Assembly: GCA_963969365.1 (NCBI GenBank)
Contig: OZ017759.1
Coordinates: 310,001 to 374,000, forward strand
Direction of reading: 5' to 3'
DNA length: 64,000 bases
Source: Asterochloris sp. CNOR1
Lineage: Eukaryota; Chlorophyta; Trebouxiophyceae; Trebouxiales; Trebouxiaceae
Shown here: positions 1-64,000 of the stretch, piece after piece
Position numbering within the stretch: the stretch's first letter is position 1
Layout of the letters: each line of letters starts with the position of its first letter
The notes under the pieces: generated by a model
What the model was told of the DNA's origin: nothing
The model's input: the letters and a program-made list of their open reading frames with translations, nothing else
Databases searched by the model: none
Position numbers and translations under genes: made by a program

Positions 1-3000
1 CAGCATGTCCTGGGCTTCCCAAGAAGCGGCGATTGCTCCCCACCTCACACAAGGAGCAGAGGGCTGCTCCACTGCCGAGCTATCTGGCAGAGACACCAAC
101 TGCTTGGTGCTCCACAAGCAACTGGAGGCCTGCTCACCTCCCGAGCTTTCTGGCCCTCTACCACAGAGACAACGTCACAGCACCGTGGGTCCAGCAGAGC
201 CACGTGGCACTGTGAGCCCACAGCCACCATGTCAGGCCTCATGGCCATCGCCACAAGCTCCTTGTTCTGCTGAAGCTGCACCTGAACAGATGCACACATG
301 GGCACTTGGGTTGGTGGTGTCATGACCTGTTCTGTGCCAGCGGTCTGCTGCAGCTGCTCCAGATTCACAGATACGCAGGACCTTTCATTTGGGTAGCATG
401 CGGCTGCAAGGATCAGGAACGCAGACAGACACAGAAACACTCAACACACACTGTGAAGCCCTGTTCCACTCCAACGGGCTGGTGATCCTGATTAACGCTC
501 AGATTATTCAAAGCGCTGTCAGATCACCAATCTCCAAGTTTCCCTGATCTGTGCCTTCGAATCTCAGACATGCTGAAACCCACAGCGCAGTGCTTTGTGA
601 TGCAGACGCAGCAGAGTCATGAGGGGCAGCGTGAGCACCTGTGACGCCCCTTGGGGCACGTATGAGTACAGGCAGATGTTGTCTGGCCCCAAGCTCACCT
701 CCTGAACCAGCTCCAGCTCTGCATCCCACAGCCGGACAGTTCCGTCAGCGTCCAGGCTGGCTATGCGCCCCAGGTCATCATTCCACTTCACGTCCCGCAC
801 CCTGCCCTGCATCGCCCATGACACTGTCGAGGACACAGGCAGCACAGGCCTCAGGCCTGGGGCCTACAGCATGAGGCCATGCTGCCGGACTTACAAGCAG
901 TACCCTTCCAGCATTGCCAGTTGCCGGCTGCCTGGCGAGCAGATGCTGCGAGGCTGAGCAGGCACTGCCTGCCACGCCCTCCTGGCTGAGCGGCGAGATT
1001 GTTGGCAGCTGGCCTCAGCCAGGAGGACGATGGCAGGCAGTGCCTGCTCAGCCTCGCAGCATCCGCTCTGCCAGACAGCCGGCATCACAGGCGTGCACCG
1101 CCGTCTCCATCTCTGTGAGCACACAGCTTGCCCCGCACAAGGGCTGCCTGCCAATGCTCAGCCTGCCACGGGCATCATGAGTGCACCAAGGAAGTCCTCA
1201 ACTCTTGCGCTGGGTCCAGTTTGCGTCAAGCAACAGCCCGTAGCACCAATGTTATGATGGCACACCTGGAGGTCAGCAGCACACTTCAGGCATGGACGCC
1301 AAAGCAGCAATGCTGCAGCAGCCCTCAAGCTTTCACAGCCACCTGCCATGCTGTGCACGCACCTCTTCACGAGCAGCAGCACGCCGCGATCGCTGAGCAG
1401 CGTTGCGGTTGCGTCCCAAGCCACTGCCGTCCGCTGACCACAGCTTGATATAGCCGTCTCGCGAGCCTGGAAAGCAGCCAAGGTCACAGCCTCGCAGCTC
1501 AGCCCGGCAGAGGCACTGTCACTAGAGAATCAGGCCAGGTCACACCCAGAAAAGGGACTTTATCTTCGCTCAGGTCCCATGGCAGGCCAGGCCCCTCTTG
1601 GGACTCTCAGGGCTCAACCTGGCTTTGTGGGTGCCTCCAACCCCTCCAGATCCATGAGTCTGTGTGCATTGTGATATGAGCAGCAAGCGCTGTGCTGTCC
1701 AGCCAGCTGTAGGCTGCCAAGCACGCCTGTGATACGTCAACGCGGCCCACCTGTGACAACGTGCCGGTCTGTGAGCCAGGAGACGCCAAAGATCCAATCC
1801 TTATGACCCTGCAGGCACAGGTCTGTTGTTGGGCAGCTCTCTGCGGCAGTGAACTGGAACATGGTTGTAGGGAGGCTCCTTTCATTTTCATCAGGCACAA
1901 CAACAGAAGCTGCACAGAGCAGTACACAGCGCCGCAGGCATCCTCGGCCAAACAGTGTAGCTTTACAACATCATCACCACCAGCTGTGTCAACGCCCACA
2001 GCTCTCAGCAGGCCCACCATAAGCATTGGCAATGGCCGCAGCACACAGCAGGCTTGCCTCCAAGGTCGTCACCAGCCGCAGCTCCCAGAAGGCCAGTCAC
2101 AAGCATAATCGGTGGCCGTAGCTCACAGCAGGCTCACCGCAAGCCACTGCCGCTGGCGGCAGCTCACAGCAACAAGCTGTGTGAAGGCCCACAGCTCGCA
2201 GCAGGCTCACCACCAGTGTCGTCAATGGCCGCAGTTGGGGCGGGGTGTCCCAGGCACAGTCGGCGTCTCCAACAGACCAGATCTGGCAATCGTTGGGGTT
2301 GTCACCGCCCGTGGCCAGCAGGCCGCCATCAGGGCTGGTAGCCAGGCAGTGGATGCCACAGCTCTCCAGGTTGCTGTGAGCCTGCAGGCTTGGTGTTGGG
2401 CGTGGCGGCTGGGGTGGGAGGGCGATGGGCCACACGGCGCGGCTGCTGTGTGCGTCCACCAGCAGCAGGGAGTTGCACTTGGTACCTATCACCACATACC
2501 TCTCATTGAGCCAGGCCTGCAGGAGGGCAGCACAGCAACATCAGTGTCACAAGTCACAAATGCTGGTAGACCTGCATAGACAGTCTGGACACTGGTGCAG
2601 CCCTGGCATAAAAGTGCAGGGTCGTCTCACGACAGCCTCAGGCAGTCTGCAGTCCCTGACCAGGCCTGCAGAGGGCTGCCAGCAGCAGAATGATCCGACA
2701 ACTGAGCCGCAAGATGGCATCGCTAAAGGGACACTTGCCGGTGTACACAAAGGCTGCTGACAGTTGCTTGGTGCAAGCAACCTTTTCATGGCATGCTGCT
2801 GAGCTGGGCATGGTCAGCGCCATGTTGTGCCCCACTGGCTGTAGACAGCTGAAGCCAAAGCATCGATACCCTGCCCCGATCAAGGAGACATGGGCTTCAG
2901 GCTGCAGGCTGCTGCTGTGGGGACTCACGCAGGCAAAGCTCTTGTCCCATTTTGCCAGCTCCCGGACATGGACGAGGCTCTCCCGCAGCAGGCAGGGCAG

Positions 3001-3066
3001 CCTGTGGAGCAAAGGATCCCGCGGGCTCTGCCTGAGATCCCTTCTGCAGCAGCAGGAGGGTAGCAT
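1..3066 (-). CDS. DCAF12: DCAF12-like WD40 protein (partial; runs off the left edge)
   Basis: Likely substrate receptor of CUL4-DDB1 ubiquitin ligases, by homology to animal DCAF12. Minus-strand exons read as about 2929-3066, 2211-2516, 1751-1808, 1343-1466, 660-806 and one near 150-280. Spliced pieces follow human DCAF12 in order: LPCLLRES..KSFAC, WLNERYVVIGTKCNSLLLVD, LATGGDNPNDCQIW, then GHKDWIFGVSWLTDRHVVTG joined by a phase-1 intron to SRDGYIKLWSADG, then VRDVKWNDDLGRIASLDADG, then MVAVGSQCHVALLDPR. The WD40 blades and the GGDNPN and VGSQ.HV..LDPR motifs are diagnostic. The 5' end is uncertain: the usual basic N-terminus was not found and ATG 3066 is only the first in-frame candidate. 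The C-terminal ~100 residues lie beyond position 1. Introns are unusually rich in repeats. Confidence 0.9.
926..1080. repeat. Foldback (inverted repeat) in a DCAF12 intron
   Basis: Left arm 926-990 and right arm 1014-1080 are near-perfect reverse complements around a 23-nt loop (991-1013). A 33-nt core (left arm about 944-976) pairs without a mismatch. Only a few substitutions and small indels are visible elsewhere in the 65-67 bp arms. Transcribed with the host intron, it would form one long hairpin, such as a small-RNA precursor, or it may be a foldback element remnant. Confidence 0.8.
1998..2232. repeat. ~40-bp minisatellite in a DCAF12 intron
   Basis: About six diverged units of 40-42 bp (one about 30 bp), each beginning near agctcacagcaggctcacc and ending near atggccgc, lie in tandem between the GGDNPN exon and the GHKDWIF exon. 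The repeat abuts the 3' end of the GGDNPN exon in the minus-strand sense. Confidence 0.65.
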
Positions 3067-4429
3067 TTCAGGTTCAGGCCTGTGACATGGTAGAGCAATG
3101 CTGCTTCAAGTTTCACCTCTTTGTGTGCATGATGCCTTGATCCAGCACATCATCAATCACTCTGCAGCCACAGCAGACATGCGCTGAGTGCTCAGGAAAG
3201 CTGCACCTCTTGTCTCATGTTTTGCAGCTAGGGCAGATTGGTGTATGCTGTGAAGTCACAAACGGGCCTGGGTCTCTAGCACCCTCATGAGTTGGGTGGC
3301 CTGAGAGAACATTCATGCCATCACAGCAACAACAGTCCAGGCTCGCCTTCGTCTCTTGTTGCTTCCAGTGCTCCCTCTGGGATCCATAGACCGCACAGTG
3401 GTGGGTCACAACTGAGTATATGATGTCCCACTGAGAGGGAAGGTTTGCAGATGACCTATTGGGCGAAGGAATGGCAGATACTTCGTTGATCGGGTGTTGG
3501 CCAAAGCCAGCCACAGTGACAACAGCTGAAAAGGCCAGCAGGAGCAGCGCAGGAGGGACCCAGCCATAGCATGTGAGCAGGCTTGCACTGCAGCGCTGTA
3601 CACTCCAGGGCTCGCACAGGGCAGCAGGCTGTGAGCCCTGCCTGTTTGCTCAATCCTCAGTGACATGCAAACAATTATCCAGCAGGATGACTGCATATGT
3701 TCATCCTGTACAGCGGGTGCTGCCTGCATGTCACTTCACATCACAGCTCATGCGTTGGAGGGGCACAGGCCTCTTTCTCTGCTTCATCTCCGCAGTACCA
3801 TCCTTTGATATGGTGTTTTGGGGCTGCAGCATCATGAAGAGCATTATGCGCTGTTGGTGCCTCGAATCCACCCCAGAGCCACCTCAGAAGCAAGGTCAGA
3901 CAGCTTCTTCCATCTCCCCTGCCACAAATCAGGTGGGTCCAACACCCACAGCGCTTGCTCAATGTGACCATTCTGCATGAGCTGCTGACCATAGCAAAGG
4001 CAGAGTGCTTCTCAGCAATCCGTCAGTTCTTGCATGTCAGGGCCTCAGCCCCCAGCGACCTTGACCCTCGGTGCACCTTTAGAAGCCTGTGCCTGTTGCA
4101 CCACAAGAGTGCACGATGGGATGCACATACGGCGCAGACTGGGGTGTGCTTGCCAGGATCTGCTGGTGTTTCACCTGCAGGTGGTTGACGTGGTGGCCAA
4201 GAGCCATGGTGGTGCTGTGATTGCGCCTGAGTCTGAAACCAGGGGACCCCGCTGCTGGGAGGGTGTCCCAGTCTGGGCGACTACCACGGGACCTACCAGC
4301 CAGTGGCACCTCTGCGGTTGGAAGGGTGCATCAAGCTGGCCAGGAGGTTGGAAACCCTGCAGCTAGCAGCCGAATCCTACTGGAGCCTGCCCCGGAAGTC
4401 TCTTTGGCCAGCAGCAGCACTGGAGGGGA
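3067..4429. other. Stretch with no supportable gene
   Basis: Between the DCAF12 5' region and the next plus-strand coding evidence I see only short open frames on both strands with no recognisable domain. The missing DCAF12 first exon or exons and a divergent promoter probably lie here, but I cannot place them. Confidence 0.4.
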
Positions 4430-4748
4430 GGCCCCAGACCAGCAAGGAACACGCATGCCATGCTGCCAGCAGCAACGCCGCCGCAGTGGCGGCTTTCTAG
4501 GCGGTGCAGCCCCGGCAGGGCTTGCCATCCGCCAGCGGCGCTGCCGCCGTGGAGAGACGCCAGGCTGTCCAGCCACCAAAGACATTCACAACACGCGGCA
4601 ATGCTGCCGGCCCGGGGAGGCGCCAAGCTTTGCAGCCCCCACTGAGCTTGGCAACATACAGCAATGCTGTTGCCATGGTGGGGCCTCAGGCTGTGCGGCC
4701 CCCTCAGGGCCTGGCGCCCAGCAGCAATGCTGTGACTGCTGCCACAAG
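4430..4748. repeat. Diverged ~60-66 bp tandem repeats
   Basis: Five or so units recur. Each opens with a gagGCCccagGC.gt.cAGCCcc-like stretch and closes with agcaatgctgc...gg. They translate as QAVQPP / QALQPP / QAVRPP peptides in the frame that continues into the coiled-coil gene, so the last units are probably exonic. A splice acceptor-like tttctag at about 4494-4500 precedes the open part. Confidence 0.5.
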
Positions 4749-6900
4749 TCCCCTGCAGCCCTGCAGCCACTGTCCTGATTTCCAAAGCGACGTCCAGGCA
4801 GCACAGCCAGTTGGGCCTGTTGCTGGGGAAGGGGTGCAACAGATGCTGCTGCAGCTCACTGAGCAGGTCAGCCGCTTGGGCAGCCAAGTGGACAGCCTGG
4901 CCCAGGCAGCACAGACTGCACCTGCTGCTGAGGAGGGGGTGGCGCTACAGACACAGATGCCCCTGAAGGAGGTGGTCCAGCGGGAGCTGCAGCCTTTGCT
5001 GGAGCAGATCTTGCACAGCGTGACTACACAGATGCAGCCAGCCGGGGCAGCCCTGCCTGCCCCAGCCGTGCTGGAGACTGTGCAGCAGGCACTCACGCCT
5101 CACCTCGAGGGCATGGCTGCCCGGCGGCAGCAGCAGCTTCTTGATGCAACAGCAAGTTATGAGACCACCACCCGACACATGCTAGAGCACTTTGCTGAGC
5201 AGCACAGTGCACAGCAGCAACAACTCCCGCGGCAGCTGGTGCACGGCAGTCCCACCAGCAGTGCCAGTGATGTTGCCCTCAGCAGACAGCTGGGCGGGAG
5301 CCACACTTCGCCTGCCAGCTCATCTGGAGGTGGGTGCAATGCCCTGTTCCTCTGTTGGTCCTGGTCTCGTCATGGTGACATGCTGTTGGCCTCTTTGCTG
5401 CGCAGACTCTGGTGCAGGGCTGCAGCAGCACCGCACCACCAATGAAACACACCTGGCTGGAGCTGCTCCGTATGATGCTGTGTCCATGTCTCATTCTGGA
5501 ACTGGGCAGCACGCTTGCAACCTGCTCAAACCAATGTCTGCTGCTTTTGCAGATCTCCTGGAGGCCACCTCTGCCACCACCACTGGTCTGCAGCCTCCCA
5601 GGAGTGAACAGCATGGTGAGCGCTTGTGCCTGTCCCCCACAAAGAATTATTCATGTCGCTGCCAGCATATAGGACTTGCAGCAGTGACCTGAGCCGGCGT
5701 GCCTCCGGTGACCCTGCAGGTGCCGCCACTGAAGGCACTTTGAAGAGTTTGTCTTCGTCTGGCAGCCCATCTCTGAAAGGTGGGGACATCAGTTGGGGCA
5801 CCTTGGAACGCTGGTGTTCTCTGCTGGCAGCCACCTGCAGCCCCTTGACAGCATGCGCTGCCTGTGGCAAGCAGGCACTCATTCGCATCTGTGTATCACC
5901 TGAGGGCTGCAGTGCTGTGCACTCATTGTTCTGTGATGATGATGGGCTTGATGGCAGTGCCGACAGCTCTCATGTGGACTCTGCTGAGGCTGGCTTTGCC
6001 GGCCCATGTAAGACTCCTCCAGGTGGAATCTGGCAGGCAAGCTGCAGGGCAGGCACTTGCTGCAATCTCATCACACAATGACGTGCCGCAGGCACCGAGG
6101 CATCCTCCTCTGACAGCTTGGCCAAGTCCACTTTTGTTGGCCCCCATGAAGCTCCTCAGGGTAAGTCCTATGGTAGCCTGTGTCCAACACAAGCCACGCC
6201 CTGGTGTCAGGCTGTGCAAACCAAGCACATGCGCTTTGTCAAGCACATTTGCTGCCTGCTGGAGCGCTGAGCATGACAGAGAGTTCTGTGGAAGCCGGCC
6301 AAGTAGTCTGCTGCTGCAGGGACAGATATATCTGCCTCACCCAGTAGCCTGGCTGAGGCCCCCATTGGTGGCATACGTGAGGCAACAAAATGTAAGTGTA
6401 TGCGACCCTTGTGTCAAGCTCTGTCCTGCTGTCATTCAGCTGCAGCAGGCTTGCCTGGTGCGGCCATCAGTGGAGCCTGCTGCCAGGCTGTTCTGTGGCA
6501 GAGGCTGCTGCAGGCAATTACAATGGGGACCATGATTGAGGCGCTTGTGCGGGGTTGTGTGAGGCATCTCTTAGTGCCTGTTCTGTCATGCTTCCTCTCG
6601 GTGCAGCTGTTGAAAGCAGCAGTGCCTGCTCTGATGCTTGGCACTGTACAGAGTCTGCCGTCATACCTCAGCAAGGCAAGTGCGGTTGCAGGGACGGAGG
6701 CTTCTTCTGAGAGACTGCCTCAGGGAGCTATACTGGGCGAAGGTGAGCAGACCGGTAATAACTGCACTTATTGGTGCAGAAAGGGCCATTTAAATGGTGA
6801 CTGCTGGCAAGCAAGGCATGGCAAAGATCATCTGAAAGCAAATGCCAACACTGACTGCGCTGCAGACCAGGATGACCAACAGCAGATGCCAACTGTGTAA
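4501..6900 (+). CDS. Coiled-coil protein, family not recognised (exon model approximate)
   Basis: The best coding stretch is 4501-5329. It holds a Gln/Ala/Leu-rich heptad region (QLTEQVSRLGSQVDSLAQ..., then VVQRELQPLLEQILHSV and HMLEHFAEQHSAQQQQL), so a long coiled coil is likely. A GTGGGT donor after 5329 joins, in phase 1, exon 5406-5615 (HACNLLKPMSAAFADLLEAT). Further coding-like pieces are near 5690-5778 (LSRRASGDPAGAATEG), 5920-6009 (acidic DDDGLDGSADSS) and 6319-6390 (ISASPSSLAEAPIGG). A possible end, ILGEDQDDQQQMPTV, is obtained by splicing about 6739 to 6879 with TAA at 6898-6900. The order of the middle exons is not secure and the start is unknown. A weak likeness to the C-terminal coiled coil of decapping scaffolds (EDC4/Varicose type) is noted, not claimed. 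Confidence 0.42.
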
Positions 6901-8732
6901 GGTGAAGGCTGTGCTGCTTTCTGTCTATTGCATTAGTTGTGGCCACAATCTTTGCCTCAGCAATTCACGCTGGGCTTCTCGGCTGCAGACCTGCCGGCAG
7001 GCTCTTCCTTTGACAATGCCAGCTCATTTGTTGGACTGGAGTGCAGAATTCCTAGTCGTCAGTACCTCTTGCTGTCGCGCCATTGCCCTGCGCTTGTGCT
7101 AATGCTGCTGCATGTTTTGGGCAGTCTGTTTGGGAGGCCAGCAGCTTGCAGTATGACACCAAGGTGCTGCTCAGCATGCCAGGCTATGCTGAGCTTGCTT
7201 CATGGTGCAGGAGTCACTAAAGGCATGCCAGACCTCCTCGACTTCAGCTGCAAGAGCACAATCGCGGTGACGGAGCTCGCCCTTTCCTGTCAACCTGAAA
7301 ATGAGCAGCGGCAGCCAGAAAGGCTTTTCACTATCCCGGGGGTGCCCTGCAGTCTTGTGGTGTGCTGCACTGCACTGGCTGAGCCCTTTGAGCACATGCA
7401 GGGACTTTGCGATGTGCCTGCCTGCCTTCACCCCAGTTGACCACCGTGACACTGTGCTGTGTGCTGTGAAATGCTGTGCGACACCACTGCCGTGTCATGA
7501 GGCTTGGCTCCTTGCTGCCTGCAGGGGCTGACCTGGCCTGGAGTGCAAGGGTAGCCACCAGAGGGGCCTGGCATGCGCAGTGGGTGAAGGCGAGTGCTCT
7601 GCTGCTATGTTGTGCTCGGCAGGAATCTGGCCAAATCCACGATGTGATGTGATAACAAGGGGGTGCCTGCCAGCCAGAGTCTGCACTGCAGGTGGCTGGC
7701 TGCGGGCCAAAATCTGGCGCCAGAAAGGGAGCACCCACTTTTGCCACCTGAAAGCTGAGCTGTGCAGCTCACCTGTGGGACCTGGCTGTGGCCAAGCCAA
7801 TTGATTGGTTCGCCCTTATTCATAAAACGTCCCCTGAGGACGCTGCTTGTGCATTTCAGTCCTTTTGTTTCTCATAGCAATGTTTGCAATGTTCCTGTAC
7901 CGCACTGTATGGCTTCAATTCAGTTGGTGAGGCTCGGGCGTTCTGCTGCAAATGACTGCATGCCTTCGAGATCCCATTGCATATGTGTGGCTCTGCCAGT
8001 GGAGACAGCTTATTGAGACATCCAGGATGGTGCCTGTACAACTGACAAGTTGCTTCTAGCACTCATGTTCTGCAATGGAATGACCATGGTGAACCAATCT
8101 CACAGATGGCCACATGTCTTTGACATTGGGTAGCTGGATGCAGCATCTGTCAGCCAGTGCAAAGTGTTATGGATGCTTACAACCCTACAGCTCTGGCATG
8201 GTTCAGCAGATGATGTGCAGCAACTTGACAGGCAGCAGCTTGATGCCCTCACCACCTGCATAAGTCACACAAGTGAGCTTTGCTGGGTCGAACCCCCAGT
8301 CAGCAACTGCAAGCTCTGTGACAGATCACGCCCCCCGTCAGATGCCTCCTCACCGGTGAGGTCCTCTTAATAGACAGTGAGGTTTAATCTGGAAAAGGGC
8401 ATGGTGCTGAGCCTTGCGGAAGCCTTAGTGACCAGCCTCGCAAATTTGACAAGAGGCTGGTGGCCTCGCCTGGACAGCTCCTTGGCCAGCAGCGCAAGGG
8501 GATCCTCACTGCAGGGCGCTAGGCTTGACGGCCAGCTGCTGCAGCAGTGCTTGCCAACAGGCACAGCACTCCTCCAGATGGGCACAGGCAGGTATGAGGT
8601 CCCAAGTGCTACTCTCACGCACTGTGTCGAGTCGATCTGAGGCCATGACGAAAAGTGCCAGCTCAGCTGCTGCAGCTCACTCACTATTTCCAGGGGTCAC
8701 TTCACTGCAAGCGTGGCAGGTCAAGTCAAATG
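6901..8732. other. Stretch with no supportable gene
   Basis: Both strands carry medium-length open frames, for example plus 8377-8640 opposite minus 8367-8684, but they mirror each other and neither has a recognisable domain or clear splice continuity. This region probably holds the 3' UTR of the coiled-coil gene and intergenic DNA. Confidence 0.35.
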
Positions 8733-8778
8733 TTCTTTTTCGCCAGCTGCCCACCTTCTTTTTCGCCGGCTGTCCGCC
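8733..8778 (+). repeat. Tandem 23-bp direct repeat just upstream of the GFA start codon
   Basis: Two adjacent copies, 8733-8755 and 8756-8778, of TTCTTTTTCGCCrGCTGyCC plus rCC match at 20 of 23 bases. They end 9 bp before the chosen ATG at 8788, so they lie in the core promoter or 5' UTR. This could be a duplicated pyrimidine-rich initiator or regulatory element. Confidence 0.7.
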
Positions 8779-8787
8779 TGTGCAGGG

Positions 8788-9634
8788 ATGTCGCCGTCTG
8801 CTAATGGTGGGCAGTGCAATGGGAGCTGTAGCTGCGGGGCTGTGCGTTTCTTAGGTGTGTTGAAGCCCTGCTGAATATTTCATGCATTATATGACACCTT
8901 CTCCATGATGCTGCTGCCTGTGCAGTGCAAGGAGAGCCGCGGGCACAGTTCTATTGCCACTGCGCAGAGGTAGGCGTTCAGCCCAGCTTCCTGTGCCAAC
9001 CTGACATGCTCATATCTGTCAATTCTGCTGTGCAGTGTGCACGCACGCATGCGACGCATTTTGTGGAGGTCATTGCCTTCCAAGATGGGGCCAATGCCTT
9101 CAAAATCACATCTGGCGAGGAGATGCTGCAAAGCTATGGGACAGAGAAGTGAGCTTGTGATCCCGCCTGTGGACCTGCTGCCCTCTTCACTGTGACCTGT
9201 ATCTCACACCTAGACAACCTGTATGCAGGGCTTTGCGGCGCTTCTGCAAGACGTGTGGCAGCATTGTGTCTGTGCTCAACGGCACAAATGGCTTGATTGG
9301 CACCTTTCCCAGGTGAGAGATAGCCTGACCCGTGCTTGGGTGCCCCACTTGTGGCAGCCTGCCCAGTCAAGGATGCCAAGGGACGTGCCAGCACATACAC
9401 CCAGCCTGTGCTAACTGCAGGCTGATTGAGGGTTGGCAGTTCCGCCCAGAAGCCCACTTTTTCACTGGGCAGAGCCAAGCCAGGCTGGACCACCTCTCCG
9501 ACGGGCTGCCCAAGTTTGTGGACAGCTCTATCGAGCATGGAGGCACGGGCAAGTTCCACCCCTCCGTTGCCAAGTGGAATCGGTTTGAGAAGCCCCAAGC
9601 TGGCACCATACCAGCACAACCCGCCACGGCCTGA
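8788..9634 (+). CDS. GFA/CENP-V family zinc protein, complete (173 residues)
   Basis: Five exons, 8788-8854, 8926-8969, 9036-9148, 9229-9312 and 9421-9634, splice in frame to 173 residues starting MSPSANGGQCNGSCSCGAVR. The GFA zinc ligands are all present: SCSCG near residue 14, YCHCAEC near residues 34-38 (its last Cys supplied by the exon 2/3 junction), and FCKTCG near residues 79-82. After these come the family's GSxVSV...G and DGLPKFVDSSI segments. Family members are glutathione-dependent formaldehyde-activating enzymes, mainly bacterial, and animal CENP-V; most are small cytosolic zinc proteins of unproven activity. Length is typical. The C-terminus (KPQAGTIPAQPATA) is a short tail. The exact substrate is unknown. 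Confidence 0.93.
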
Positions 9635-9665
9635 GCCAGCCTCAACACAATTCACTTCATGACAT

Positions 9666-11367
9666 TCATTGATACAAGTGTCTTGCATTCTGCTTCGAAA
9701 CAAACACCAGGGATATCCGTTGCTGACTGCGGGCAATCACATCTCCCACCTCGACCCTGCCAGCCAAAAGATTGCCACAGCGAGCTGTTATCACATCCAC
9801 AGCCTGGCTGTCTATGCTGTGCAACAGCTTGGAGTAAGCGTCCCCCTGAATCACGAGCAGGCATCCCGGCCTGAGGAGCACCTGCATACAGCCAGCCTGA
9901 GCTTAGGAGCAGGCACATCATGGTGCACAGCTACTCCTTCAGCCAGGCCTTTGGTCTGCTTCAGCACGCTCACCTGTGAGACCAGATCACCTGATTGCCC
10001 CTCAGCGTTTGCTTCATGCAAGTTCATCATTGCCGACCCGCCCAGCGTCAGGGTGGCAACACATGGACGATACAGCGGCCCTGCATCAGGACAATGAAGT
10101 TGGTGGCTGCAGATTGTGATGACAAGTAGCTTCAGGCTGTCTGCACAGGCCCAGGTGGTTGTTGTGCCCAGCATACATCGCAGAATTCTCTTGCAGCAGG
10201 CAAAGTTGTTGGTGCAGGACTGACGCACAGGCTGCTGCAGCGAGCCGATGTCTGCAAGCAGCCCTGCTGAGGCTGGCTCTGCACAGGCACAGCGAGGCGG
10301 CAGCCAGGTTAGCTGAGTGAGCTTGTATGGCATGCAGGCGCCAGCTGGCTCACCATCAGTGTGCGGCGGGATGGCTCCAGAGGGGCCATAGCTGTTGACA
10401 AGAACATGATTGGGGGCACTGTCAATGCTGTACACCCCCGCTGCCACCAGCAGACTGATCAGAGACTGAAGGAAGCCTGGCAAGCGCTGCAGCACAGCAG
10501 GAGCTGTCCTGTCAGCTCCCTTGCAGTCATCTCTTTGTCTTGCACCCCATGCCTCTCTGCACAGCTTGGTGGTGTATGGCAAATACCTGCTGCCACCAGC
10601 AGACCAATCAGGGAGTGAAAGAAGCCTGAAAAGCTTTGCAGCACAGCACTTGGCATGTGTGTGCAGCTGCCTGGTTACTACAAGCATGTCTAGGCCAAGC
10701 CTGCAGCCTTCAGAGCTGGCAGATCTGAGCTGAGCAGTAGGCTCATTGGTGATGGTGCCATGCCAGATTCATCTTCAAGACTCAAGCGGAAGGCTTCACA
10801 AAATACAAGCAGTACCCAGTCAGCCTCACGCTGGCAGGGTATCCTACCTCTCGTATGGCTGCTTCGCCTGGCCGCCCACCCCAGTTCTGCATCCGCCTCT
10901 GTCCTGCCTGCTGCCACCTACTGGCAGGGGCTGCATTGATGGCTGCTAGCACAGCCTGCTCCTCCTCCTCTGTCAGAAAGTCTGGCACATAGAGCACCTG
11001 CAGGGGAGGTAGCTGTGAGACACTATGCATCAGACTCCCTCAGCTGGCAGCACTAGCAGAGAGCAAGGTGCACCTCGCCGCAGGGAGTGGCAATCCTGTG
11101 ATGTTCTTGCTGTAGGGGCTGCTGCTTGCCAACATGCTCCCTGACAGCAGTCTCTGCTGCAGCTGCTGCTGTGTGGTATGGATCCTGCTTTGATGCTGCC
11201 AAGTTTGCAGTCTTCAATCTGTTCCTTTGAATTAGATCTGAGAGGGCCACCATGTCCAGGAAGACCACCTTGAACTGCTTAGTTAATGATCGCGACTTGA
11301 CGTACTTTCCATCTGACACTTTAAATGTGTCATAGGCACCAATTGGGCAGTCAGAGTACCATTGCAT
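9666..11367 (-). CDS. ALKBH6: ALKBH6-like Fe(II)/2-oxoglutarate dioxygenase
   Basis: AlkB-type dioxygenase of the ALKBH6 branch; the substrate is not firmly known. Exon 11074-11367 (N-terminal extension, begins MQWYSDCPIGAYDTFKV) joins in phase 0 to 10848-10997, VLYVPDFLTEEEEQAVLAAI...QNWGGRPG, the ALKBH6 N-terminal signature. Later exons give NHVLVNSYGPSGAIPPHTDG (HxD iron ligands), GPLYRPCVATLTLGG, and a last exon VLLRPGCLLVIQGDAYSKLL followed by HSID (distal iron His) and RISLVF (2-oxoglutarate Arg). The stop lies at 9666-9668. The central exon is present in two copies (separate entry), so the splice model there is ambiguous. The gene is convergent with the GFA gene, leaving 31 bp between stop codons. 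Confidence 0.9.
10440..10650 (-). repeat. Duplicated exon segment inside ALKBH6
   Basis: Two ~60-bp segments, about 10590-10650 and 10440-10500, are similar at roughly 80% and encode AVLQSFSGFFHSLIGLLVAA and AVLQRLPGFLQSLISLLVAA. The second runs straight on into NHVLVNSYG, the expected continuation. The first is followed by a GTATTTG donor-like site. They look like a tandem duplication of the helix-coding exon, giving either an unused copy or alternative exons. Confidence 0.75.
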
Positions 11368-11465
11368 AGGGCTTCATTGGCACAGCATCATTTCATGTTG
11401 CTACAACAGTGAAGGGGTTGTCATACAGGCAGAGCAGTGCGTGCAGGGAGAGGGCCAAGTGCTGA

Positions 11466-14400
11466 TCAAATGGTCATGCTGGTGGGCTCGCTAGGCTGAT
11501 CAGCAGGCTGCGGGCGTAGGAGGCGCTCTATTCTGAAGGGCTCTCCAGCGCCGCCCCTGCACTCCACCTGCAGCTCTTGCGCAACCACCAGGTGCCGCAG
11601 CTGCATCTCCAGCATCGCCTGCACATGCAGAGGAAGGCTTGGGCCCATGGACAACTCTGATGTGAGCAGAGCTGCGCCCGCAGGATGCTGCTGTGAGGAG
11701 AGCTGTGCTTGCATTGACGCACTGACTCCAATCACCATGTATGACATGCGGGACGCAATTGCTCAGGGGTCTCTTGCCAAGCAGAAGACAATGTGGGACC
11801 CCAGAGATCTGAGCCATGAGGATCCACGTTTTGCCTCCAGCCAGCTCCACATCCCTGTCAGGCACCCAGTGCGCAGACAGCAATGTGAGCAGTGTCAGCA
11901 CCTGCGGCCGGGGGTCCCACTTTCGGAGGCCGTGGATGGCAGAGAGCATGCAGGTGTTGACGACGTCTGCCACAACCTCGCGCTGCTCCATGGCCAGCAG
12001 CCCACGCATGGGTGCCTCCTGCACGGCAGCAGTCACCCTCAGTGCTGTCTGAGGCCATATGCACACAGCACATCAGTGTGTAGCCCTGTCCTGAGGCAGC
12101 GGGGAGACTGCAGCCCATGCGTCACTGGTGCTGTTGTAGTGCAGCAGGCCAGCCTCAGGGATGCTGCAGCAGCAGCGGCAACCTTCACACCAACAGGAAG
12201 ACATGCGCCGGCCTGACAGATGCCTGTGCATGGGTACGCTCTGCAGGCAGGCAGCCAGTCTCAGCCAGCTGGTCCAGCACTGTGGCGTTGGCAGCTTGTC
12301 TCCAGACAAGCCAGCACCGGCACTGTCCTGCTCAACCAGCAGCTATGACCTGCCCACGCCACAGTGTTGACAGGTTGCCAGGCTGCCCAAGACTGCTTCG
12401 AACAGGGTCTGCTGGTCTGATCCAAGGGGCCATCGGGGCACCATGCAATGCTGCAGTCAAGGCCCCAGGCAAGCTCTAAGTTTTCCGCCACTGTGAGGGT
12501 GCCCTGACAAGCTGTGCATCTTGAGGCAGACACCCCAATTGCATGCCCCAGCTGTTTCAGGCATGTGATGCAGCAAGAATCTGAATCTGGGGTTCTGAGC
12601 TGGGCATCCTCACAAACCATGAGGGCTGAATCAAGGCGCCCCCTGGCCCATCTCTGTTGGGGCAGTCTCGAGCAGGGAGGCTCCAAAGTGTGAGCCTCGT
12701 CGGGGCACCCTCATGCCCACAGGTGCAGCAACCACGACCTGCAGGCTGCCACTTGGACCGACAGTGCATGCCAGGTGCAACGGGGGCAGGGCATGCAGGG
12801 AAGACTAACTTTTGAGCCTGACCTGGACATCCTCATAAGCTATGAGCGCGACAACATCCCGCAGCATGTCGTCGTAGGTGGGCGAGCGGTAGGTCAGCAG
12901 GTGCCGCAGGGTCTGCAGACGCTTGCGTGCAAAGCTGATGGCATCCTGGGCGTCCCTGCAGGCAATGCAGCTTCAGGTGCCTCTCAATCAACAGCAAAGC
13001 TTGGCGCGGCGTCCCTCCCTGCAGCAGGCAACGCGCGTGCAACATTATGGATTGCAAATGTGTGGTCTAGGGCCCGGGCCCATCTGGACCTCTGCCCAAC
13101 GAGCACAGTGCAGCCACATCCTTTATTCTTGTTCAAGGCCAGCCTCCCTGGCTGAGGGCCCTGCAGGCGCAGTGCAGCTCCCTTGATAGCTTGCCACCCC
13201 ATTCAGGGTTGTGCCATTGGAGTGCTGCATCATTCGCTGGCAGCCTGCTTCTGGGGCATGGCTAATCTCCCTTGTTATGGCAAAACCTGCAAAGGTGTTC
13301 CCTGACTTGGGGGTCACAGCACTGGTTGCTGGCTCACCATTTTGAGGCACACGCCTTGCCACCCTGATCTTCTCCCTGCTGCTCAACTCGACCCGCCCTG
13401 CAGCAAGCCGGGCAAGATCTGGAGCCCGCTGGATGACAGGTAGCAGCCAACTTGAGGAGGTCTTGTGTTGCCCGGCAAAGTAGACAACTGGGCTCAGCGG
13501 CCGCGGTGCAGTGAGCGCAACTCCCCCAGCGGGCAAGTTGGACATGCTGCCGTCGCACCTCTGGATGGGATTCACGCTGGGCCCAGCTCTGCATCAGCAA
13601 TGGCCAATGCCTGCTGTTGGGGCATAGCAGGTCAGCACAAGACAACTGCTGGAAGTGGTGGCAAGATTTGTTGGGGCTGTGTGCCAGCAGTGCTCTTGGC
13701 CCCTTGGAATAGATCAATTCTGAGGATATAGCAGATCTTCAACATTACAAGGCATGCAGGCAGGCGCACCTGATCATCTCCAGCATCTGCAGGCACTGTA
13801 GCCAGAAGAAGACGTCCAAGTCTGGCTCCTCGTGGGAGGAGTCGCCAGAAGCCAGGAGCTCTGGAAAGTGCCTGTTCAGCTCCTGCTCTGCAGGCGCAGC
13901 GCCAGCCATGACTTTGATACAAAGTGATGTGCAAGAAGTGCTGGCTGACAGACAGTACACAAGCCAGACAGCTAATGGCGCTGAAGGATGTGCAGGAAGC
14001 AGCGCTGGCCTTGACTGTTCTGCACAGCGCATGAGCAGGATATGTCTGCAGGTGCACTAAGCAAAAGCCAAGCAGGGAGGTGGACATGAGGAACGCTATA
14101 ACAGGGATCGTGCAAGAAGCAGCACAGCAGAGAGGAGCCAACAAGGTGACACACAGGCAGGCAGATGCAAGGCCCAATCACTGACAGCAGACTGACCTGC
14201 TTCAGACACCCGTCCAGTCATGATGAGCTGGCGGACCCTACTTCTTACATCGATAGCCAAGTCCTGGGAGCTGCAGGGCACAAGGCACAAACCCTTAGCA
14301 GGCCCACCAGACAGCCCTCTGTCAAGCTCCAGGGCCAGGACCCAACTTCGCAGCCATGCATGTGCAGGATAGCTGAAGCCAGCAAACGGCGGTAGGAATG

Positions 14401-16718
14401 CAGTCATGATAGGTGCTGCATGCATGTGGTTGCGCAGGCATGACTGTGGGCGACTGTGGACCAGTTGACGGCCCTTGCAGGCAGCTGCGCCAAATTGAAG
14501 ATTGCCTGCGCTGCCCCACGCCCTGTGCTTGAGCTTACTAAGCCCTGACAACCTGAGGCCAGCTGGTGGGGCACGCACCTGCTGCCTGAGGTGCTGGCTT
14601 GGGCCTGCTCATCTGTGCCAGATGCACGATCAAACGCTTGCAGGGTGGCGGCGTAACCATGGCACATGAGGTAATCACGGACCACCTTGTGCTCGGCGCC
14701 AGCTGGTAGTGTGAAGCTGCAGCAGGCAGGGGACAGCGTCACATAGCTTTGTGGGCATAAGGCATTGAGAGCTTGGTCCTGGTGCTGGCAGCCATCCGTA
14801 TGCAGGCACAGGGACTTGTACACCTCCGCAACACTGGTTGCAGTGCCTGTGTGCGCCAGACATCCCCAGCATGCCAGCCTGTCATTGTGCAGATGCAATG
14901 AGGGCAGCAGAGCTCATGCCAGGCAGCCAGTCTTACCTGGCAACCTCGTCCTGCTCTTGCTCACAGAGTTTCTGGACCATGCCCTGCAGGCAAGGCAGGG
15001 GTTGCACCCAGGCTGAGTCCTGTGGCCCAGCCTGACTCCACAGATCAGAGCAGCACTGCCATCATGCTGCTGCAGGAAGGTGTTTGTCCAGGTGGGTTTA
15101 GGATCTAGGGTTTGCAGGCCACAGACCAGTCAGACGGCACGCAAAGGCCACACATGCACAGGACTCCCCACCTCTAGAGCAAAGACAAATGGGTGCTGGC
15201 CAAAGTTCAGAGATGCGCTCTCCCCTCGGCTGCAGCAGAGTGACACAGCCCTGCTCAGAGCTGCAACTAAGGCTGAAGCATTGGCAAAGACGTCACCACA
15301 TGTGCAGCTGGCCTTGTGAGGGAGCATGGACAACATGAATCTGCTGCAAAGGATTTGAGTCCTGCCAGCATGGCCAGGCTGCACTCTCACCTGTGGTCTC
15401 CTCAGAAGCGCTGTGCCTCATGAGAGCCTTTTGATCATTCACAGCTGTACGCAGTTTACCTGTGCATCCCAATGGTTGGCCAGAGGGGCTCTGTCGTCAC
15501 ACCCTTGAAGGCCACCCCCAGGTCCTTGCCATTCTTCCTGCACGAACAAGGTAGCCCACATGGTCCAGTACGCAAGGCACAGCACGTTGTAATAGGTGCA
15601 CACAATTAGGCAGCCTGCTAGGTGGGGCTGGCTGCGGCTGCTCACGTGAAGAACATTTCCTGCCTCTGCAAATTCCAGCCAGCACCCACAATGTCCCCTG
15701 TGGCCCACTTAGGGCCATAAGGCACCCCGCTGCCACTGTCATGAAAGAGCTGCAGGCAGCATGACACAGTCGTTAGGAAAACAGCAGGGCATGTACAGCC
15801 GCTCAGCTGCAGCCCTTGGAGAGCTGCAGCCCTTGCAGGGTGTGTGTCTAGAGCCAATGCTTTGTGCCATAGGGGCCACCCACACCAGCTTGTCAGTGAA
15901 AGATCCATGCCAGGCAAGGCTGAGATGGATGCGCTTTGTGTCATGATACATGCCCCGCCTTCAGTGGCGCAGCATTGCCTGCGTGGCTGACATGTGCAAG
16001 CTCGATGCCCACCTTGCCATCATCGCCATGATAGGCATATGTGTCGGGCTCCCACCTGCAGTTGATGCCGCACCTCAGTACAGATGCGTCAGTGGTCGCC
16101 CCAGCAGCTGACGTCATGCTGGCTTCTGTGCTGCTGCTGGCCATGGAGCTGCACAGTCCAGTGCAGACAGCAGCAACTTGTGCACAGGAGGACACAGCAT
16201 CTGATATGTCTGCCCACCCGGGCTGCTTATTGCTCTGGCTGCCTGCGTGTGTGAAGCCCATTGTAATCATGCCTTTGTGGCCAGTGTCCTGAACCGTCAG
16301 CTCAAAGTAGTATACTCGCCGCCGCTTGGGGACAGGAAGGTCTGCCTGCAGTGCCACAGAAAAGACGGTCATGTATAGAAGGCCTGGAGTTGTACTTCCT
16401 GAGCTCGCATGGGGGATCACCGCATGCATATTAAGCTACTGCTGAAGCATGGTGCAGTGACACACAGCACCTTGCTGCATGGTCAACACGACAGGGCCTG
16501 CAAGTCCAGCGCAGTTGCCAGCTAACCTGTACTGCTGCCACATCAGGGGAGTGATTCCCCTGTCCCTTGTATGTCATGCTGCATTGGTCTGGGCCCAGGG
16601 TGACCAAATCAAGGACGTGAGTGGTGCCTCTCAAGCATGATGGAGCTGACTCCGTGATCTCCTGATCCTCTAGCTCATCAAGCTCTGGATGCAGGGTGGC
16701 GGGGTTGCACCTCCACAT
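11466..16718 (-). CDS. RANBPM: RanBPM, SPRY-LisH-CTLH-CRA scaffold of the CTLH/GID E3 ligase
   Basis: Core scaffold of the CTLH/GID ubiquitin ligase (yeast Gid1, animal RANBP9/10). Minus exons 16527-16718, 16218-16345, 16013-16055, 15646-15749, 15460-15537, 15172-15229, 14937-14983, 14579-14716, 14197-14270 and 13770-13887 join with matching phases. They read MTYKGQGNHSPDVAAVQADL, RRVYYFELTVQDTGHKGMI, NKQPGWEPDTYAYHGDDGK, GPKWATGDIVGAG, KNGKDLGVAFKGVTTEPLWP, NFGQHPFVFALE (SPRY), HKVVRDYLMCHGYAATLQAF (LisH), and LAIDVRSRVRQLIMTGRVSE (CTLH). CRA pieces follow: RQALLLIERHLK, AQDAISFARKRLQTLRHLLT with YDDMLRDVVALIAYED near 12830-12960, EQREVVADVVNTCMLSAI near 11950, and the C-terminus LEMQLRHLVVAQELQVECRG to TSMTI at 11466. 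Some CRA exons between 12000 and 13770 remain unplaced. Confidence 0.92.
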
Positions 16719-16828
16719 GATTCAATGCTTCTGGTTGCAAATGATCAGCAACTGATGTCTGGCTATAGCGGGCATCCCAGAGATGAACTTTGGAAGACTA
16801 AAGCGCGCGGATTGGCAGACTGAAGTGG
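16719..16828. promoter_or_regulatory. Short divergent intergenic region
   Basis: RanBPM (minus, ATG at 16718) and the next plus-strand gene (first candidate ATG 16829) point away from each other across about 110 bp. Both promoters must overlap here or lie within first exons. No TATA box or named motif was recognised. Confidence 0.4.
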
Positions 16829-19426
16829 ATGTCTAACCGATTCCAGACTTTGACCAACTCAATTACTCAGGCTAATGTTGACATTCAGCGGGCTTCCTGC
16901 CCAGAGCCCCCAAGGGTGGATGTGCTGATCCCGGTCCTGTCTGGCAAGCCAAGCCCCAGCAATCAAGTATCCACACCCCCTGAGCTCATGTTGTCTGTGG
17001 GTTCAGGCAGCACTGGCCAGGTACTCGAGACGCAAAGAGAGCAATCCTGGATGAGCCTGCTACCAGACCCTGGCAGAGATTGTCAACAGAGACCATCAAC
17101 TTGCTCATGATGCGGCTGTACTAGGTGTCCTCTCAAGTTGGCGAAAGATCTCATTTGAGAGGAGAGCAGGCTGCTGCAGCTGTGGAGGGCCCTCCAAGGG
17201 GCAAGCTCAGTGCAGAAGGGACCACTGCGTTTTGCAGCTGGAGGCCTGGCACTCTGAAGGGCTCTGACAGCCAGATTTGCCAGGAACTTTGCTGCTGCTG
17301 CCGCCTGAGGCACCTATTGTATTGATCTGAATCTTCCAGAGGCAGCCAGCAGGGAGGCAGGCTTCCAGCTGCTGACTCCCTACCATCTGCAAACAGCCTT
17401 CTGGTGCGGGGCCTATCGATTCATAGCAAGAGAGACATAGTGCAAAGCACCTCATACCTCCAAGCTGGGACCGGCCTGCTGCCACAGAATATTGGAACAT
17501 CAGGCAGTTGCATATGGAACAAGCCTTTCAGAACTTTTGTGAGGCAAAACGATGTGAAATCATGCATCTGGTCGTTTGCTGTTTGTACCTGCCAGTCAGG
17601 AGCAGTGTCAGTCAGCATCCATGCCGGCAAGCATCCAGGGCACCCTGTTCTGCAAACATCTGTCAGTTGCTGGCCGTCAAGTGGCTCACCAGCTGGTGAG
17701 CCACCTGGCTGCCAGCTATCGGCAGCAGGCTGCCCAGAGTGCAGCAGGATGTCACCCTCAGCCTTGCAGGGTTAATGGGCGGCAAGGTTATTGCCATATG
17801 CAGGCCAGCAGGTGGATCTGGTGTATATGCCCGACCCCGGCCCGCAATGCATGGCTTTGAAGCAGCACACAGGCTCAGGCTTATTCCTGATCTCTGCCAT
17901 TCAGCCCAGCACTTAGGCACTTGGCTTGCAGCTTACCTTAAGCAGCAGGCGCCTCTAGGCGCCTCTGCGCACTGTTGCTGGAGCCTCAGGGCACCAGAGG
18001 GCCAACCAAGGTGTGATTTGTGGTTGGGGATAGCAGCCTACACTTCTCCCTCATCTTTGCTGGTCTTGTTTCCCACAGGTGCCAATATTGGGGGCCCTGG
18101 TCCTCTGTGATCATTGCTGACAAGGTCATCAAGCAGCAATGCAAGCTGGACAATGACAACAACCTCAAGCTGTCGTGCTGAGGGAGGACAGCGAGGGGGA
18201 GGGGATGCCCTGGCCTCAGACCTCATGTGGCGCAAAATCAGGAGATGCATGATGCCTGATGACTGCCAGCAGCCTGCAATGCTGGCCCGCAAAGACAGCA
18301 CTGGCACAGGACTCCTGTCGTGTGACAGATGGAGTGCTGACTGCTCCTTGCTGCCTGTGTGGAAGACAGCAGAGAGTGGTCTGCATGTTCCCCAATGCAA
18401 GTTGACTGTAGCAGGCACAAAGCTCTGCTAGTGATGCCGGCTGATGCTCACAGCTGCAGACGATCATGTCTGCTGACGGGCTGTTGTGTCTGCTGCAGGC
18501 AGCTGTTCAAGAGCAAGCCTGTCATGCCAGCATGGGCGATGTGGCAGCCTCAGGAGCGTAAGTGCCCGGCACAATCTGCCCTGCGGCCCTGCCAGAACCA
18601 AGTCTGCCACTGCTCTAGCCTGAGGGAGTGCAAACCTGCTGTTGGTCCCTCAACTGTCCTGCTGCATCACCACCTGGCTCGGCCATGCAAGGATTACGTA
18701 GATGCACATTCTGCTGATGTGTGCAGCCCCAGAGTGGCAGAGCTGCGGCAGGCCCTGGCTCAGGCAAAGGCTGCCCAGATGGCTGCTGAGGTCACAGCTG
18801 TGCAGCAGGTCAACATGCTGGCGGTCTATCAACACCTGCAGTGCTGCCAGCACTGGGCTGCACAGAGCGTCTTGACATGCATTGACCTCATGCTGAATGA
18901 TATTGCGTCCAGCTGAAGCAGCCGGTCTCATCTGCATAACAGGCTGTTCCCCAACCAGACCTTTAGCGTGTGCCTCCCGTTGGATTTCTCGAGCCCGAAT
19001 GCCAGAGACTGCCCATGATTTTACCATGTCTGTAATGCTGACACGGTGTGCAGACAGATCAGTGGGAAGGCTGTTCACGATGCGCCCTGCTGCCAAGGGC
19101 CAGCAACAGAAGCCTGATCACATTCTGCCTGAGGCCAGCCCCCCTGTGCCTGCTGCCGCCAAGCCACATCCTGCTGCTACCTGCCTCCTAAGTCACATGT
19201 GCTCACAGCTGGCGGGGACAGCAACTGTGATGAGCTCCCAGCTGGCGTCGGATGCATGGCTGCTGCTGACGGGTGAGGGGCCTGCTGGAGGGAGGGCCCT
19301 GCAGCAGACCTGAAAGTCTTTGATCCTAGCACCTCAGTTCACACCCGCCACCTGGCTGATAAAGCCTCTGTACGACACTGGCCGGCTTTGAAAGATTTGA
19401 CTGTCACCTTTGACCTGGAACTGTAG
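16829..19426 (+). CDS. Multi-exon gene, not recognised (model approximate)
   Basis: A first-exon candidate begins MSNRFQTLTNSITQANVDIQ at 16829. Coding-like pieces follow on the plus strand: EIVNRDHQLAHDAAVLGVLS continuing SWRKISFERR (about 17076-17165), HMEQAFQNFCEAKRCEIM (about 17506-17565), AGRQVAHQLVSHLAASYRQQ (about 17670-17735), QYWGPWSSVIIADKVIKQQC (about 18080-18145), VAELRQALAQAKAAQMAAEV (about 18736-18795) and NQTFSVCLPLDFSSPNARD (about 18950-19010). The last exon, from about 19305, ends SVRHWPALKDLTVTFDLEL with TAG at 19424-19426. Helical content is high and no catalytic motif is seen. The early helix ending in SWR faintly resembles Mediator subunit 17, which is only a guess. The stop is 127 bp before the giant gene's ATG, same strand. 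Confidence 0.4.
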
Positions 19427-19553
19427 AGTTATTTGAGCTGCCTCCTTTGAGCGGAACAGCACCAGAGGCCATATCACAGAACAACTCAGCCGCCCTCAAA
19501 GAGATACCCGAGCAAGGCATCAGCTTGCAGCGCCTATGCGCTAGGGCCCCACA

Positions 19554-22500
19554 ATGGGCACCACGCGCTATAGCCACACCAGCTCGATGTGGCTCCAGTG
19601 CAGCAGCCTGGCATGGCTGCTCATGCTGGTCCTGCAGATCGGCCAGCTTCCCGCCCTACAGGCCAGCCCCTCGATATGGGGCAGCAGCTTCAGGAGCCTC
19701 TTCGGAGGCCGATCCCAGCAGCAGGCACCGCCCCAGCCCGGCTTCTTGCCGGCAGTGAGAAGGGTTCGAAACCTGCAGCAAGCCTCCACGCCCTGCTCCC
19801 AGCCGGAGTGGATCTGCACAGCCACAGATGGTAGCGAGACCACGGTCTCAGCCTCACTGCACGATCTCATCATCGGGGACCAGTGCCAGCAGCTGAGCCC
19901 AGACCTGGATGTGTATCGTTGCGGAACCTGCTCCTTGGTGCAGGGAGCCACAGTGAACATTGTGCGCACAGGCAGCTGCATGCAGTCCTGCCCCACAGCA
20001 ATCCAAGCAACGCCGCAGTGCGGGGCCCCTGCCCCCGCGCAACTGCCTGCTACCAGCACTGCTGCACCTGCGTCCAGCAGCACTGCGCAGCTTGCCAGCA
20101 CATCTGCACCAGCTGCAAGCATGTCTGCTCCATCGACCACTGTGCAGTCCAGCAGCTCTGCGCCGCTTGCCACCACAGCTGCGCCTGCTGTAAGCACGTC
20201 TGCTCCATCGACCACTGTGCAGTCCAGCATTGCAGTGCCCAGCACAACTGCCCTGCCTAGCATCAGCAGCAGCACAGTTGCACCCAGCACGAGCACTGCA
20301 GTGCCCTCCACAAGTGCACAGCTGCCTGCCACAAGCACGCCTGTGCTCACAAGCAGCAACACTGTGGCTCCCTCCACCAGTGCAACAGCAGCCTTCACCC
20401 CGCCTGCAGCTTCTGCCACCACCCCAGGTGAGATGGCATGGTAGCCCCTGCCAGGCATTGCTTCCTGGCAGCACTGCTTGCTGCCCTCTTTCATGTGCGC
20501 CTGAGTCATGATGATCCTGCGCACCAAGCTGGGTCTGATGAATTGCAGTGGTACCAGCAACCTCCACAGGAGCACCCAGCACCACAGCTGCGCCGGCCAC
20601 AACCACCACCACGCCCTCAAAGGTGCCAAACAGCCTGCAGAATGTGGGAGGCCCCGAGGTGCCGTTGCCGGTGCTGACAGAGGCACCTGCCACAGCCGTC
20701 CCAGTTTCGCCCAGTGCACCAGTGACCAGCCCAGCGCCTTACGCTGCTTCCACAGCCACTGCGGTACCGCTGACCACCGCAGCTGCCACAACAGGTACTG
20801 CGTTTGAGAGGCAGACATGCTGGCGGTGCAACACAGTAGTGGCTTGCTGGTATTGATCTGATCTGCTTTGTGCTGTGTATCTGCTGCACCCTCTCAGGAC
20901 CTCTGCACCTTGCATCCTGATGGGCCCACCTGCTCACAAGTGCCACTGCATGCTTTGCAGCTCCTGTCTCAACTAGTGCACCAGCACCCACCCTGGTGGT
21001 GCCCACAAGCACCTCCGCTGTGCCTGCGGTGACTGCCACACCTCCTGCCACGTCGAGTGCACCTGCTCCGGCCCCGGCAGCTCCTACCTCCTGCGCACTG
21101 GCCAACATCAGTGTGGCTCTGTGCGGCCCAAGCGCCGAGACAACCTCCAGCTACCCGCTCAGCAACTGCATAGCGCAGGTCACAGGTGAGGGTGACGGTG
21201 AAGGACGGCAGCGTCCACAGAATCTGCCATGTTTCGCACAGAGCGGGCGGCCATGGCAAGTCCTGGGAGGCGCCATGCTGCGTGCTTTGCTCCATGCTGC
21301 CATTCCAGGGGAGCTTCACCCCTGCTCGACATGCAACACTACCACTGATGCACAGTGCACGGTGCCTGAAGGATGCAGCATCGCGTCACGAGTGATTGCA
21401 CCCATTGCCTGTGCTGCAGGTGTTCCTGCACCCAGGGTGCTCCTGCAGACCATCAATGACTCCAGCATCCTGGCCTGTGGCACCACAGAGGCTAGCTCAG
21501 CCAGCTGCTGCTGCGACAGTGATGTCCAGGTCAACTTCTACATCACAGCTTCCAGCAATGCTGAGGCCCAGGGACTGACCAGCGCCTTCACACGCGCCAG
21601 CCTTGGCGCAAACAACTCGTTTGCAACCTGCCTGCAGCAGGTGGGAGTCTGCTAAGGACCTGGTTTGTACTGTCAGGACACCTGGCCCAGCAAGCTGCAC
21701 AGGCTTTGCAGGCTGGCAGCTGCACCTGTCTGTGCCCTGCCTTGCAAAGTCTTGTGTGGCCCTCGAGACACTCCTCACCTGCTCACATCTGAGCCTGGTG
21801 CCTGCAGGAGAGCAGCATCCTCGTTAATTGCGCCGCAATCATCAGCGCTCCAGGTCAGACCGTTTGCTGCTTCAAGCCTGTTCAACAGTGCTGAACTCTG
21901 CTACCAGACCTTGAGCAGAACGCACAAGTCTCCAGCACTTCTGCAAGCAGCCTCTGAGCATTGTGTTGCTCCAAGCTGCCGCTGCTGCCATGTTCTGCAC
22001 ATGCCCCTCTTCCTGGCCACTCTGAACCTGGTCAACCACTTGCAGAGGTGCTTCCAGCAACCAGCCCTGCAGAGTGCCCTCCTGGCACTGGGCCTGTGCC
22101 TGCCTCAGCTCCCGCTGCCGCGGCAGCGGCAGTCCCAGCCAGGAGCCCTGCGCCAATCACAAGCACAGCAGCCCCTGCAACCAGCACTCAGGCACCCGCC
22201 ACAACCTTGGCCCCAGTCACAACCACGGCAGCGCCAGTGATCACAGCAGCCCAGCCAAGCACCCCCACTGCACCAATACCAACCACAGCAGCCCCTGTGC
22301 CCACCACTGCTGCACCATTGTCAAGCGCTGCGGCGCCCTCAGCAGGGATGCCCATCACAGCTGCACCAGTCACAACCACAGCGGGCCCCACAAGCACAAA
22401 CCCCACAGAGGTGCAGGACGCAAATGCCAACCGTACGCGCCCTCCTGCCACTACAACATCACAGCCGCCCGTTAACCCGCCAACACCAACCGCAGTAGCA

Positions 22501-25500
22501 CCAGCCACGGCAGCAGGTGAGCTGTTTGCAGAAGGGAGGCAGAAGCCAGAATGTGTCTGTTGCATCTTTGTAGGCACTGTGAGGACTGCACACTGAGAGG
22601 ATCAGCTTGTTGCAGCGCACAATTTTGCTGGTCACAAACTACAGCGTGCTGCTTGCAGTGCCTGTCACCCCAACAGCTGCGCCAGCCACAACGGGGCTGC
22701 GCTCAACCAGCGCTGCTCCGGTCACTAGCACAAGCGCACCAGTCACAAATGCAGCGGTACCAAGCACAACGGCTGCCGCAGCAATCACAGCAATACCCAC
22801 AAAGGCACCAAATAGCCTCCAGAATGTAGGGGTCACAGAGGAGCCGCTGCCAGTGCTGACAGAGGCGCCAATCATAAACGTCCCTGCCACCAGCATACCC
22901 ACGTCAAGCCCCATGCTGTACGCTACTCCAGCCACCACTACAACAGCGCCCGCCATGACTACAGCTGCACCTGCAACCACTGCTTCCAAGACCACCACAG
23001 CAGTGCCAGCCAGCACCACAGGCGCACCAGCTGCAATCACAGCAGCGCCTGTTGTTGCCACCTCGACCCCAGCCACAACCTCAGCAGCAACGCCAAGCCC
23101 AGCTGTCTGCACAGATGTGCCCCCGCCTGGCTCAGCGCTGTCCTGCTCCCAGCTGGCTGCTGCTAAGCAGTGCAATGCCACCTACGTCAGCTCCATCGGA
23201 TACTGCCAGACCAGCTGCGGTCGCTGCCCAGGGGTCGCGCCTGCACCTGGGGCCCTGGCACCTGTGCCAGCAATCACCACAAGCGCACCAGCAACCTCAA
23301 CAATGGCCCCTACTACAGCAGCCCCTTCCACTGCAGCAGTGCCAAGCACAACCAGCACACCTGCAACTGCAGGTGAGGCCAGAGATGCTGAGCATGCCAG
23401 TGCACACAGACAGTGACACCCTTACTGTCTCATATGCAACCTGATGTGCTGACTGGTATGTGCCCCCTGCAGTGCCCACCAGCACAGCAGCGCCCTTCAC
23501 ACCCTCGCCGCCAACACCAACACTCACACCCTACACGGCAGCGCCCACCACGGCTGCACCTGTGACCATCACGTCTGCCCCTGCTACGAGCACTGCAGTG
23601 CCTGCAATCACCACAGCTGTGCCTGTGACCACCACAGCTGCCCCTGCTACGAGCACTGCAGCTCCTGTGACCAACACAGCTGCGCCAGTAACGAGCACAG
23701 CAGCTCCTACAAGGAGCCCTCTCAGGCCTGGCCTACAGAATGTGGACATCACTGAGGAGCCGCTGCCCGTCCTCACTGAGGCACCTGCCACTGCTACGCC
23801 CACCACAGCAGCACCCACCACTAGTGCACCCACGCCAAGCCCAACGCCTTATGTGGCCCCACTGACCTCCACAGCAGCGCCAGTACCCACCACAGCAGCG
23901 CCAGTACCCACCACAGCAGCGCCAGTACCCACCACAGCAGCGCCAGCATCCACCACAGCTGCACCCTCAACCACAACCGCAGCACCGGTGCCCACGACGG
24001 CTTCGCCAGCCAGCACAGTGGCAGCGTTCATCACGAGCGCAGCACCAGCACCCTCAGCTGTCCCCGTCAGCACCACTGGGGCTCCCGCCACCACCAAGCT
24101 GCCAAGCTTCATCCAGGCGCCCGTCACAGCAGTGCCCACGCCATCAGTTGCAGCGCCCACCACTGGGGCACCTGCAACTACAACCTCTCAGCCCATCCAC
24201 GGCACAGCTGCGCCTACCACAGCAGGTGGGCACCCCTCAGTTTGAAAACAAGGCTACCACATGTGCAAAAGGGCTCTACATGGCCATCAATAGGCATTGA
24301 CTTGCCTGGCGCCAACTTCCCACTGCTTACTGGCTCCCACCTCCTGGCTTGAGGACCTATGTTGACACAGATTCTTGCCTTCTTGCAGCAGCTCCTGCCA
24401 TGGCAGTGCCAGCCGCCTCTACTGCTGCTCCTGCCACCTCCACTGCTGCCCCTTCACCCTCCACTGCTGCTCCAGCCACCACCAACCCTACCAATGTGCT
24501 GGATGCCAACGCAAACAGAACACGTCCAGGGACAACGACTTCAGGTGTGGTTTTTGGGTCCCAGTCCAGTGTGCCTCCGTGATGTGCATACTCATGAAAT
24601 ACGCTCCTGATCGCCTTGCCTGATCCCTGCAGTGCCAGGCTCCACGCCAGCTGCCCCAAGCACCACTACAGTGGCGCCTACCCCGACCACAGTGCCAAGC
24701 ACAAGCGCTCCAGCCACCAGCGCTGCGCCTGCAACAACAACAGCTGCGCGCACCACTATAACTGCTGCGCCAGTGACAAGTGCACCCACACCAAGCCCCA
24801 CACCGTATGCTGCTTCAGCAACCACCTCTGTGGCGCCAGTTAGCACCAGTGCTGCTCCAGCCACCACCTCAGCGCCCGTGACCACCACGGCAGCCCCAGT
24901 GACAAGCGCAGCTGCACCTGTGACTAGCACAGCTGCGCCAGCAATCACCAGCACAGCAGTGCCGCCTGTAACCAGCACGGCGGCACCCACAACCCTTGCG
25001 GCCTGCACAGACGTGCCACCCCCTGGCTCAGCGCTGTCCTGCTCCCAGCTGGCTGCTGCGAAGCAGTGCAGTGCCACCTATGTCAGCTCCATCGGCTACT
25101 GCCAGACCAGCTGCGGTCGCTGCCCAGGGGTTGCCCCTGCACCTGGGGCCCTGGCGCCTGTGCCAGCAATCACCACAAGTGCGCCAGCAACCTCAACAAA
25201 TGCCCCTACCACAGCAGCCCCTTCCACTGCAGCAGTGCCTAGCACAACCAGCACACCTGCAACTGCAGGTGAGGTCAGAGATGCCAAAGATGCTGGTGCA
25301 CACGCTCAGTGACGCCCTTTCTGCCTCATCTCTTAAGAATTCTTCATGCAGCCCCATTGTGCTGACTGGCATGTGCCGCTGCAGTGCCCACCAACACAGC
25401 AGCACCTGTGACACCCTCGCTGCCAACATCAACACTCACACCCTACACGGCAGCGCCCACCACGCCTGCACCTGTGACCACCACAGCTGCCACCGCTATG

Positions 25501-28500
25501 AGCACTGCTGCTCCCGTGACCACCACAGCTATGCCCGTGGCCACCACAGCTGTGCCTTTGACTACTACGGCAGCTCCAGTGACCACCACAGCTGCGATTG
25601 TGACAAGCACAGCAGCTCCTACAGGGAGCCCTCTCAGGCCCACCCTGCAGAATGTGGACGTCACTGCAGAACCGCTGCCGGTGATCACCGAGGCACCTGC
25701 TACTGCGGCGCCCACCACAGCAGCCCCCACCATCAGTGCACCCACGCCAAGCCCAACGCCTTACGCGGCCCCACTGACCTCCACAGCAGCGCCGGCAGCC
25801 ACCACAGCAGCGCCGGCAACTACCACAGCTGCACCCTCAACCATGAGCACAGCACCAGTGCCCACCACAGCTTTGCCAGCCAGCACAGTAGCGGCTTTCA
25901 TCACGAGCGCAGCACCAGCACCCCCAGCTGTCCCTATCAGCACCACTGCTGCTCCAGCCACCACCCAGCTGCCCAGCTTTGTCCAGGTGCCGGTCACAGC
26001 TGTGCCCACGCCATCAGTTCCAGCGCCCACCACTGGGGCTCCAGCAACTACAGCCTCTCAGCCCACCACCAGCACCGCTGCACCTACCACAGCAGGTGAG
26101 CGACCCCCCTGTTTGAGAGGCTACAACATGTGCAACACGGCTCTACATGGCCATCAACAGGCAATCACCTGCCTGACACCAAGCTTCGCTGCTTACTGGC
26201 TGCCACTTCCAGGCTTAACAGCCGCTGTTGACACAGACATTCTGGCCTTCCTGCAGTAGCTCCTGCCACCTCGGTGCCGGCCACCTCCACTGCTGCTCCT
26301 ACCACCACCACTGCTGCGCCGACCACTACCAGCCCTACCGCTGTGCTGGATGCCAACACAAACAGAACACGTCCTCCAGGGACGACGACTTCAGGTGTGT
26401 TCCTTGCCCCAGGCCACTGTGGTTTTGTGCTTTTGTTTCTCTGCTAACCAAGGACCTTTCACCTATCATGGGCTTCTGACAGCCCTGCCTGATCCCTGCA
26501 GTGCCAAGTTCCACAACAGCTGCCTCAAGCACCACTACAGTGGCGCCTGCCACCACCACAGTGCCAAGCACTGCTCCAGTCACCACGGCTGCGCCAGTCA
26601 CCAGCGCACTTACACCAAGCCCCACCCCTTATGCTGCCCCAGCCACCACCAGTGCGGCTCCAGTCACCACCACAGCAGCGCCGGCAACGACCACGGCTGC
26701 CCCTGTGACCTCCACAGCAGCTTCAGTTACCACCACAGCAGCGCCGGCAACGACCACGGCTGCCCCTGTGACCTCCACAGCAGCTCCAGTCACCACCACA
26801 GCAGCGCCGGCAACGACCACGGCTGCCCCTGTGACCTCCACAGCAGCTCCAGTCACCACCACAGCAGCGCCGGCAACGACCACGGCTGCCCCTGTGACCT
26901 CCACAGCAGCTCCAGTCACCACCACAGCAGCGCCGGCAACGACCACGGCTGCCCCTGTGACCTCCACAGCAGCTCCAGTCACCACCACAGCAGCGCCGGC
27001 AACGACCACGGCTGCCCCTGTGACCTCCACAGCAGCTCCAGTCACCACCACAGCAGCGCCGGCAACTACCACGGCTGCCCCTGTGACCTCCACAGCAGCT
27101 CCGGTCACCACCACAGCAACGCCGGCAACGACAACGGCAGCCCCTGTGACCTCCACAGCAGCTCCGGTCACCACCACAGCAGCACCTGCGACCACCTCGC
27201 AGGTGGTGCTGGGCCCCACCACTCCCTACAGGTGCTCCCTAGGACCTGTGGTGGAGGCGCAGGCAGTCGTCTGCGGCTTCACCAGTGCCACGCTGTCTCC
27301 CACTGGGTTCCAGGTAGCCGTGGCAGCGGCCCTGACCCTGGGGTCCACCGCCAACCTTGGCGTGGTGGTCAACACCACCCTGCTCACCACAACAGGCACC
27401 TCCTGCCCCTACACGGCCGCTGCGCCAGCTCCTGCTGCCTCACTGCCCTCTGGGTCGGCCACAGGCAGCGGGACCTGCACAGCTGCCCAGGTGCATTTCT
27501 TCATTCAGGCGACCTCCACCAGCAATGCTCAGGACATCATCAACACCCTAGCCAAGAGCTCTGAGAGCATCTCTCTCTCCTTGGGCTCCAGCACGCCCCT
27601 GGGCCCAGTCTGCCTGGGCTACGCAGCAGCACCAGGTGCGGCTGGGCTGCATGGCTCTCATGTATGATGCATGTGCTGGATTTGTACCAAAATGTCATCT
27701 GCGTTCGCTTGTTGTGCTTGCCACAGTCTCATGTACATTGTGCAGTTCTGGGCCCATTCACTACTGTCAGACTGACTGACACCTTGCATTGTGCCCTGTA
27801 GTCACGATGATGCCACCCACCTTCCTGACATGTGCTGCACCAGCCCCTGCACCGGCAGCAGTGGTGTCGACCCTGCCTGCCACCAGCAGCGCAGCTCCAA
27901 GCACAAGTACCACAGCGCCCATCACAAGCACAGCAGCACCTGTCACAGTGACTGTGGCCCCAACGACGACAACAGCAGTCATGTCCACAGCTGCTCCTTT
28001 CACCACAACAGCAGCGCCTGCCACCAGCACAGCAGCTCCAGCAACTACAACTGTGACACGTGTGCCTGTCACCTCTGCGCTAGTCACAAGCACGGCTGCA
28101 CCTGCCACAACCGGAGTGCCTGTCACCACGACAGCTGCTCCCACCACCACCACTGCTGCTGCGCCAGCGCCCAGAACCTCTGTGCCGGTCACCAGCACTG
28201 TTGCGCCGCTGACAACCACAGCTGCACCCATCAGGCCTGCCCTACAGAACGTTGGGGTCACTGAGGAGCCCCTGCCGTTGCTGACAGCAGCCCCAACAAC
28301 CTCTGCGCCAGCGACCACTGCAGGTGAGCTCCTCATTGCAATTGTTCATTGCAGTGTTTGATGCGCTCTAAAGGTACATTGTCCCCTGCTGCTTGGACTG
28401 GCAGCATTGGCCTCAGTCAATGGTGTTGTTCATTCGAGTTACCTGTGGTCTTTGCATGCAGCCTCAACCACAGCTGCTGCAACCCCAACTGTGCCGACCA

Positions 28501-31500
28501 ATTCCGCGCCGGTTACGACCGCAGTGCCAAGGCCCTCCGTGCCTGCACCACCTCTCACACCATACGCTGTGCCCATAACAGCTGCCCCTCTGACGACAGC
28601 CATGTCAAGCACAGCTGCATCCACAGCTGCACCTGTGCCAGTCACCTCCACTGCTGCTCCTACAACCACCAACCCTACCGCAGTGCGGGATGCCAACGCG
28701 AACAGATCACGTCCTCCGGGAACCACAACCTCAGGTGTGTTCCCTGCTCCATCACCACTGTAATGCTGTGATTACATGTTGTGCATATCAAGGACTCACA
28801 CAGCTGACAGCTTGCCTGATGCCTGCAGTGCCAGGCTTCACAACAGCTGCCCCAAGCACCACTACCACTCTGATAGCTGCACCAGTGACGAGCGCACCCA
28901 CACCAAGCCCCACACCATCTGCTGCTCCAGCAACCACCTCTGTGGCGCCAGTCAGCACCAGTGCTGCTCCAGCCACCACAGCAGCGCCCGTGACCAGCAC
29001 GGCAGCCCCAGGGACAAGCACAGCTGCGCCTGTGACTACCACAGCTGCGCCAGTAAGTACCAGCACAGCAACGCCTGTGGCCAGCACAGCAGCTCCAGTG
29101 ACAACGATGGCGGCACCCACAACCTTTGCAGCCTGCACAGATGTGCCCCCGCCTGGCTCAGCGCTGTCCTGTTTCCAGCTGGCTGCTGCCAAGCAGTGCA
29201 ATGCCACCTACATCAGCTCCATCGGCTACTGCCAGACCAGCTGCGGTCGCTGCCCAGGGGTTGCCCCCGCACCTGGGGCCCTGGCACCCATGCCAGCGAC
29301 CAGCACAAGTGCACCAGCCACCACAAGAACAGCCCCCACCACAGCGGCCCCTTCCACTGCAGCAGTGCCTAGGACAATCAGCACACCCACAACTGCAGGT
29401 GAGGCCAGAGATGCCAAAGATGCAGTGCCACCCTGATTTGGATTCATCTTGTGAGAGTATTTATGCAAAAGCCCATGGTGCTGACTTGGCATGTGCCCCT
29501 GCAGTGCCCACCAGCACAGCAGCGCCCATCACACCCTCGCTGCCAACACCAACACTTGCGCCCTACACGGCAGCGCCCACCACGCCCGCACCTGTGACCA
29601 CCACAGCTGCCCCTGCTACCAGCACTGCTGCTCCCGTGACCACCACAGCTGCGCCCGTGACCACCACAGCTGCACCTGTAACCACCACAGCAGCTCCAGT
29701 GACCACCAAAGCTGCGCCTGTGACAAGCACAGGAGCTCCTACAGGGAGCCCTCTCAGGCCCAGCCTGCAGAATGTGGACGTCACTGCGGAGCCGCTGCCA
29801 GTCCTCACCGAGGCACCTGCCACAGAGGCGCCCACCACCAGTGCACCCACGCCAAGCCCAACGCCTTACGCGGCCCCACTGGCCTCCACGGCAGCGCCAG
29901 CTTCCACCACAGCAGCACCCTCAACCATGACCGCTGCGCCGGTGCCCACCACGGCTTCGCCAGCCAGCACGGCGGCAGCATTCATCACGAGCGCAGCACC
30001 AGCACCCTCGGCTGCCCCCGTCAGCACCACTGCTGCTCCAGCTACCACCCAGCTGCCCAGCTTCGTCCAGCTGCCGGTCACAGCAGTGCCCACGCCATCA
30101 GTTCCAGCACCCACCACCACGCCCTTTGCAACAGCTGTGCCCACTACTGGGGCACCAGCAGCCACAACCTCTCAGCCCACCACCAGCACAGCTGTGCCTA
30201 CCACAGCAGGTGGGCACAGCCTGTTCGAAAGGCTACAACATGAGCGTCAGGGCTTTACATGGCTATTAACAGGGATTCACCTGCCCAATGCCAAGCTTTG
30301 CTGCCTGCTGGCTGCTGTTTCCAGGCTTGATGGCCCATGTTGACATAGGCATTCTGGCATTCCTGCAGCAGCTCCTGCCAGCACGGTCCCAGCCACCTCC
30401 ACATCTGCTCCTACCACCTCCACTGCTGCTCCCACCACCACCAGCCCTACTGCTGTGCTGGATGCCAACGCAAACAGAACACGTCCTCCAGGGACAACGA
30501 CCTCAGGTGTGTTGTTTGGCCGCAGTCTGGGTTATGATCACCTTCTATGCATTCAGGGACTCACAGTCCTGACAGCCTGGTGCAACTCCTGCAGTGCCAA
30601 GCTCTACTTCAGCTGCCCCAACCACTACTACAGTGGCGCCTACCACGATCACAGTACCAAGCACAAGTGCTCCCGTCACCACTGCTGCGCCAGTCACCAG
30701 CGCGCCCACACCAAGCCCCACCCCTTATGCTGCCCCAGCCACCACCAGTGCAGCCCCAGCAACCACCACTGCGGCCCCTGCTACCAGCACAGCTGCTCCA
30801 GCCACCACCACGGCTGCACCAGTGACCAGCCATGTGGCACTTGCTACAAGCACAGCCGTGCCGTCAACATCAATCGCGCCTCTCACAAGCAGTGCAGTGC
30901 CGGTCGCAACCACGGGTGCCCCTGCACCACTGCCAGCACCCAGCACAGGCGCGCCCAGCACAACTGTGCCAAGCACCACAGGTAATTGCTGTCCTGAATC
31001 TTACGATGCATAGCAGATGCACTCTCCTGCTCTTGGGGTTTCCAGTCTAGTCTTAGCAGCCCAGACTCATGCACAAGCATCATCTGCTGTCTCTAGACAT
31101 GTTTCACTCCTGCCTCCAGTGAGAGCTGCAACACCAACCTCCACAGCTGCTCCGATCACCAGCACCACAGCTCCCAGTACTTTGCCTGCGACCACTGTGG
31201 CTCCAGCCCAGGCGCCGACCACACCTTACAGCTGCTTCGATGGGCCCCTGGTGAAGGCAACTGCGGTCATCTGCGGCTACAACAGCAGCACCCTGAGCCC
31301 CACCACAGTCCAGAATGCTGTGGCGGCAGCGCTCAGGACCAGGTCGCCTGTGTTGGCGCCTGGAGTTGTTGTCAACACCAGCACCAGCAACACTGTTGGC
31401 CCAGGCTGCTCAGCAGGGGCCCCTGCCCCTGCGCCTGCAGCCGAGGCCTCCGTGCCAGGGGTTGCCAGCTCCTGCCCTGCCATGGCCGTCACTTTCTACG

Positions 31501-34500
31501 TTGAGGCACAGAGCACTCAGGACGCCAACACGCTGGCCCAGGTGCTGTCCAGCTACCCCCAGGACATTGCAGCAGCCCTGGGCGGCGGCAGCATCACTGC
31601 TCTGGGCCCAGTGTGCCTCAGCTACCCCAAAGTGCCAGGTGAGACATTCTGCAGCTTGTGTGTGCTCTGATCCTCATCACTTGCACAGGCCTCACACTGC
31701 TTGCCTCTCAAACCCCAAACATGAACTCTGATAGCGCCACATATGCCAAGGATACAAGCTCTGATAGCACTGCACACACTGCTGTTCCCCTGCAAAGAGT
31801 GACTTGTCAAGGCACTTTGTGCGCCTCAATCTCTGTGCGTATTGATGATGTTGCAGTCATCATCCAGCCCAGGACCTTCCTCAGCTGCCTGGCGCCTGCC
31901 CCTGCCCCAGCAGCGCCAGCTGCTGCGCCTGTCACAAGCATCGCTGCAACACTAATGACTACAGCCGTGCCCACAACGGCAGCCACCACTGCTGCGCCAG
32001 TGACAAGCACAGCAGTGCCCACTGCCACCACAGCAATACCGACCACTGGTGCACTGACCGTCACGAGCAGCCAGCCTGCCACCACCTCTGCGGCTCCTGC
32101 CACCACCACAGTGGCTCCAACCACCACCAATCCATTTGGGGTGCAAGACGTGAATGTGAACCGCTCGCTGCCTCCGCGGACCTCTGCAGCACCAGCGCCA
32201 GGCCTGGCATCAGCAACCCCCACTACCTCTGCAGGTCAGGTTCCCTGCACGCTAACATAATCAAGGCTACTGTGGACGAATGTATGCTGAGGCACAGCCT
32301 GCACAAGATGTACATGTTAGTGTGTCCACTGTATGCAAGTCACATTGCGGGGGCCAGCAGCAATCCTGTTAACAACTTGTCGTGACCTGAGAGTCCTTGC
32401 ATTGCAGTGCCAGCCAGCACCGCAGCTGTAGCCACCTCAGCTGCTCCAGTTCTCAACAGTGCTGCACCCGCTGCTACAACAGTAGCCCCAGTCACCAGCG
32501 CGCCGAGCACAACGGCTGCGCCTGCAACCACCACAGTGGCCCCTGTCACAACAACAGCGGCCCCTATCACCACAACGGCAATTTCCACAGCAGCGCCCGC
32601 AAAAGCCCCAGCCCCAGCCGCACCTGTGACCTCTACAGCTGCTCCATCTGCAACTGCACTGGCCACTACCACGGCAGCTCCAGTGACGACCACGGCGGCG
32701 CCCACAACCTTTGCAGCCTGCACAGATGTGCCCCCGCCTGGCTCAGCGCTGTCCTGCTTCCAGCTGGCTGCTGCCAAGCAGTGCAATGCCACCTATATCA
32801 GCTCCATCGGATACTGCCAGACCAGCTGCGGTCGCTGCCCAGGGGTCGCGCCTGCACCTGGGGCCCTGGCACCCGTGCCAGCAATCACCACAAGCGCACC
32901 AGCCACCACAAGAACTGCCCCCATCACAGCAGCCCCTTCTACTGCAGCAGTGCCTAGCACAAGCAGCACACCCATAACTGCAGGTGAGGCCAGAATTGCC
33001 AAAGATGCAGTGACATCTTGTTTTGGATTCATCTCTAGAGATTGATCATGCAGCCTTATTGTGCTGACTGGCATGTGCCTCTGCAGTGCCCACCAGCACA
33101 GCAGCGCCCACCACACCCTCGCCGCCAACACGAACACTCACACCCTACACAGCACCGCCCACCACAGCTGCCCCTGCTACGAGCACTGCAGCTCCCATGA
33201 CCACCACAGCTATGCCTGTGACCACCACAGCTGCACCTGTGACCACCACAGCAGCTCCAGTGACCACCACAGGTGTGCCTTTGACAAGCACAACAGCTCC
33301 TACAGGGAGTCCTCTCAGGCCGAGCCTGCAGAATGTGGACGTGACTGCAGAACCGCTGCCAGTCCTCACCGAGACACCTGCCACAGCGGCGCCCACCACC
33401 AGTGCACCTACGCCAAGCCCAACGCCTTACGCGTCCCCACTGACCTCCACAGCAGCGCCGGCAGTCACCACAGCAGCGCCAGCATCCACCAGAGCTGCAC
33501 CCTCAATCACGACTGCAGCGCCAGTGCCCACCACGGCTTCGCCAGCCAGCACAGTGGCAGCGTTCATCACGAGCGCAGCACCAGCACCCTCAGCTGTCCC
33601 CGTCAGCACCACTGGGGCTCCCGCCACCACCAAGCTGCCAAGCTTCATCCAGGCGCCCGTCACAGCAGTGCCCACGCCATCAGTTGCAGCGCCCACCACC
33701 ACGCCCTACGCAACAGCTGTGCCCAACACTGGGGCACCAGCAACTACAACGTCTCACTCAACCACCAGCACTGTTGCGCCTACCACAGCAGGTGGGCACC
33801 GCGCACTTTGAGACTGAGGCATCAACAGGCATTCATCTGCCTGACGCCAAGCTTTGCTGCTCACTGGCTGCCACTTCAAGGAGTGATGGCTGCTGTTGAG
33901 ACAGACATCTTGGCCTTCCTGCAGCAGCTCCTGCCACCGCGGTGCCGGCCACCTCCACTACTGCTCCTACCACCTCCACGGCTGCTCCTACCACCACCAA
34001 CCCTACCGCTGTGCTGGATGCCAACGCAAACCGAACACGTCCTCCAGGGACTACAACGCTAGGTGTGTTCCTTGCCCCCAGGCCAATGTGGTTCTGTGGT
34101 CATGTCTGTGCATCCCAAAATTTCCACAGCCTTGACAGCCTTGGCTGATTCCTGCAGTGCCAAGCTCTACAACAGCTGGCCCAAGCACCACTACAGTGGC
34201 GCCTGCCACCCCCACAGTGCCAAGCACTGCTCCAGTCACCACGGCTGCGCCGGTCACCAGTGCGCCCACACCGAGCCCCACCCCTTATGCTGCGCCAGCC
34301 ACCACCAGTGCAGCGCCAGCAACGACAACGGCAGCCCCTGTGACCTCCACAGCAGCTCCAGTCACCACCACAGCAGCGCCAGCAACGACAACGGCTGCCC
34401 CTGTGACCTCCACAGCAGCTCCAGTCACCACCACAGCAACGCCGGCAACGACAACAGCAGCCCCTGTGACCTCCACAGCAGCTCCGGTCACCACCACAGC

Positions 34501-37500
34501 AGCACCTGCGACCACCTCGCAGGTGGTGCTGGGCCCCACCACTCCCTACAGGTGCTCCCTCGGACCTGTGGTGGAGGCGCAGGCAGTCGTCTGCGGCTTC
34601 ACCAGTGCCACGCTGTCTCCCACTGGGTTCCAGGTAGCCGTGGCAGCGGCCCTGACCCTGGGGTCCACCGCCGACCTGGCTGTGGTGGTCAACACCACCC
34701 TGCTCACCACAACAGGCACCTCCTGCCCCTACACGGCCGCTGCGCCAGCTCCTGCTGCCTCACTGCCCTCTGGGTCGGCCACAGGCAGCGGGACCTGCAC
34801 AGCTGCCCAGGTGCATTTCTTCATTCAGGCGACCTCCACCAGCAATGCTCAGGACATCATCAACACCCTAGCCAAGAGCTCTGAGAGCATCTCTCTCTCC
34901 TTGGGCTCCAGCACGCCCCTGGGCCCAGTCTGCCTGGGCTACGCAGCAGCACCAGGTTTGGACTGCATGGCTCTCATGTATGATGCATGTGCTGGGATTT
35001 GTACCAACATGTCATCTGCATTCGCTTGTTGTGCTGGCCACAGTCTCATGTACATTGTGCAGTTCTGGGCCCATTCACTACTGTCAGACTGACACCTTGC
35101 TTTGTGCCCTGTAGTCACGGTGATGCCACCCACCTTCCTGACATGTGCTGCACCAGCCCCTGCACCGGCAGCAGCGGTGTCCGCGCTGCCTGCCACCAGC
35201 AGCGCAGCTCCAAGCACAAGTACCACAGCGCCCATCACAAGCACAGCAGCACCTGTCACAGTGACTGTGGCCCCAACGACGACATCAGCAGTCACTTCCA
35301 CAGCTGCTCCTGTCACCACAACAGCAGCGCCTGCCACCAGCACAGCAGCTCCAGCAACTACAACTGTGACACGTGTGCCTGTCACCTCTGCGCTAGTCAC
35401 AAGCACGGCTGCACCTGCCACAACCGGAGTGCCTGTCACCACGACAGCTGCTCCCACCACGACCATTGCTGCAGCACCAGCGCCCAGCACCTCTGTGCCG
35501 GTCACCAGCACTGTTGCGCCGCTGACAACCACAGCTGCACCCATCAGGCCTGCCCTACAGAACGTTGGGGTCACCGAGGAGCCCCTGCCATTACTAACAG
35601 CAGCCCCAACAACCTCTGCGCCAGCGACCACTGCAGGTAAGCTCCTCATTGCAAGTGTTCCATGCAGTTTTAATGGCGCTGTGCAGTCCATTGTCACCTG
35701 CTGATTGATAGCATTGGCCTCAGACATTGGTGTTCACCTGAGTCACCTGTGGTCTTTGCATGCAGCCTCTACCACAGCTGCTGCAACCCCAGCTGCGCCG
35801 ACCACTTCCACGCCGGCTACGACTACAGTGCCAAGGCCCTCCGTGCCTGTACCACCTCTCACACCATATGCTGTGCCCACAACAGCCCCTCTGACAACGA
35901 CAGCCGTGCCAAGCACAGCTGCGTCCACAGCTGCACCTGTTACCACCACGGCAGCTTCTGTGACAACCACGGCAGCCCCTGCTGCTACCACTGCTGCACC
36001 AGCAACCACCACAACCACAAGTACCCCTGCCACCACCGCAGCATCCCCAGCCACCAGTACCGCAGCGCCCACCACCACAAGTGGGGGACCTGGAATTGTG
36101 CAAGACACAGGCGCCAATAGGACACTGCCGCCAAGAACTGCAGGCAAGCTCTTGCACTGCTGCTTGCAACCGCGACCACCACTGGTGCCCTCCACACTTG
36201 AGTGTCTTTGTTTTCACTGTGCACACACCACAGAGACTTGAGGGCTGGCCCTCCCTTGTTATCACATCCAGCTATGCTGGTCCCCCTCTTCATCACATCT
36301 TCCATCCACTCATGCTTATGCTTGCGCTGCAATCTCTTGGTAGTAAGGTGCTGTCCCTGACCTCTGTGCATAATTATCCTGTGCAGTGCCTGTGACGCCC
36401 ACAGCCAGCCCGTCCACGAGCACTGCGGCGCCTACAACGACGACTGCCAGCCCCAGTCCTGCAACGCCAAACCCATCGGCCTATGCTGCGTCTGTGACCA
36501 CAGCTGTGCCAACCACCACAACAGCGTCCCCCGTGACCACAGGCACCCCCATCACATCCTCAACAGCAGCGCCAGCCACCATCACAGCCGCTCCTGTGAC
36601 CACTGCAGCCACGCCTGGCACCACCACAAATGCCCCTGCATTGATGGTGGCAGCTCCGGCCCCTGCCCCTGCTGTCACCAGCTGTGCTCTGGCCAATGTC
36701 AGCGTGGCCCTGTGCGGCTCCACTGCTGCCACTACTGCTGTAGCGCCCCTGCAGTCTTGCATTGCAGAGGCTGCAGGCATTGCCCCTGCCAGGGTGCTGC
36801 TGCAGAGCGTGGCGGACGCCAATGCCCTGCCCTGCGGCAGCACTGCCACTGCCACAAGCTGCTGCTGCACCTCAGCCGTGGCAGTGAACTTCTACATGAG
36901 CGCTGCCAGTGATGCTGAGGCCACAGCCCTGAACCGCGCCTTTGTTACCCAGACCCTGCTGAACACTAGCGGGTTTACAGGCTGTCTCCAGGTAGGGAAG
37001 GTTGCATGACCTGTCTGCTGCGCTGCTCTTGCCTGAGACCAATCTGTGGCTCAGCATGTACTGGAATTTGATTGCTTGCCCCGTGTCTGCAGGCGACTGC
37101 CATCAATCCCACTTGTGCAGCTGTCACATCTGCTCCAGGTAATTCTCAATGCTTGAGCAGAAAACTGCTGTTGAGCGCCGGTGTGGGACCTGGCGACCAG
37201 CTGCATTGCACCTGCGCTCGCGGGTGCTTCATAATTCTGGGTGCTGTGCAGGCATTGTGCCAGCCGTTGGACCCCAGCAGTGCCCATACGCGCTGGCCCC
37301 GGTGCCGGCTCCTGCTCCAGCCACCACATTTGTGCCAGCACCAACCACTGCCGTCACAAGTGCTCCAACCACATCTGCTCCAACATCAGTCCCAGCCAGC
37401 ACAGCTACACCCTCCACCACTGCTGCGCCAGCTGTTACCACGGCAACTCCAGTAACAAGCACTGCGGTCCCCACAACCTCCACTGCTGTGCCCACGCCTT

Positions 37501-40500
37501 CACCACCAGCACCAACATCGACGCCCTACACAGCCCCAGTCACTGCTGCTCCCACCACTGCAATGCCGTCCACTTCAACTGGTGAGATTTTAGTGAGTCA
37601 ACAGCTTCTGTTGCATGCTGTATGCAGTGTGAGTGCCGAAGCCCTTGACCTCTTGCAAATCGATAGATGCTTGTTTCAGATATGCTCTGTGCTGGCCTGC
37701 AGCTGCGCCTGCAACAACTGCTGCAGCACCAGCCACTGCTGTTCCAGCCACATCTGCGATCCTTCCTGCCACCAGCACAGCTGCACCCACAACCACAAAC
37801 CCCTTCGGGGTGCAAGATGTGAACATCAACAGGTCGCGTCCTCCCACTACCTCAACCGCTGAGCCACCTGCGACTCTGCCTGCACCATCCACAGTTGCAC
37901 CCACGACCACTGCAGGTAAGCTGCCTTATTGCTGCTCAGTCCTGGACAAATTGCACCAGCCTGTTGTCGTCAAGCACTGAAGTCTGTTCTTCCCATGCTG
38001 ACTTCATCTGCTGAACTGACTTTCATTGCTTCTTGCAGCCACAACGGCTGCGCCAACCAGCACGGTGTTGCCAGCGCCGAGCCAGACGCTCTTCAGTCCA
38101 GCGTCTACCACAGCTGCGCCTGCACCTAGTACTGCGTCTGTCACCAGCACAGCAGCACCTGCTTCGGTCACCAGCGCTGCACCAACCACGACCACAGCTG
38201 CACCTCCCTCAACAACAGCTGTGCCTCGCACCAGCGCACCTACGCCAAGCCCCACGCCGTATGCTGCTCCAGTCCCCACAACAGCGGCTCCAGCCTCCAC
38301 AACAGCGGCTCCAGTGCCCACCACTTTGGCTTCAGCCACAACTACAGCAGCCCCAGTCACCACAACAGCCCAGCCAAGTACCTCAGCAGCGTCCACTGGG
38401 AGCCCTGTCAGGCCTGGCTTGCAAGATGTGGGCGTCACTGAGGAGCCACTGCCAGTCCTTACCGGGGCACCTGTTACTTTGGCGCCCACCACAGCAGCAC
38501 CCACTACCAGTGCTCCCACACCAAGCCCAACGCCTTATGCGGCCCCACTGACCTCCACAGCAGCGCCGGCACCCACCACAGTTGTACCCTCAACCACAAC
38601 CACAGCGCCGGCGTCCACAACGGCTTTGCCAGCCAGCACGCCTGCAGCGACTGTCACAAGCAGAGCGCCAGCACCCTCAGCTGCCCCCATCACCACCATT
38701 ACTGCTCCAGCCACCACCCAGGTGCCTGTCACAACAGTGCCCAGGCCATCAGTTCCAGCGCCCACCACAACGCCCTATGCAACAGCTGCACCCACCACTG
38801 GGGCTCCGGCAACTACAGCCTCTCGGCCCACCACCAGCACAGCTGCACCTACCACAGCAGGTGGGCAATGCCCCTGTTGGCTGCCCCTTTGGCTACAACA
38901 TGTGCAACAGGGCTCTACATGGCTATTAAGAGGCGTTTGCCTGCCTGACGTCAAACTTCGCTGCTCACTGGCTGTCACTGTCAGGCTTAGTGGCCATTGT
39001 TGACATAGACATTCCGGGCTTCCTGCAGCAGCTCCTGCCACCTCAGTGCCGGTCACCTCCACTGCTGCTCCTACCACCACCAGCCCTACTGCTGTGCTGG
39101 ATGCCAACGCAAATAGAACACGTCCTCCAGGGACGACCACACCAGGTATGTTCCTTGCCCCCAGGCTACTGTGGTTGCGAGCTTTTGTTCTCTGCCAACA
39201 AGGACTATTTCTCATCAAAGGGCTTCTGACAGCTTTGCCTGATCCCTGCAGTGCCAAGCTCCACAACAGCTGGCCCAAGCACCACTACAGTGGCGCCTGC
39301 CGCCCCCACAGTGCCAAGCACTGCTCCAGTCACCACTGCTGCGCCAGTCACCAGCGCACCCACACCAAGCCCCACCCCTTATGCTGCCCCAGCCACCACC
39401 AGTGCGGCTCCAGCCACCACCACAGCAGCGCCAGCAACAACCACGGCTGCCCCTGTGACCTCCACAGCAGCTCCAGTCACCACCACAGCAGCGCCGGCAA
39501 CGACCTCGGCTGCCCCTGTGACCTCCACAGCAGCTCCGTTCACCACCACAGCAGCACCTGCGACCACCTCGCAGGTGGTGCTGGGCCCCACCACTCCCTA
39601 CAGGTGCTCCCTGGGCCCTGTGGTGGAGGCGCAGGCAGTCGTCTGCGGGTTCACCAGTGCCATGCTGTCTCCCACTGGGTTCCAGGTGGCCGTGGCAGCG
39701 GCCCTGACCCTGGGGTCCACCGCCAACCTGGGTGTGGTGGTCAACACCACCCTGCTCACCACAACAGGCACCTCCTGCCCCTACACGGCCGCTGCGCCAG
39801 CTCCTGCTGCCTCACTGCCCTCTGGGTCGGCCACTGGCAGCGGGAGTTGCACAGCTGCCCAGGTGCAGTTCTTCATTCAGGCGACCTCAACCAGCAACGC
39901 TCAGGACATCATCAACACCCTAGCCAAGAGCTCTGAGAGCATCTCTCTTTCTTTGGGCTTGAGCACACCCCTGGGCCCAGTCTGCCTGGGCTATGCAGCA
40001 GCACCAGGTGAGAGACTGACTCTGTGAGAGCTGCCCGCAGTCCTGAAGCCAGTTTGCTCAGGGTGTCGAGCAAAGCTGCTGGATGCACCGTGCAGTGCCT
40101 GTCATGCCTGACCGCTTCCCTTCTGCACTGCAGCTGTGGTGATGCCACCCACCTTCCTGACGTGTGCAGCGCCGGCCCCTGCTCCAGCAGCCCTGCTCAT
40201 CACAGCGGCGCCAACAACTACCTCTGCAGCTCCAATCACAATCACATTGGCTTCAAGCACAACTGCTGTGCCCGCCACCAGCTCAGCTGTGCCCATCACC
40301 ACTGCTGCGCCAGTCACCACCACAGGTGCACCCATCAGGCCTGGCCTGCAGAATGTGGGCGTCACAGAGGAGCCCCTGCCCGTGCTGACAGTGCAGCCAA
40401 CCACCTCCCTGCCAGTGCCCTCTTCGGCGCTGGCACCAGCTCCTCTGCTTTTGCCCACCACAGGCACTCCAGCACCCAGCACCTCAGCCAGTGTGGCCCC

Positions 40501-43500
40501 TGTGCTGAGCACACCTGTGCCAAGCACAACTACGGTGTCTCCAGTCACATACCAAGCACCAATGCCCAGCAGCACAAGGGCTCCTGCCACTACCACGGCT
40601 GCGCCTGTGACCACCACGGCCGCGCCTGTGACCACCACGGCTGCCCCCACATTCACCACACAGGCACCCCCAACCCCAGTGCTAAGCACACCTGCAACCA
40701 CGCCTGCGCCAACGCAGAGCGGCCCAACAGCTGTCCAGGATGCTGGTGCGACCAGGACCAGGGCACCAGCCACCACGACTGCTGCCCCCACCACCACGAC
40801 TGCTGCTCCCACCACCACAACTGCTCCCACCACTACAACAGGTGTGTTCCTGAACTCTCCGCCCGGCAACTGTTCTTGACACTGGCTACCATCTGTATCA
40901 CTTCAAGGGCTGTTGTTTCCTCTGAAGGGGTCAGCCAGAACACCTTGCTTTCAACAAAAGTGTCACAGTTCAACTCTGCGCCCTGCAGGGGCTCCAACAA
41001 CCACAGCTGCCACTACAGCTGCTGCCACTGTCCCGCCAGCTGTACCTGCAACGACAACTGCATCTCCAGTCACTATCACTGGCAGTCCTGTGCCAGTTCG
41101 CACCACGCCTGCCCCTCAGCAGAGCATTGCACAGGCACCCATGGCTCCGTCCGCAGAGGCTCTGGTCTGCAGTGGCAACACAGCCCCCGCAGAGTCCTAC
41201 GTCTGCGGCACCAACGGGGTGGTCTACACAGCCAGCGAGTACAGCGCTCTGCAGGCCTCCCTGGGTGCCTGCACTGCCCTGGCAGGCACCAACAGCACCA
41301 AGTGCGGCAGCTTTGTGCTGGCGAATGATGCCTACCAGGCTGTGGTCAGCAACACCTGCGCCGCGCAGTGCCAGGCTGCCACAGCTGCCTGCCCTGAATC
41401 GGCTCCAGCCCCAGCACCAGCGGCGTCCATAAGCACAGCAGGCAAGTCTCAGCAGCTGCATGTGGCCAACTTTAACCCCAATGAGCTGGCTGGCTGCTGT
41501 GGGCCTGCTTACCTGCCACCAAGCAGGAATGGACAGATTGCTTGCTGTCTCAATTAGAAGCACAATGTCGACTCTGCCTGGACAGGAGTCTTGAGCACCT
41601 CCATCTCCAAATTTGGTCTGACATCCTGTCTTTCTTTGCTGCAGCTCCCACAACCACCACGTCTGTTGCCACAAGTACAGCCGTACCGGCCCCTAGCACT
41701 GCCGTGCCAGTGACTTCCACCTCAGCACCCATCACCAGCACAAGTGCTCCTGCGCTCACACCTGCTGCCTCAGCCACCACTTCTGCGCCTGCGACAACCA
41801 CGGCTGCGCCTGCAACCACCACGGCTGCGCCTGCAACCACCACAGCTGCTCCTGCAACCACCACGGCTGCGCCTGCAACCACCACAGCTGCTCCTGCGAC
41901 CACAGCGGCGATCACCACAAGCACAGCTGCACCTGCAGTCACCACAACAGCACCAGTGACCACCACTGTGGCCCCTGCCACAACTACAGCAGCTCCAGCT
42001 ACCACCACAGCTGCGCCAGTGACTAGCACTGTGGCACCTGCTGCGCCAATGACATCATCTGCGCCTCTCAAAAGCTCCGCAGTGCCAGTTGCTACCACTG
42101 GTGCCCCTGCACCATTGCCAGCACCCAGCACAAGTGTGCCAACCACTTCAGGTTTGTGCCAAGGAATTGATTTGGACAGGGCTCCTTGCTGCCTAGCTTG
42201 TCGTCTTGGTTGGCATCTGTGCCTGGCTGCAGCTGCCATTCCCTGTTCAAAGTAGAGTATGCTGCCCGCAAGCATGTGTGCCCTTGACCTGCAGTGATTG
42301 CTGCCACCACTGCAACACCAAGCTCGACACAACCGCCTACCACAACCACAGCGGCCCCTATCTCGACCACAGCCGTGCCAAGCAGCTCCACAGCTACTCC
42401 AGTGACCAGCACCACAACTCCCGGCACTCCACCTGCAACCACTGTGGCTCCAGCCCAGGCGCCGACCACACCTTACAGCTGCTTCGATGGGCCCCTGGTG
42501 GAGGCCACTGCAGTCATCTGCGGCTACAGCAGCAGCACCCTAAGCCCCACCGCAGTCCAAGACGCAGTGGCAGCAGCCCTAAGGACCAGGTCGCCTGTGT
42601 TGACGCCTGGAGTTGTCGTCAACACCAGCACCAGCAACACTGTCGGTCCAGGCTGCTCAGCAGGGGCCCCTGCCCCTGCGCCTGCAGCGCTGGCCTCCCT
42701 GCCAGGGGTTGCCAGCTCCTGCCCTGCCATGGCAGTCACTTTCTATGTGGAGGCACAGAGCACTCAGGACGCCAACACGCTGGCCCAGGTGCTGGCCAGC
42801 TACCCCCAGGACATTGCAGCAGCCCTGGGCGGCAGCAGCACCACGGCCCTGGGTCCTGTGTGCCTGAGCTACCCCATTGCTCCAGGTGGGTGTTGCAAAG
42901 GCAGTTGGACGGTGGTTCGTTTGTTGACATTGGCTGCCTTGAGCATTCAAGATGTTGTGCTTGCCTCAAAAAGGCCTCCGACAGATGCTCTGCTAGTTTG
43001 CCAAAATCATCTCTAGTTCATGCTCATGGCTGTGTTGTTGGTGCCTACAGTCATCCTACAGCCCCGGACCTTCCTCAGTTGCTTGGCACCCGCACCGGCT
43101 CCGGGAGTGCTGACTACCGCACCAGCTACCACCACAGCAGTGCCCACTGCAGCAGCCAATACTGTTACACCTGCCACAAGCACAGCAGCTCCCAGCACCA
43201 CTACAGCAGTGCCCACCACTGGTGCACCAGCAGCCACCACTGTTGTGCCGTCCACGAGCGCGGCCGTTGCCCGTGCCCCAGCGGTGCCCACTGCCGTGCC
43301 TGCCACGAGCACGGCTGCGCCAGCCACCACAATCGCAGTGCCTGTGACAAGCGCTACTGTTGCGCCTGCCACAAGCACAGCAGCTCCCAGCACCACTACA
43401 GCGATGCCCACCACTGGTGCACCAGCAGCCACCACTGCTGTGCCCTCCACCAGCATGGTGGCTGCACCTGCCCCAGCGGTGCCCACTGCCGTGCCTGCCA

Positions 43501-46500
43501 CGAGCACGGCTGCGCCAGCCACCACGACTGCAGTGCCAGTGACAAGCGCAACTGCTGCGCCTACCACAAGCACAGCAGCGCTCGCCACCACAACAGCTGC
43601 ACCAACCAGCAGCACACCAGTAGTCACTACTGCAGTGCCTGTCACAAGCGCGGCGCCTGCGCCTGGTCCAGTGGTGCCGACTGCTGCGCCTGCCACGAGC
43701 ACGGCTGCGCCAGCCTCCACGACTGCAGTGCCAGTGACAAGCACAACTGCTGCGCCTGCCACAAGCACAGCAGTGCCTGTCACAAGCACAGCAGCGCCAG
43801 CCACCACAACAGCTGCACCAACTACCAGCACACCAGTAGTCACCACTGCAGTGCCTGCCACAAGCGTGGCGCCTGCGCCTGCCCCAGCGGTGCTGACTGC
43901 TGTGCCAACCACAGGGGCACCAGCCGCCACCACCACTGCTGCGCCGCCCATCACCACCTCTGTGCCAGCCACAATCACAGCTGTACCAATGACAACAGCT
44001 GTGCCAAGCACAACCACCGCAGCACCCACAACCACTGCATCAGGGCCAGCCATAGTTGCGCCAGCAGTGAACACAGCTGCGCCCGCCACCACCAGGGCTT
44101 CACCAACCATCATTGCAGTGGTTCCTGGCAACACTCCAGCACCTGCCACCACAGCCACAGCTGGCCCAACGCCCTCTGCCACAAGCCCTGCAGTGCCCTT
44201 CGCGACCACTGCAGGTGAGGAATGTGTCCATACATTGGCTGCTCTGCCTGCATGAACGATGTGACATGCTGCTCCTTACCTTTAAAGCAGATTTTTGCTT
44301 TGCACCATTTCAACAAGCAAGCCAATGTGTGATGCTGTGAGCTGCCGCTTTTCATGCCTCCAGCTGGCTGCAGGTGCTTATGCAAACCCGGTCTCACCTG
44401 TGCTTGTTTGAACTGCAGTGCCATCCCCAAGCAGTGTGCCTACCACCTCCGCGGTGCCCACCACAGCCTCAACGCCTACAGCAAGCACAGCAAGCCCCAC
44501 AACAAGTACTCCAGCCTCCACGCTGCCTGTGTCAACCACCTCAGCAGCAACCCCAGTCACCAGCACTGCAGTGCCCACCACAGCACCGGCAACCACTGTG
44601 GCCCCAGCTCAGGCGCCCACCACGCCCTACAGCTGCTTCGATGGCCCCCTGGTGGAGGCCACAGCCATTGTCTGCGGCTACAGTGCCAGCACCCTGAGCC
44701 CCACTGCAGTGGAGGACGCTGTTGCTGGGGCTCTGCGGACTAGGTCCCCTGTGCTGGTGCCTGGGATTGTTGTCAACACCTCCATCAGCAGCGTCGTGGG
44801 CCCAGGCTGCTCAGCAGGGGCACCTGCCCCAGCGCCAGCGGCTCTGGCACCTGCAGGCGCTAGCTCCTGCCAGGCTGCTGCTGTCACGTTCTATGTTGAG
44901 GCACAGACCACCCAAGATGCTGACACGGTGGCCCAGGTGCTGGCCAGCTACCCTCAGGACATCGCCGCTGCCCTACAGATCGGCAGCACAACAGCTTTGG
45001 GGCCAGTCTGCCTCAGCTACCCTGCCGCTCCAGGTGGGTGCAGTGCTGTGCTGTGCAGAGTTCCAGCACCATTAGCTGTGGGAGCCCTGCATGTGCAGCA
45101 GCATGCCGCTTGCTGGACCTCTCAAAGCAACTCAGAAAGCTCATAATGAAGAAGATCCTCAAAAGCGCTTTTCCTGCTGCCTCTGCAGTGATGTTGCAGC
45201 CCAGGACCTTCCTGAGCTGCCTGGCGCCTGCACCAGCTCCGGCCAGCCAGATTGTGCCCTCAGCGGCACCCACTACTTCCAGCGCACCAGCCACCTCAGT
45301 GCCAAGCACCACCTCAGTGCCAAGCACCACCTCAGTGCCAAGCACCACCAGTGTGCCAAGCACCACCATTGTGCCAAGCACCACCAGTGTGCCAAGCACC
45401 ACCAGTGTGCCAAGCACCACCAGTGTGCCTAGCACCACCAGTGTGCCTAGCACCTCAGCTGCTGCTGTGACCACAAGCACAGCAGCCCCAGCCACCACAC
45501 AGGCCACCTCGACAGTGCCAGTGACCACAGCCACTGCTTCAACACTGAGCACGACTGCCAGCCCTGTTACAAGCGCCATACCGGCCACAACATCCCCCGC
45601 CACCACAGCTGTGCCTGTGCCATCTGCCGCTGCCCCAGCTCCGGCGCCGATAGCAGCCCCTGTCACCTCTGCGGCACCCAGCACCACCGCAGCTGTGGTG
45701 ACCTCAAGCCGCGCACCCCTCGCTCCTCCAAGCATTGTCCAAAATGCCAACGGCACCGCCACACCAGCCCCTGTTCCAACAAACCCAATCACAGGTGAGA
45801 GCCAAGCCTTGCAAGCTGATTAAACGGCCCTTTCACTGGTTTTGCATGCACTGGTGATGCGCCGTGGTCTGCATGCGCTTAATTGCAGTGCACAGGCACC
45901 ACAGTAGCTTAAGTGTCCAGACCGCCCACACTACCATGGCTGTGAACCTCTGACAGGCCATCTCATGTCCTGCTGCAGCTGTGCCCACCACGAGCCAAGC
46001 TGCCATCTTCACAGCAGCTCCCACCACCGCAGTGCCCACCACAGCAGCAGTACCAAGCTCCACAGCCGCAGCCCCTGCTCCTGTGACGACATCAGCCACA
46101 CCCACCTCCACATCTGCACCAGCAGTGCTGACCTCGTCAGCGCCAGCCACCTCTGCAGTGCCGAGCACAGCAGGGTTGCCTGCCCCTGCGCCCGCGCAGG
46201 CTGCAACCACCAGCGTGCCAGCCACCAGCAGTGTGCCTGCCACAAGCACAGCAGTGCCAACAGCTGCGACCACAGCTGTGCCTGCTGTGGCTTCCACAGC
46301 TGTCCCCAGCACCTCAGCTGCTCCGGTGACCACCACGGTGGCGCCTGCCACCACCACAGTGGCTCAAGTCACAAGCGGACCCACATCAGAACCCACACCC
46401 ACTACCTCTGCGGCTCCTGCAAGCACCAGTGCGGCTCCAGCCTCCACCACGGGCGTTCCAGCGACATCAACAGGCGCTCCAGTGACCACAGCCACCCCTG

Positions 46501-49500
46501 TGGCCACAACGGCAGCTCCTACCACCACCACAGGCGCTCCAGTGACCACCAGAGCAGCCGCCACCACAGCAGTGCCTGCCGCCACCTCAGCTGCCACCAC
46601 AGGGACTCCAGTCACATCATCTGCAGCCCCCGCCACAACTTTGGTGGCCCCAGCTCAGGCGCCCACCACGCCCTACAGCTGCTTTGATGGGCCCCTGGTG
46701 GAGGCCACAGCCATTGTCTGCGGCTACAGCGCCAGCACCCTGAGCCGCACTGCAGTGGAGGACGCTGTTGCTGGGGCTCTGCGGACCAGGTCCCCTGTGC
46801 TGGTGCCTGGGATTGTCGTCAACACCTCCATCAGCAGCGTTGTGGGCCCAGGCTGCTCAGCAGGAGCACCTGCCCCTGCGCCAGCAGTCCTATCACCTGC
46901 AGGTGTCAGCTCCTGCCAGGCTGCTGCTGTCACATTCTATGTTGAGGCACAGACCACCCAAGATGCCGACACGGTGGCCCAGGTGCTGGCCAGCTACCCT
47001 CAGGACGTCGCCGCTGCCCTACAGATCAGCAGCACAACAGCTTTGGGGCCGGTGTGCCTCAGCTACCCTGCCGCTCCAGGTGATGTTTGAGCTGATGAGT
47101 GCTAGAAGATGCTATGCCTCCCGCAGTGCCTCACATGGCTGCCTGAATGCTGAGGCTCACATGTCGCCTCCGGCAGCTCCAGTATGCTTGCTTGCTGCCC
47201 GCAAAGTTTCTTTGGTTGCAGACCATGCACTGAGCCAAGCGCTGAGATATGCTCCCCGCTGTGCTGCAGTCATCCTGCAGCCCAGAACGTTTTTGAGCTG
47301 CCTGGCACCGGCCCCTGCTCCAGCGCCCCTTCCAGTGGCTCCTGCAACCACCACTGTGCCGGCAACCACCACAGGCGCGCCAGCCACAAGCACGGCCTCT
47401 CCAGCCACCACTTCAATGGCTCCCATCACCACTTCTGCTGTGCCTGCACCAAGCATGGCTGTGCCTGTCCTGGGCAGTGCTGCTCCGGCCACTTCAACGG
47501 CTGCGCCAACGACCAGCTCAGCTGTGCCTGCCACCAGCACTGCGGTGCCTGCCACCACCGCAGCTGCTCCATCCACAAGCTCTGCCATACCAACTACCTC
47601 CGCTGCTCCCATCACCAGCACTGCTGTGCCATCCACCACCACAGCAGCTCCATTTGTGAGCAGCCCTGCTGTGCCAACAGCCCCCATCACAGCTGCCCCA
47701 GTGACCACAACAGCTGCTGCACCGCCCAGCACGGCAGTGCCAGCAACCACCAGGGCTGCACCAACCACCACTGCAGCACTGCCCAACCAAGTCGAGAACG
47801 CAGGCACCTCGCAGCCACTGCCTCTGTTGACGCGGGCCCCTGCCACATCAGCAGCAGGTGAGGTGCCAGCTCAGAGCAGGCTCTGCTTTCAGATGTGCCC
47901 TCCCAGGTAGATCCAATGATGCTCTGCCAAGCCCCAAGCTGTCAGGCCGCAGGACAAGATGGCTGCTGACTGCTGACACTGACCTGCTTGCAGTGACAAG
48001 CACAGCCTTGCCGACTGTGACATCGACGGCAGCCCCAGCAACCAGCATTGTGCCCACTCCTTCAGCACCCACGCCCACCCTCACACCTTACACAGTGCCG
48101 ACAACAGCTGCTCCAGCCGTCACCACACCTGCTCCAGGCACCAGTACCACGGCTCCGAGCACTAGCTTGGCTGCTCCCACAACCACCTCAGGTCAGCCTC
48201 CTGGAGAGCATGCTGCTGCAGTCAATGTGCTGCAGGTGCTGCTCTGATGGCTTGCTGATATTGGCTGCGTATCAGGATCTCACTGCTGTGTCTTCTGTCT
48301 GCAGCACCAGCCACCACTCTGGCGGCCACCACGACAGCTGCCCCCACCACAACTCAGACAAGCACCGCAGCTCCCATAGTCACCACTGCCAGCACACCCA
48401 CTGCAGTGCCAGCCCCCACTGCCAGGGTGATTGCCACCCCCGGTGCTCTGCCTGCAACGCTCCCTCCATCAACATCAGCAGCACCGGCCACCACTGCAAC
48501 GCCCATCACCTCCACAGCTGCGCCGGCCACCATCACAGCTGTGCCAGTGACGACTGCAGCAGCTCCGGCGCCAGGCCCAGCAGCCACAGTGTGCGCTCTG
48601 TCCAACATCAGCGTGGCCATGTGTGGCCCCACGGCCGCCACCACCACTGCAGCCCCGCTGCAGTCCTGCATAGCGCAGGCTGCAGGCATCGCTCCTGCCA
48701 GGGTGCTGCTGCAGAGCGTGGCAGACGCCGACGCCCTGCCCTGCGGCAGCACTGCCACTGCCACAGGCAGCAGCTGCTGCTGCACATCAGCCGTGGCTGT
48801 CAACTTCTATTTGAGCGCTGACAACTACGACGAGGCTGCAGCACTGAACCGTGCCTTCGTCTCACAGACGCTGCTGACCAGTGGCGGGTTCACAGGCTGC
48901 CTCCAGGTGAGCCTGATTTGATGGTCAACCTGGCTTGAGCTCCAAGGCGCACAGTTGCAGAATGCTTGGCAGTGAACCCAAGCCAAAGTCTGTGTCAATT
49001 CTTGCAGGCGACCACCATCAATCCCACTTGTGCTGCTGTCACCAGCGCTCCAGGTAAGCTGCTTGTGTCAACCTCCTGAGTTGGGGCCAACCTGCATCCA
49101 TAGGCTTTGTGCACTTTGCCATTGCCAACAGCTTCCTTCCCTGCTTCTGTGGTCCTACACAAGGTGGCCTACCTTGCCTACTACACTTTATGCAGGAGTC
49201 GTTGATGCAGCCAATGCTGGACAGTGCCCCTACGCTCTGGCCCCAGCCCCAGCACCGCTGCCACAGCTGAGTGGCACCACAGCAGTCCCTGCCAACTCGG
49301 CTGTGCCAGTGGCTACCACCAGTACGCCTGCCACAAGCGCAGCGGCCTCAACACCCAGTGTGCCCAGCACAACCAGCGCTGCGCCAGCTGTCACCACCTC
49401 CGCACCTGCATCCACCGCAGTGCCTGCCACCACTCAGGCGGCACCTCTGCCGCTGCCAACAGTCACAAGCGTTGCGCCTGTGACCTCGGCAGCGCCGGCC

Positions 49501-52500
49501 ACCACCACAGTACCCACCACACCCGTCAGCACGGCAACAACTGCTGCGCCCTCTACAACCACAGCTGCACCTGCCACCACCTTTGTGCCAGCTGCGCCTG
49601 CCCCAGCACCGCTGGTGTCCACGCCTGCGCCTGCCACAACCACAGCTGCACCTGCCACAACAACAGCGGTGCCTGCCACAACCGCAGCGGTGCCCACTCC
49701 ACCGGTCAATGTCGAAAACGGGACTGCCAATAGGTCACCAGCACTGTCGACCACCACCGCCGCTCCCCTCACACCGCCAGCAGTGCCCAGCAGCTCAGCA
49801 CCAGTGCCTGTGCCTGCACCCCCGGCCACCACAGCTGCCACCATTGTGCCCAGCAGCGCACCCACCACCACAGCAGCACCCACCACCACTGCCGCTGCGA
49901 CAGTGCCCAGCCCAGTGGTCAACACCACAAGGGCTCCAGCCACCACCACCCTGGCACCAGCAAGCACTGCAGCCGCCGGCATGCCAAGCACCAGTGCTGC
50001 CCCAGCGACTCCTGCCAGCAGCACAAGCGTGCCTGTGACCACCACAAGTAAGACACACTGCACAGCATTTCTGGCCAGCATTGGCGGCATGTGGCAGTGC
50101 AACTTTCTGCCAGCGCTCCCAGCAAGATGCAGGCACTCGCAGATGTGACAGTCCCTGACGACATCAACCCCATGCTGCAGGGCCAGCGCCCACAACTGCC
50201 ACCCCAACCTCAACCGCATCGACACCTGTGGGAACCACAACAGCACCCACCACAAGCGCTGCAACAGTCAGTACAAGCGCAGCTCCAGTCAGCAGCACCG
50301 TAGCTCCAGTGTCTGCCCTGACAACCCCTGCCCCTCAGCAGAGTATTGCACAGGCACCTACGGCCCCACCAGCGCAGGCTCTGGTCTGCAATGGCAACAC
50401 AGCCCCTGCAGAGTCCTACGTCTGCGGCACCAGCGGGGTGGTGTACACAGCCAGCGAGTACAGCGCTCTGCAGGCCTCCCTGGGCGCCTGCACTGCCCTG
50501 GCAGGCACCAACAGCGCCAAGTGCGGCAGCTTTGTGCTGGCCAACGATGCCTACCAGGCTGTGGTTGGCAACACCTGCACCCCGCAGTGCCAGGCTGCCA
50601 CAGCTCCCTGCCCCGGCACAGCTCCTGCGCCAGCGCCTGGAATCCTAGGTGTGCCTTGCAGTGTGCTTTGCTGTGTCATGAACACCATCTGATTCAGCAA
50701 GAAGGGTGCTTGATCAACTCTACCTACTTTACTGAAAGCCTTTTGGCTTCAGAAGGTGGCCTGCTGCCTGCAGTGACGACAGCAGTGCCTGCCACAACAG
50801 TGACTACCACCTCTGCTGCGCCAACCACTGCTGCCACAACCACAGGGTCCCCTGTGACCACAGCAGGCAAGTCTCCTGAGCAGCAAACATGCTAAGTGCG
50901 CCACACTTTTTGCAAAAATCCTTGCCGAGCATTTGGCAGCTGCTCACATGCAAGGCTTTGCCCTGCAGCTGCCGCCACCACCCCCGCTGGCACCCCTGGC
51001 CCCTCTTCTGCGCCAGCCGCAACCACTGCAGTGCCAAGCAGCCATTCTGGGACACCAGCTGTCACTGGCACACCTGCCTCCACCGCCAGCTTGGGTGAGA
51101 AGCGCCCAGAGCTCGCCAGCTCAGACAAGCAATCTCAGCAGCCACAAGACCGGCTGCCTGACAATCTCTTGAACTTACCAATGCATGCACTATCATGCCA
51201 TCAAAGGGCCCTTTTGATGTTGTGCAGGAGCTACCACAGCAACACCCACCACGCCAGCAGCAAGTGTGCCTGCTCCAGCCGCCACCACCGCCTCGCCCGC
51301 TGTCACGCCTGCAGCCCCTGGAGTCACTACCACGCCGGCCACCACACCAGCTGTGCCTGCCAGCCCACCATTCGCTGGCACACCTGTCGTGACCACAGCT
51401 GTCCCTGTCACCAGCACAGCAGCCTCCACATTGGCGCCAGCCACCACCGCAGCCACCTCAGGCGTGCCAGGCAGCTCAGCTGCCCCCAGCACATCTGCGG
51501 CACCCTCTACCACCGCAGTGCCGCTTGTGAGCACCGCCCCTGCCCCGGGGCAGGTGGTACTGACTGGGGCGCCAGGTACCACTGCTGTGCCAGCCAGCAC
51601 CGCTGCTGCAGTGCCTGGGAGCCCACCAGCTCCAGCCACCTCAACAGCCGTGCCAGCCAGCACAGTAGCAACCTCAGGCACCACAGCAGCGCCAACCGCT
51701 GCCCCTGTCCAGTCCATCCCCAACCAAGTGGAAGGCGTCAATGCAGGCAGCCCGCTGCCCCTGCTGACGCCAGCACCACGGACCAGCACAGCTGTGCCTG
51801 TGTCTGGCACAGCTCCAGTCCCAGCAACTGTCACACCAGCAACTCCAGGTCAGCTTTGCTCAGGCAATGAAACTCCATGCCTGCCTGTTGCCATGAAGTA
51901 TCAGGAGCGCGCTTGCTGGAACCCCCCTGCTCAAAGCATATCTGCCCCAGGCTGCCCCTCACCCCTGCACTTGACTGCTGAACCCTTTGCTGCAGTCCCT
52001 GGCACGCCCCTGACCTCCGCAGCCCCAGGAGCAACAACTACAGTGCCCAGCCCAACAGTGGGAGTGCCCACACCTTCAGGTAGCTGCTGTCCTGCCTGTA
52101 TGCCAGTGCAGCAAACAGGCAGCCTTCATACATAGGTGCAAGCGCAGCTTCATGGTGCCCCACATTGTACTCACTGAAATGTGTCTGCTACAGTCACAAC
52201 TTCCTCTCCAGCTACCTCTGCCACACCAACCAGCAGCCCGCAGCTGGTGCTCAGCACAGCAGTTCCAAGTGCCACGGCAGGGGCTCCCACTGCTTCAGGT
52301 ACTTGCAGAGATACTGTTGGCTGGCTAACATGTGCTTTCCTCATGGAAGTGGCCAAACCTTTCACGTCCTCATGGTTCCCTTTGCAGTCCCAGGAGCTCC
52401 CTCCACAACTTCAGTGCCAAGCACCACCGTCACCAGCACGGTTGTGCCAAGCACCTCGGCTACAGCTCTGCCGCCAGGTGAATCTGCATGAGCCACAGCC

Positions 52501-55500
52501 TGCTATGTGCTGGTGTTGCTGTTGCCAGGGCAGGTGCCTCGTGCTGGAAGTCGCTCCGAGCGGGGTCACTCATCGCTGTGCAGGTGTGCCAGTGACAACT
52601 TCAGCTGCTCCTACAGCACCCTCTGCAGCATTTGGCACGCCAGTGCCAAGCAGCACAGCAGGCACCCCTGCAACAGCAGGTGAGTCTGAAAGAGCAGGAC
52701 ACCTCATCCCTAGACAGGCAGAGCACCCTGCTCCCTGGCTGCCGCATGACCTCATCTGTGCCTGACCCCAGTCGCTTTTCTGCAGTCCCTGCTACCAGCA
52801 CCACAGTGCCAGCTGTCACTACCAGCCCATCTGTCACCACAAGTGCCCCTGGCATGTCAGCTTCGCCATCAGTCTCAGCAGGTGAGAACCCTTTGCCTGT
52901 GGCTGTGCTGCAAAATGTGTACACTACACTGAGCACAATGTTCTGATTCATTCCCAGGTGTTGACATGCTCCTGTTGATGTGCAGTCCCCCCCACAGCAT
53001 CCCCATCAGCGATGACTACCACACCCGCAACAAGTCTGGTGGCCCCAGCTCAGGCGCCCACCACGCCCTACAGCTGCTTCGATGGCCCCCTGGTGGAGGC
53101 CACAGCCATTGTCTGCGGCTACAGCGCCAGCACCCTGAGCCCCACCGCAGTGGAGGACGCTGTTGCTGGGGCTCTGCGGACCAGGTCCCCTGTGCTGGTG
53201 CCTGGCATTGTTGTCAACACGTCAATCAGAAGCATCGTGGGCCCAGGCTGCTCAGCAGGGGCACCTGCCCCAGCGCCAGCGGCTCTGGCACCTGCAGGCG
53301 CTAGCTCCTGCCAGGCTGCTGCTGTCACGTTCTACGTGGAGGCAGAGAGCACTCAGGACGCCAACACGGTGGCCCAGGTGCTGGCCAGCTACCCTCAGGA
53401 CGTCGCCGCTGCCCTACAGGTTGGCAGCACCACAGCTTTGGGGCCAGTCTGCCTCAGCTACCCTGCTACTCCAGGTGAGAGCTTTGCCCTTGATTGGTGG
53501 AAGATCGATGCCTCCAATGCCTGCCTAAAGTTTGAGCTTTGCATGCACGCTCTGGCAGCCCCACTGTGCTTGCTTGCTGCCTGCCTAGGTGCGTCCAAGT
53601 ACGGGCCGGACACTAATTCATGCTTCCCTCTGTGCTGCAGTCATCCTGCAGCCCAGGACCTTCCTGAGTTGCCTGGCGCCTGCGCCTGCACCTGCACCAG
53701 CAGCAGTGACAGCAGTGCCTACTGCGGTGCCCAGCACAACGGGCGTGCCAGCCTCAGGCACCTCTGCTGCTCCAACCATACCAAGCACGACCAGCGCGGC
53801 TCCTGCTGGCACCACAAGTACTCCTGCTGCCACGCCAGCCACACGTAGCACAACCACCCTCAGCCCAGTGCCTGCTGCCCCAGGCATCACCACCACAGCT
53901 GCGCCAGCCATCACCACAACGGCTGCACCTGGCAGCACGCTCTCGGCTGCACCGGGGACCAGCACCACAGCTGCACCTGGCAGCACGCTCTCGGCTGCAC
54001 CGGGGATCAGCACCACAGCTGCACCTGGCAGCACGCTCTCGGCTGCACCGGGGACCAGCACCACAGCTGCACCTGGCAGCACGCTCTCGGCTGCACCGGG
54101 GAGCAGCACCACGGCTACACCGGGGAGCAGCACCACAGCTGCTCCTGGCAGCACCAGCACTGCCGCCCCCGGCATCACCACCACGGCTGCACCCAGCATC
54201 ACCAGAACGGCTGCACCTGGCAGCACGCTCTTGGCTGCGCCAGCCATCACCACAACGGCTGCACCTGGCAGCACGCTCTTGGCTGCACCGGGGATCAGCA
54301 CCACAGCTGCTCCTGGCAGCACCAGCACTGCCGCCCCCGGCATCACCAGCACGGCTGCACCCAGCATCACCACACGTGCTCCTGGCGTGCCAACGCCAAG
54401 CCAGCCGACGCCCCTGCCAATCACCTATGTGCCAGTGCCTTCCTCGCTGCCAAACTTTGCGGTTTCGCCTGCCAGCACACCGGCAACTGCTGTGCCTGCC
54501 GGCACCACCACAGTGCCATCCACAGCGGTGCCAGGAGCACCTTTGCTGTCCACTTCTGTGCCAGCCACAACAGCTGCTGCCTCATCGCCAGGCGTCAGCA
54601 CCACTGCTGCGCCAACATCTGGAGTGCCAACCGCCTTATCCCCCACAGGACCACCTGCAACGCCCTCTAATCCAGCAGCTGGCCCGGTGGCCACACCCTA
54701 CAAGTCAGCTGCCCCAGTGCAGACTGCACAGCCGCCAGTTGGCACACCACTCTTTGGGCTCACACCAACGCCCTCAGCCACCCAGGGCCAGCCTGGGGAG
54801 AGCCAGGTGCCACCCTCAGGGACAGAGATGCCCCTGGGCAGCCTGACACCAGAGAGCCCGCCAGGTGAGCCAGTGCATGCGGCAATTTTTGAGCTTTTGC
54901 ACACCACAGCATCTCTGTTACTGTCATGCAGTCTGTGCTCTATAGCTGCCTTCAAAGCAATCTATGCCCGACAGCTGCCATCAGGACATGGCATCAGCAG
55001 CCTGTTGCTCATGCATACACGCACACACACAGTGCTGCATGTTAAGATGTGCCTGCATTGCTGCCAGAGGGTTTCACAGAGCTTCCTTTTATGCAGGCAC
55101 TCCAGGAGCAACCACACTGGCCCCTGCTACACCATCGACCACAGCACCCCTCACAGCGGTGCCAGGCTCAACCGCCTCCACGCCTGTCATCCAGCAGCCC
55201 ACAGGACAGGCCACTGCCAGCCCTGGGAGCACGACAGCTGCACCTGCTCAGGCACTCACACCAGCAGGCGAGCCATCTTCCAGCCTGCTGCCAAAGCAGC
55301 CACTCACACCAACAAGTCACAGCAGGCTGCCGGCGCCCTCATGCACCGTCTGTTCATCAAGCACACTGCTGGGTTGCAGGGTCTCTGTGCATCTGCTTGC
55401 CACCAGGAAGCTGTTGGCAGCAGCCTTGTTGGGGCACCAGCCACTCAGCAGTTACCGTCCATCTCTCACAACGTCCAACTGCTTCTGTACAGGTGCACCG

Positions 55501-58500
55501 CTCCCAGCCCAGGCCCTGCCGTCCTTCACCTGCGCCGATGGGAGCACACCCAGTGAGGTCATCTGCCAGTACAACGGCACCCAGTTCTGCTTTGACGGCA
55601 CAGATGCCAACAACCTGACCGCCTTCATCTCAGCTGGGCAGTGCCAGAGCCTGGTAGGCTCCACCACGGCCCTATGCGGAGGCAGGGAGGTGGTTGACAT
55701 GGCATCGCTGCAGGCTCTGGAGCAGGGCCAGTGCAGCCCTGTCTGCGGCCCTCGCTCTGCAGTCTGTGGCGCACCAGCGCCTGCCCCTGGCCCCACCTCT
55801 GTGCTCGCCACGGTGGTGCCTGTGACACGCGCTCCTGCTGCCACCACGTCGGCCGGGGCCCCTGTGCCTCTGGCAGCACCGCCTGCAACAACTGCTGGCG
55901 TGCCTGCCGCCACCAGCGCTCCGGCGGCCACCACAGCTGCCGGTGTGCCTGCCACAAGCACCCCAGCCAGCAACACTGCAGCGGGCACTCTCCTGACAAG
56001 CTCGCCGGCCAGCACCACTGCTGCTGGAGTGCCAGTCACCAGCACGCCTGGTGCCACCACTGCAGCAGGCACACCTGTGACCAGCACCACTCCAGGAGGA
56101 CCGCCGGCAACCAGCACGCCTGGTGCCACCACTCTGGCAGGAGCGCCGGCAACTAGCACGCCTGGTGCTGCCACCGCAGCAGGCACACCTGTGACCAGCA
56201 CCACTCCGGCAGGAGTGCTAGTCACCAGCACGCCTGGTGCCACCACTCCGGCAGGAGCGCCGGCAACCAGCACGCCTGGTGCCACCACCGCAGCAGGCAC
56301 ACCTGTGACCAGCACTACTCCAGCAGGAGCGCCTGCGACCAGTACACCTGGTGCCACCACCGCAGCAGGCACACCTGTGACCAGCACCACTCCAGCAGGA
56401 GCGCCTGCGACCAGTACGCCTGGTGCCACCACCGCAGCAGGCACACCTGTGACCAGCACCACTCCAGCAGGAGCGCCTGCGACCAGTACGCCTGGTGCCA
56501 CCACCGCAGCAGGCACACCTGTGACCAGCACCACTCCGTCAGGAGTGCCAGTCACCAGCACGCCTGGTACCACCACTCTGGCAGGAGCGCCGGCAACTAG
56601 CACGCCTGGTGCTGCCACCGCAGCAGGCACACCTGTGACCAGCACCACTCCGGCAGGAGTGCCAGTCACCAGCACGCCTGGTGCCACCACTCCGGCAGGA
56701 GCGCCGGCAACTAGCACGCCTGGTGCCACCACCGCAGCAGGCACACCTGTGACCAGCACTACTCCAGCAGGAGCGCCTGCGACCAGTACGCCTGGTGCCA
56801 CCACCGCAGCAGGCACACCTGTGACCAGCACCACTCCAGCAGGAGCGCCTGCGACCAGTACGCCTGGTACTACCACCGCAGCAGGCACACCTGTGACCAG
56901 CACCACTCCGGCAGGAGCGCCTGCGATCAGTACGCCTGGTGCCACCACCGCAGCAGGCACACCTGTGACCAGCACCACTCCGGCAGGAGCGCCGGCAACC
57001 AGCACGCCTGGTGCCACCACCGCACCAGGCACACCTGTGAGCAGCACCACTCCAGCAGGAGCGTCGGCAACTAGCTCGCCTGCTGCCACCACTGCAGCAG
57101 GCACACCTGTGACCAGCACTCCTGCAGCCACCACTGCTGCTGGACTGCCAGTCACCACAACCTCGCCGAGCAGTACAGCGTCATCAGGAGCGCCTGCCAC
57201 TAGCACTCCTGCAGCCACAAATGCAGCAGGAGCGCCTGTCCTGGCTGCTCCGGCTGGGCAGCAGGCCACCACTGCAGTGCCAGCTGGCGTGCCCACAACA
57301 AGCACTCCTGTCAGCACCACTGCTGCTGGGGCGCCCATCACTAGCACACCAGCTGCCACCACTACTGCTGGCGTGCCAGTCACCAGCGCGCCTGCCGCCA
57401 CCACCGCAGCAGGAGTGCCTGTGACGAGCACACCTGCTGAAACCACAGCTGCTGGAGTGCCAGTGGGGTCCCCAGCCTCAGGCATTCCTGCACAGAGCGT
57501 GGCCACCGCAGCCCCTGGCACACCTGCGGGCCAGCAGACAGCTGCCCCAGGCACACCCACAACCAGCGATGCGCCAGGCACATCCACAAGCAGCTCTGCG
57601 CCAGTGCCACCGCCAGGGACACCTGCAGCAGCTGGAGGCGCGCCCGCTCCAGGTGAGGGCCTCAGACACTCTGGGTGTTGACACTTATGTACGCTTTTGT
57701 CTAACGTGCCACACCAACAGCGGCGGCCAGGCCTGACACTGTGCCAGCCCTGCCTTGGTCCGGCAGCATCGATTGCTGACTGTTGGTGAAGTTGAGAGGG
57801 GGGTCAGCCTCTGTGTTCTTGTCAGCAGCCCAGATGGACAGGTTTTCTCACAGTGCTTGCTTCCCTGCAGGGCTGCCCCTTCCTGTCACCACAGTGCCGC
57901 CCGTCAACACCACGCAGCTGGGGACTCCCTTCATAAACCTGCCAACAGGCAACCTGCCTGACAGTGTTACCAGGACTCGTGCGCCAGGCAGCCCCAGCTC
58001 TGCAGAAGCTCCAGGTAGGCTTATCCTACCTGCCTCCCATGCTGGGCAAGCCACACAATATGATGAAGCGCCAGCAGTGCCTTGCTTGCATGGTGCATGG
58101 GGATCTGTGCAGCATCTGCTTGCCTGCCATGCTGACTGTAACTTGGAAAAGACCTTCTCCCTGTTGTTGCAATTGATGACAATGAGACCCAGCAACTCCT
58201 GAAGCTAATTCCCATGCCCTGCAGCACCCGCGGTGCAGCCGCTCATTACGGCGCCCACCTGCGCATGCAGCAGTGCTGGCGCCAGCCCAGCAGCCACACC
58301 AGCTGCCCCCACCATCACTTACATCTACAACGACACCTGCGCGCCAGCAGGCATCGCACCAGCAAGCAGCCCCATCGGGGCAGTGTACTTCACTGCCGTT
58401 GTCCAGTTTGCCACAGCTGTGCCGGCTGGCGCCTTCAGCGCTGCCAACATCACAGTGGCTGCTGCAGCGCCCTTCACTCCTGGCAGCAGGGGCGCCTGCG

Positions 58501-59575
58501 GTTGCCAGCAGCAGCCCAGGAGGAGTTATGCACCTGGTGAGGGCTTGTGAAACCTGCATAGCCGTCCACTTTGCAGGGTGCTGAGCTCATCGATGCCCCA
58601 CTGCCCAGTGTGTTATCAGGGGTCGAAGCTGTGCCTCCCCCTGAGAGTGCAAGGAGCTCCCCCAGCCCTTGAGGGTGCTGGGGAGACCATGCCCTGCTAG
58701 GCTCATGTGGGCAGCCTGAGATTGTCGATGGCAGCCTGACTGACCGCTCTGACTGCCCTGCAGGCCCTGGCGTCATCACTGCGCTCAATCAGACAGACTG
58801 CACCACCTACGTTGTGCAAGGGTACCTGCCAGAGAGCCTGGACAACTCCACAACAGTCAGCCTCAGCATAAGCTCAGGCGTTGACTCCTGCGGCGCAGCC
58901 ATTCCAGCTGGGCAGCAGACAGTTGTGGCGGACAACAGGTGAGGGACCTCTGATGTGCCAGCCCATACAGCCTCCTGCCTTGTGGCCCAGCCTGTATGAT
59001 TCTGTGCACTCCAGTCATTCTGTGAAGCGCCCTGCTAAAGCTGCCCTGCAGTCTGGCGGCTGAGCTGCCAGATCAGCTGCTGAAGTCAGGCCTTAGCCAT
59101 TGAAATTGGATGTCCGGCCTGAAGGCCTGTGTGAGCCCAATTGCACCATGAGCATTCCTGCTGACACTGCTGTGCTGTCTGCTGCAGGCCACGGGGCATG
59201 ATCTATGGCAGCGGCAGCTTTGCCTTCACCAATGGGTCTGCCATCTCCACCAACCCCTCAGTGGCTGTGTTCACGGTGGCCTTCTCGGAGGCGGTGTCTG
59301 GGATCAGCACCTCATCCTTCGTGGTCAACGGCCCGCCCAGCGCCACCCTGGCTGTGGCGCCTCTGAGCGGTCAGGCCTACAGGCTGCGGGTGAACACGCC
59401 TTCAGGCTACTGCGGGGCAGTGACTGTGACTCTGATTGAGCCCTTCACAGACTCTGCTGGGCAGGGCAGCTGCGACCAGCCGTCCATCACGTATCTCAAG
59501 AGCTGCGGCACAGACAGCGGCATGGCGGAGATCACTGCCACACAGTACATCCCTCCAGTTGCCTCATGCAGCTGA
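19554..59575 (+). CDS. Giant secreted mucin-like modular glycoprotein, 64 exons, about 10,231 residues
   Basis: ATG 19554 opens a signal peptide (residues 1 to about 37, core LAWLLMLVLQI, likely cut after ALQA). TGA 59573-59575 closes the frame. Between them are long A/P/T/S/V stretches (TTTAAPV-type heptads, expected to be densely O-glycosylated). They alternate with cysteine modules: D at 19794, 41168, 50387 and 55531; C at 21092, 36683 and 48592; ShK-like at 23108, 25004, 29134 and 32719; B at eight sites from 27203 to 53039; and an Ig-like C-terminal end. No transmembrane segment or GPI-type tail is seen, so the product is probably soluble or cross-linked extracellular matrix (inference). 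Predicted mass is near 1 MDa before glycosylation. Every exon is open and phases match at all 63 junctions, so I treat it as a live single gene. Splitting into two or more genes is the main alternative. Confidence 0.88.
19794..20021 (+). other. Module D, N-terminal divergent copy
   Basis: Cysteine-rich segment directly after the signal peptide region: PCSQPEWICTATDG, then DQCQQLSPDLDVYRCGTCSL, then GSCMQSC and PQCGAPAPAQ. Spacing (C..C, QCQ.L, CG, C...C, C) parallels the copies at 41168, 50387 and 55531, so it is probably a diverged relative. No catalytic residues are evident. Confidence 0.5.
21092..22077 (+). other. Module C, copy 1 (spans exons 3-6)
   Basis: Reads CALANISVALCGPSAET, then VPAPRVLLQTINDSSILACG, then SASCCCDSDVQVNFYITASS with AEAQGLTSAF, ending at TCLQQ. 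A 46-bp exon (LVNCAAIISAPG) and the AECPPG start of exon 6 complete it. Unlike copies 2 and 3, its body is split by an extra intron (21186-21419) that is open and divisible by three. Confidence 0.75.
23108..23227 (+). other. ShK-like module 1
   Basis: Forty residues from CTDVPPPGSALSC to YCQTSCGRC with six cysteines in the C.D..P...C....K.C......YC..SCGRC pattern of ShKT-type domains. These are common in secreted algal, plant and nematode proteins and do not imply toxicity. It sits near the end of exon 7 and is followed by PGVAPAPGALAPVPA. Confidence 0.8.
23878..23955 (+). repeat. 21-bp coding repeat APVPTTA, 3-4 units (exon 8)
   Basis: Three perfect units of gcgccagtacccaccacagca and one variant (APASTTA). 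Absent at the same place in the paralogous exons 11, 17 and 23, so a local expansion. Confidence 0.85.
25004..25123 (+). other. ShK-like module 2
   Basis: Nearly identical to module 1 (QCSATYVSS instead of QCNATYVSS). It lies in exon 10 and is the first element of the duplicated block ShK - F - G - B - B2/F - G. Confidence 0.8.
26666..27196 (+). repeat. 63-bp coding minisatellite, 8 units (exon 13)
   Basis: Unit encodes TTTAAPATTTAAPVTSTAAP plus V, made of three 21-bp heptad subunits. Eight units are nearly identical. The paralogous exons have about three units (34312-34489) and two units (39409-39545) at the same place, just before module B, so copy number has changed since duplication. Confidence 0.9.
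27203..27833 (+). other. Module B, copy 1 (exons 13-14)
   Basis: Six-cysteine module: TTPYRC, AVVCGF, GTSCPY, GTCTAAQVHFFIQATS, PLGPVCLGY, then after a 166-bp phase-1 intron MMPPTFLTC. A central VxFxxxAxSxxxAxxxxxxL segment resembles module C. It is followed by AAPAPAPAA. I know no named family for it. Confidence 0.85.
29134..29253 (+). other. ShK-like module 3
   Basis: Forty residues in exon 16. It differs from module 1 at two sites (SCFQL for SCSQL, TYISS for TYVSS). All six cysteines are kept. Confidence 0.8.
31199..31888 (+). other. Module B, copy 2 (subtype PYSC; exons 20-21)
   Basis: TTPYSCFDGPLVKATAVICG, then VGPGCSAG, SSCPAMAVTFYVEAQSTQDA and LGPVCLSYP, then intron, then IIQPRTFLSCLAPAPAP. 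Same six-cysteine plan and same intron site as copy 1, with a different sequence subtype shared with the copies at 42444, 44598, 46644 and 53039. Confidence 0.85.
32719..32838 (+). other. ShK-like module 4
   Basis: In exon 22. Identical in protein to module 3 over the 40 residues as far as I can read, so a recent copy. It opens the second long duplicated block. Confidence 0.8.
34523..35146 (+). other. Module B, copy 3 (subtype PYRC; exons 25-26)
   Basis: Almost identical to copy 1 at the DNA level, including much of the intervening intron. It differs mainly at TADLAVVVNTT versus TANLGVVVNTT. It is part of the second duplicated block. Confidence 0.85.
36683..37283 (+). other. Module C, copy 2 (exons 28-30)
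   Basis: SCALANVSVALCGSTAATTA, LQSCIAEAAGIAPARVLLQS, LPCGSTATATSCCCTSAVAV, NFYMSAASDAEATALNRAF and GCLQ, then a phase-0 intron, a 46-bp exon (AINPTCAAVTSAPG), and GPQQCPYALAPVPAP in exon 30. Confidence 0.8.
39575..40165 (+). other. Module B, copy 4 (subtype PYRC; exons 34-35)
   Basis: Close to copies 1 and 3 (GSCTAAQVQFFIQATS, GLSTPLGPVC), but its intron (40008-40133) is no longer recognisably similar, so an older duplicate. The sixth cysteine is in VVMPPTFLTC. Confidence 0.85.
41168..41392 (+). other. Module D, copy 2 (exon 36)
   Basis: LVCSGNTAPAESYVCGTNGV, VYTASEYSALQASLGACTAL, STKCGSFVLANDAYQAVVSN, TCAAQCQ and ACPESAPAPAPA. VCGTNGVVY faintly recalls the Kazal core, but the other cysteines do not fit, so no family is assigned. 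Confidence 0.7.
41785..41905 (+). repeat. 21-bp coding repeat TTTAAPA (exon 37)
   Basis: Five to six tandem heptad units with alternating gctgcgcct and gctgctcct spellings, typical of slippage or unequal exchange in the A/P/T tract. Confidence 0.8.
42444..43082 (+). other. Module B, copy 5 (subtype PYSC; exons 38-39)
   Basis: Very similar to copy 2 (SSCPAMAVTFYVEAQSTQDA). Exon 39 supplies VILQPRTFLSC and then a long 370-residue A/P/T tract. Confidence 0.85.
44598..45220 (+). other. Module B, copy 6 (subtype PYSC; exons 40-41)
   Basis: VEATAIVCGYSASTLSPTAV, SSCQAAAVTFYVEAQTTQDA and LGPVCLSYP, then VMLQPRTFLSC after the intron. With copies 7 and 8 it forms a closely related trio. Confidence 0.85.
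45299..45460 (+). repeat. 18-bp coding repeat VPSTTS, 9 units (exon 41)
   Basis: Nine tandem units of gtgccaagcaccaccTCA or AGT directly after module B copy 6. This is the only place with a six-residue rather than seven-residue period. Confidence 0.9.
46644..47301 (+). other. Module B, copy 7 (subtype PYSC; exons 42-43)
   Basis: Near-identical to copy 6 (TLSRTAVEDAV; YPQDVAAALQIS). The sixth cysteine is in VILQPRTFLSC of exon 43. Confidence 0.85.
48592..49226 (+). other. Module C, copy 3 (exons 45-47)
   Basis: Strongly similar to copy 2 (APARVLLQSVADADALPCGS; CCCTSAVAVNFYLSADNYDE). Same exon plan: phase-0 intron after GCLQ, a 46-bp exon (TINPTCAAVTSAPG), then AGQCPYALAPAPAP. Confidence 0.8.
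50387..50611 (+). other. Module D, copy 3 (exon 48)
   Basis: About 90% identical in protein to the copy at 41168. Both are preceded by the same TPAPQQSIAQAP lead-in, so exon 36 and exon 48 are duplicates. Confidence 0.75.
53039..53672 (+). other. Module B, copy 8 (subtype PYSC; exons 57-58)
   Basis: The last copy, about 5.7 kb after copy 7, has VNTSIRSIVGPGC and FYVEAESTQDANTVAQVL. The following exon carries VILQPRTFLSC and the 48-bp minisatellite. Confidence 0.85.
53925..54375 (+). repeat. 48-bp coding minisatellite AAPGSTLSAAPGISTT (exon 58)
   Basis: Roughly nine units or part-units of 48 bp, with APGSTLSA, APGISTTA and APGTSTTA variants. It introduces Gly into an otherwise Gly-poor tract. 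Confidence 0.85.
55531..55766 (+). other. Module D, C-terminal divergent copy (exon 60)
   Basis: FTCADGSTPSEVICQYNGTQ, FCFDGTDANNLTAFISAGQC, ALCGGREVV, GQCSPVCGPRSAVCGAPAPA. Its cysteine spacing resembles the other D copies but it carries extra cysteines. It precedes the 72-bp minisatellite. Confidence 0.6.
56035..57120 (+). repeat. 72-bp coding minisatellite with 444-bp higher-order period (exon 60)
   Basis: About 12 full units of 24 residues (GAPATSTPGATTAAGTPV plus TSTTPA), with 45-bp short units interspersed. The same short-long-short order (LAG unit, AAT unit, GVxVTS unit, then standard units) begins near 56121 and again near 56565, so a ~444-bp block was itself duplicated. It lies in one 2160-bp exon. 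Confidence 0.9.
58225..59575 (+). other. C-terminal Ig-like region (exons 62-64)
   Basis: The composition changes from A/P/T repeats to globular sequence. Exon 62 has TYIYNDTCAPAG, VYFTAVVQFATAVPAGAFSA and ANITVAAAAPF. Exon 63 has CTTYVVQGYLPE and VSLSISSGVDSCG. Exon 64 has FAFTNGSAISTNPSVAVFTV, AFSEAVSGISTSSFVVNG and YRLRVNTPSGYCGAVTVTLI. The VxFTVxFSEAVxGxxxxxFxVNG pattern is that of bacterial-type Ig-like domains found in large surface proteins. It may anchor or cap the fibre (inference). Confidence 0.7.
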
Positions 59576-59720
59576 GCGCTCTCATGAGCTGACCACCTTG
59601 AAACCTTGCCCACCAATCAGCCCCCCTCCAGAAGCAGTAAGCCCAAACACCTCATTCCTTGACCACATGTGTGTGCCTCTCACTTGCTCAAGTATGTGAA
59701 CACATATTCTTTTTGTCTGG

Positions 59721-59725
59721 TGTAA
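59721..59725 (+). terminator. TGTAA polyadenylation signal
   Basis: TGTAA, the usual chlorophyte poly(A) signal, lies 146 nt past the giant gene's TGA, in a T-rich stretch. It is the first one found after the stop, which supports 59575 as the true 3' end. Confidence 0.6.
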
Positions 59726-60132
59726 CACCTGAGTACCATCAATTCAGGCTTTTTGGAAGAGGTGTCATGCTTGATGGTGCCAGGTGTTCAACAGGGGCTT
59801 CTCTTGATGAGTCTAAATATTAGGAGGCATGCTTGCCGGCTTGCCATGATTCGGCAAGTCACTGTGGCGGGCATCAGTAGCCTTGTGCCCATATTGAGAG
59901 CCCCTGTGTCTGTGAACCCAGCTGAGGTCCCAACCATGGTGCTGGCTGGGGAATGCTGTCAGCCCATCTGCGGGAACAGTCCCCAACTTGCATGACCATG
60001 CTGCAAACAGGCAGGATGCTGTTCTTCAAGCTGGCAAGGACTTGAGGACCACATATGCAATGCTGGGGCGCACATGGTGGGCAACAGGTCAGCGCTCTGA
60101 CATAGTTTACGACTCTTAAACGAAACCAGCTG

Positions 60133-60156
60133 GTTGACTGGCTGCAGCCAGTCAAC
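60133..60156. repeat. Perfect 24-bp palindrome with outer stem
   Basis: GTTGACTGGCTG is followed at once by its reverse complement. ACCAGC at 60125-60130 and GCTGGT at 60164-60169 extend the pairing after a short gap. It sits about 107 bp before the next gene's ATG. It may be a cruciform, a dimeric transcription-factor site or an element remnant. Confidence 0.85.
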
Positions 60157-60262
60157 TAAACTTGCTGGTCAACAAGAGTTACCTCAACAACAAGTGCATC
60201 GTTTGTGTCGATCGCTCCCCAGCGGAGCGGATCTGGATGGATCTGCATGGATCTGGACTGCA

Positions 60263-63200
60263 ATGAACCAAGGGAATCGAGCAACTGACCGCAAGCTCGC
60301 CATGGAAAAAGGTGGGTCAATGTGGCTTGCCCGCAGCCCCACGGGCACCTGGAAGCCCACCTGTCCCCTGCCTAGCACCAAGCTAAATCCACGCAGGTGG
60401 GTCAAAGGTGTGTTCACATCTGTATGATTTGAAGATGCTTGCCAGGCGGCATGAGAGGCCCCTAATGCCTTCTCTGCATGTCCAGCTCTGCAAAATGCAG
60501 CAGCCGGTGCATCTCGCTTCCTCCATCACCTGGGCCTGTGGTGTGTTGTGCTGACTGCATGCAGTACAGCACACCTCACTCCCTGCCTTGCTGCGTGCTG
60601 CAGTGAATATGCGTATCCACCAGCGATGGAGTGACTCCCTTGCATTGCCACAGAGGACATGCGCCCACCACCAGCATCCTGGCCAGTTCTGCAAACCCTG
60701 GCGACATTAGGCTTTGGGCTAACTCGCTGTCCTGCTGGCTGCTGCAGCAAAGATGCATGGGCTGCTGGCCACCTGCGGAGATTACTGCCTGCCCACGCAC
60801 TTCGCAGCTGTCTTCAATGAGTTCCTGGGTAACTCTACCCTGGCAATGGTCCCCATCCACTACGTTGGAATGGAGGGTGCGGGCTGCAGCACCTGCAACA
60901 TTGCCAAGCTGGGGGCTCCAACAGGTGTGTGGCTGGCACTGGACTTTGTGTCTCAGCTGCACGGTCAGCATGTGGGTTGCAATACCTTTGCCCTGGAGAA
61001 GCTTGCAATCCCTGCTATTGGGGTGCCAGTCCCAACACCAGGAGTTGCAGAGAGGACACCACTAGGTGAGATGGATGCCAGCACCCACAGAGGGCACAGC
61101 TTGATCGAGAGTGGTGCGCGCCTGAAGTGGTGCAGGTCAGATATAGAAGAGGCCGGCTGTGTGTCAAGCAGTGTCTATGCAAGCGCACAAGAGAAGAGGT
61201 GCAGGGTTGACCAAAAGTTGCAAGCACAGCCGTCGCCTGCAGAGCCCTGAAGAGGACCTGCGGCCACAGCCTGCATGGCCTCCTGTGCTATGGAACTTTG
61301 AACCACCCAGCAGTGCCCAAGGCGGCTGCTTGATGAGCATCTAGAGGTGCTGCTGCGCTGGGAAATGCTCTGCTGTGGGCCTGAGGTATCCTGCAGGGGC
61401 TAAACCAGCACTCTAGAAGCCTCCTGTAGTGCTGCTGTGCTGCAAGACCTGCTCTGCAAGGCCCAGACGTACCTGAGCTGTCTAGCCCCTGAGCTGGCTT
61501 CCCTGACCTAGCACAACTTGATACCTCGCTGGTGCTTTGAGCTGGCTCAACCTGGCTGGACCCTAGCTGTGCATCACATCTCCACGCTGGCCACCCCCCC
61601 ACTGCTGCATGCAAGAGCAGCTGCCCTGTCAGGTGCAGCACATGCACATTCAACGCTCACTTGTGCCCTGCAGACACCTTGCGCGCAGACTGGCCCCAGG
61701 CTCCAGCTGGTCAGGGGTGCAGCCCTCATGCATGATCCCTTGCCTGGCATGGGGTGCAGTGGACCCTCATCTGTGCACCACAGAGTCTGAAGTACTCAGC
61801 TGGCTCATGCGCCCACTGAGGGTCTGTTTGCAGCACTCGTGTATGTAACCCTCACCTGTGCCCTGCAGACTATGCAGACGTCTGTGCGCTGATGCACCAG
61901 CTCAGGGTCCCTGCTGTGGATGAGCTGCTGGAGAAAGTGTGGCCGAACCACCAAGAAGAGGGCACCGTCCTGAGCGGGAAGCCGCTCACAGACATCCTGC
62001 GTCACCTCAAGAAGCACATCACCATGTCAGGAAGGCAGCGGTACTACGCGGTGCAGGCCCGGGCAAGGGGCAAACGGCCGCTGCAGAGTTGTGGCGGTGA
62101 GCTGTCCTGCCAGTCTGCAGATGTTGCTGTCCTCCGCAAAGTTGCAGAGCAGTCTGCCAGCCTGATGTGCGTCCTGCAGCATTTTATGTGCCACTGGTTT
62201 GCTTGCTGTTACTCCGCAACATTGCTGTGCGCGGCAGAGCATGCACAAGTCTGGGCGCTCTTTAGGCCCCTGGGCTGTTGAGTGACCTGAGACAAAGGAA
62301 CACCTCACAGTGCAATGTTCCTTGCAGAGGAGGAGAAGGACCTCGAGGTCCGCAGCATTGACAGTGCTGGCCAGTGGCACAAGGCTACGGAAGGTGGGTG
62401 TGTGCACTTGTCTTGCCAGGCTTACCTGGCATCATGTTTTGCAGGGACAGCGGGGCTATGGCGCTGTCTTGCCAGACAGCAGTAGCTCTGTGTGCTTTCT
62501 CTGCACTCAATCATTGCGCCAGCCACACTGGCTGTCGCTGAATGCGCCGCCTGTGTAGAGTCGCAAGTCTACTCAAGCCACTTGTCCTCATGGATGCGCC
62601 CGCGGATGCTGCAGTCGTCATATCACCCCACGTCAATGCCTTTGGCGTTCTTGAGGAAGACACCACCGGCGACAAGGTGGAGGGACTGGTGGCTGCCCAT
62701 ACCAGGCGCAAGGAGGTGGCCCGTGCTGCAGCAGGGGGTGCTGGGAGGGAGTTGACTGCCAACCAGGGTGCAGGTCAGCTGCTTGCAGGCCTGGTGCCCT
62801 ACCATAGACTGCTCAGAGTTGCACGATGTAATGCTGAGCGAGCATCAGCTCACCTGCACCCTGACAAGCCTGCTGGGCGCCCTGCTGGCCATGTGCACTG
62901 GCGAGTGCCACTGTTGCTGCCATGGCTGACAAAGCGTTGACACAATGGCAACCCGCCAGGCTGAAAGCACCGCAAGCAGGCTACCAAACAGTCTGCTGCG
63001 AGAGTGTGCAGGTGGGCCAGTGTGACAGGTTCAGTTCTGGTGACTCCATGCCAGGTGACAGGGTTGCGAGCTACCACACTGCAAGGAGGCTAGAAGGTGA
63101 GCTGATGGGCTTGCTGTCACACCCACAAAAGCCTCAACAAGACAAGCCTCTGCAAGCAGGTGTCTCAAAGCTGCCAAAAGCCTGCTGGTGAGCAGATTCG

Positions 63201-64000
63201 ATTCTCATGCGACAGACTGCCACTGTACGCCGTAGCAGATGCCAGTGCCCTGGGCAAGCGGGCCAACCAGCAAGTCACAAGGTGTCCAGCGGCAGCGATT
63301 GTTGTGCTTCATTGGTGGGCAGCAGTGATAGAGCTACCTCTCTCTTCACCCTGGTATGAAAGCGCGGTTGATGGAGGACCTGCGTCTGATGTCATGCACC
63401 AGTCCCTGCGGTACAGCTTGGCTTACATAGTGCTGCCAAGCCAAGTCTCTCCTATGCTGGGTTCCTTTCACTAAACGGCTTCCAAGGAGCTGCAGCCAAC
63501 CGCACGCCCTAATCCCTTCTGTGCTGGGGACCTCTGAATTAGCTTGCTTCGAATGAGCTGAAGCCAACCGCCAGCCCCAAGCCCTCCTGTGCTGGGGTGT
63601 TTGCACTAGGGAGTTGCAGCCAAGTGCCAAGCTCAATTGTAACGCTGGGGTCCTTTCACTTAGTTCCTTACTGGGAGCTACGCTAAACGCGACCCTCCTA
63701 TTCTCCTATTCTGGGGTCCTTTCACTGCAGTGCTTCAGGGAGTGGCAGCCACACAGGTTGCGCTGTGGAACGTGCATGTCAACGGCTTGGCGGGCGTTTA
63801 CATATGTGCCTGACCCCTTGGAGCTTTGGCCTGTGCAGGTGCTGGGCGCGAGCAGACGCGCAAGCCCAAGCCAGCAGCTCAGCCTGCTGCTGACCCCGCA
63901 GCCAAGTCCCAGGCAGCTACCAGGGTTGCTAAGGGCAAGAAGGTCAACAAGCAGCCCACAGCTGCTCCCAGCAGCGAGGCAGGCAGCAAGACCGTCAACA
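60263..64000 (+). CDS. Gene with basic C-terminal region, not recognised (partial at right edge)
   Basis: Exons 60263-60311 (MNQGNRATDRKLAMEK), 60748-61065 (MHGLLATCGDYCLPTHFAAV, FNEFLGNSTLAMVPIHYVGM, GCSTCNIAKL), 61869-62096 (YADVCALMHQLRVPAVDELL, LSGKPLTDILRHLKKHITMS, GRQRYYAVQARARGKR), 62328-62393 (EEEKDLEVRSIDSAGQWHKA), 62561-62773 (LLKPLVLMDAPADAAVVISP, VEGLVAAHTRRKEVARAAAG) and 63839 to beyond 64000 (REQTRKPKPAAQPAADPAAK, GKKVNKQPTAAPSSEAG) join with every intron in phase 1. The middle is helical and basic and the tail is Lys/Ala/Pro-rich, suggesting a nucleic-acid or chromatin role (inference). Exon 2 may hold a further in-frame intron from 60925. No family was recognised. Confidence 0.55.
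63453..63757. repeat. Diverged ~52-68 bp minisatellite in an intron
   Basis: Five units, each beginning tgctggggtcctttcact and continuing gagctgcagccaaccgc or variants. It is inside the last complete intron of the right-hand gene (62774-63838) and ends about 80 bp before its acceptor. Confidence 0.75.

Follow-up and report, generated by a model that had tools for sequence, protein, structure and literature searches.

Animal gel-forming and membrane mucins consist of P/T/S-rich repeat tracts broken by cysteine (Cys) modules, and the pherophorins and other volvocine Hyp-rich glycoproteins (HRGPs) bear Cys domains. Usual wall glycoproteins are much smaller than the near-megadalton giant protein predicted here; PKZILLA-type giants are also known. 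Secreted Hyp-rich matrix glycoproteins are already known from green algae (available part of PMC10762512), and a published survey lists green-algal proteins of 22,244, 21,004, 16,440, 15,797, and 11,464 aa (available part of PMC6681478).

The window analyzed here is a stretch of 64,000 nucleotides from Asterochloris sp. CNOR1 (C14:310001-374000 of a 56.4-Mb genome in 21 contigs, photosynthetic as judged by 31 chlorophyll-binding matches). Its plus strand carries what is likely to be a single nuclear gene for a secreted, unanchored, chimeric Hyp-rich extracellular-matrix glycoprotein of ~10,200 residues (958 kDa before modification), grown by tandem duplication of exon blocks. The gene model, module selection, block duplication, composition, and modifying-enzyme families were computed for this reading. 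With the chimeric arabinogalactan proteins (AGPs) and HRGPs of green algae and plants, the predicted protein shares a PAST content above 50%, dispersed AP/PA/SP/TP glycomodules, folded modules set in the tracts, and what may be a signal peptide at the N-terminus; it differs in its length of ~10,200 residues, in having F and G modules whose scanned copies reach no Pfam cut-off, and in a C-terminus that is not strongly hydrophobic, unlike a GPI signal. Green algae likewise secrete Hyp-rich proteins into the matrix in the form of pherophorins and other volvocine matrix HRGPs (available part of PMC10762512), but in the eight pieces of the giant protein scanned no Pfam domain passed its cut-off, and there are no SPPP runs. 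Animal mucins share the P/T/S-rich tracts with Cys modules and possibly the SEA-like fold of F and G, whereas here Ala is as abundant as Thr, Pro lies mostly in X-Pro glycomodules, and no Pfam mucin domain was found in the eight pieces scanned. Giant algal polyketide synthases share the size class, with up to 22,244 aa in the available part of PMC6681478, but are multidomain enzymes, whereas the giant protein is repetitive and probably structural. An earlier sequence-only reading had placed the product among the largest predicted algal proteins, which is fair, although it is not the largest in that survey.

The gene was modeled with a GHMM whose training set was 36 TCP1/HSP70 loci from the same genome (codon seeds from 35; 17 merged segments; 135 introns), followed by a second step of self-training on the codons of the window. 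The trained model followed a BiP-like gene as far as its HDEL terminus. Two HSP70 exon matches (C13:1549656-1549835 and 1574821-1575000) have equal scores and lie ~25 kb apart, which suggests a recent duplication. With the ATG at 19554 imposed, the window-adapted model gave 64 exons, a CDS of 30,633 nt, and 10,210 aa, in agreement with the single 40-kb, 64-exon gene of ~10,200 residues followed in the sequence-only reading; the sole stop in the frame of the GHMM translation is its last codon. The 63 introns are 88-306 nt long (median 138), and 59 are in phase 1. The main features of the gene are as follows.

19554..59575, plus strand: whole gene (GHMM, start imposed)
19554..20427, plus strand: exon 1, with the signal-peptide-like hydrophobic N-terminus, a Cys module at 19785-20024, and the first A/P/S/T tract
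55493..57652, plus strand: exon 60, the longest exon (2,160 nt), holding the longest tandem array (56009-57119)
58225..59575, plus strand: C-terminal part (E62-E64), with a Cys segment, an Ig-like domain, and the TGA end
59721..59725, plus strand: TGTAA, 146 nt beyond the stop, a weak poly(A) signal for this genome

The unadapted model leaves the locus unresolved: it scored the plus strand at 90.9 (a 38-exon, 1,479-aa gene ending at 59575) and the minus strand at 110.6. After self-training on the window codons, the plus-strand gene again ended at 59575. When the start was left free, it fell at 18779 in one run and at 19623 in another, never at 19554; the 19554 start was adopted because the frame is open after an in-frame stop and because the N-terminus is hydrophobic. 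The TGTAA noted 146 nt past the stop is present, but was rejected as proof of the gene end: the motif lies downstream of only 2 of 11 predicted training-gene ends (up to 600 nt inspected, less where the segment stopped), and of 15 copies in the window, five are inside the giant gene (two of these intronic). An Rfam scan of the window gave no match at gathering score.

The sequence-only reading had held that frame consistency across the junctions was implausible by chance. One frame is open in 31 exons, two in 23, and three in 10, and the product of open/3 is ~10^-18.4; a frameshifted control, with one base removed from each of 32 exons, was still joined into a single gene (79 junctions, 9,066 aa), so frame consistency alone is weak proof and the statement was too strong. 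Splice quality separates the real model from the controls and is near that of ordinary genes: the mean donor-plus-acceptor score is 12.94 for the real sequence, 10.14 for the frameshifted, 6.46 for the minus strand, -0.03 for the reversed, and -0.26 for the complement, against 13.69 (6.24+7.45) for the training introns. Total GHMM score was rejected as a discriminator, since the reversed (7,622) and complement (7,401) sequences exceeded the real one (4,205). Within the span, the junctions rank at a median percentile of 98.1 among 1,691 GT donors and 97.5 among 2,871 AG acceptors; TGCAG ends 57 of the 63 acceptors, three of 63 donors are GC, and a site scores below 2 at three junctions (the I1 acceptor and the I25 and I37 donors). 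Training introns are longer (median 355 nt vs 138) and less often in phase 1 (23/135 vs 59/63). By our own tally, 29 of the 63 junctions have homology-type support, and the other 34 have splice signals and frame only. The case is carried by splice quality, by purifying selection on modules that cross introns, and by blocks duplicated with their introns.

The modules are distributed along the gene as listed below.

21086..22086, plus strand: G module copy 1, parts of E3-E6, three introns crossed
36677..37292, plus strand: G module copy 2, E28-E30, two introns crossed (weak fold model)
48586..49236, plus strand: G module copy 3, E45-E47, two introns crossed
23108..23233, plus strand: ShK-like six-Cys module copy 1 (E7)
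25004..25129, plus strand: ShK-like module copy 2 (E10), used for the Pfam scan
29134..29259, plus strand: ShK-like module copy 3 (E16)
32719..32844, plus strand: ShK-like module copy 4 (E22)
27221..27854, plus strand: F module copy 1 (E13 27221-27635 and E14 27802-27854)
31221..31909, plus strand: F module copy 2 (E20 31221-31638 and E21 31857-31909)
34541..35167, plus strand: F module copy 3 (E25 34541-34955 and E26 35115-35167)
39593..40186, plus strand: F module copy 4 (E34 39593-40007 and E35 40134-40186)
42468..43103, plus strand: F module copy 5 (E38 42468-42885 and E39 43051-43103)
44622..45241, plus strand: F module copy 6 (E40 44622-45033 and E41 45189-45241)
46668..47322, plus strand: F module copy 7 (E42 46668-47079 and E43 47270-47322)
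53063..53693, plus strand: F module copy 8 (E57 53063-53474 and E58 53641-53693)
41156..41395, plus strand: K (Cys) module copy 1 (E36)
50375..50614, plus strand: K module copy 2 (E48)
55519..55770, plus strand: K-related Cys module (E60), 33% identical to K copy 1

All eight F copies cross an intron, and dN/dS is 0.08-0.52 in each of their 28 pairs; dN is also below dS in all three G pairs, the one K pair, and all six ShK pairs. These values indicate purifying selection on modules whose reading frame continues across introns. The sequence-only description of Cys modules without a family name, set in A/P/T tracts, held up; no F or G copy scanned passed a Pfam cut-off. Its ShK label fits the four six-Cys copies in likeness only: the single copy scanned reached 12.1 bits against the PF01549 cut-off of 20.9, and PF01549 passes its cut-off at four places elsewhere in the genome, none of them listed in the giant gene. 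The E36 K copy scored 12.6 bits against the Kazal (PF07648) cut-off of 22.8, and the E60 copy had no Kazal match. Weak structure models suggest a ferredoxin-like, perhaps SEA-like, fold for F and G, with SEA-type structures among the tied matches of both; Foldseek with the F model gave no match at E 0.001, and neither F nor the C-terminus matched a solved structure by sequence at E 1. Profile comparison of F with G gave a probability of 42, too low to call them one family, and that of F with K aligned nine columns. The most hydrophobic 19-residue stretches of the protein are in the F modules; because these are more hydrophobic than the N-terminus (1.95 vs 1.54), membrane insertion is possible.

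Larger units recur as super-repeats.

22659..24632, plus strand: super-repeat U1 (E7-E9 with introns)
24633..28828, plus strand: super-repeat U2 (E10-E15 with introns)
28829..32407, plus strand: super-repeat U3 (E16-E21 with introns)
32408..36386, plus strand: super-repeat U4 (E22-E27 with introns)
38039..40988, plus strand: super-repeat U5, shorter (E32-E35 with introns)

The five super-repeats measure 2.0-4.2 kb and share 75-94% of their sequence in stretches of at least 400 nt, and among the introns between duplicated exons there are five homologous families: exon blocks were duplicated together with their introns. Short linker motifs also recur in the first half (window 20549-40988), namely QNV...PLPVLT (eight copies), a DANANRTR type (eight), and APTPSPTPYA (nine).

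The locus is probably a single gene. A row of neighboring genes from one family, with separate starts and ends but joined by the gene finder, would account for modules in tandem repeat, for the frameshifted control that was still joined (a sign that the gene finder prefers joining), and for the five internal TGTAA motifs and one internal ATG followed by a hydrophobic stretch; we nevertheless regard it as quite improbable. Every gap between exons is 88-306 nt, and splitting was favored at none of 60 scored junctions (three of the 63 were dropped, no stop being met): at 31 the stretch from the first in-frame stop to the end of the following exon contains no ATG, and at the other 29, with mild penalties applied, the intron outscored the split by 13.5 log units or more. 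Among 76 in-frame ATGs, a hydrophobic mean of at least 2.2 follows only 19554/19587 and 43020/43026; the latter two lie inside F copy 5, which a start at 43020 (following stretch 2.81, vs 2.24 at the N-terminus) would split. That the locus is decayed or expanding low-complexity DNA, not expressed as protein, is most improbable: tandem arrays are many (97 rows in the window, nearly all within this gene), but a single frame is open throughout, dN is below dS in the module copies, and the splice sites are good. Shorter transcripts deserve more weight. Because 55 of the 62 internal exons are symmetric (phase 1-1) and could be skipped without a change of frame, and because 11 small tract-encoding exons measure 84-138 nt, exon skipping might usually shorten the product, so that 10,210 residues would be an upper limit and length variants the real products. 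CAG junctions in phase 1 also exceed the expectation from composition (52/56 vs 66%, p 2e-6, duplicated blocks not corrected for). Against this, much of the phase bias is compositional, as 66% of the CAG in coding sequence that are not at junctions end in phase 1 anyway, and mean splice scores are close to those of the training introns; we consider usual shortening unlikely, though a serious alternative to the full-length single gene. For the same compositional reason, the phase-1 excess was rejected as sole proof of exon shuffling.

Composition argues for the arabinogalactan class. PAST makes up 71.9% of the whole protein, above the AGP threshold of at least 42-50%, and 1,297 of 1,591 prolines follow A/S/T/V, with 1,332 non-overlapping glycomodules. 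AGP-like stretches with at least three glycomodules (97, from our own script) cover 6,697 of 10,210 residues at an index of 0.188 and PAST of 82.5%, within the thresholds of glycomodule spacing of at most 10 residues, index of at least 0.15, and PAST of at least 55% (composition thresholds from the available part of PMC5266747). The HPAT family has 12 genome matches at three places and the prolyl-hydroxylase-type family has four. Extensin SPPP(P) repeats do not characterize the protein, with no SPPP, five PPP, and one YxY. The N-terminal hydrophobic stretch has a 12-residue mean of 2.24 (start codon imposed), and the best such mean in the C-terminal 40 residues is 0.55, not strongly hydrophobic. 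From composition and gene families, the tracts are better read as those of a chimeric arabinogalactan-type Hyp-rich glycoprotein than as mucin-like. The earlier picture of a secreted, mucin-like protein with O-glycan-type tracts was thus apt as to probable secretion and A/P/T tracts, but Hyp-O-glycosylation of the AGP type better suits the PAST content, the index, and the HPAT genes. A true mucin analogue bearing GalNAc-type O-glycans on Thr and Ser could draw on the Thr (22.8%) and Ser (10.7%) contents of the whole protein, on heptads such as TTAAPVT, and on the SEA-type structures among tied F and G model matches; set against the HPAT genes of this genome and the Hyp-rich glycoproteins described for green algae (available part of PMC10762512), it is very unlikely.

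For the AGP-type protein, we infer secretion, hydroxylation, glycosylation, disulfides, and a matrix role. The putative signal peptide would lead into the secretory path, and the A/P/S/T tracts (~two thirds of the length), with prolines mostly after A/S/T/V, would undergo the hydroxylation and O-glycosylation typical of arabinogalactan proteins, so that the chain forms a long brush, stiff and hydrated. The disulfide modules (eight F, three G, four ShK-like, three to four K-type, and one Ig-like C-terminus) may form folded knots that cross-link or bind wall carbohydrate, and the gene grew as blocks of three to six exons were duplicated in tandem along with their introns. An extended polyproline-type chain measures 0.31 nm per residue; the 6,697 AGP-like residues would then span ~2 micrometres, by arithmetic rather than measurement. 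A more specific proposal, which we hold to be possible but rather doubtful, is that green algae arrived at a mucin-like plan through a giant matrix protein restricted to one lineage: Hyp-glycosylated tracts would alternate with SEA-like modules, the gene would grow by copying blocks of exons and introns, and skipping of symmetric exons would let the cell set chain length.

As far as our searches show, three things are new: so large a size in a protein of this type, the modules F and G, and growth by exon-intron blocks. In the literature searches, no paper describes this protein in its title or abstract opening. If the full transcript exists, one alga makes a structural glycoprotein of nearly a megadalton; the locus would then clearly illustrate how a matrix protein can lengthen through exon-intron block duplication, and would allow one to test if so long a low-complexity CDS is spliced and translated intact. 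The host is a lichen alga, so the giant protein is a candidate component of the surface facing the fungal partner, a lead and not a result.

Four relatives were found, all on contigs. A search of 5.77 billion proteins with F found three, namely P0002 and P0004 on ENA contigs and P0003, which matches exon 38 and is listed without source, as the window's own proteins are. The C-terminus found two (P0005 and P0006); P0005 shows 82% identity across 44% of the query, and its open frame ends at the same residue as the giant protein. Because the search depends on exact words in common and restricts candidate length, it may pass over relatives that are distant or spliced. F also gave 20 pattern matches in viral contigs and 11 in bacterial/archaeal genome contigs, none of which was confirmed as a homolog, and among 394 candidates of giant length (~5,500-17,500 residues) none matched F at E 0.01.

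Elsewhere in the genome, C13 holds a single diverged F (E 0.0015) whose last intron shares its place and phase with that of the giant gene's F; a gene model for this paralog appeared only with window-adapted codons, and the unadapted model placed no gene there. At C13:71001-79000, the smaller gene model has one F module beside a proline run and a basic RKLL-type insert between the module halves. A paralog of the C-terminus on C2 (E 1.3e-4) has an intron at the same place in phase 2; the multi-domain gene that holds this Ig-like paralog (C2:1756001-1763000) also has sub-threshold Big_12 and BACON_2 matches. C16:1969379 (E 0.009) is a candidate F relative; the gene models there score only 3.5-4.2 and show no F. 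G matches at E <0.001 are confined to the giant gene.

Other predicted genes surround the locus. On the plus strand, a six-exon gene at window 60263-64000 runs past the window edge and has no Pfam match at E 0.01, and a small gene at 8804-9634 has a sub-threshold match to GFA (formaldehyde-activating; 19.4 vs 24.3 bits). On the minus strand, a WD40-repeat gene piece at 365-2020 (45.3 bits) appears only with a relaxed start penalty, and a 15-exon gene at 10690-16372 combines SPRY (44.2 bits) and CTLH (58.7 bits), which we take to be a RanBPM-like arrangement.
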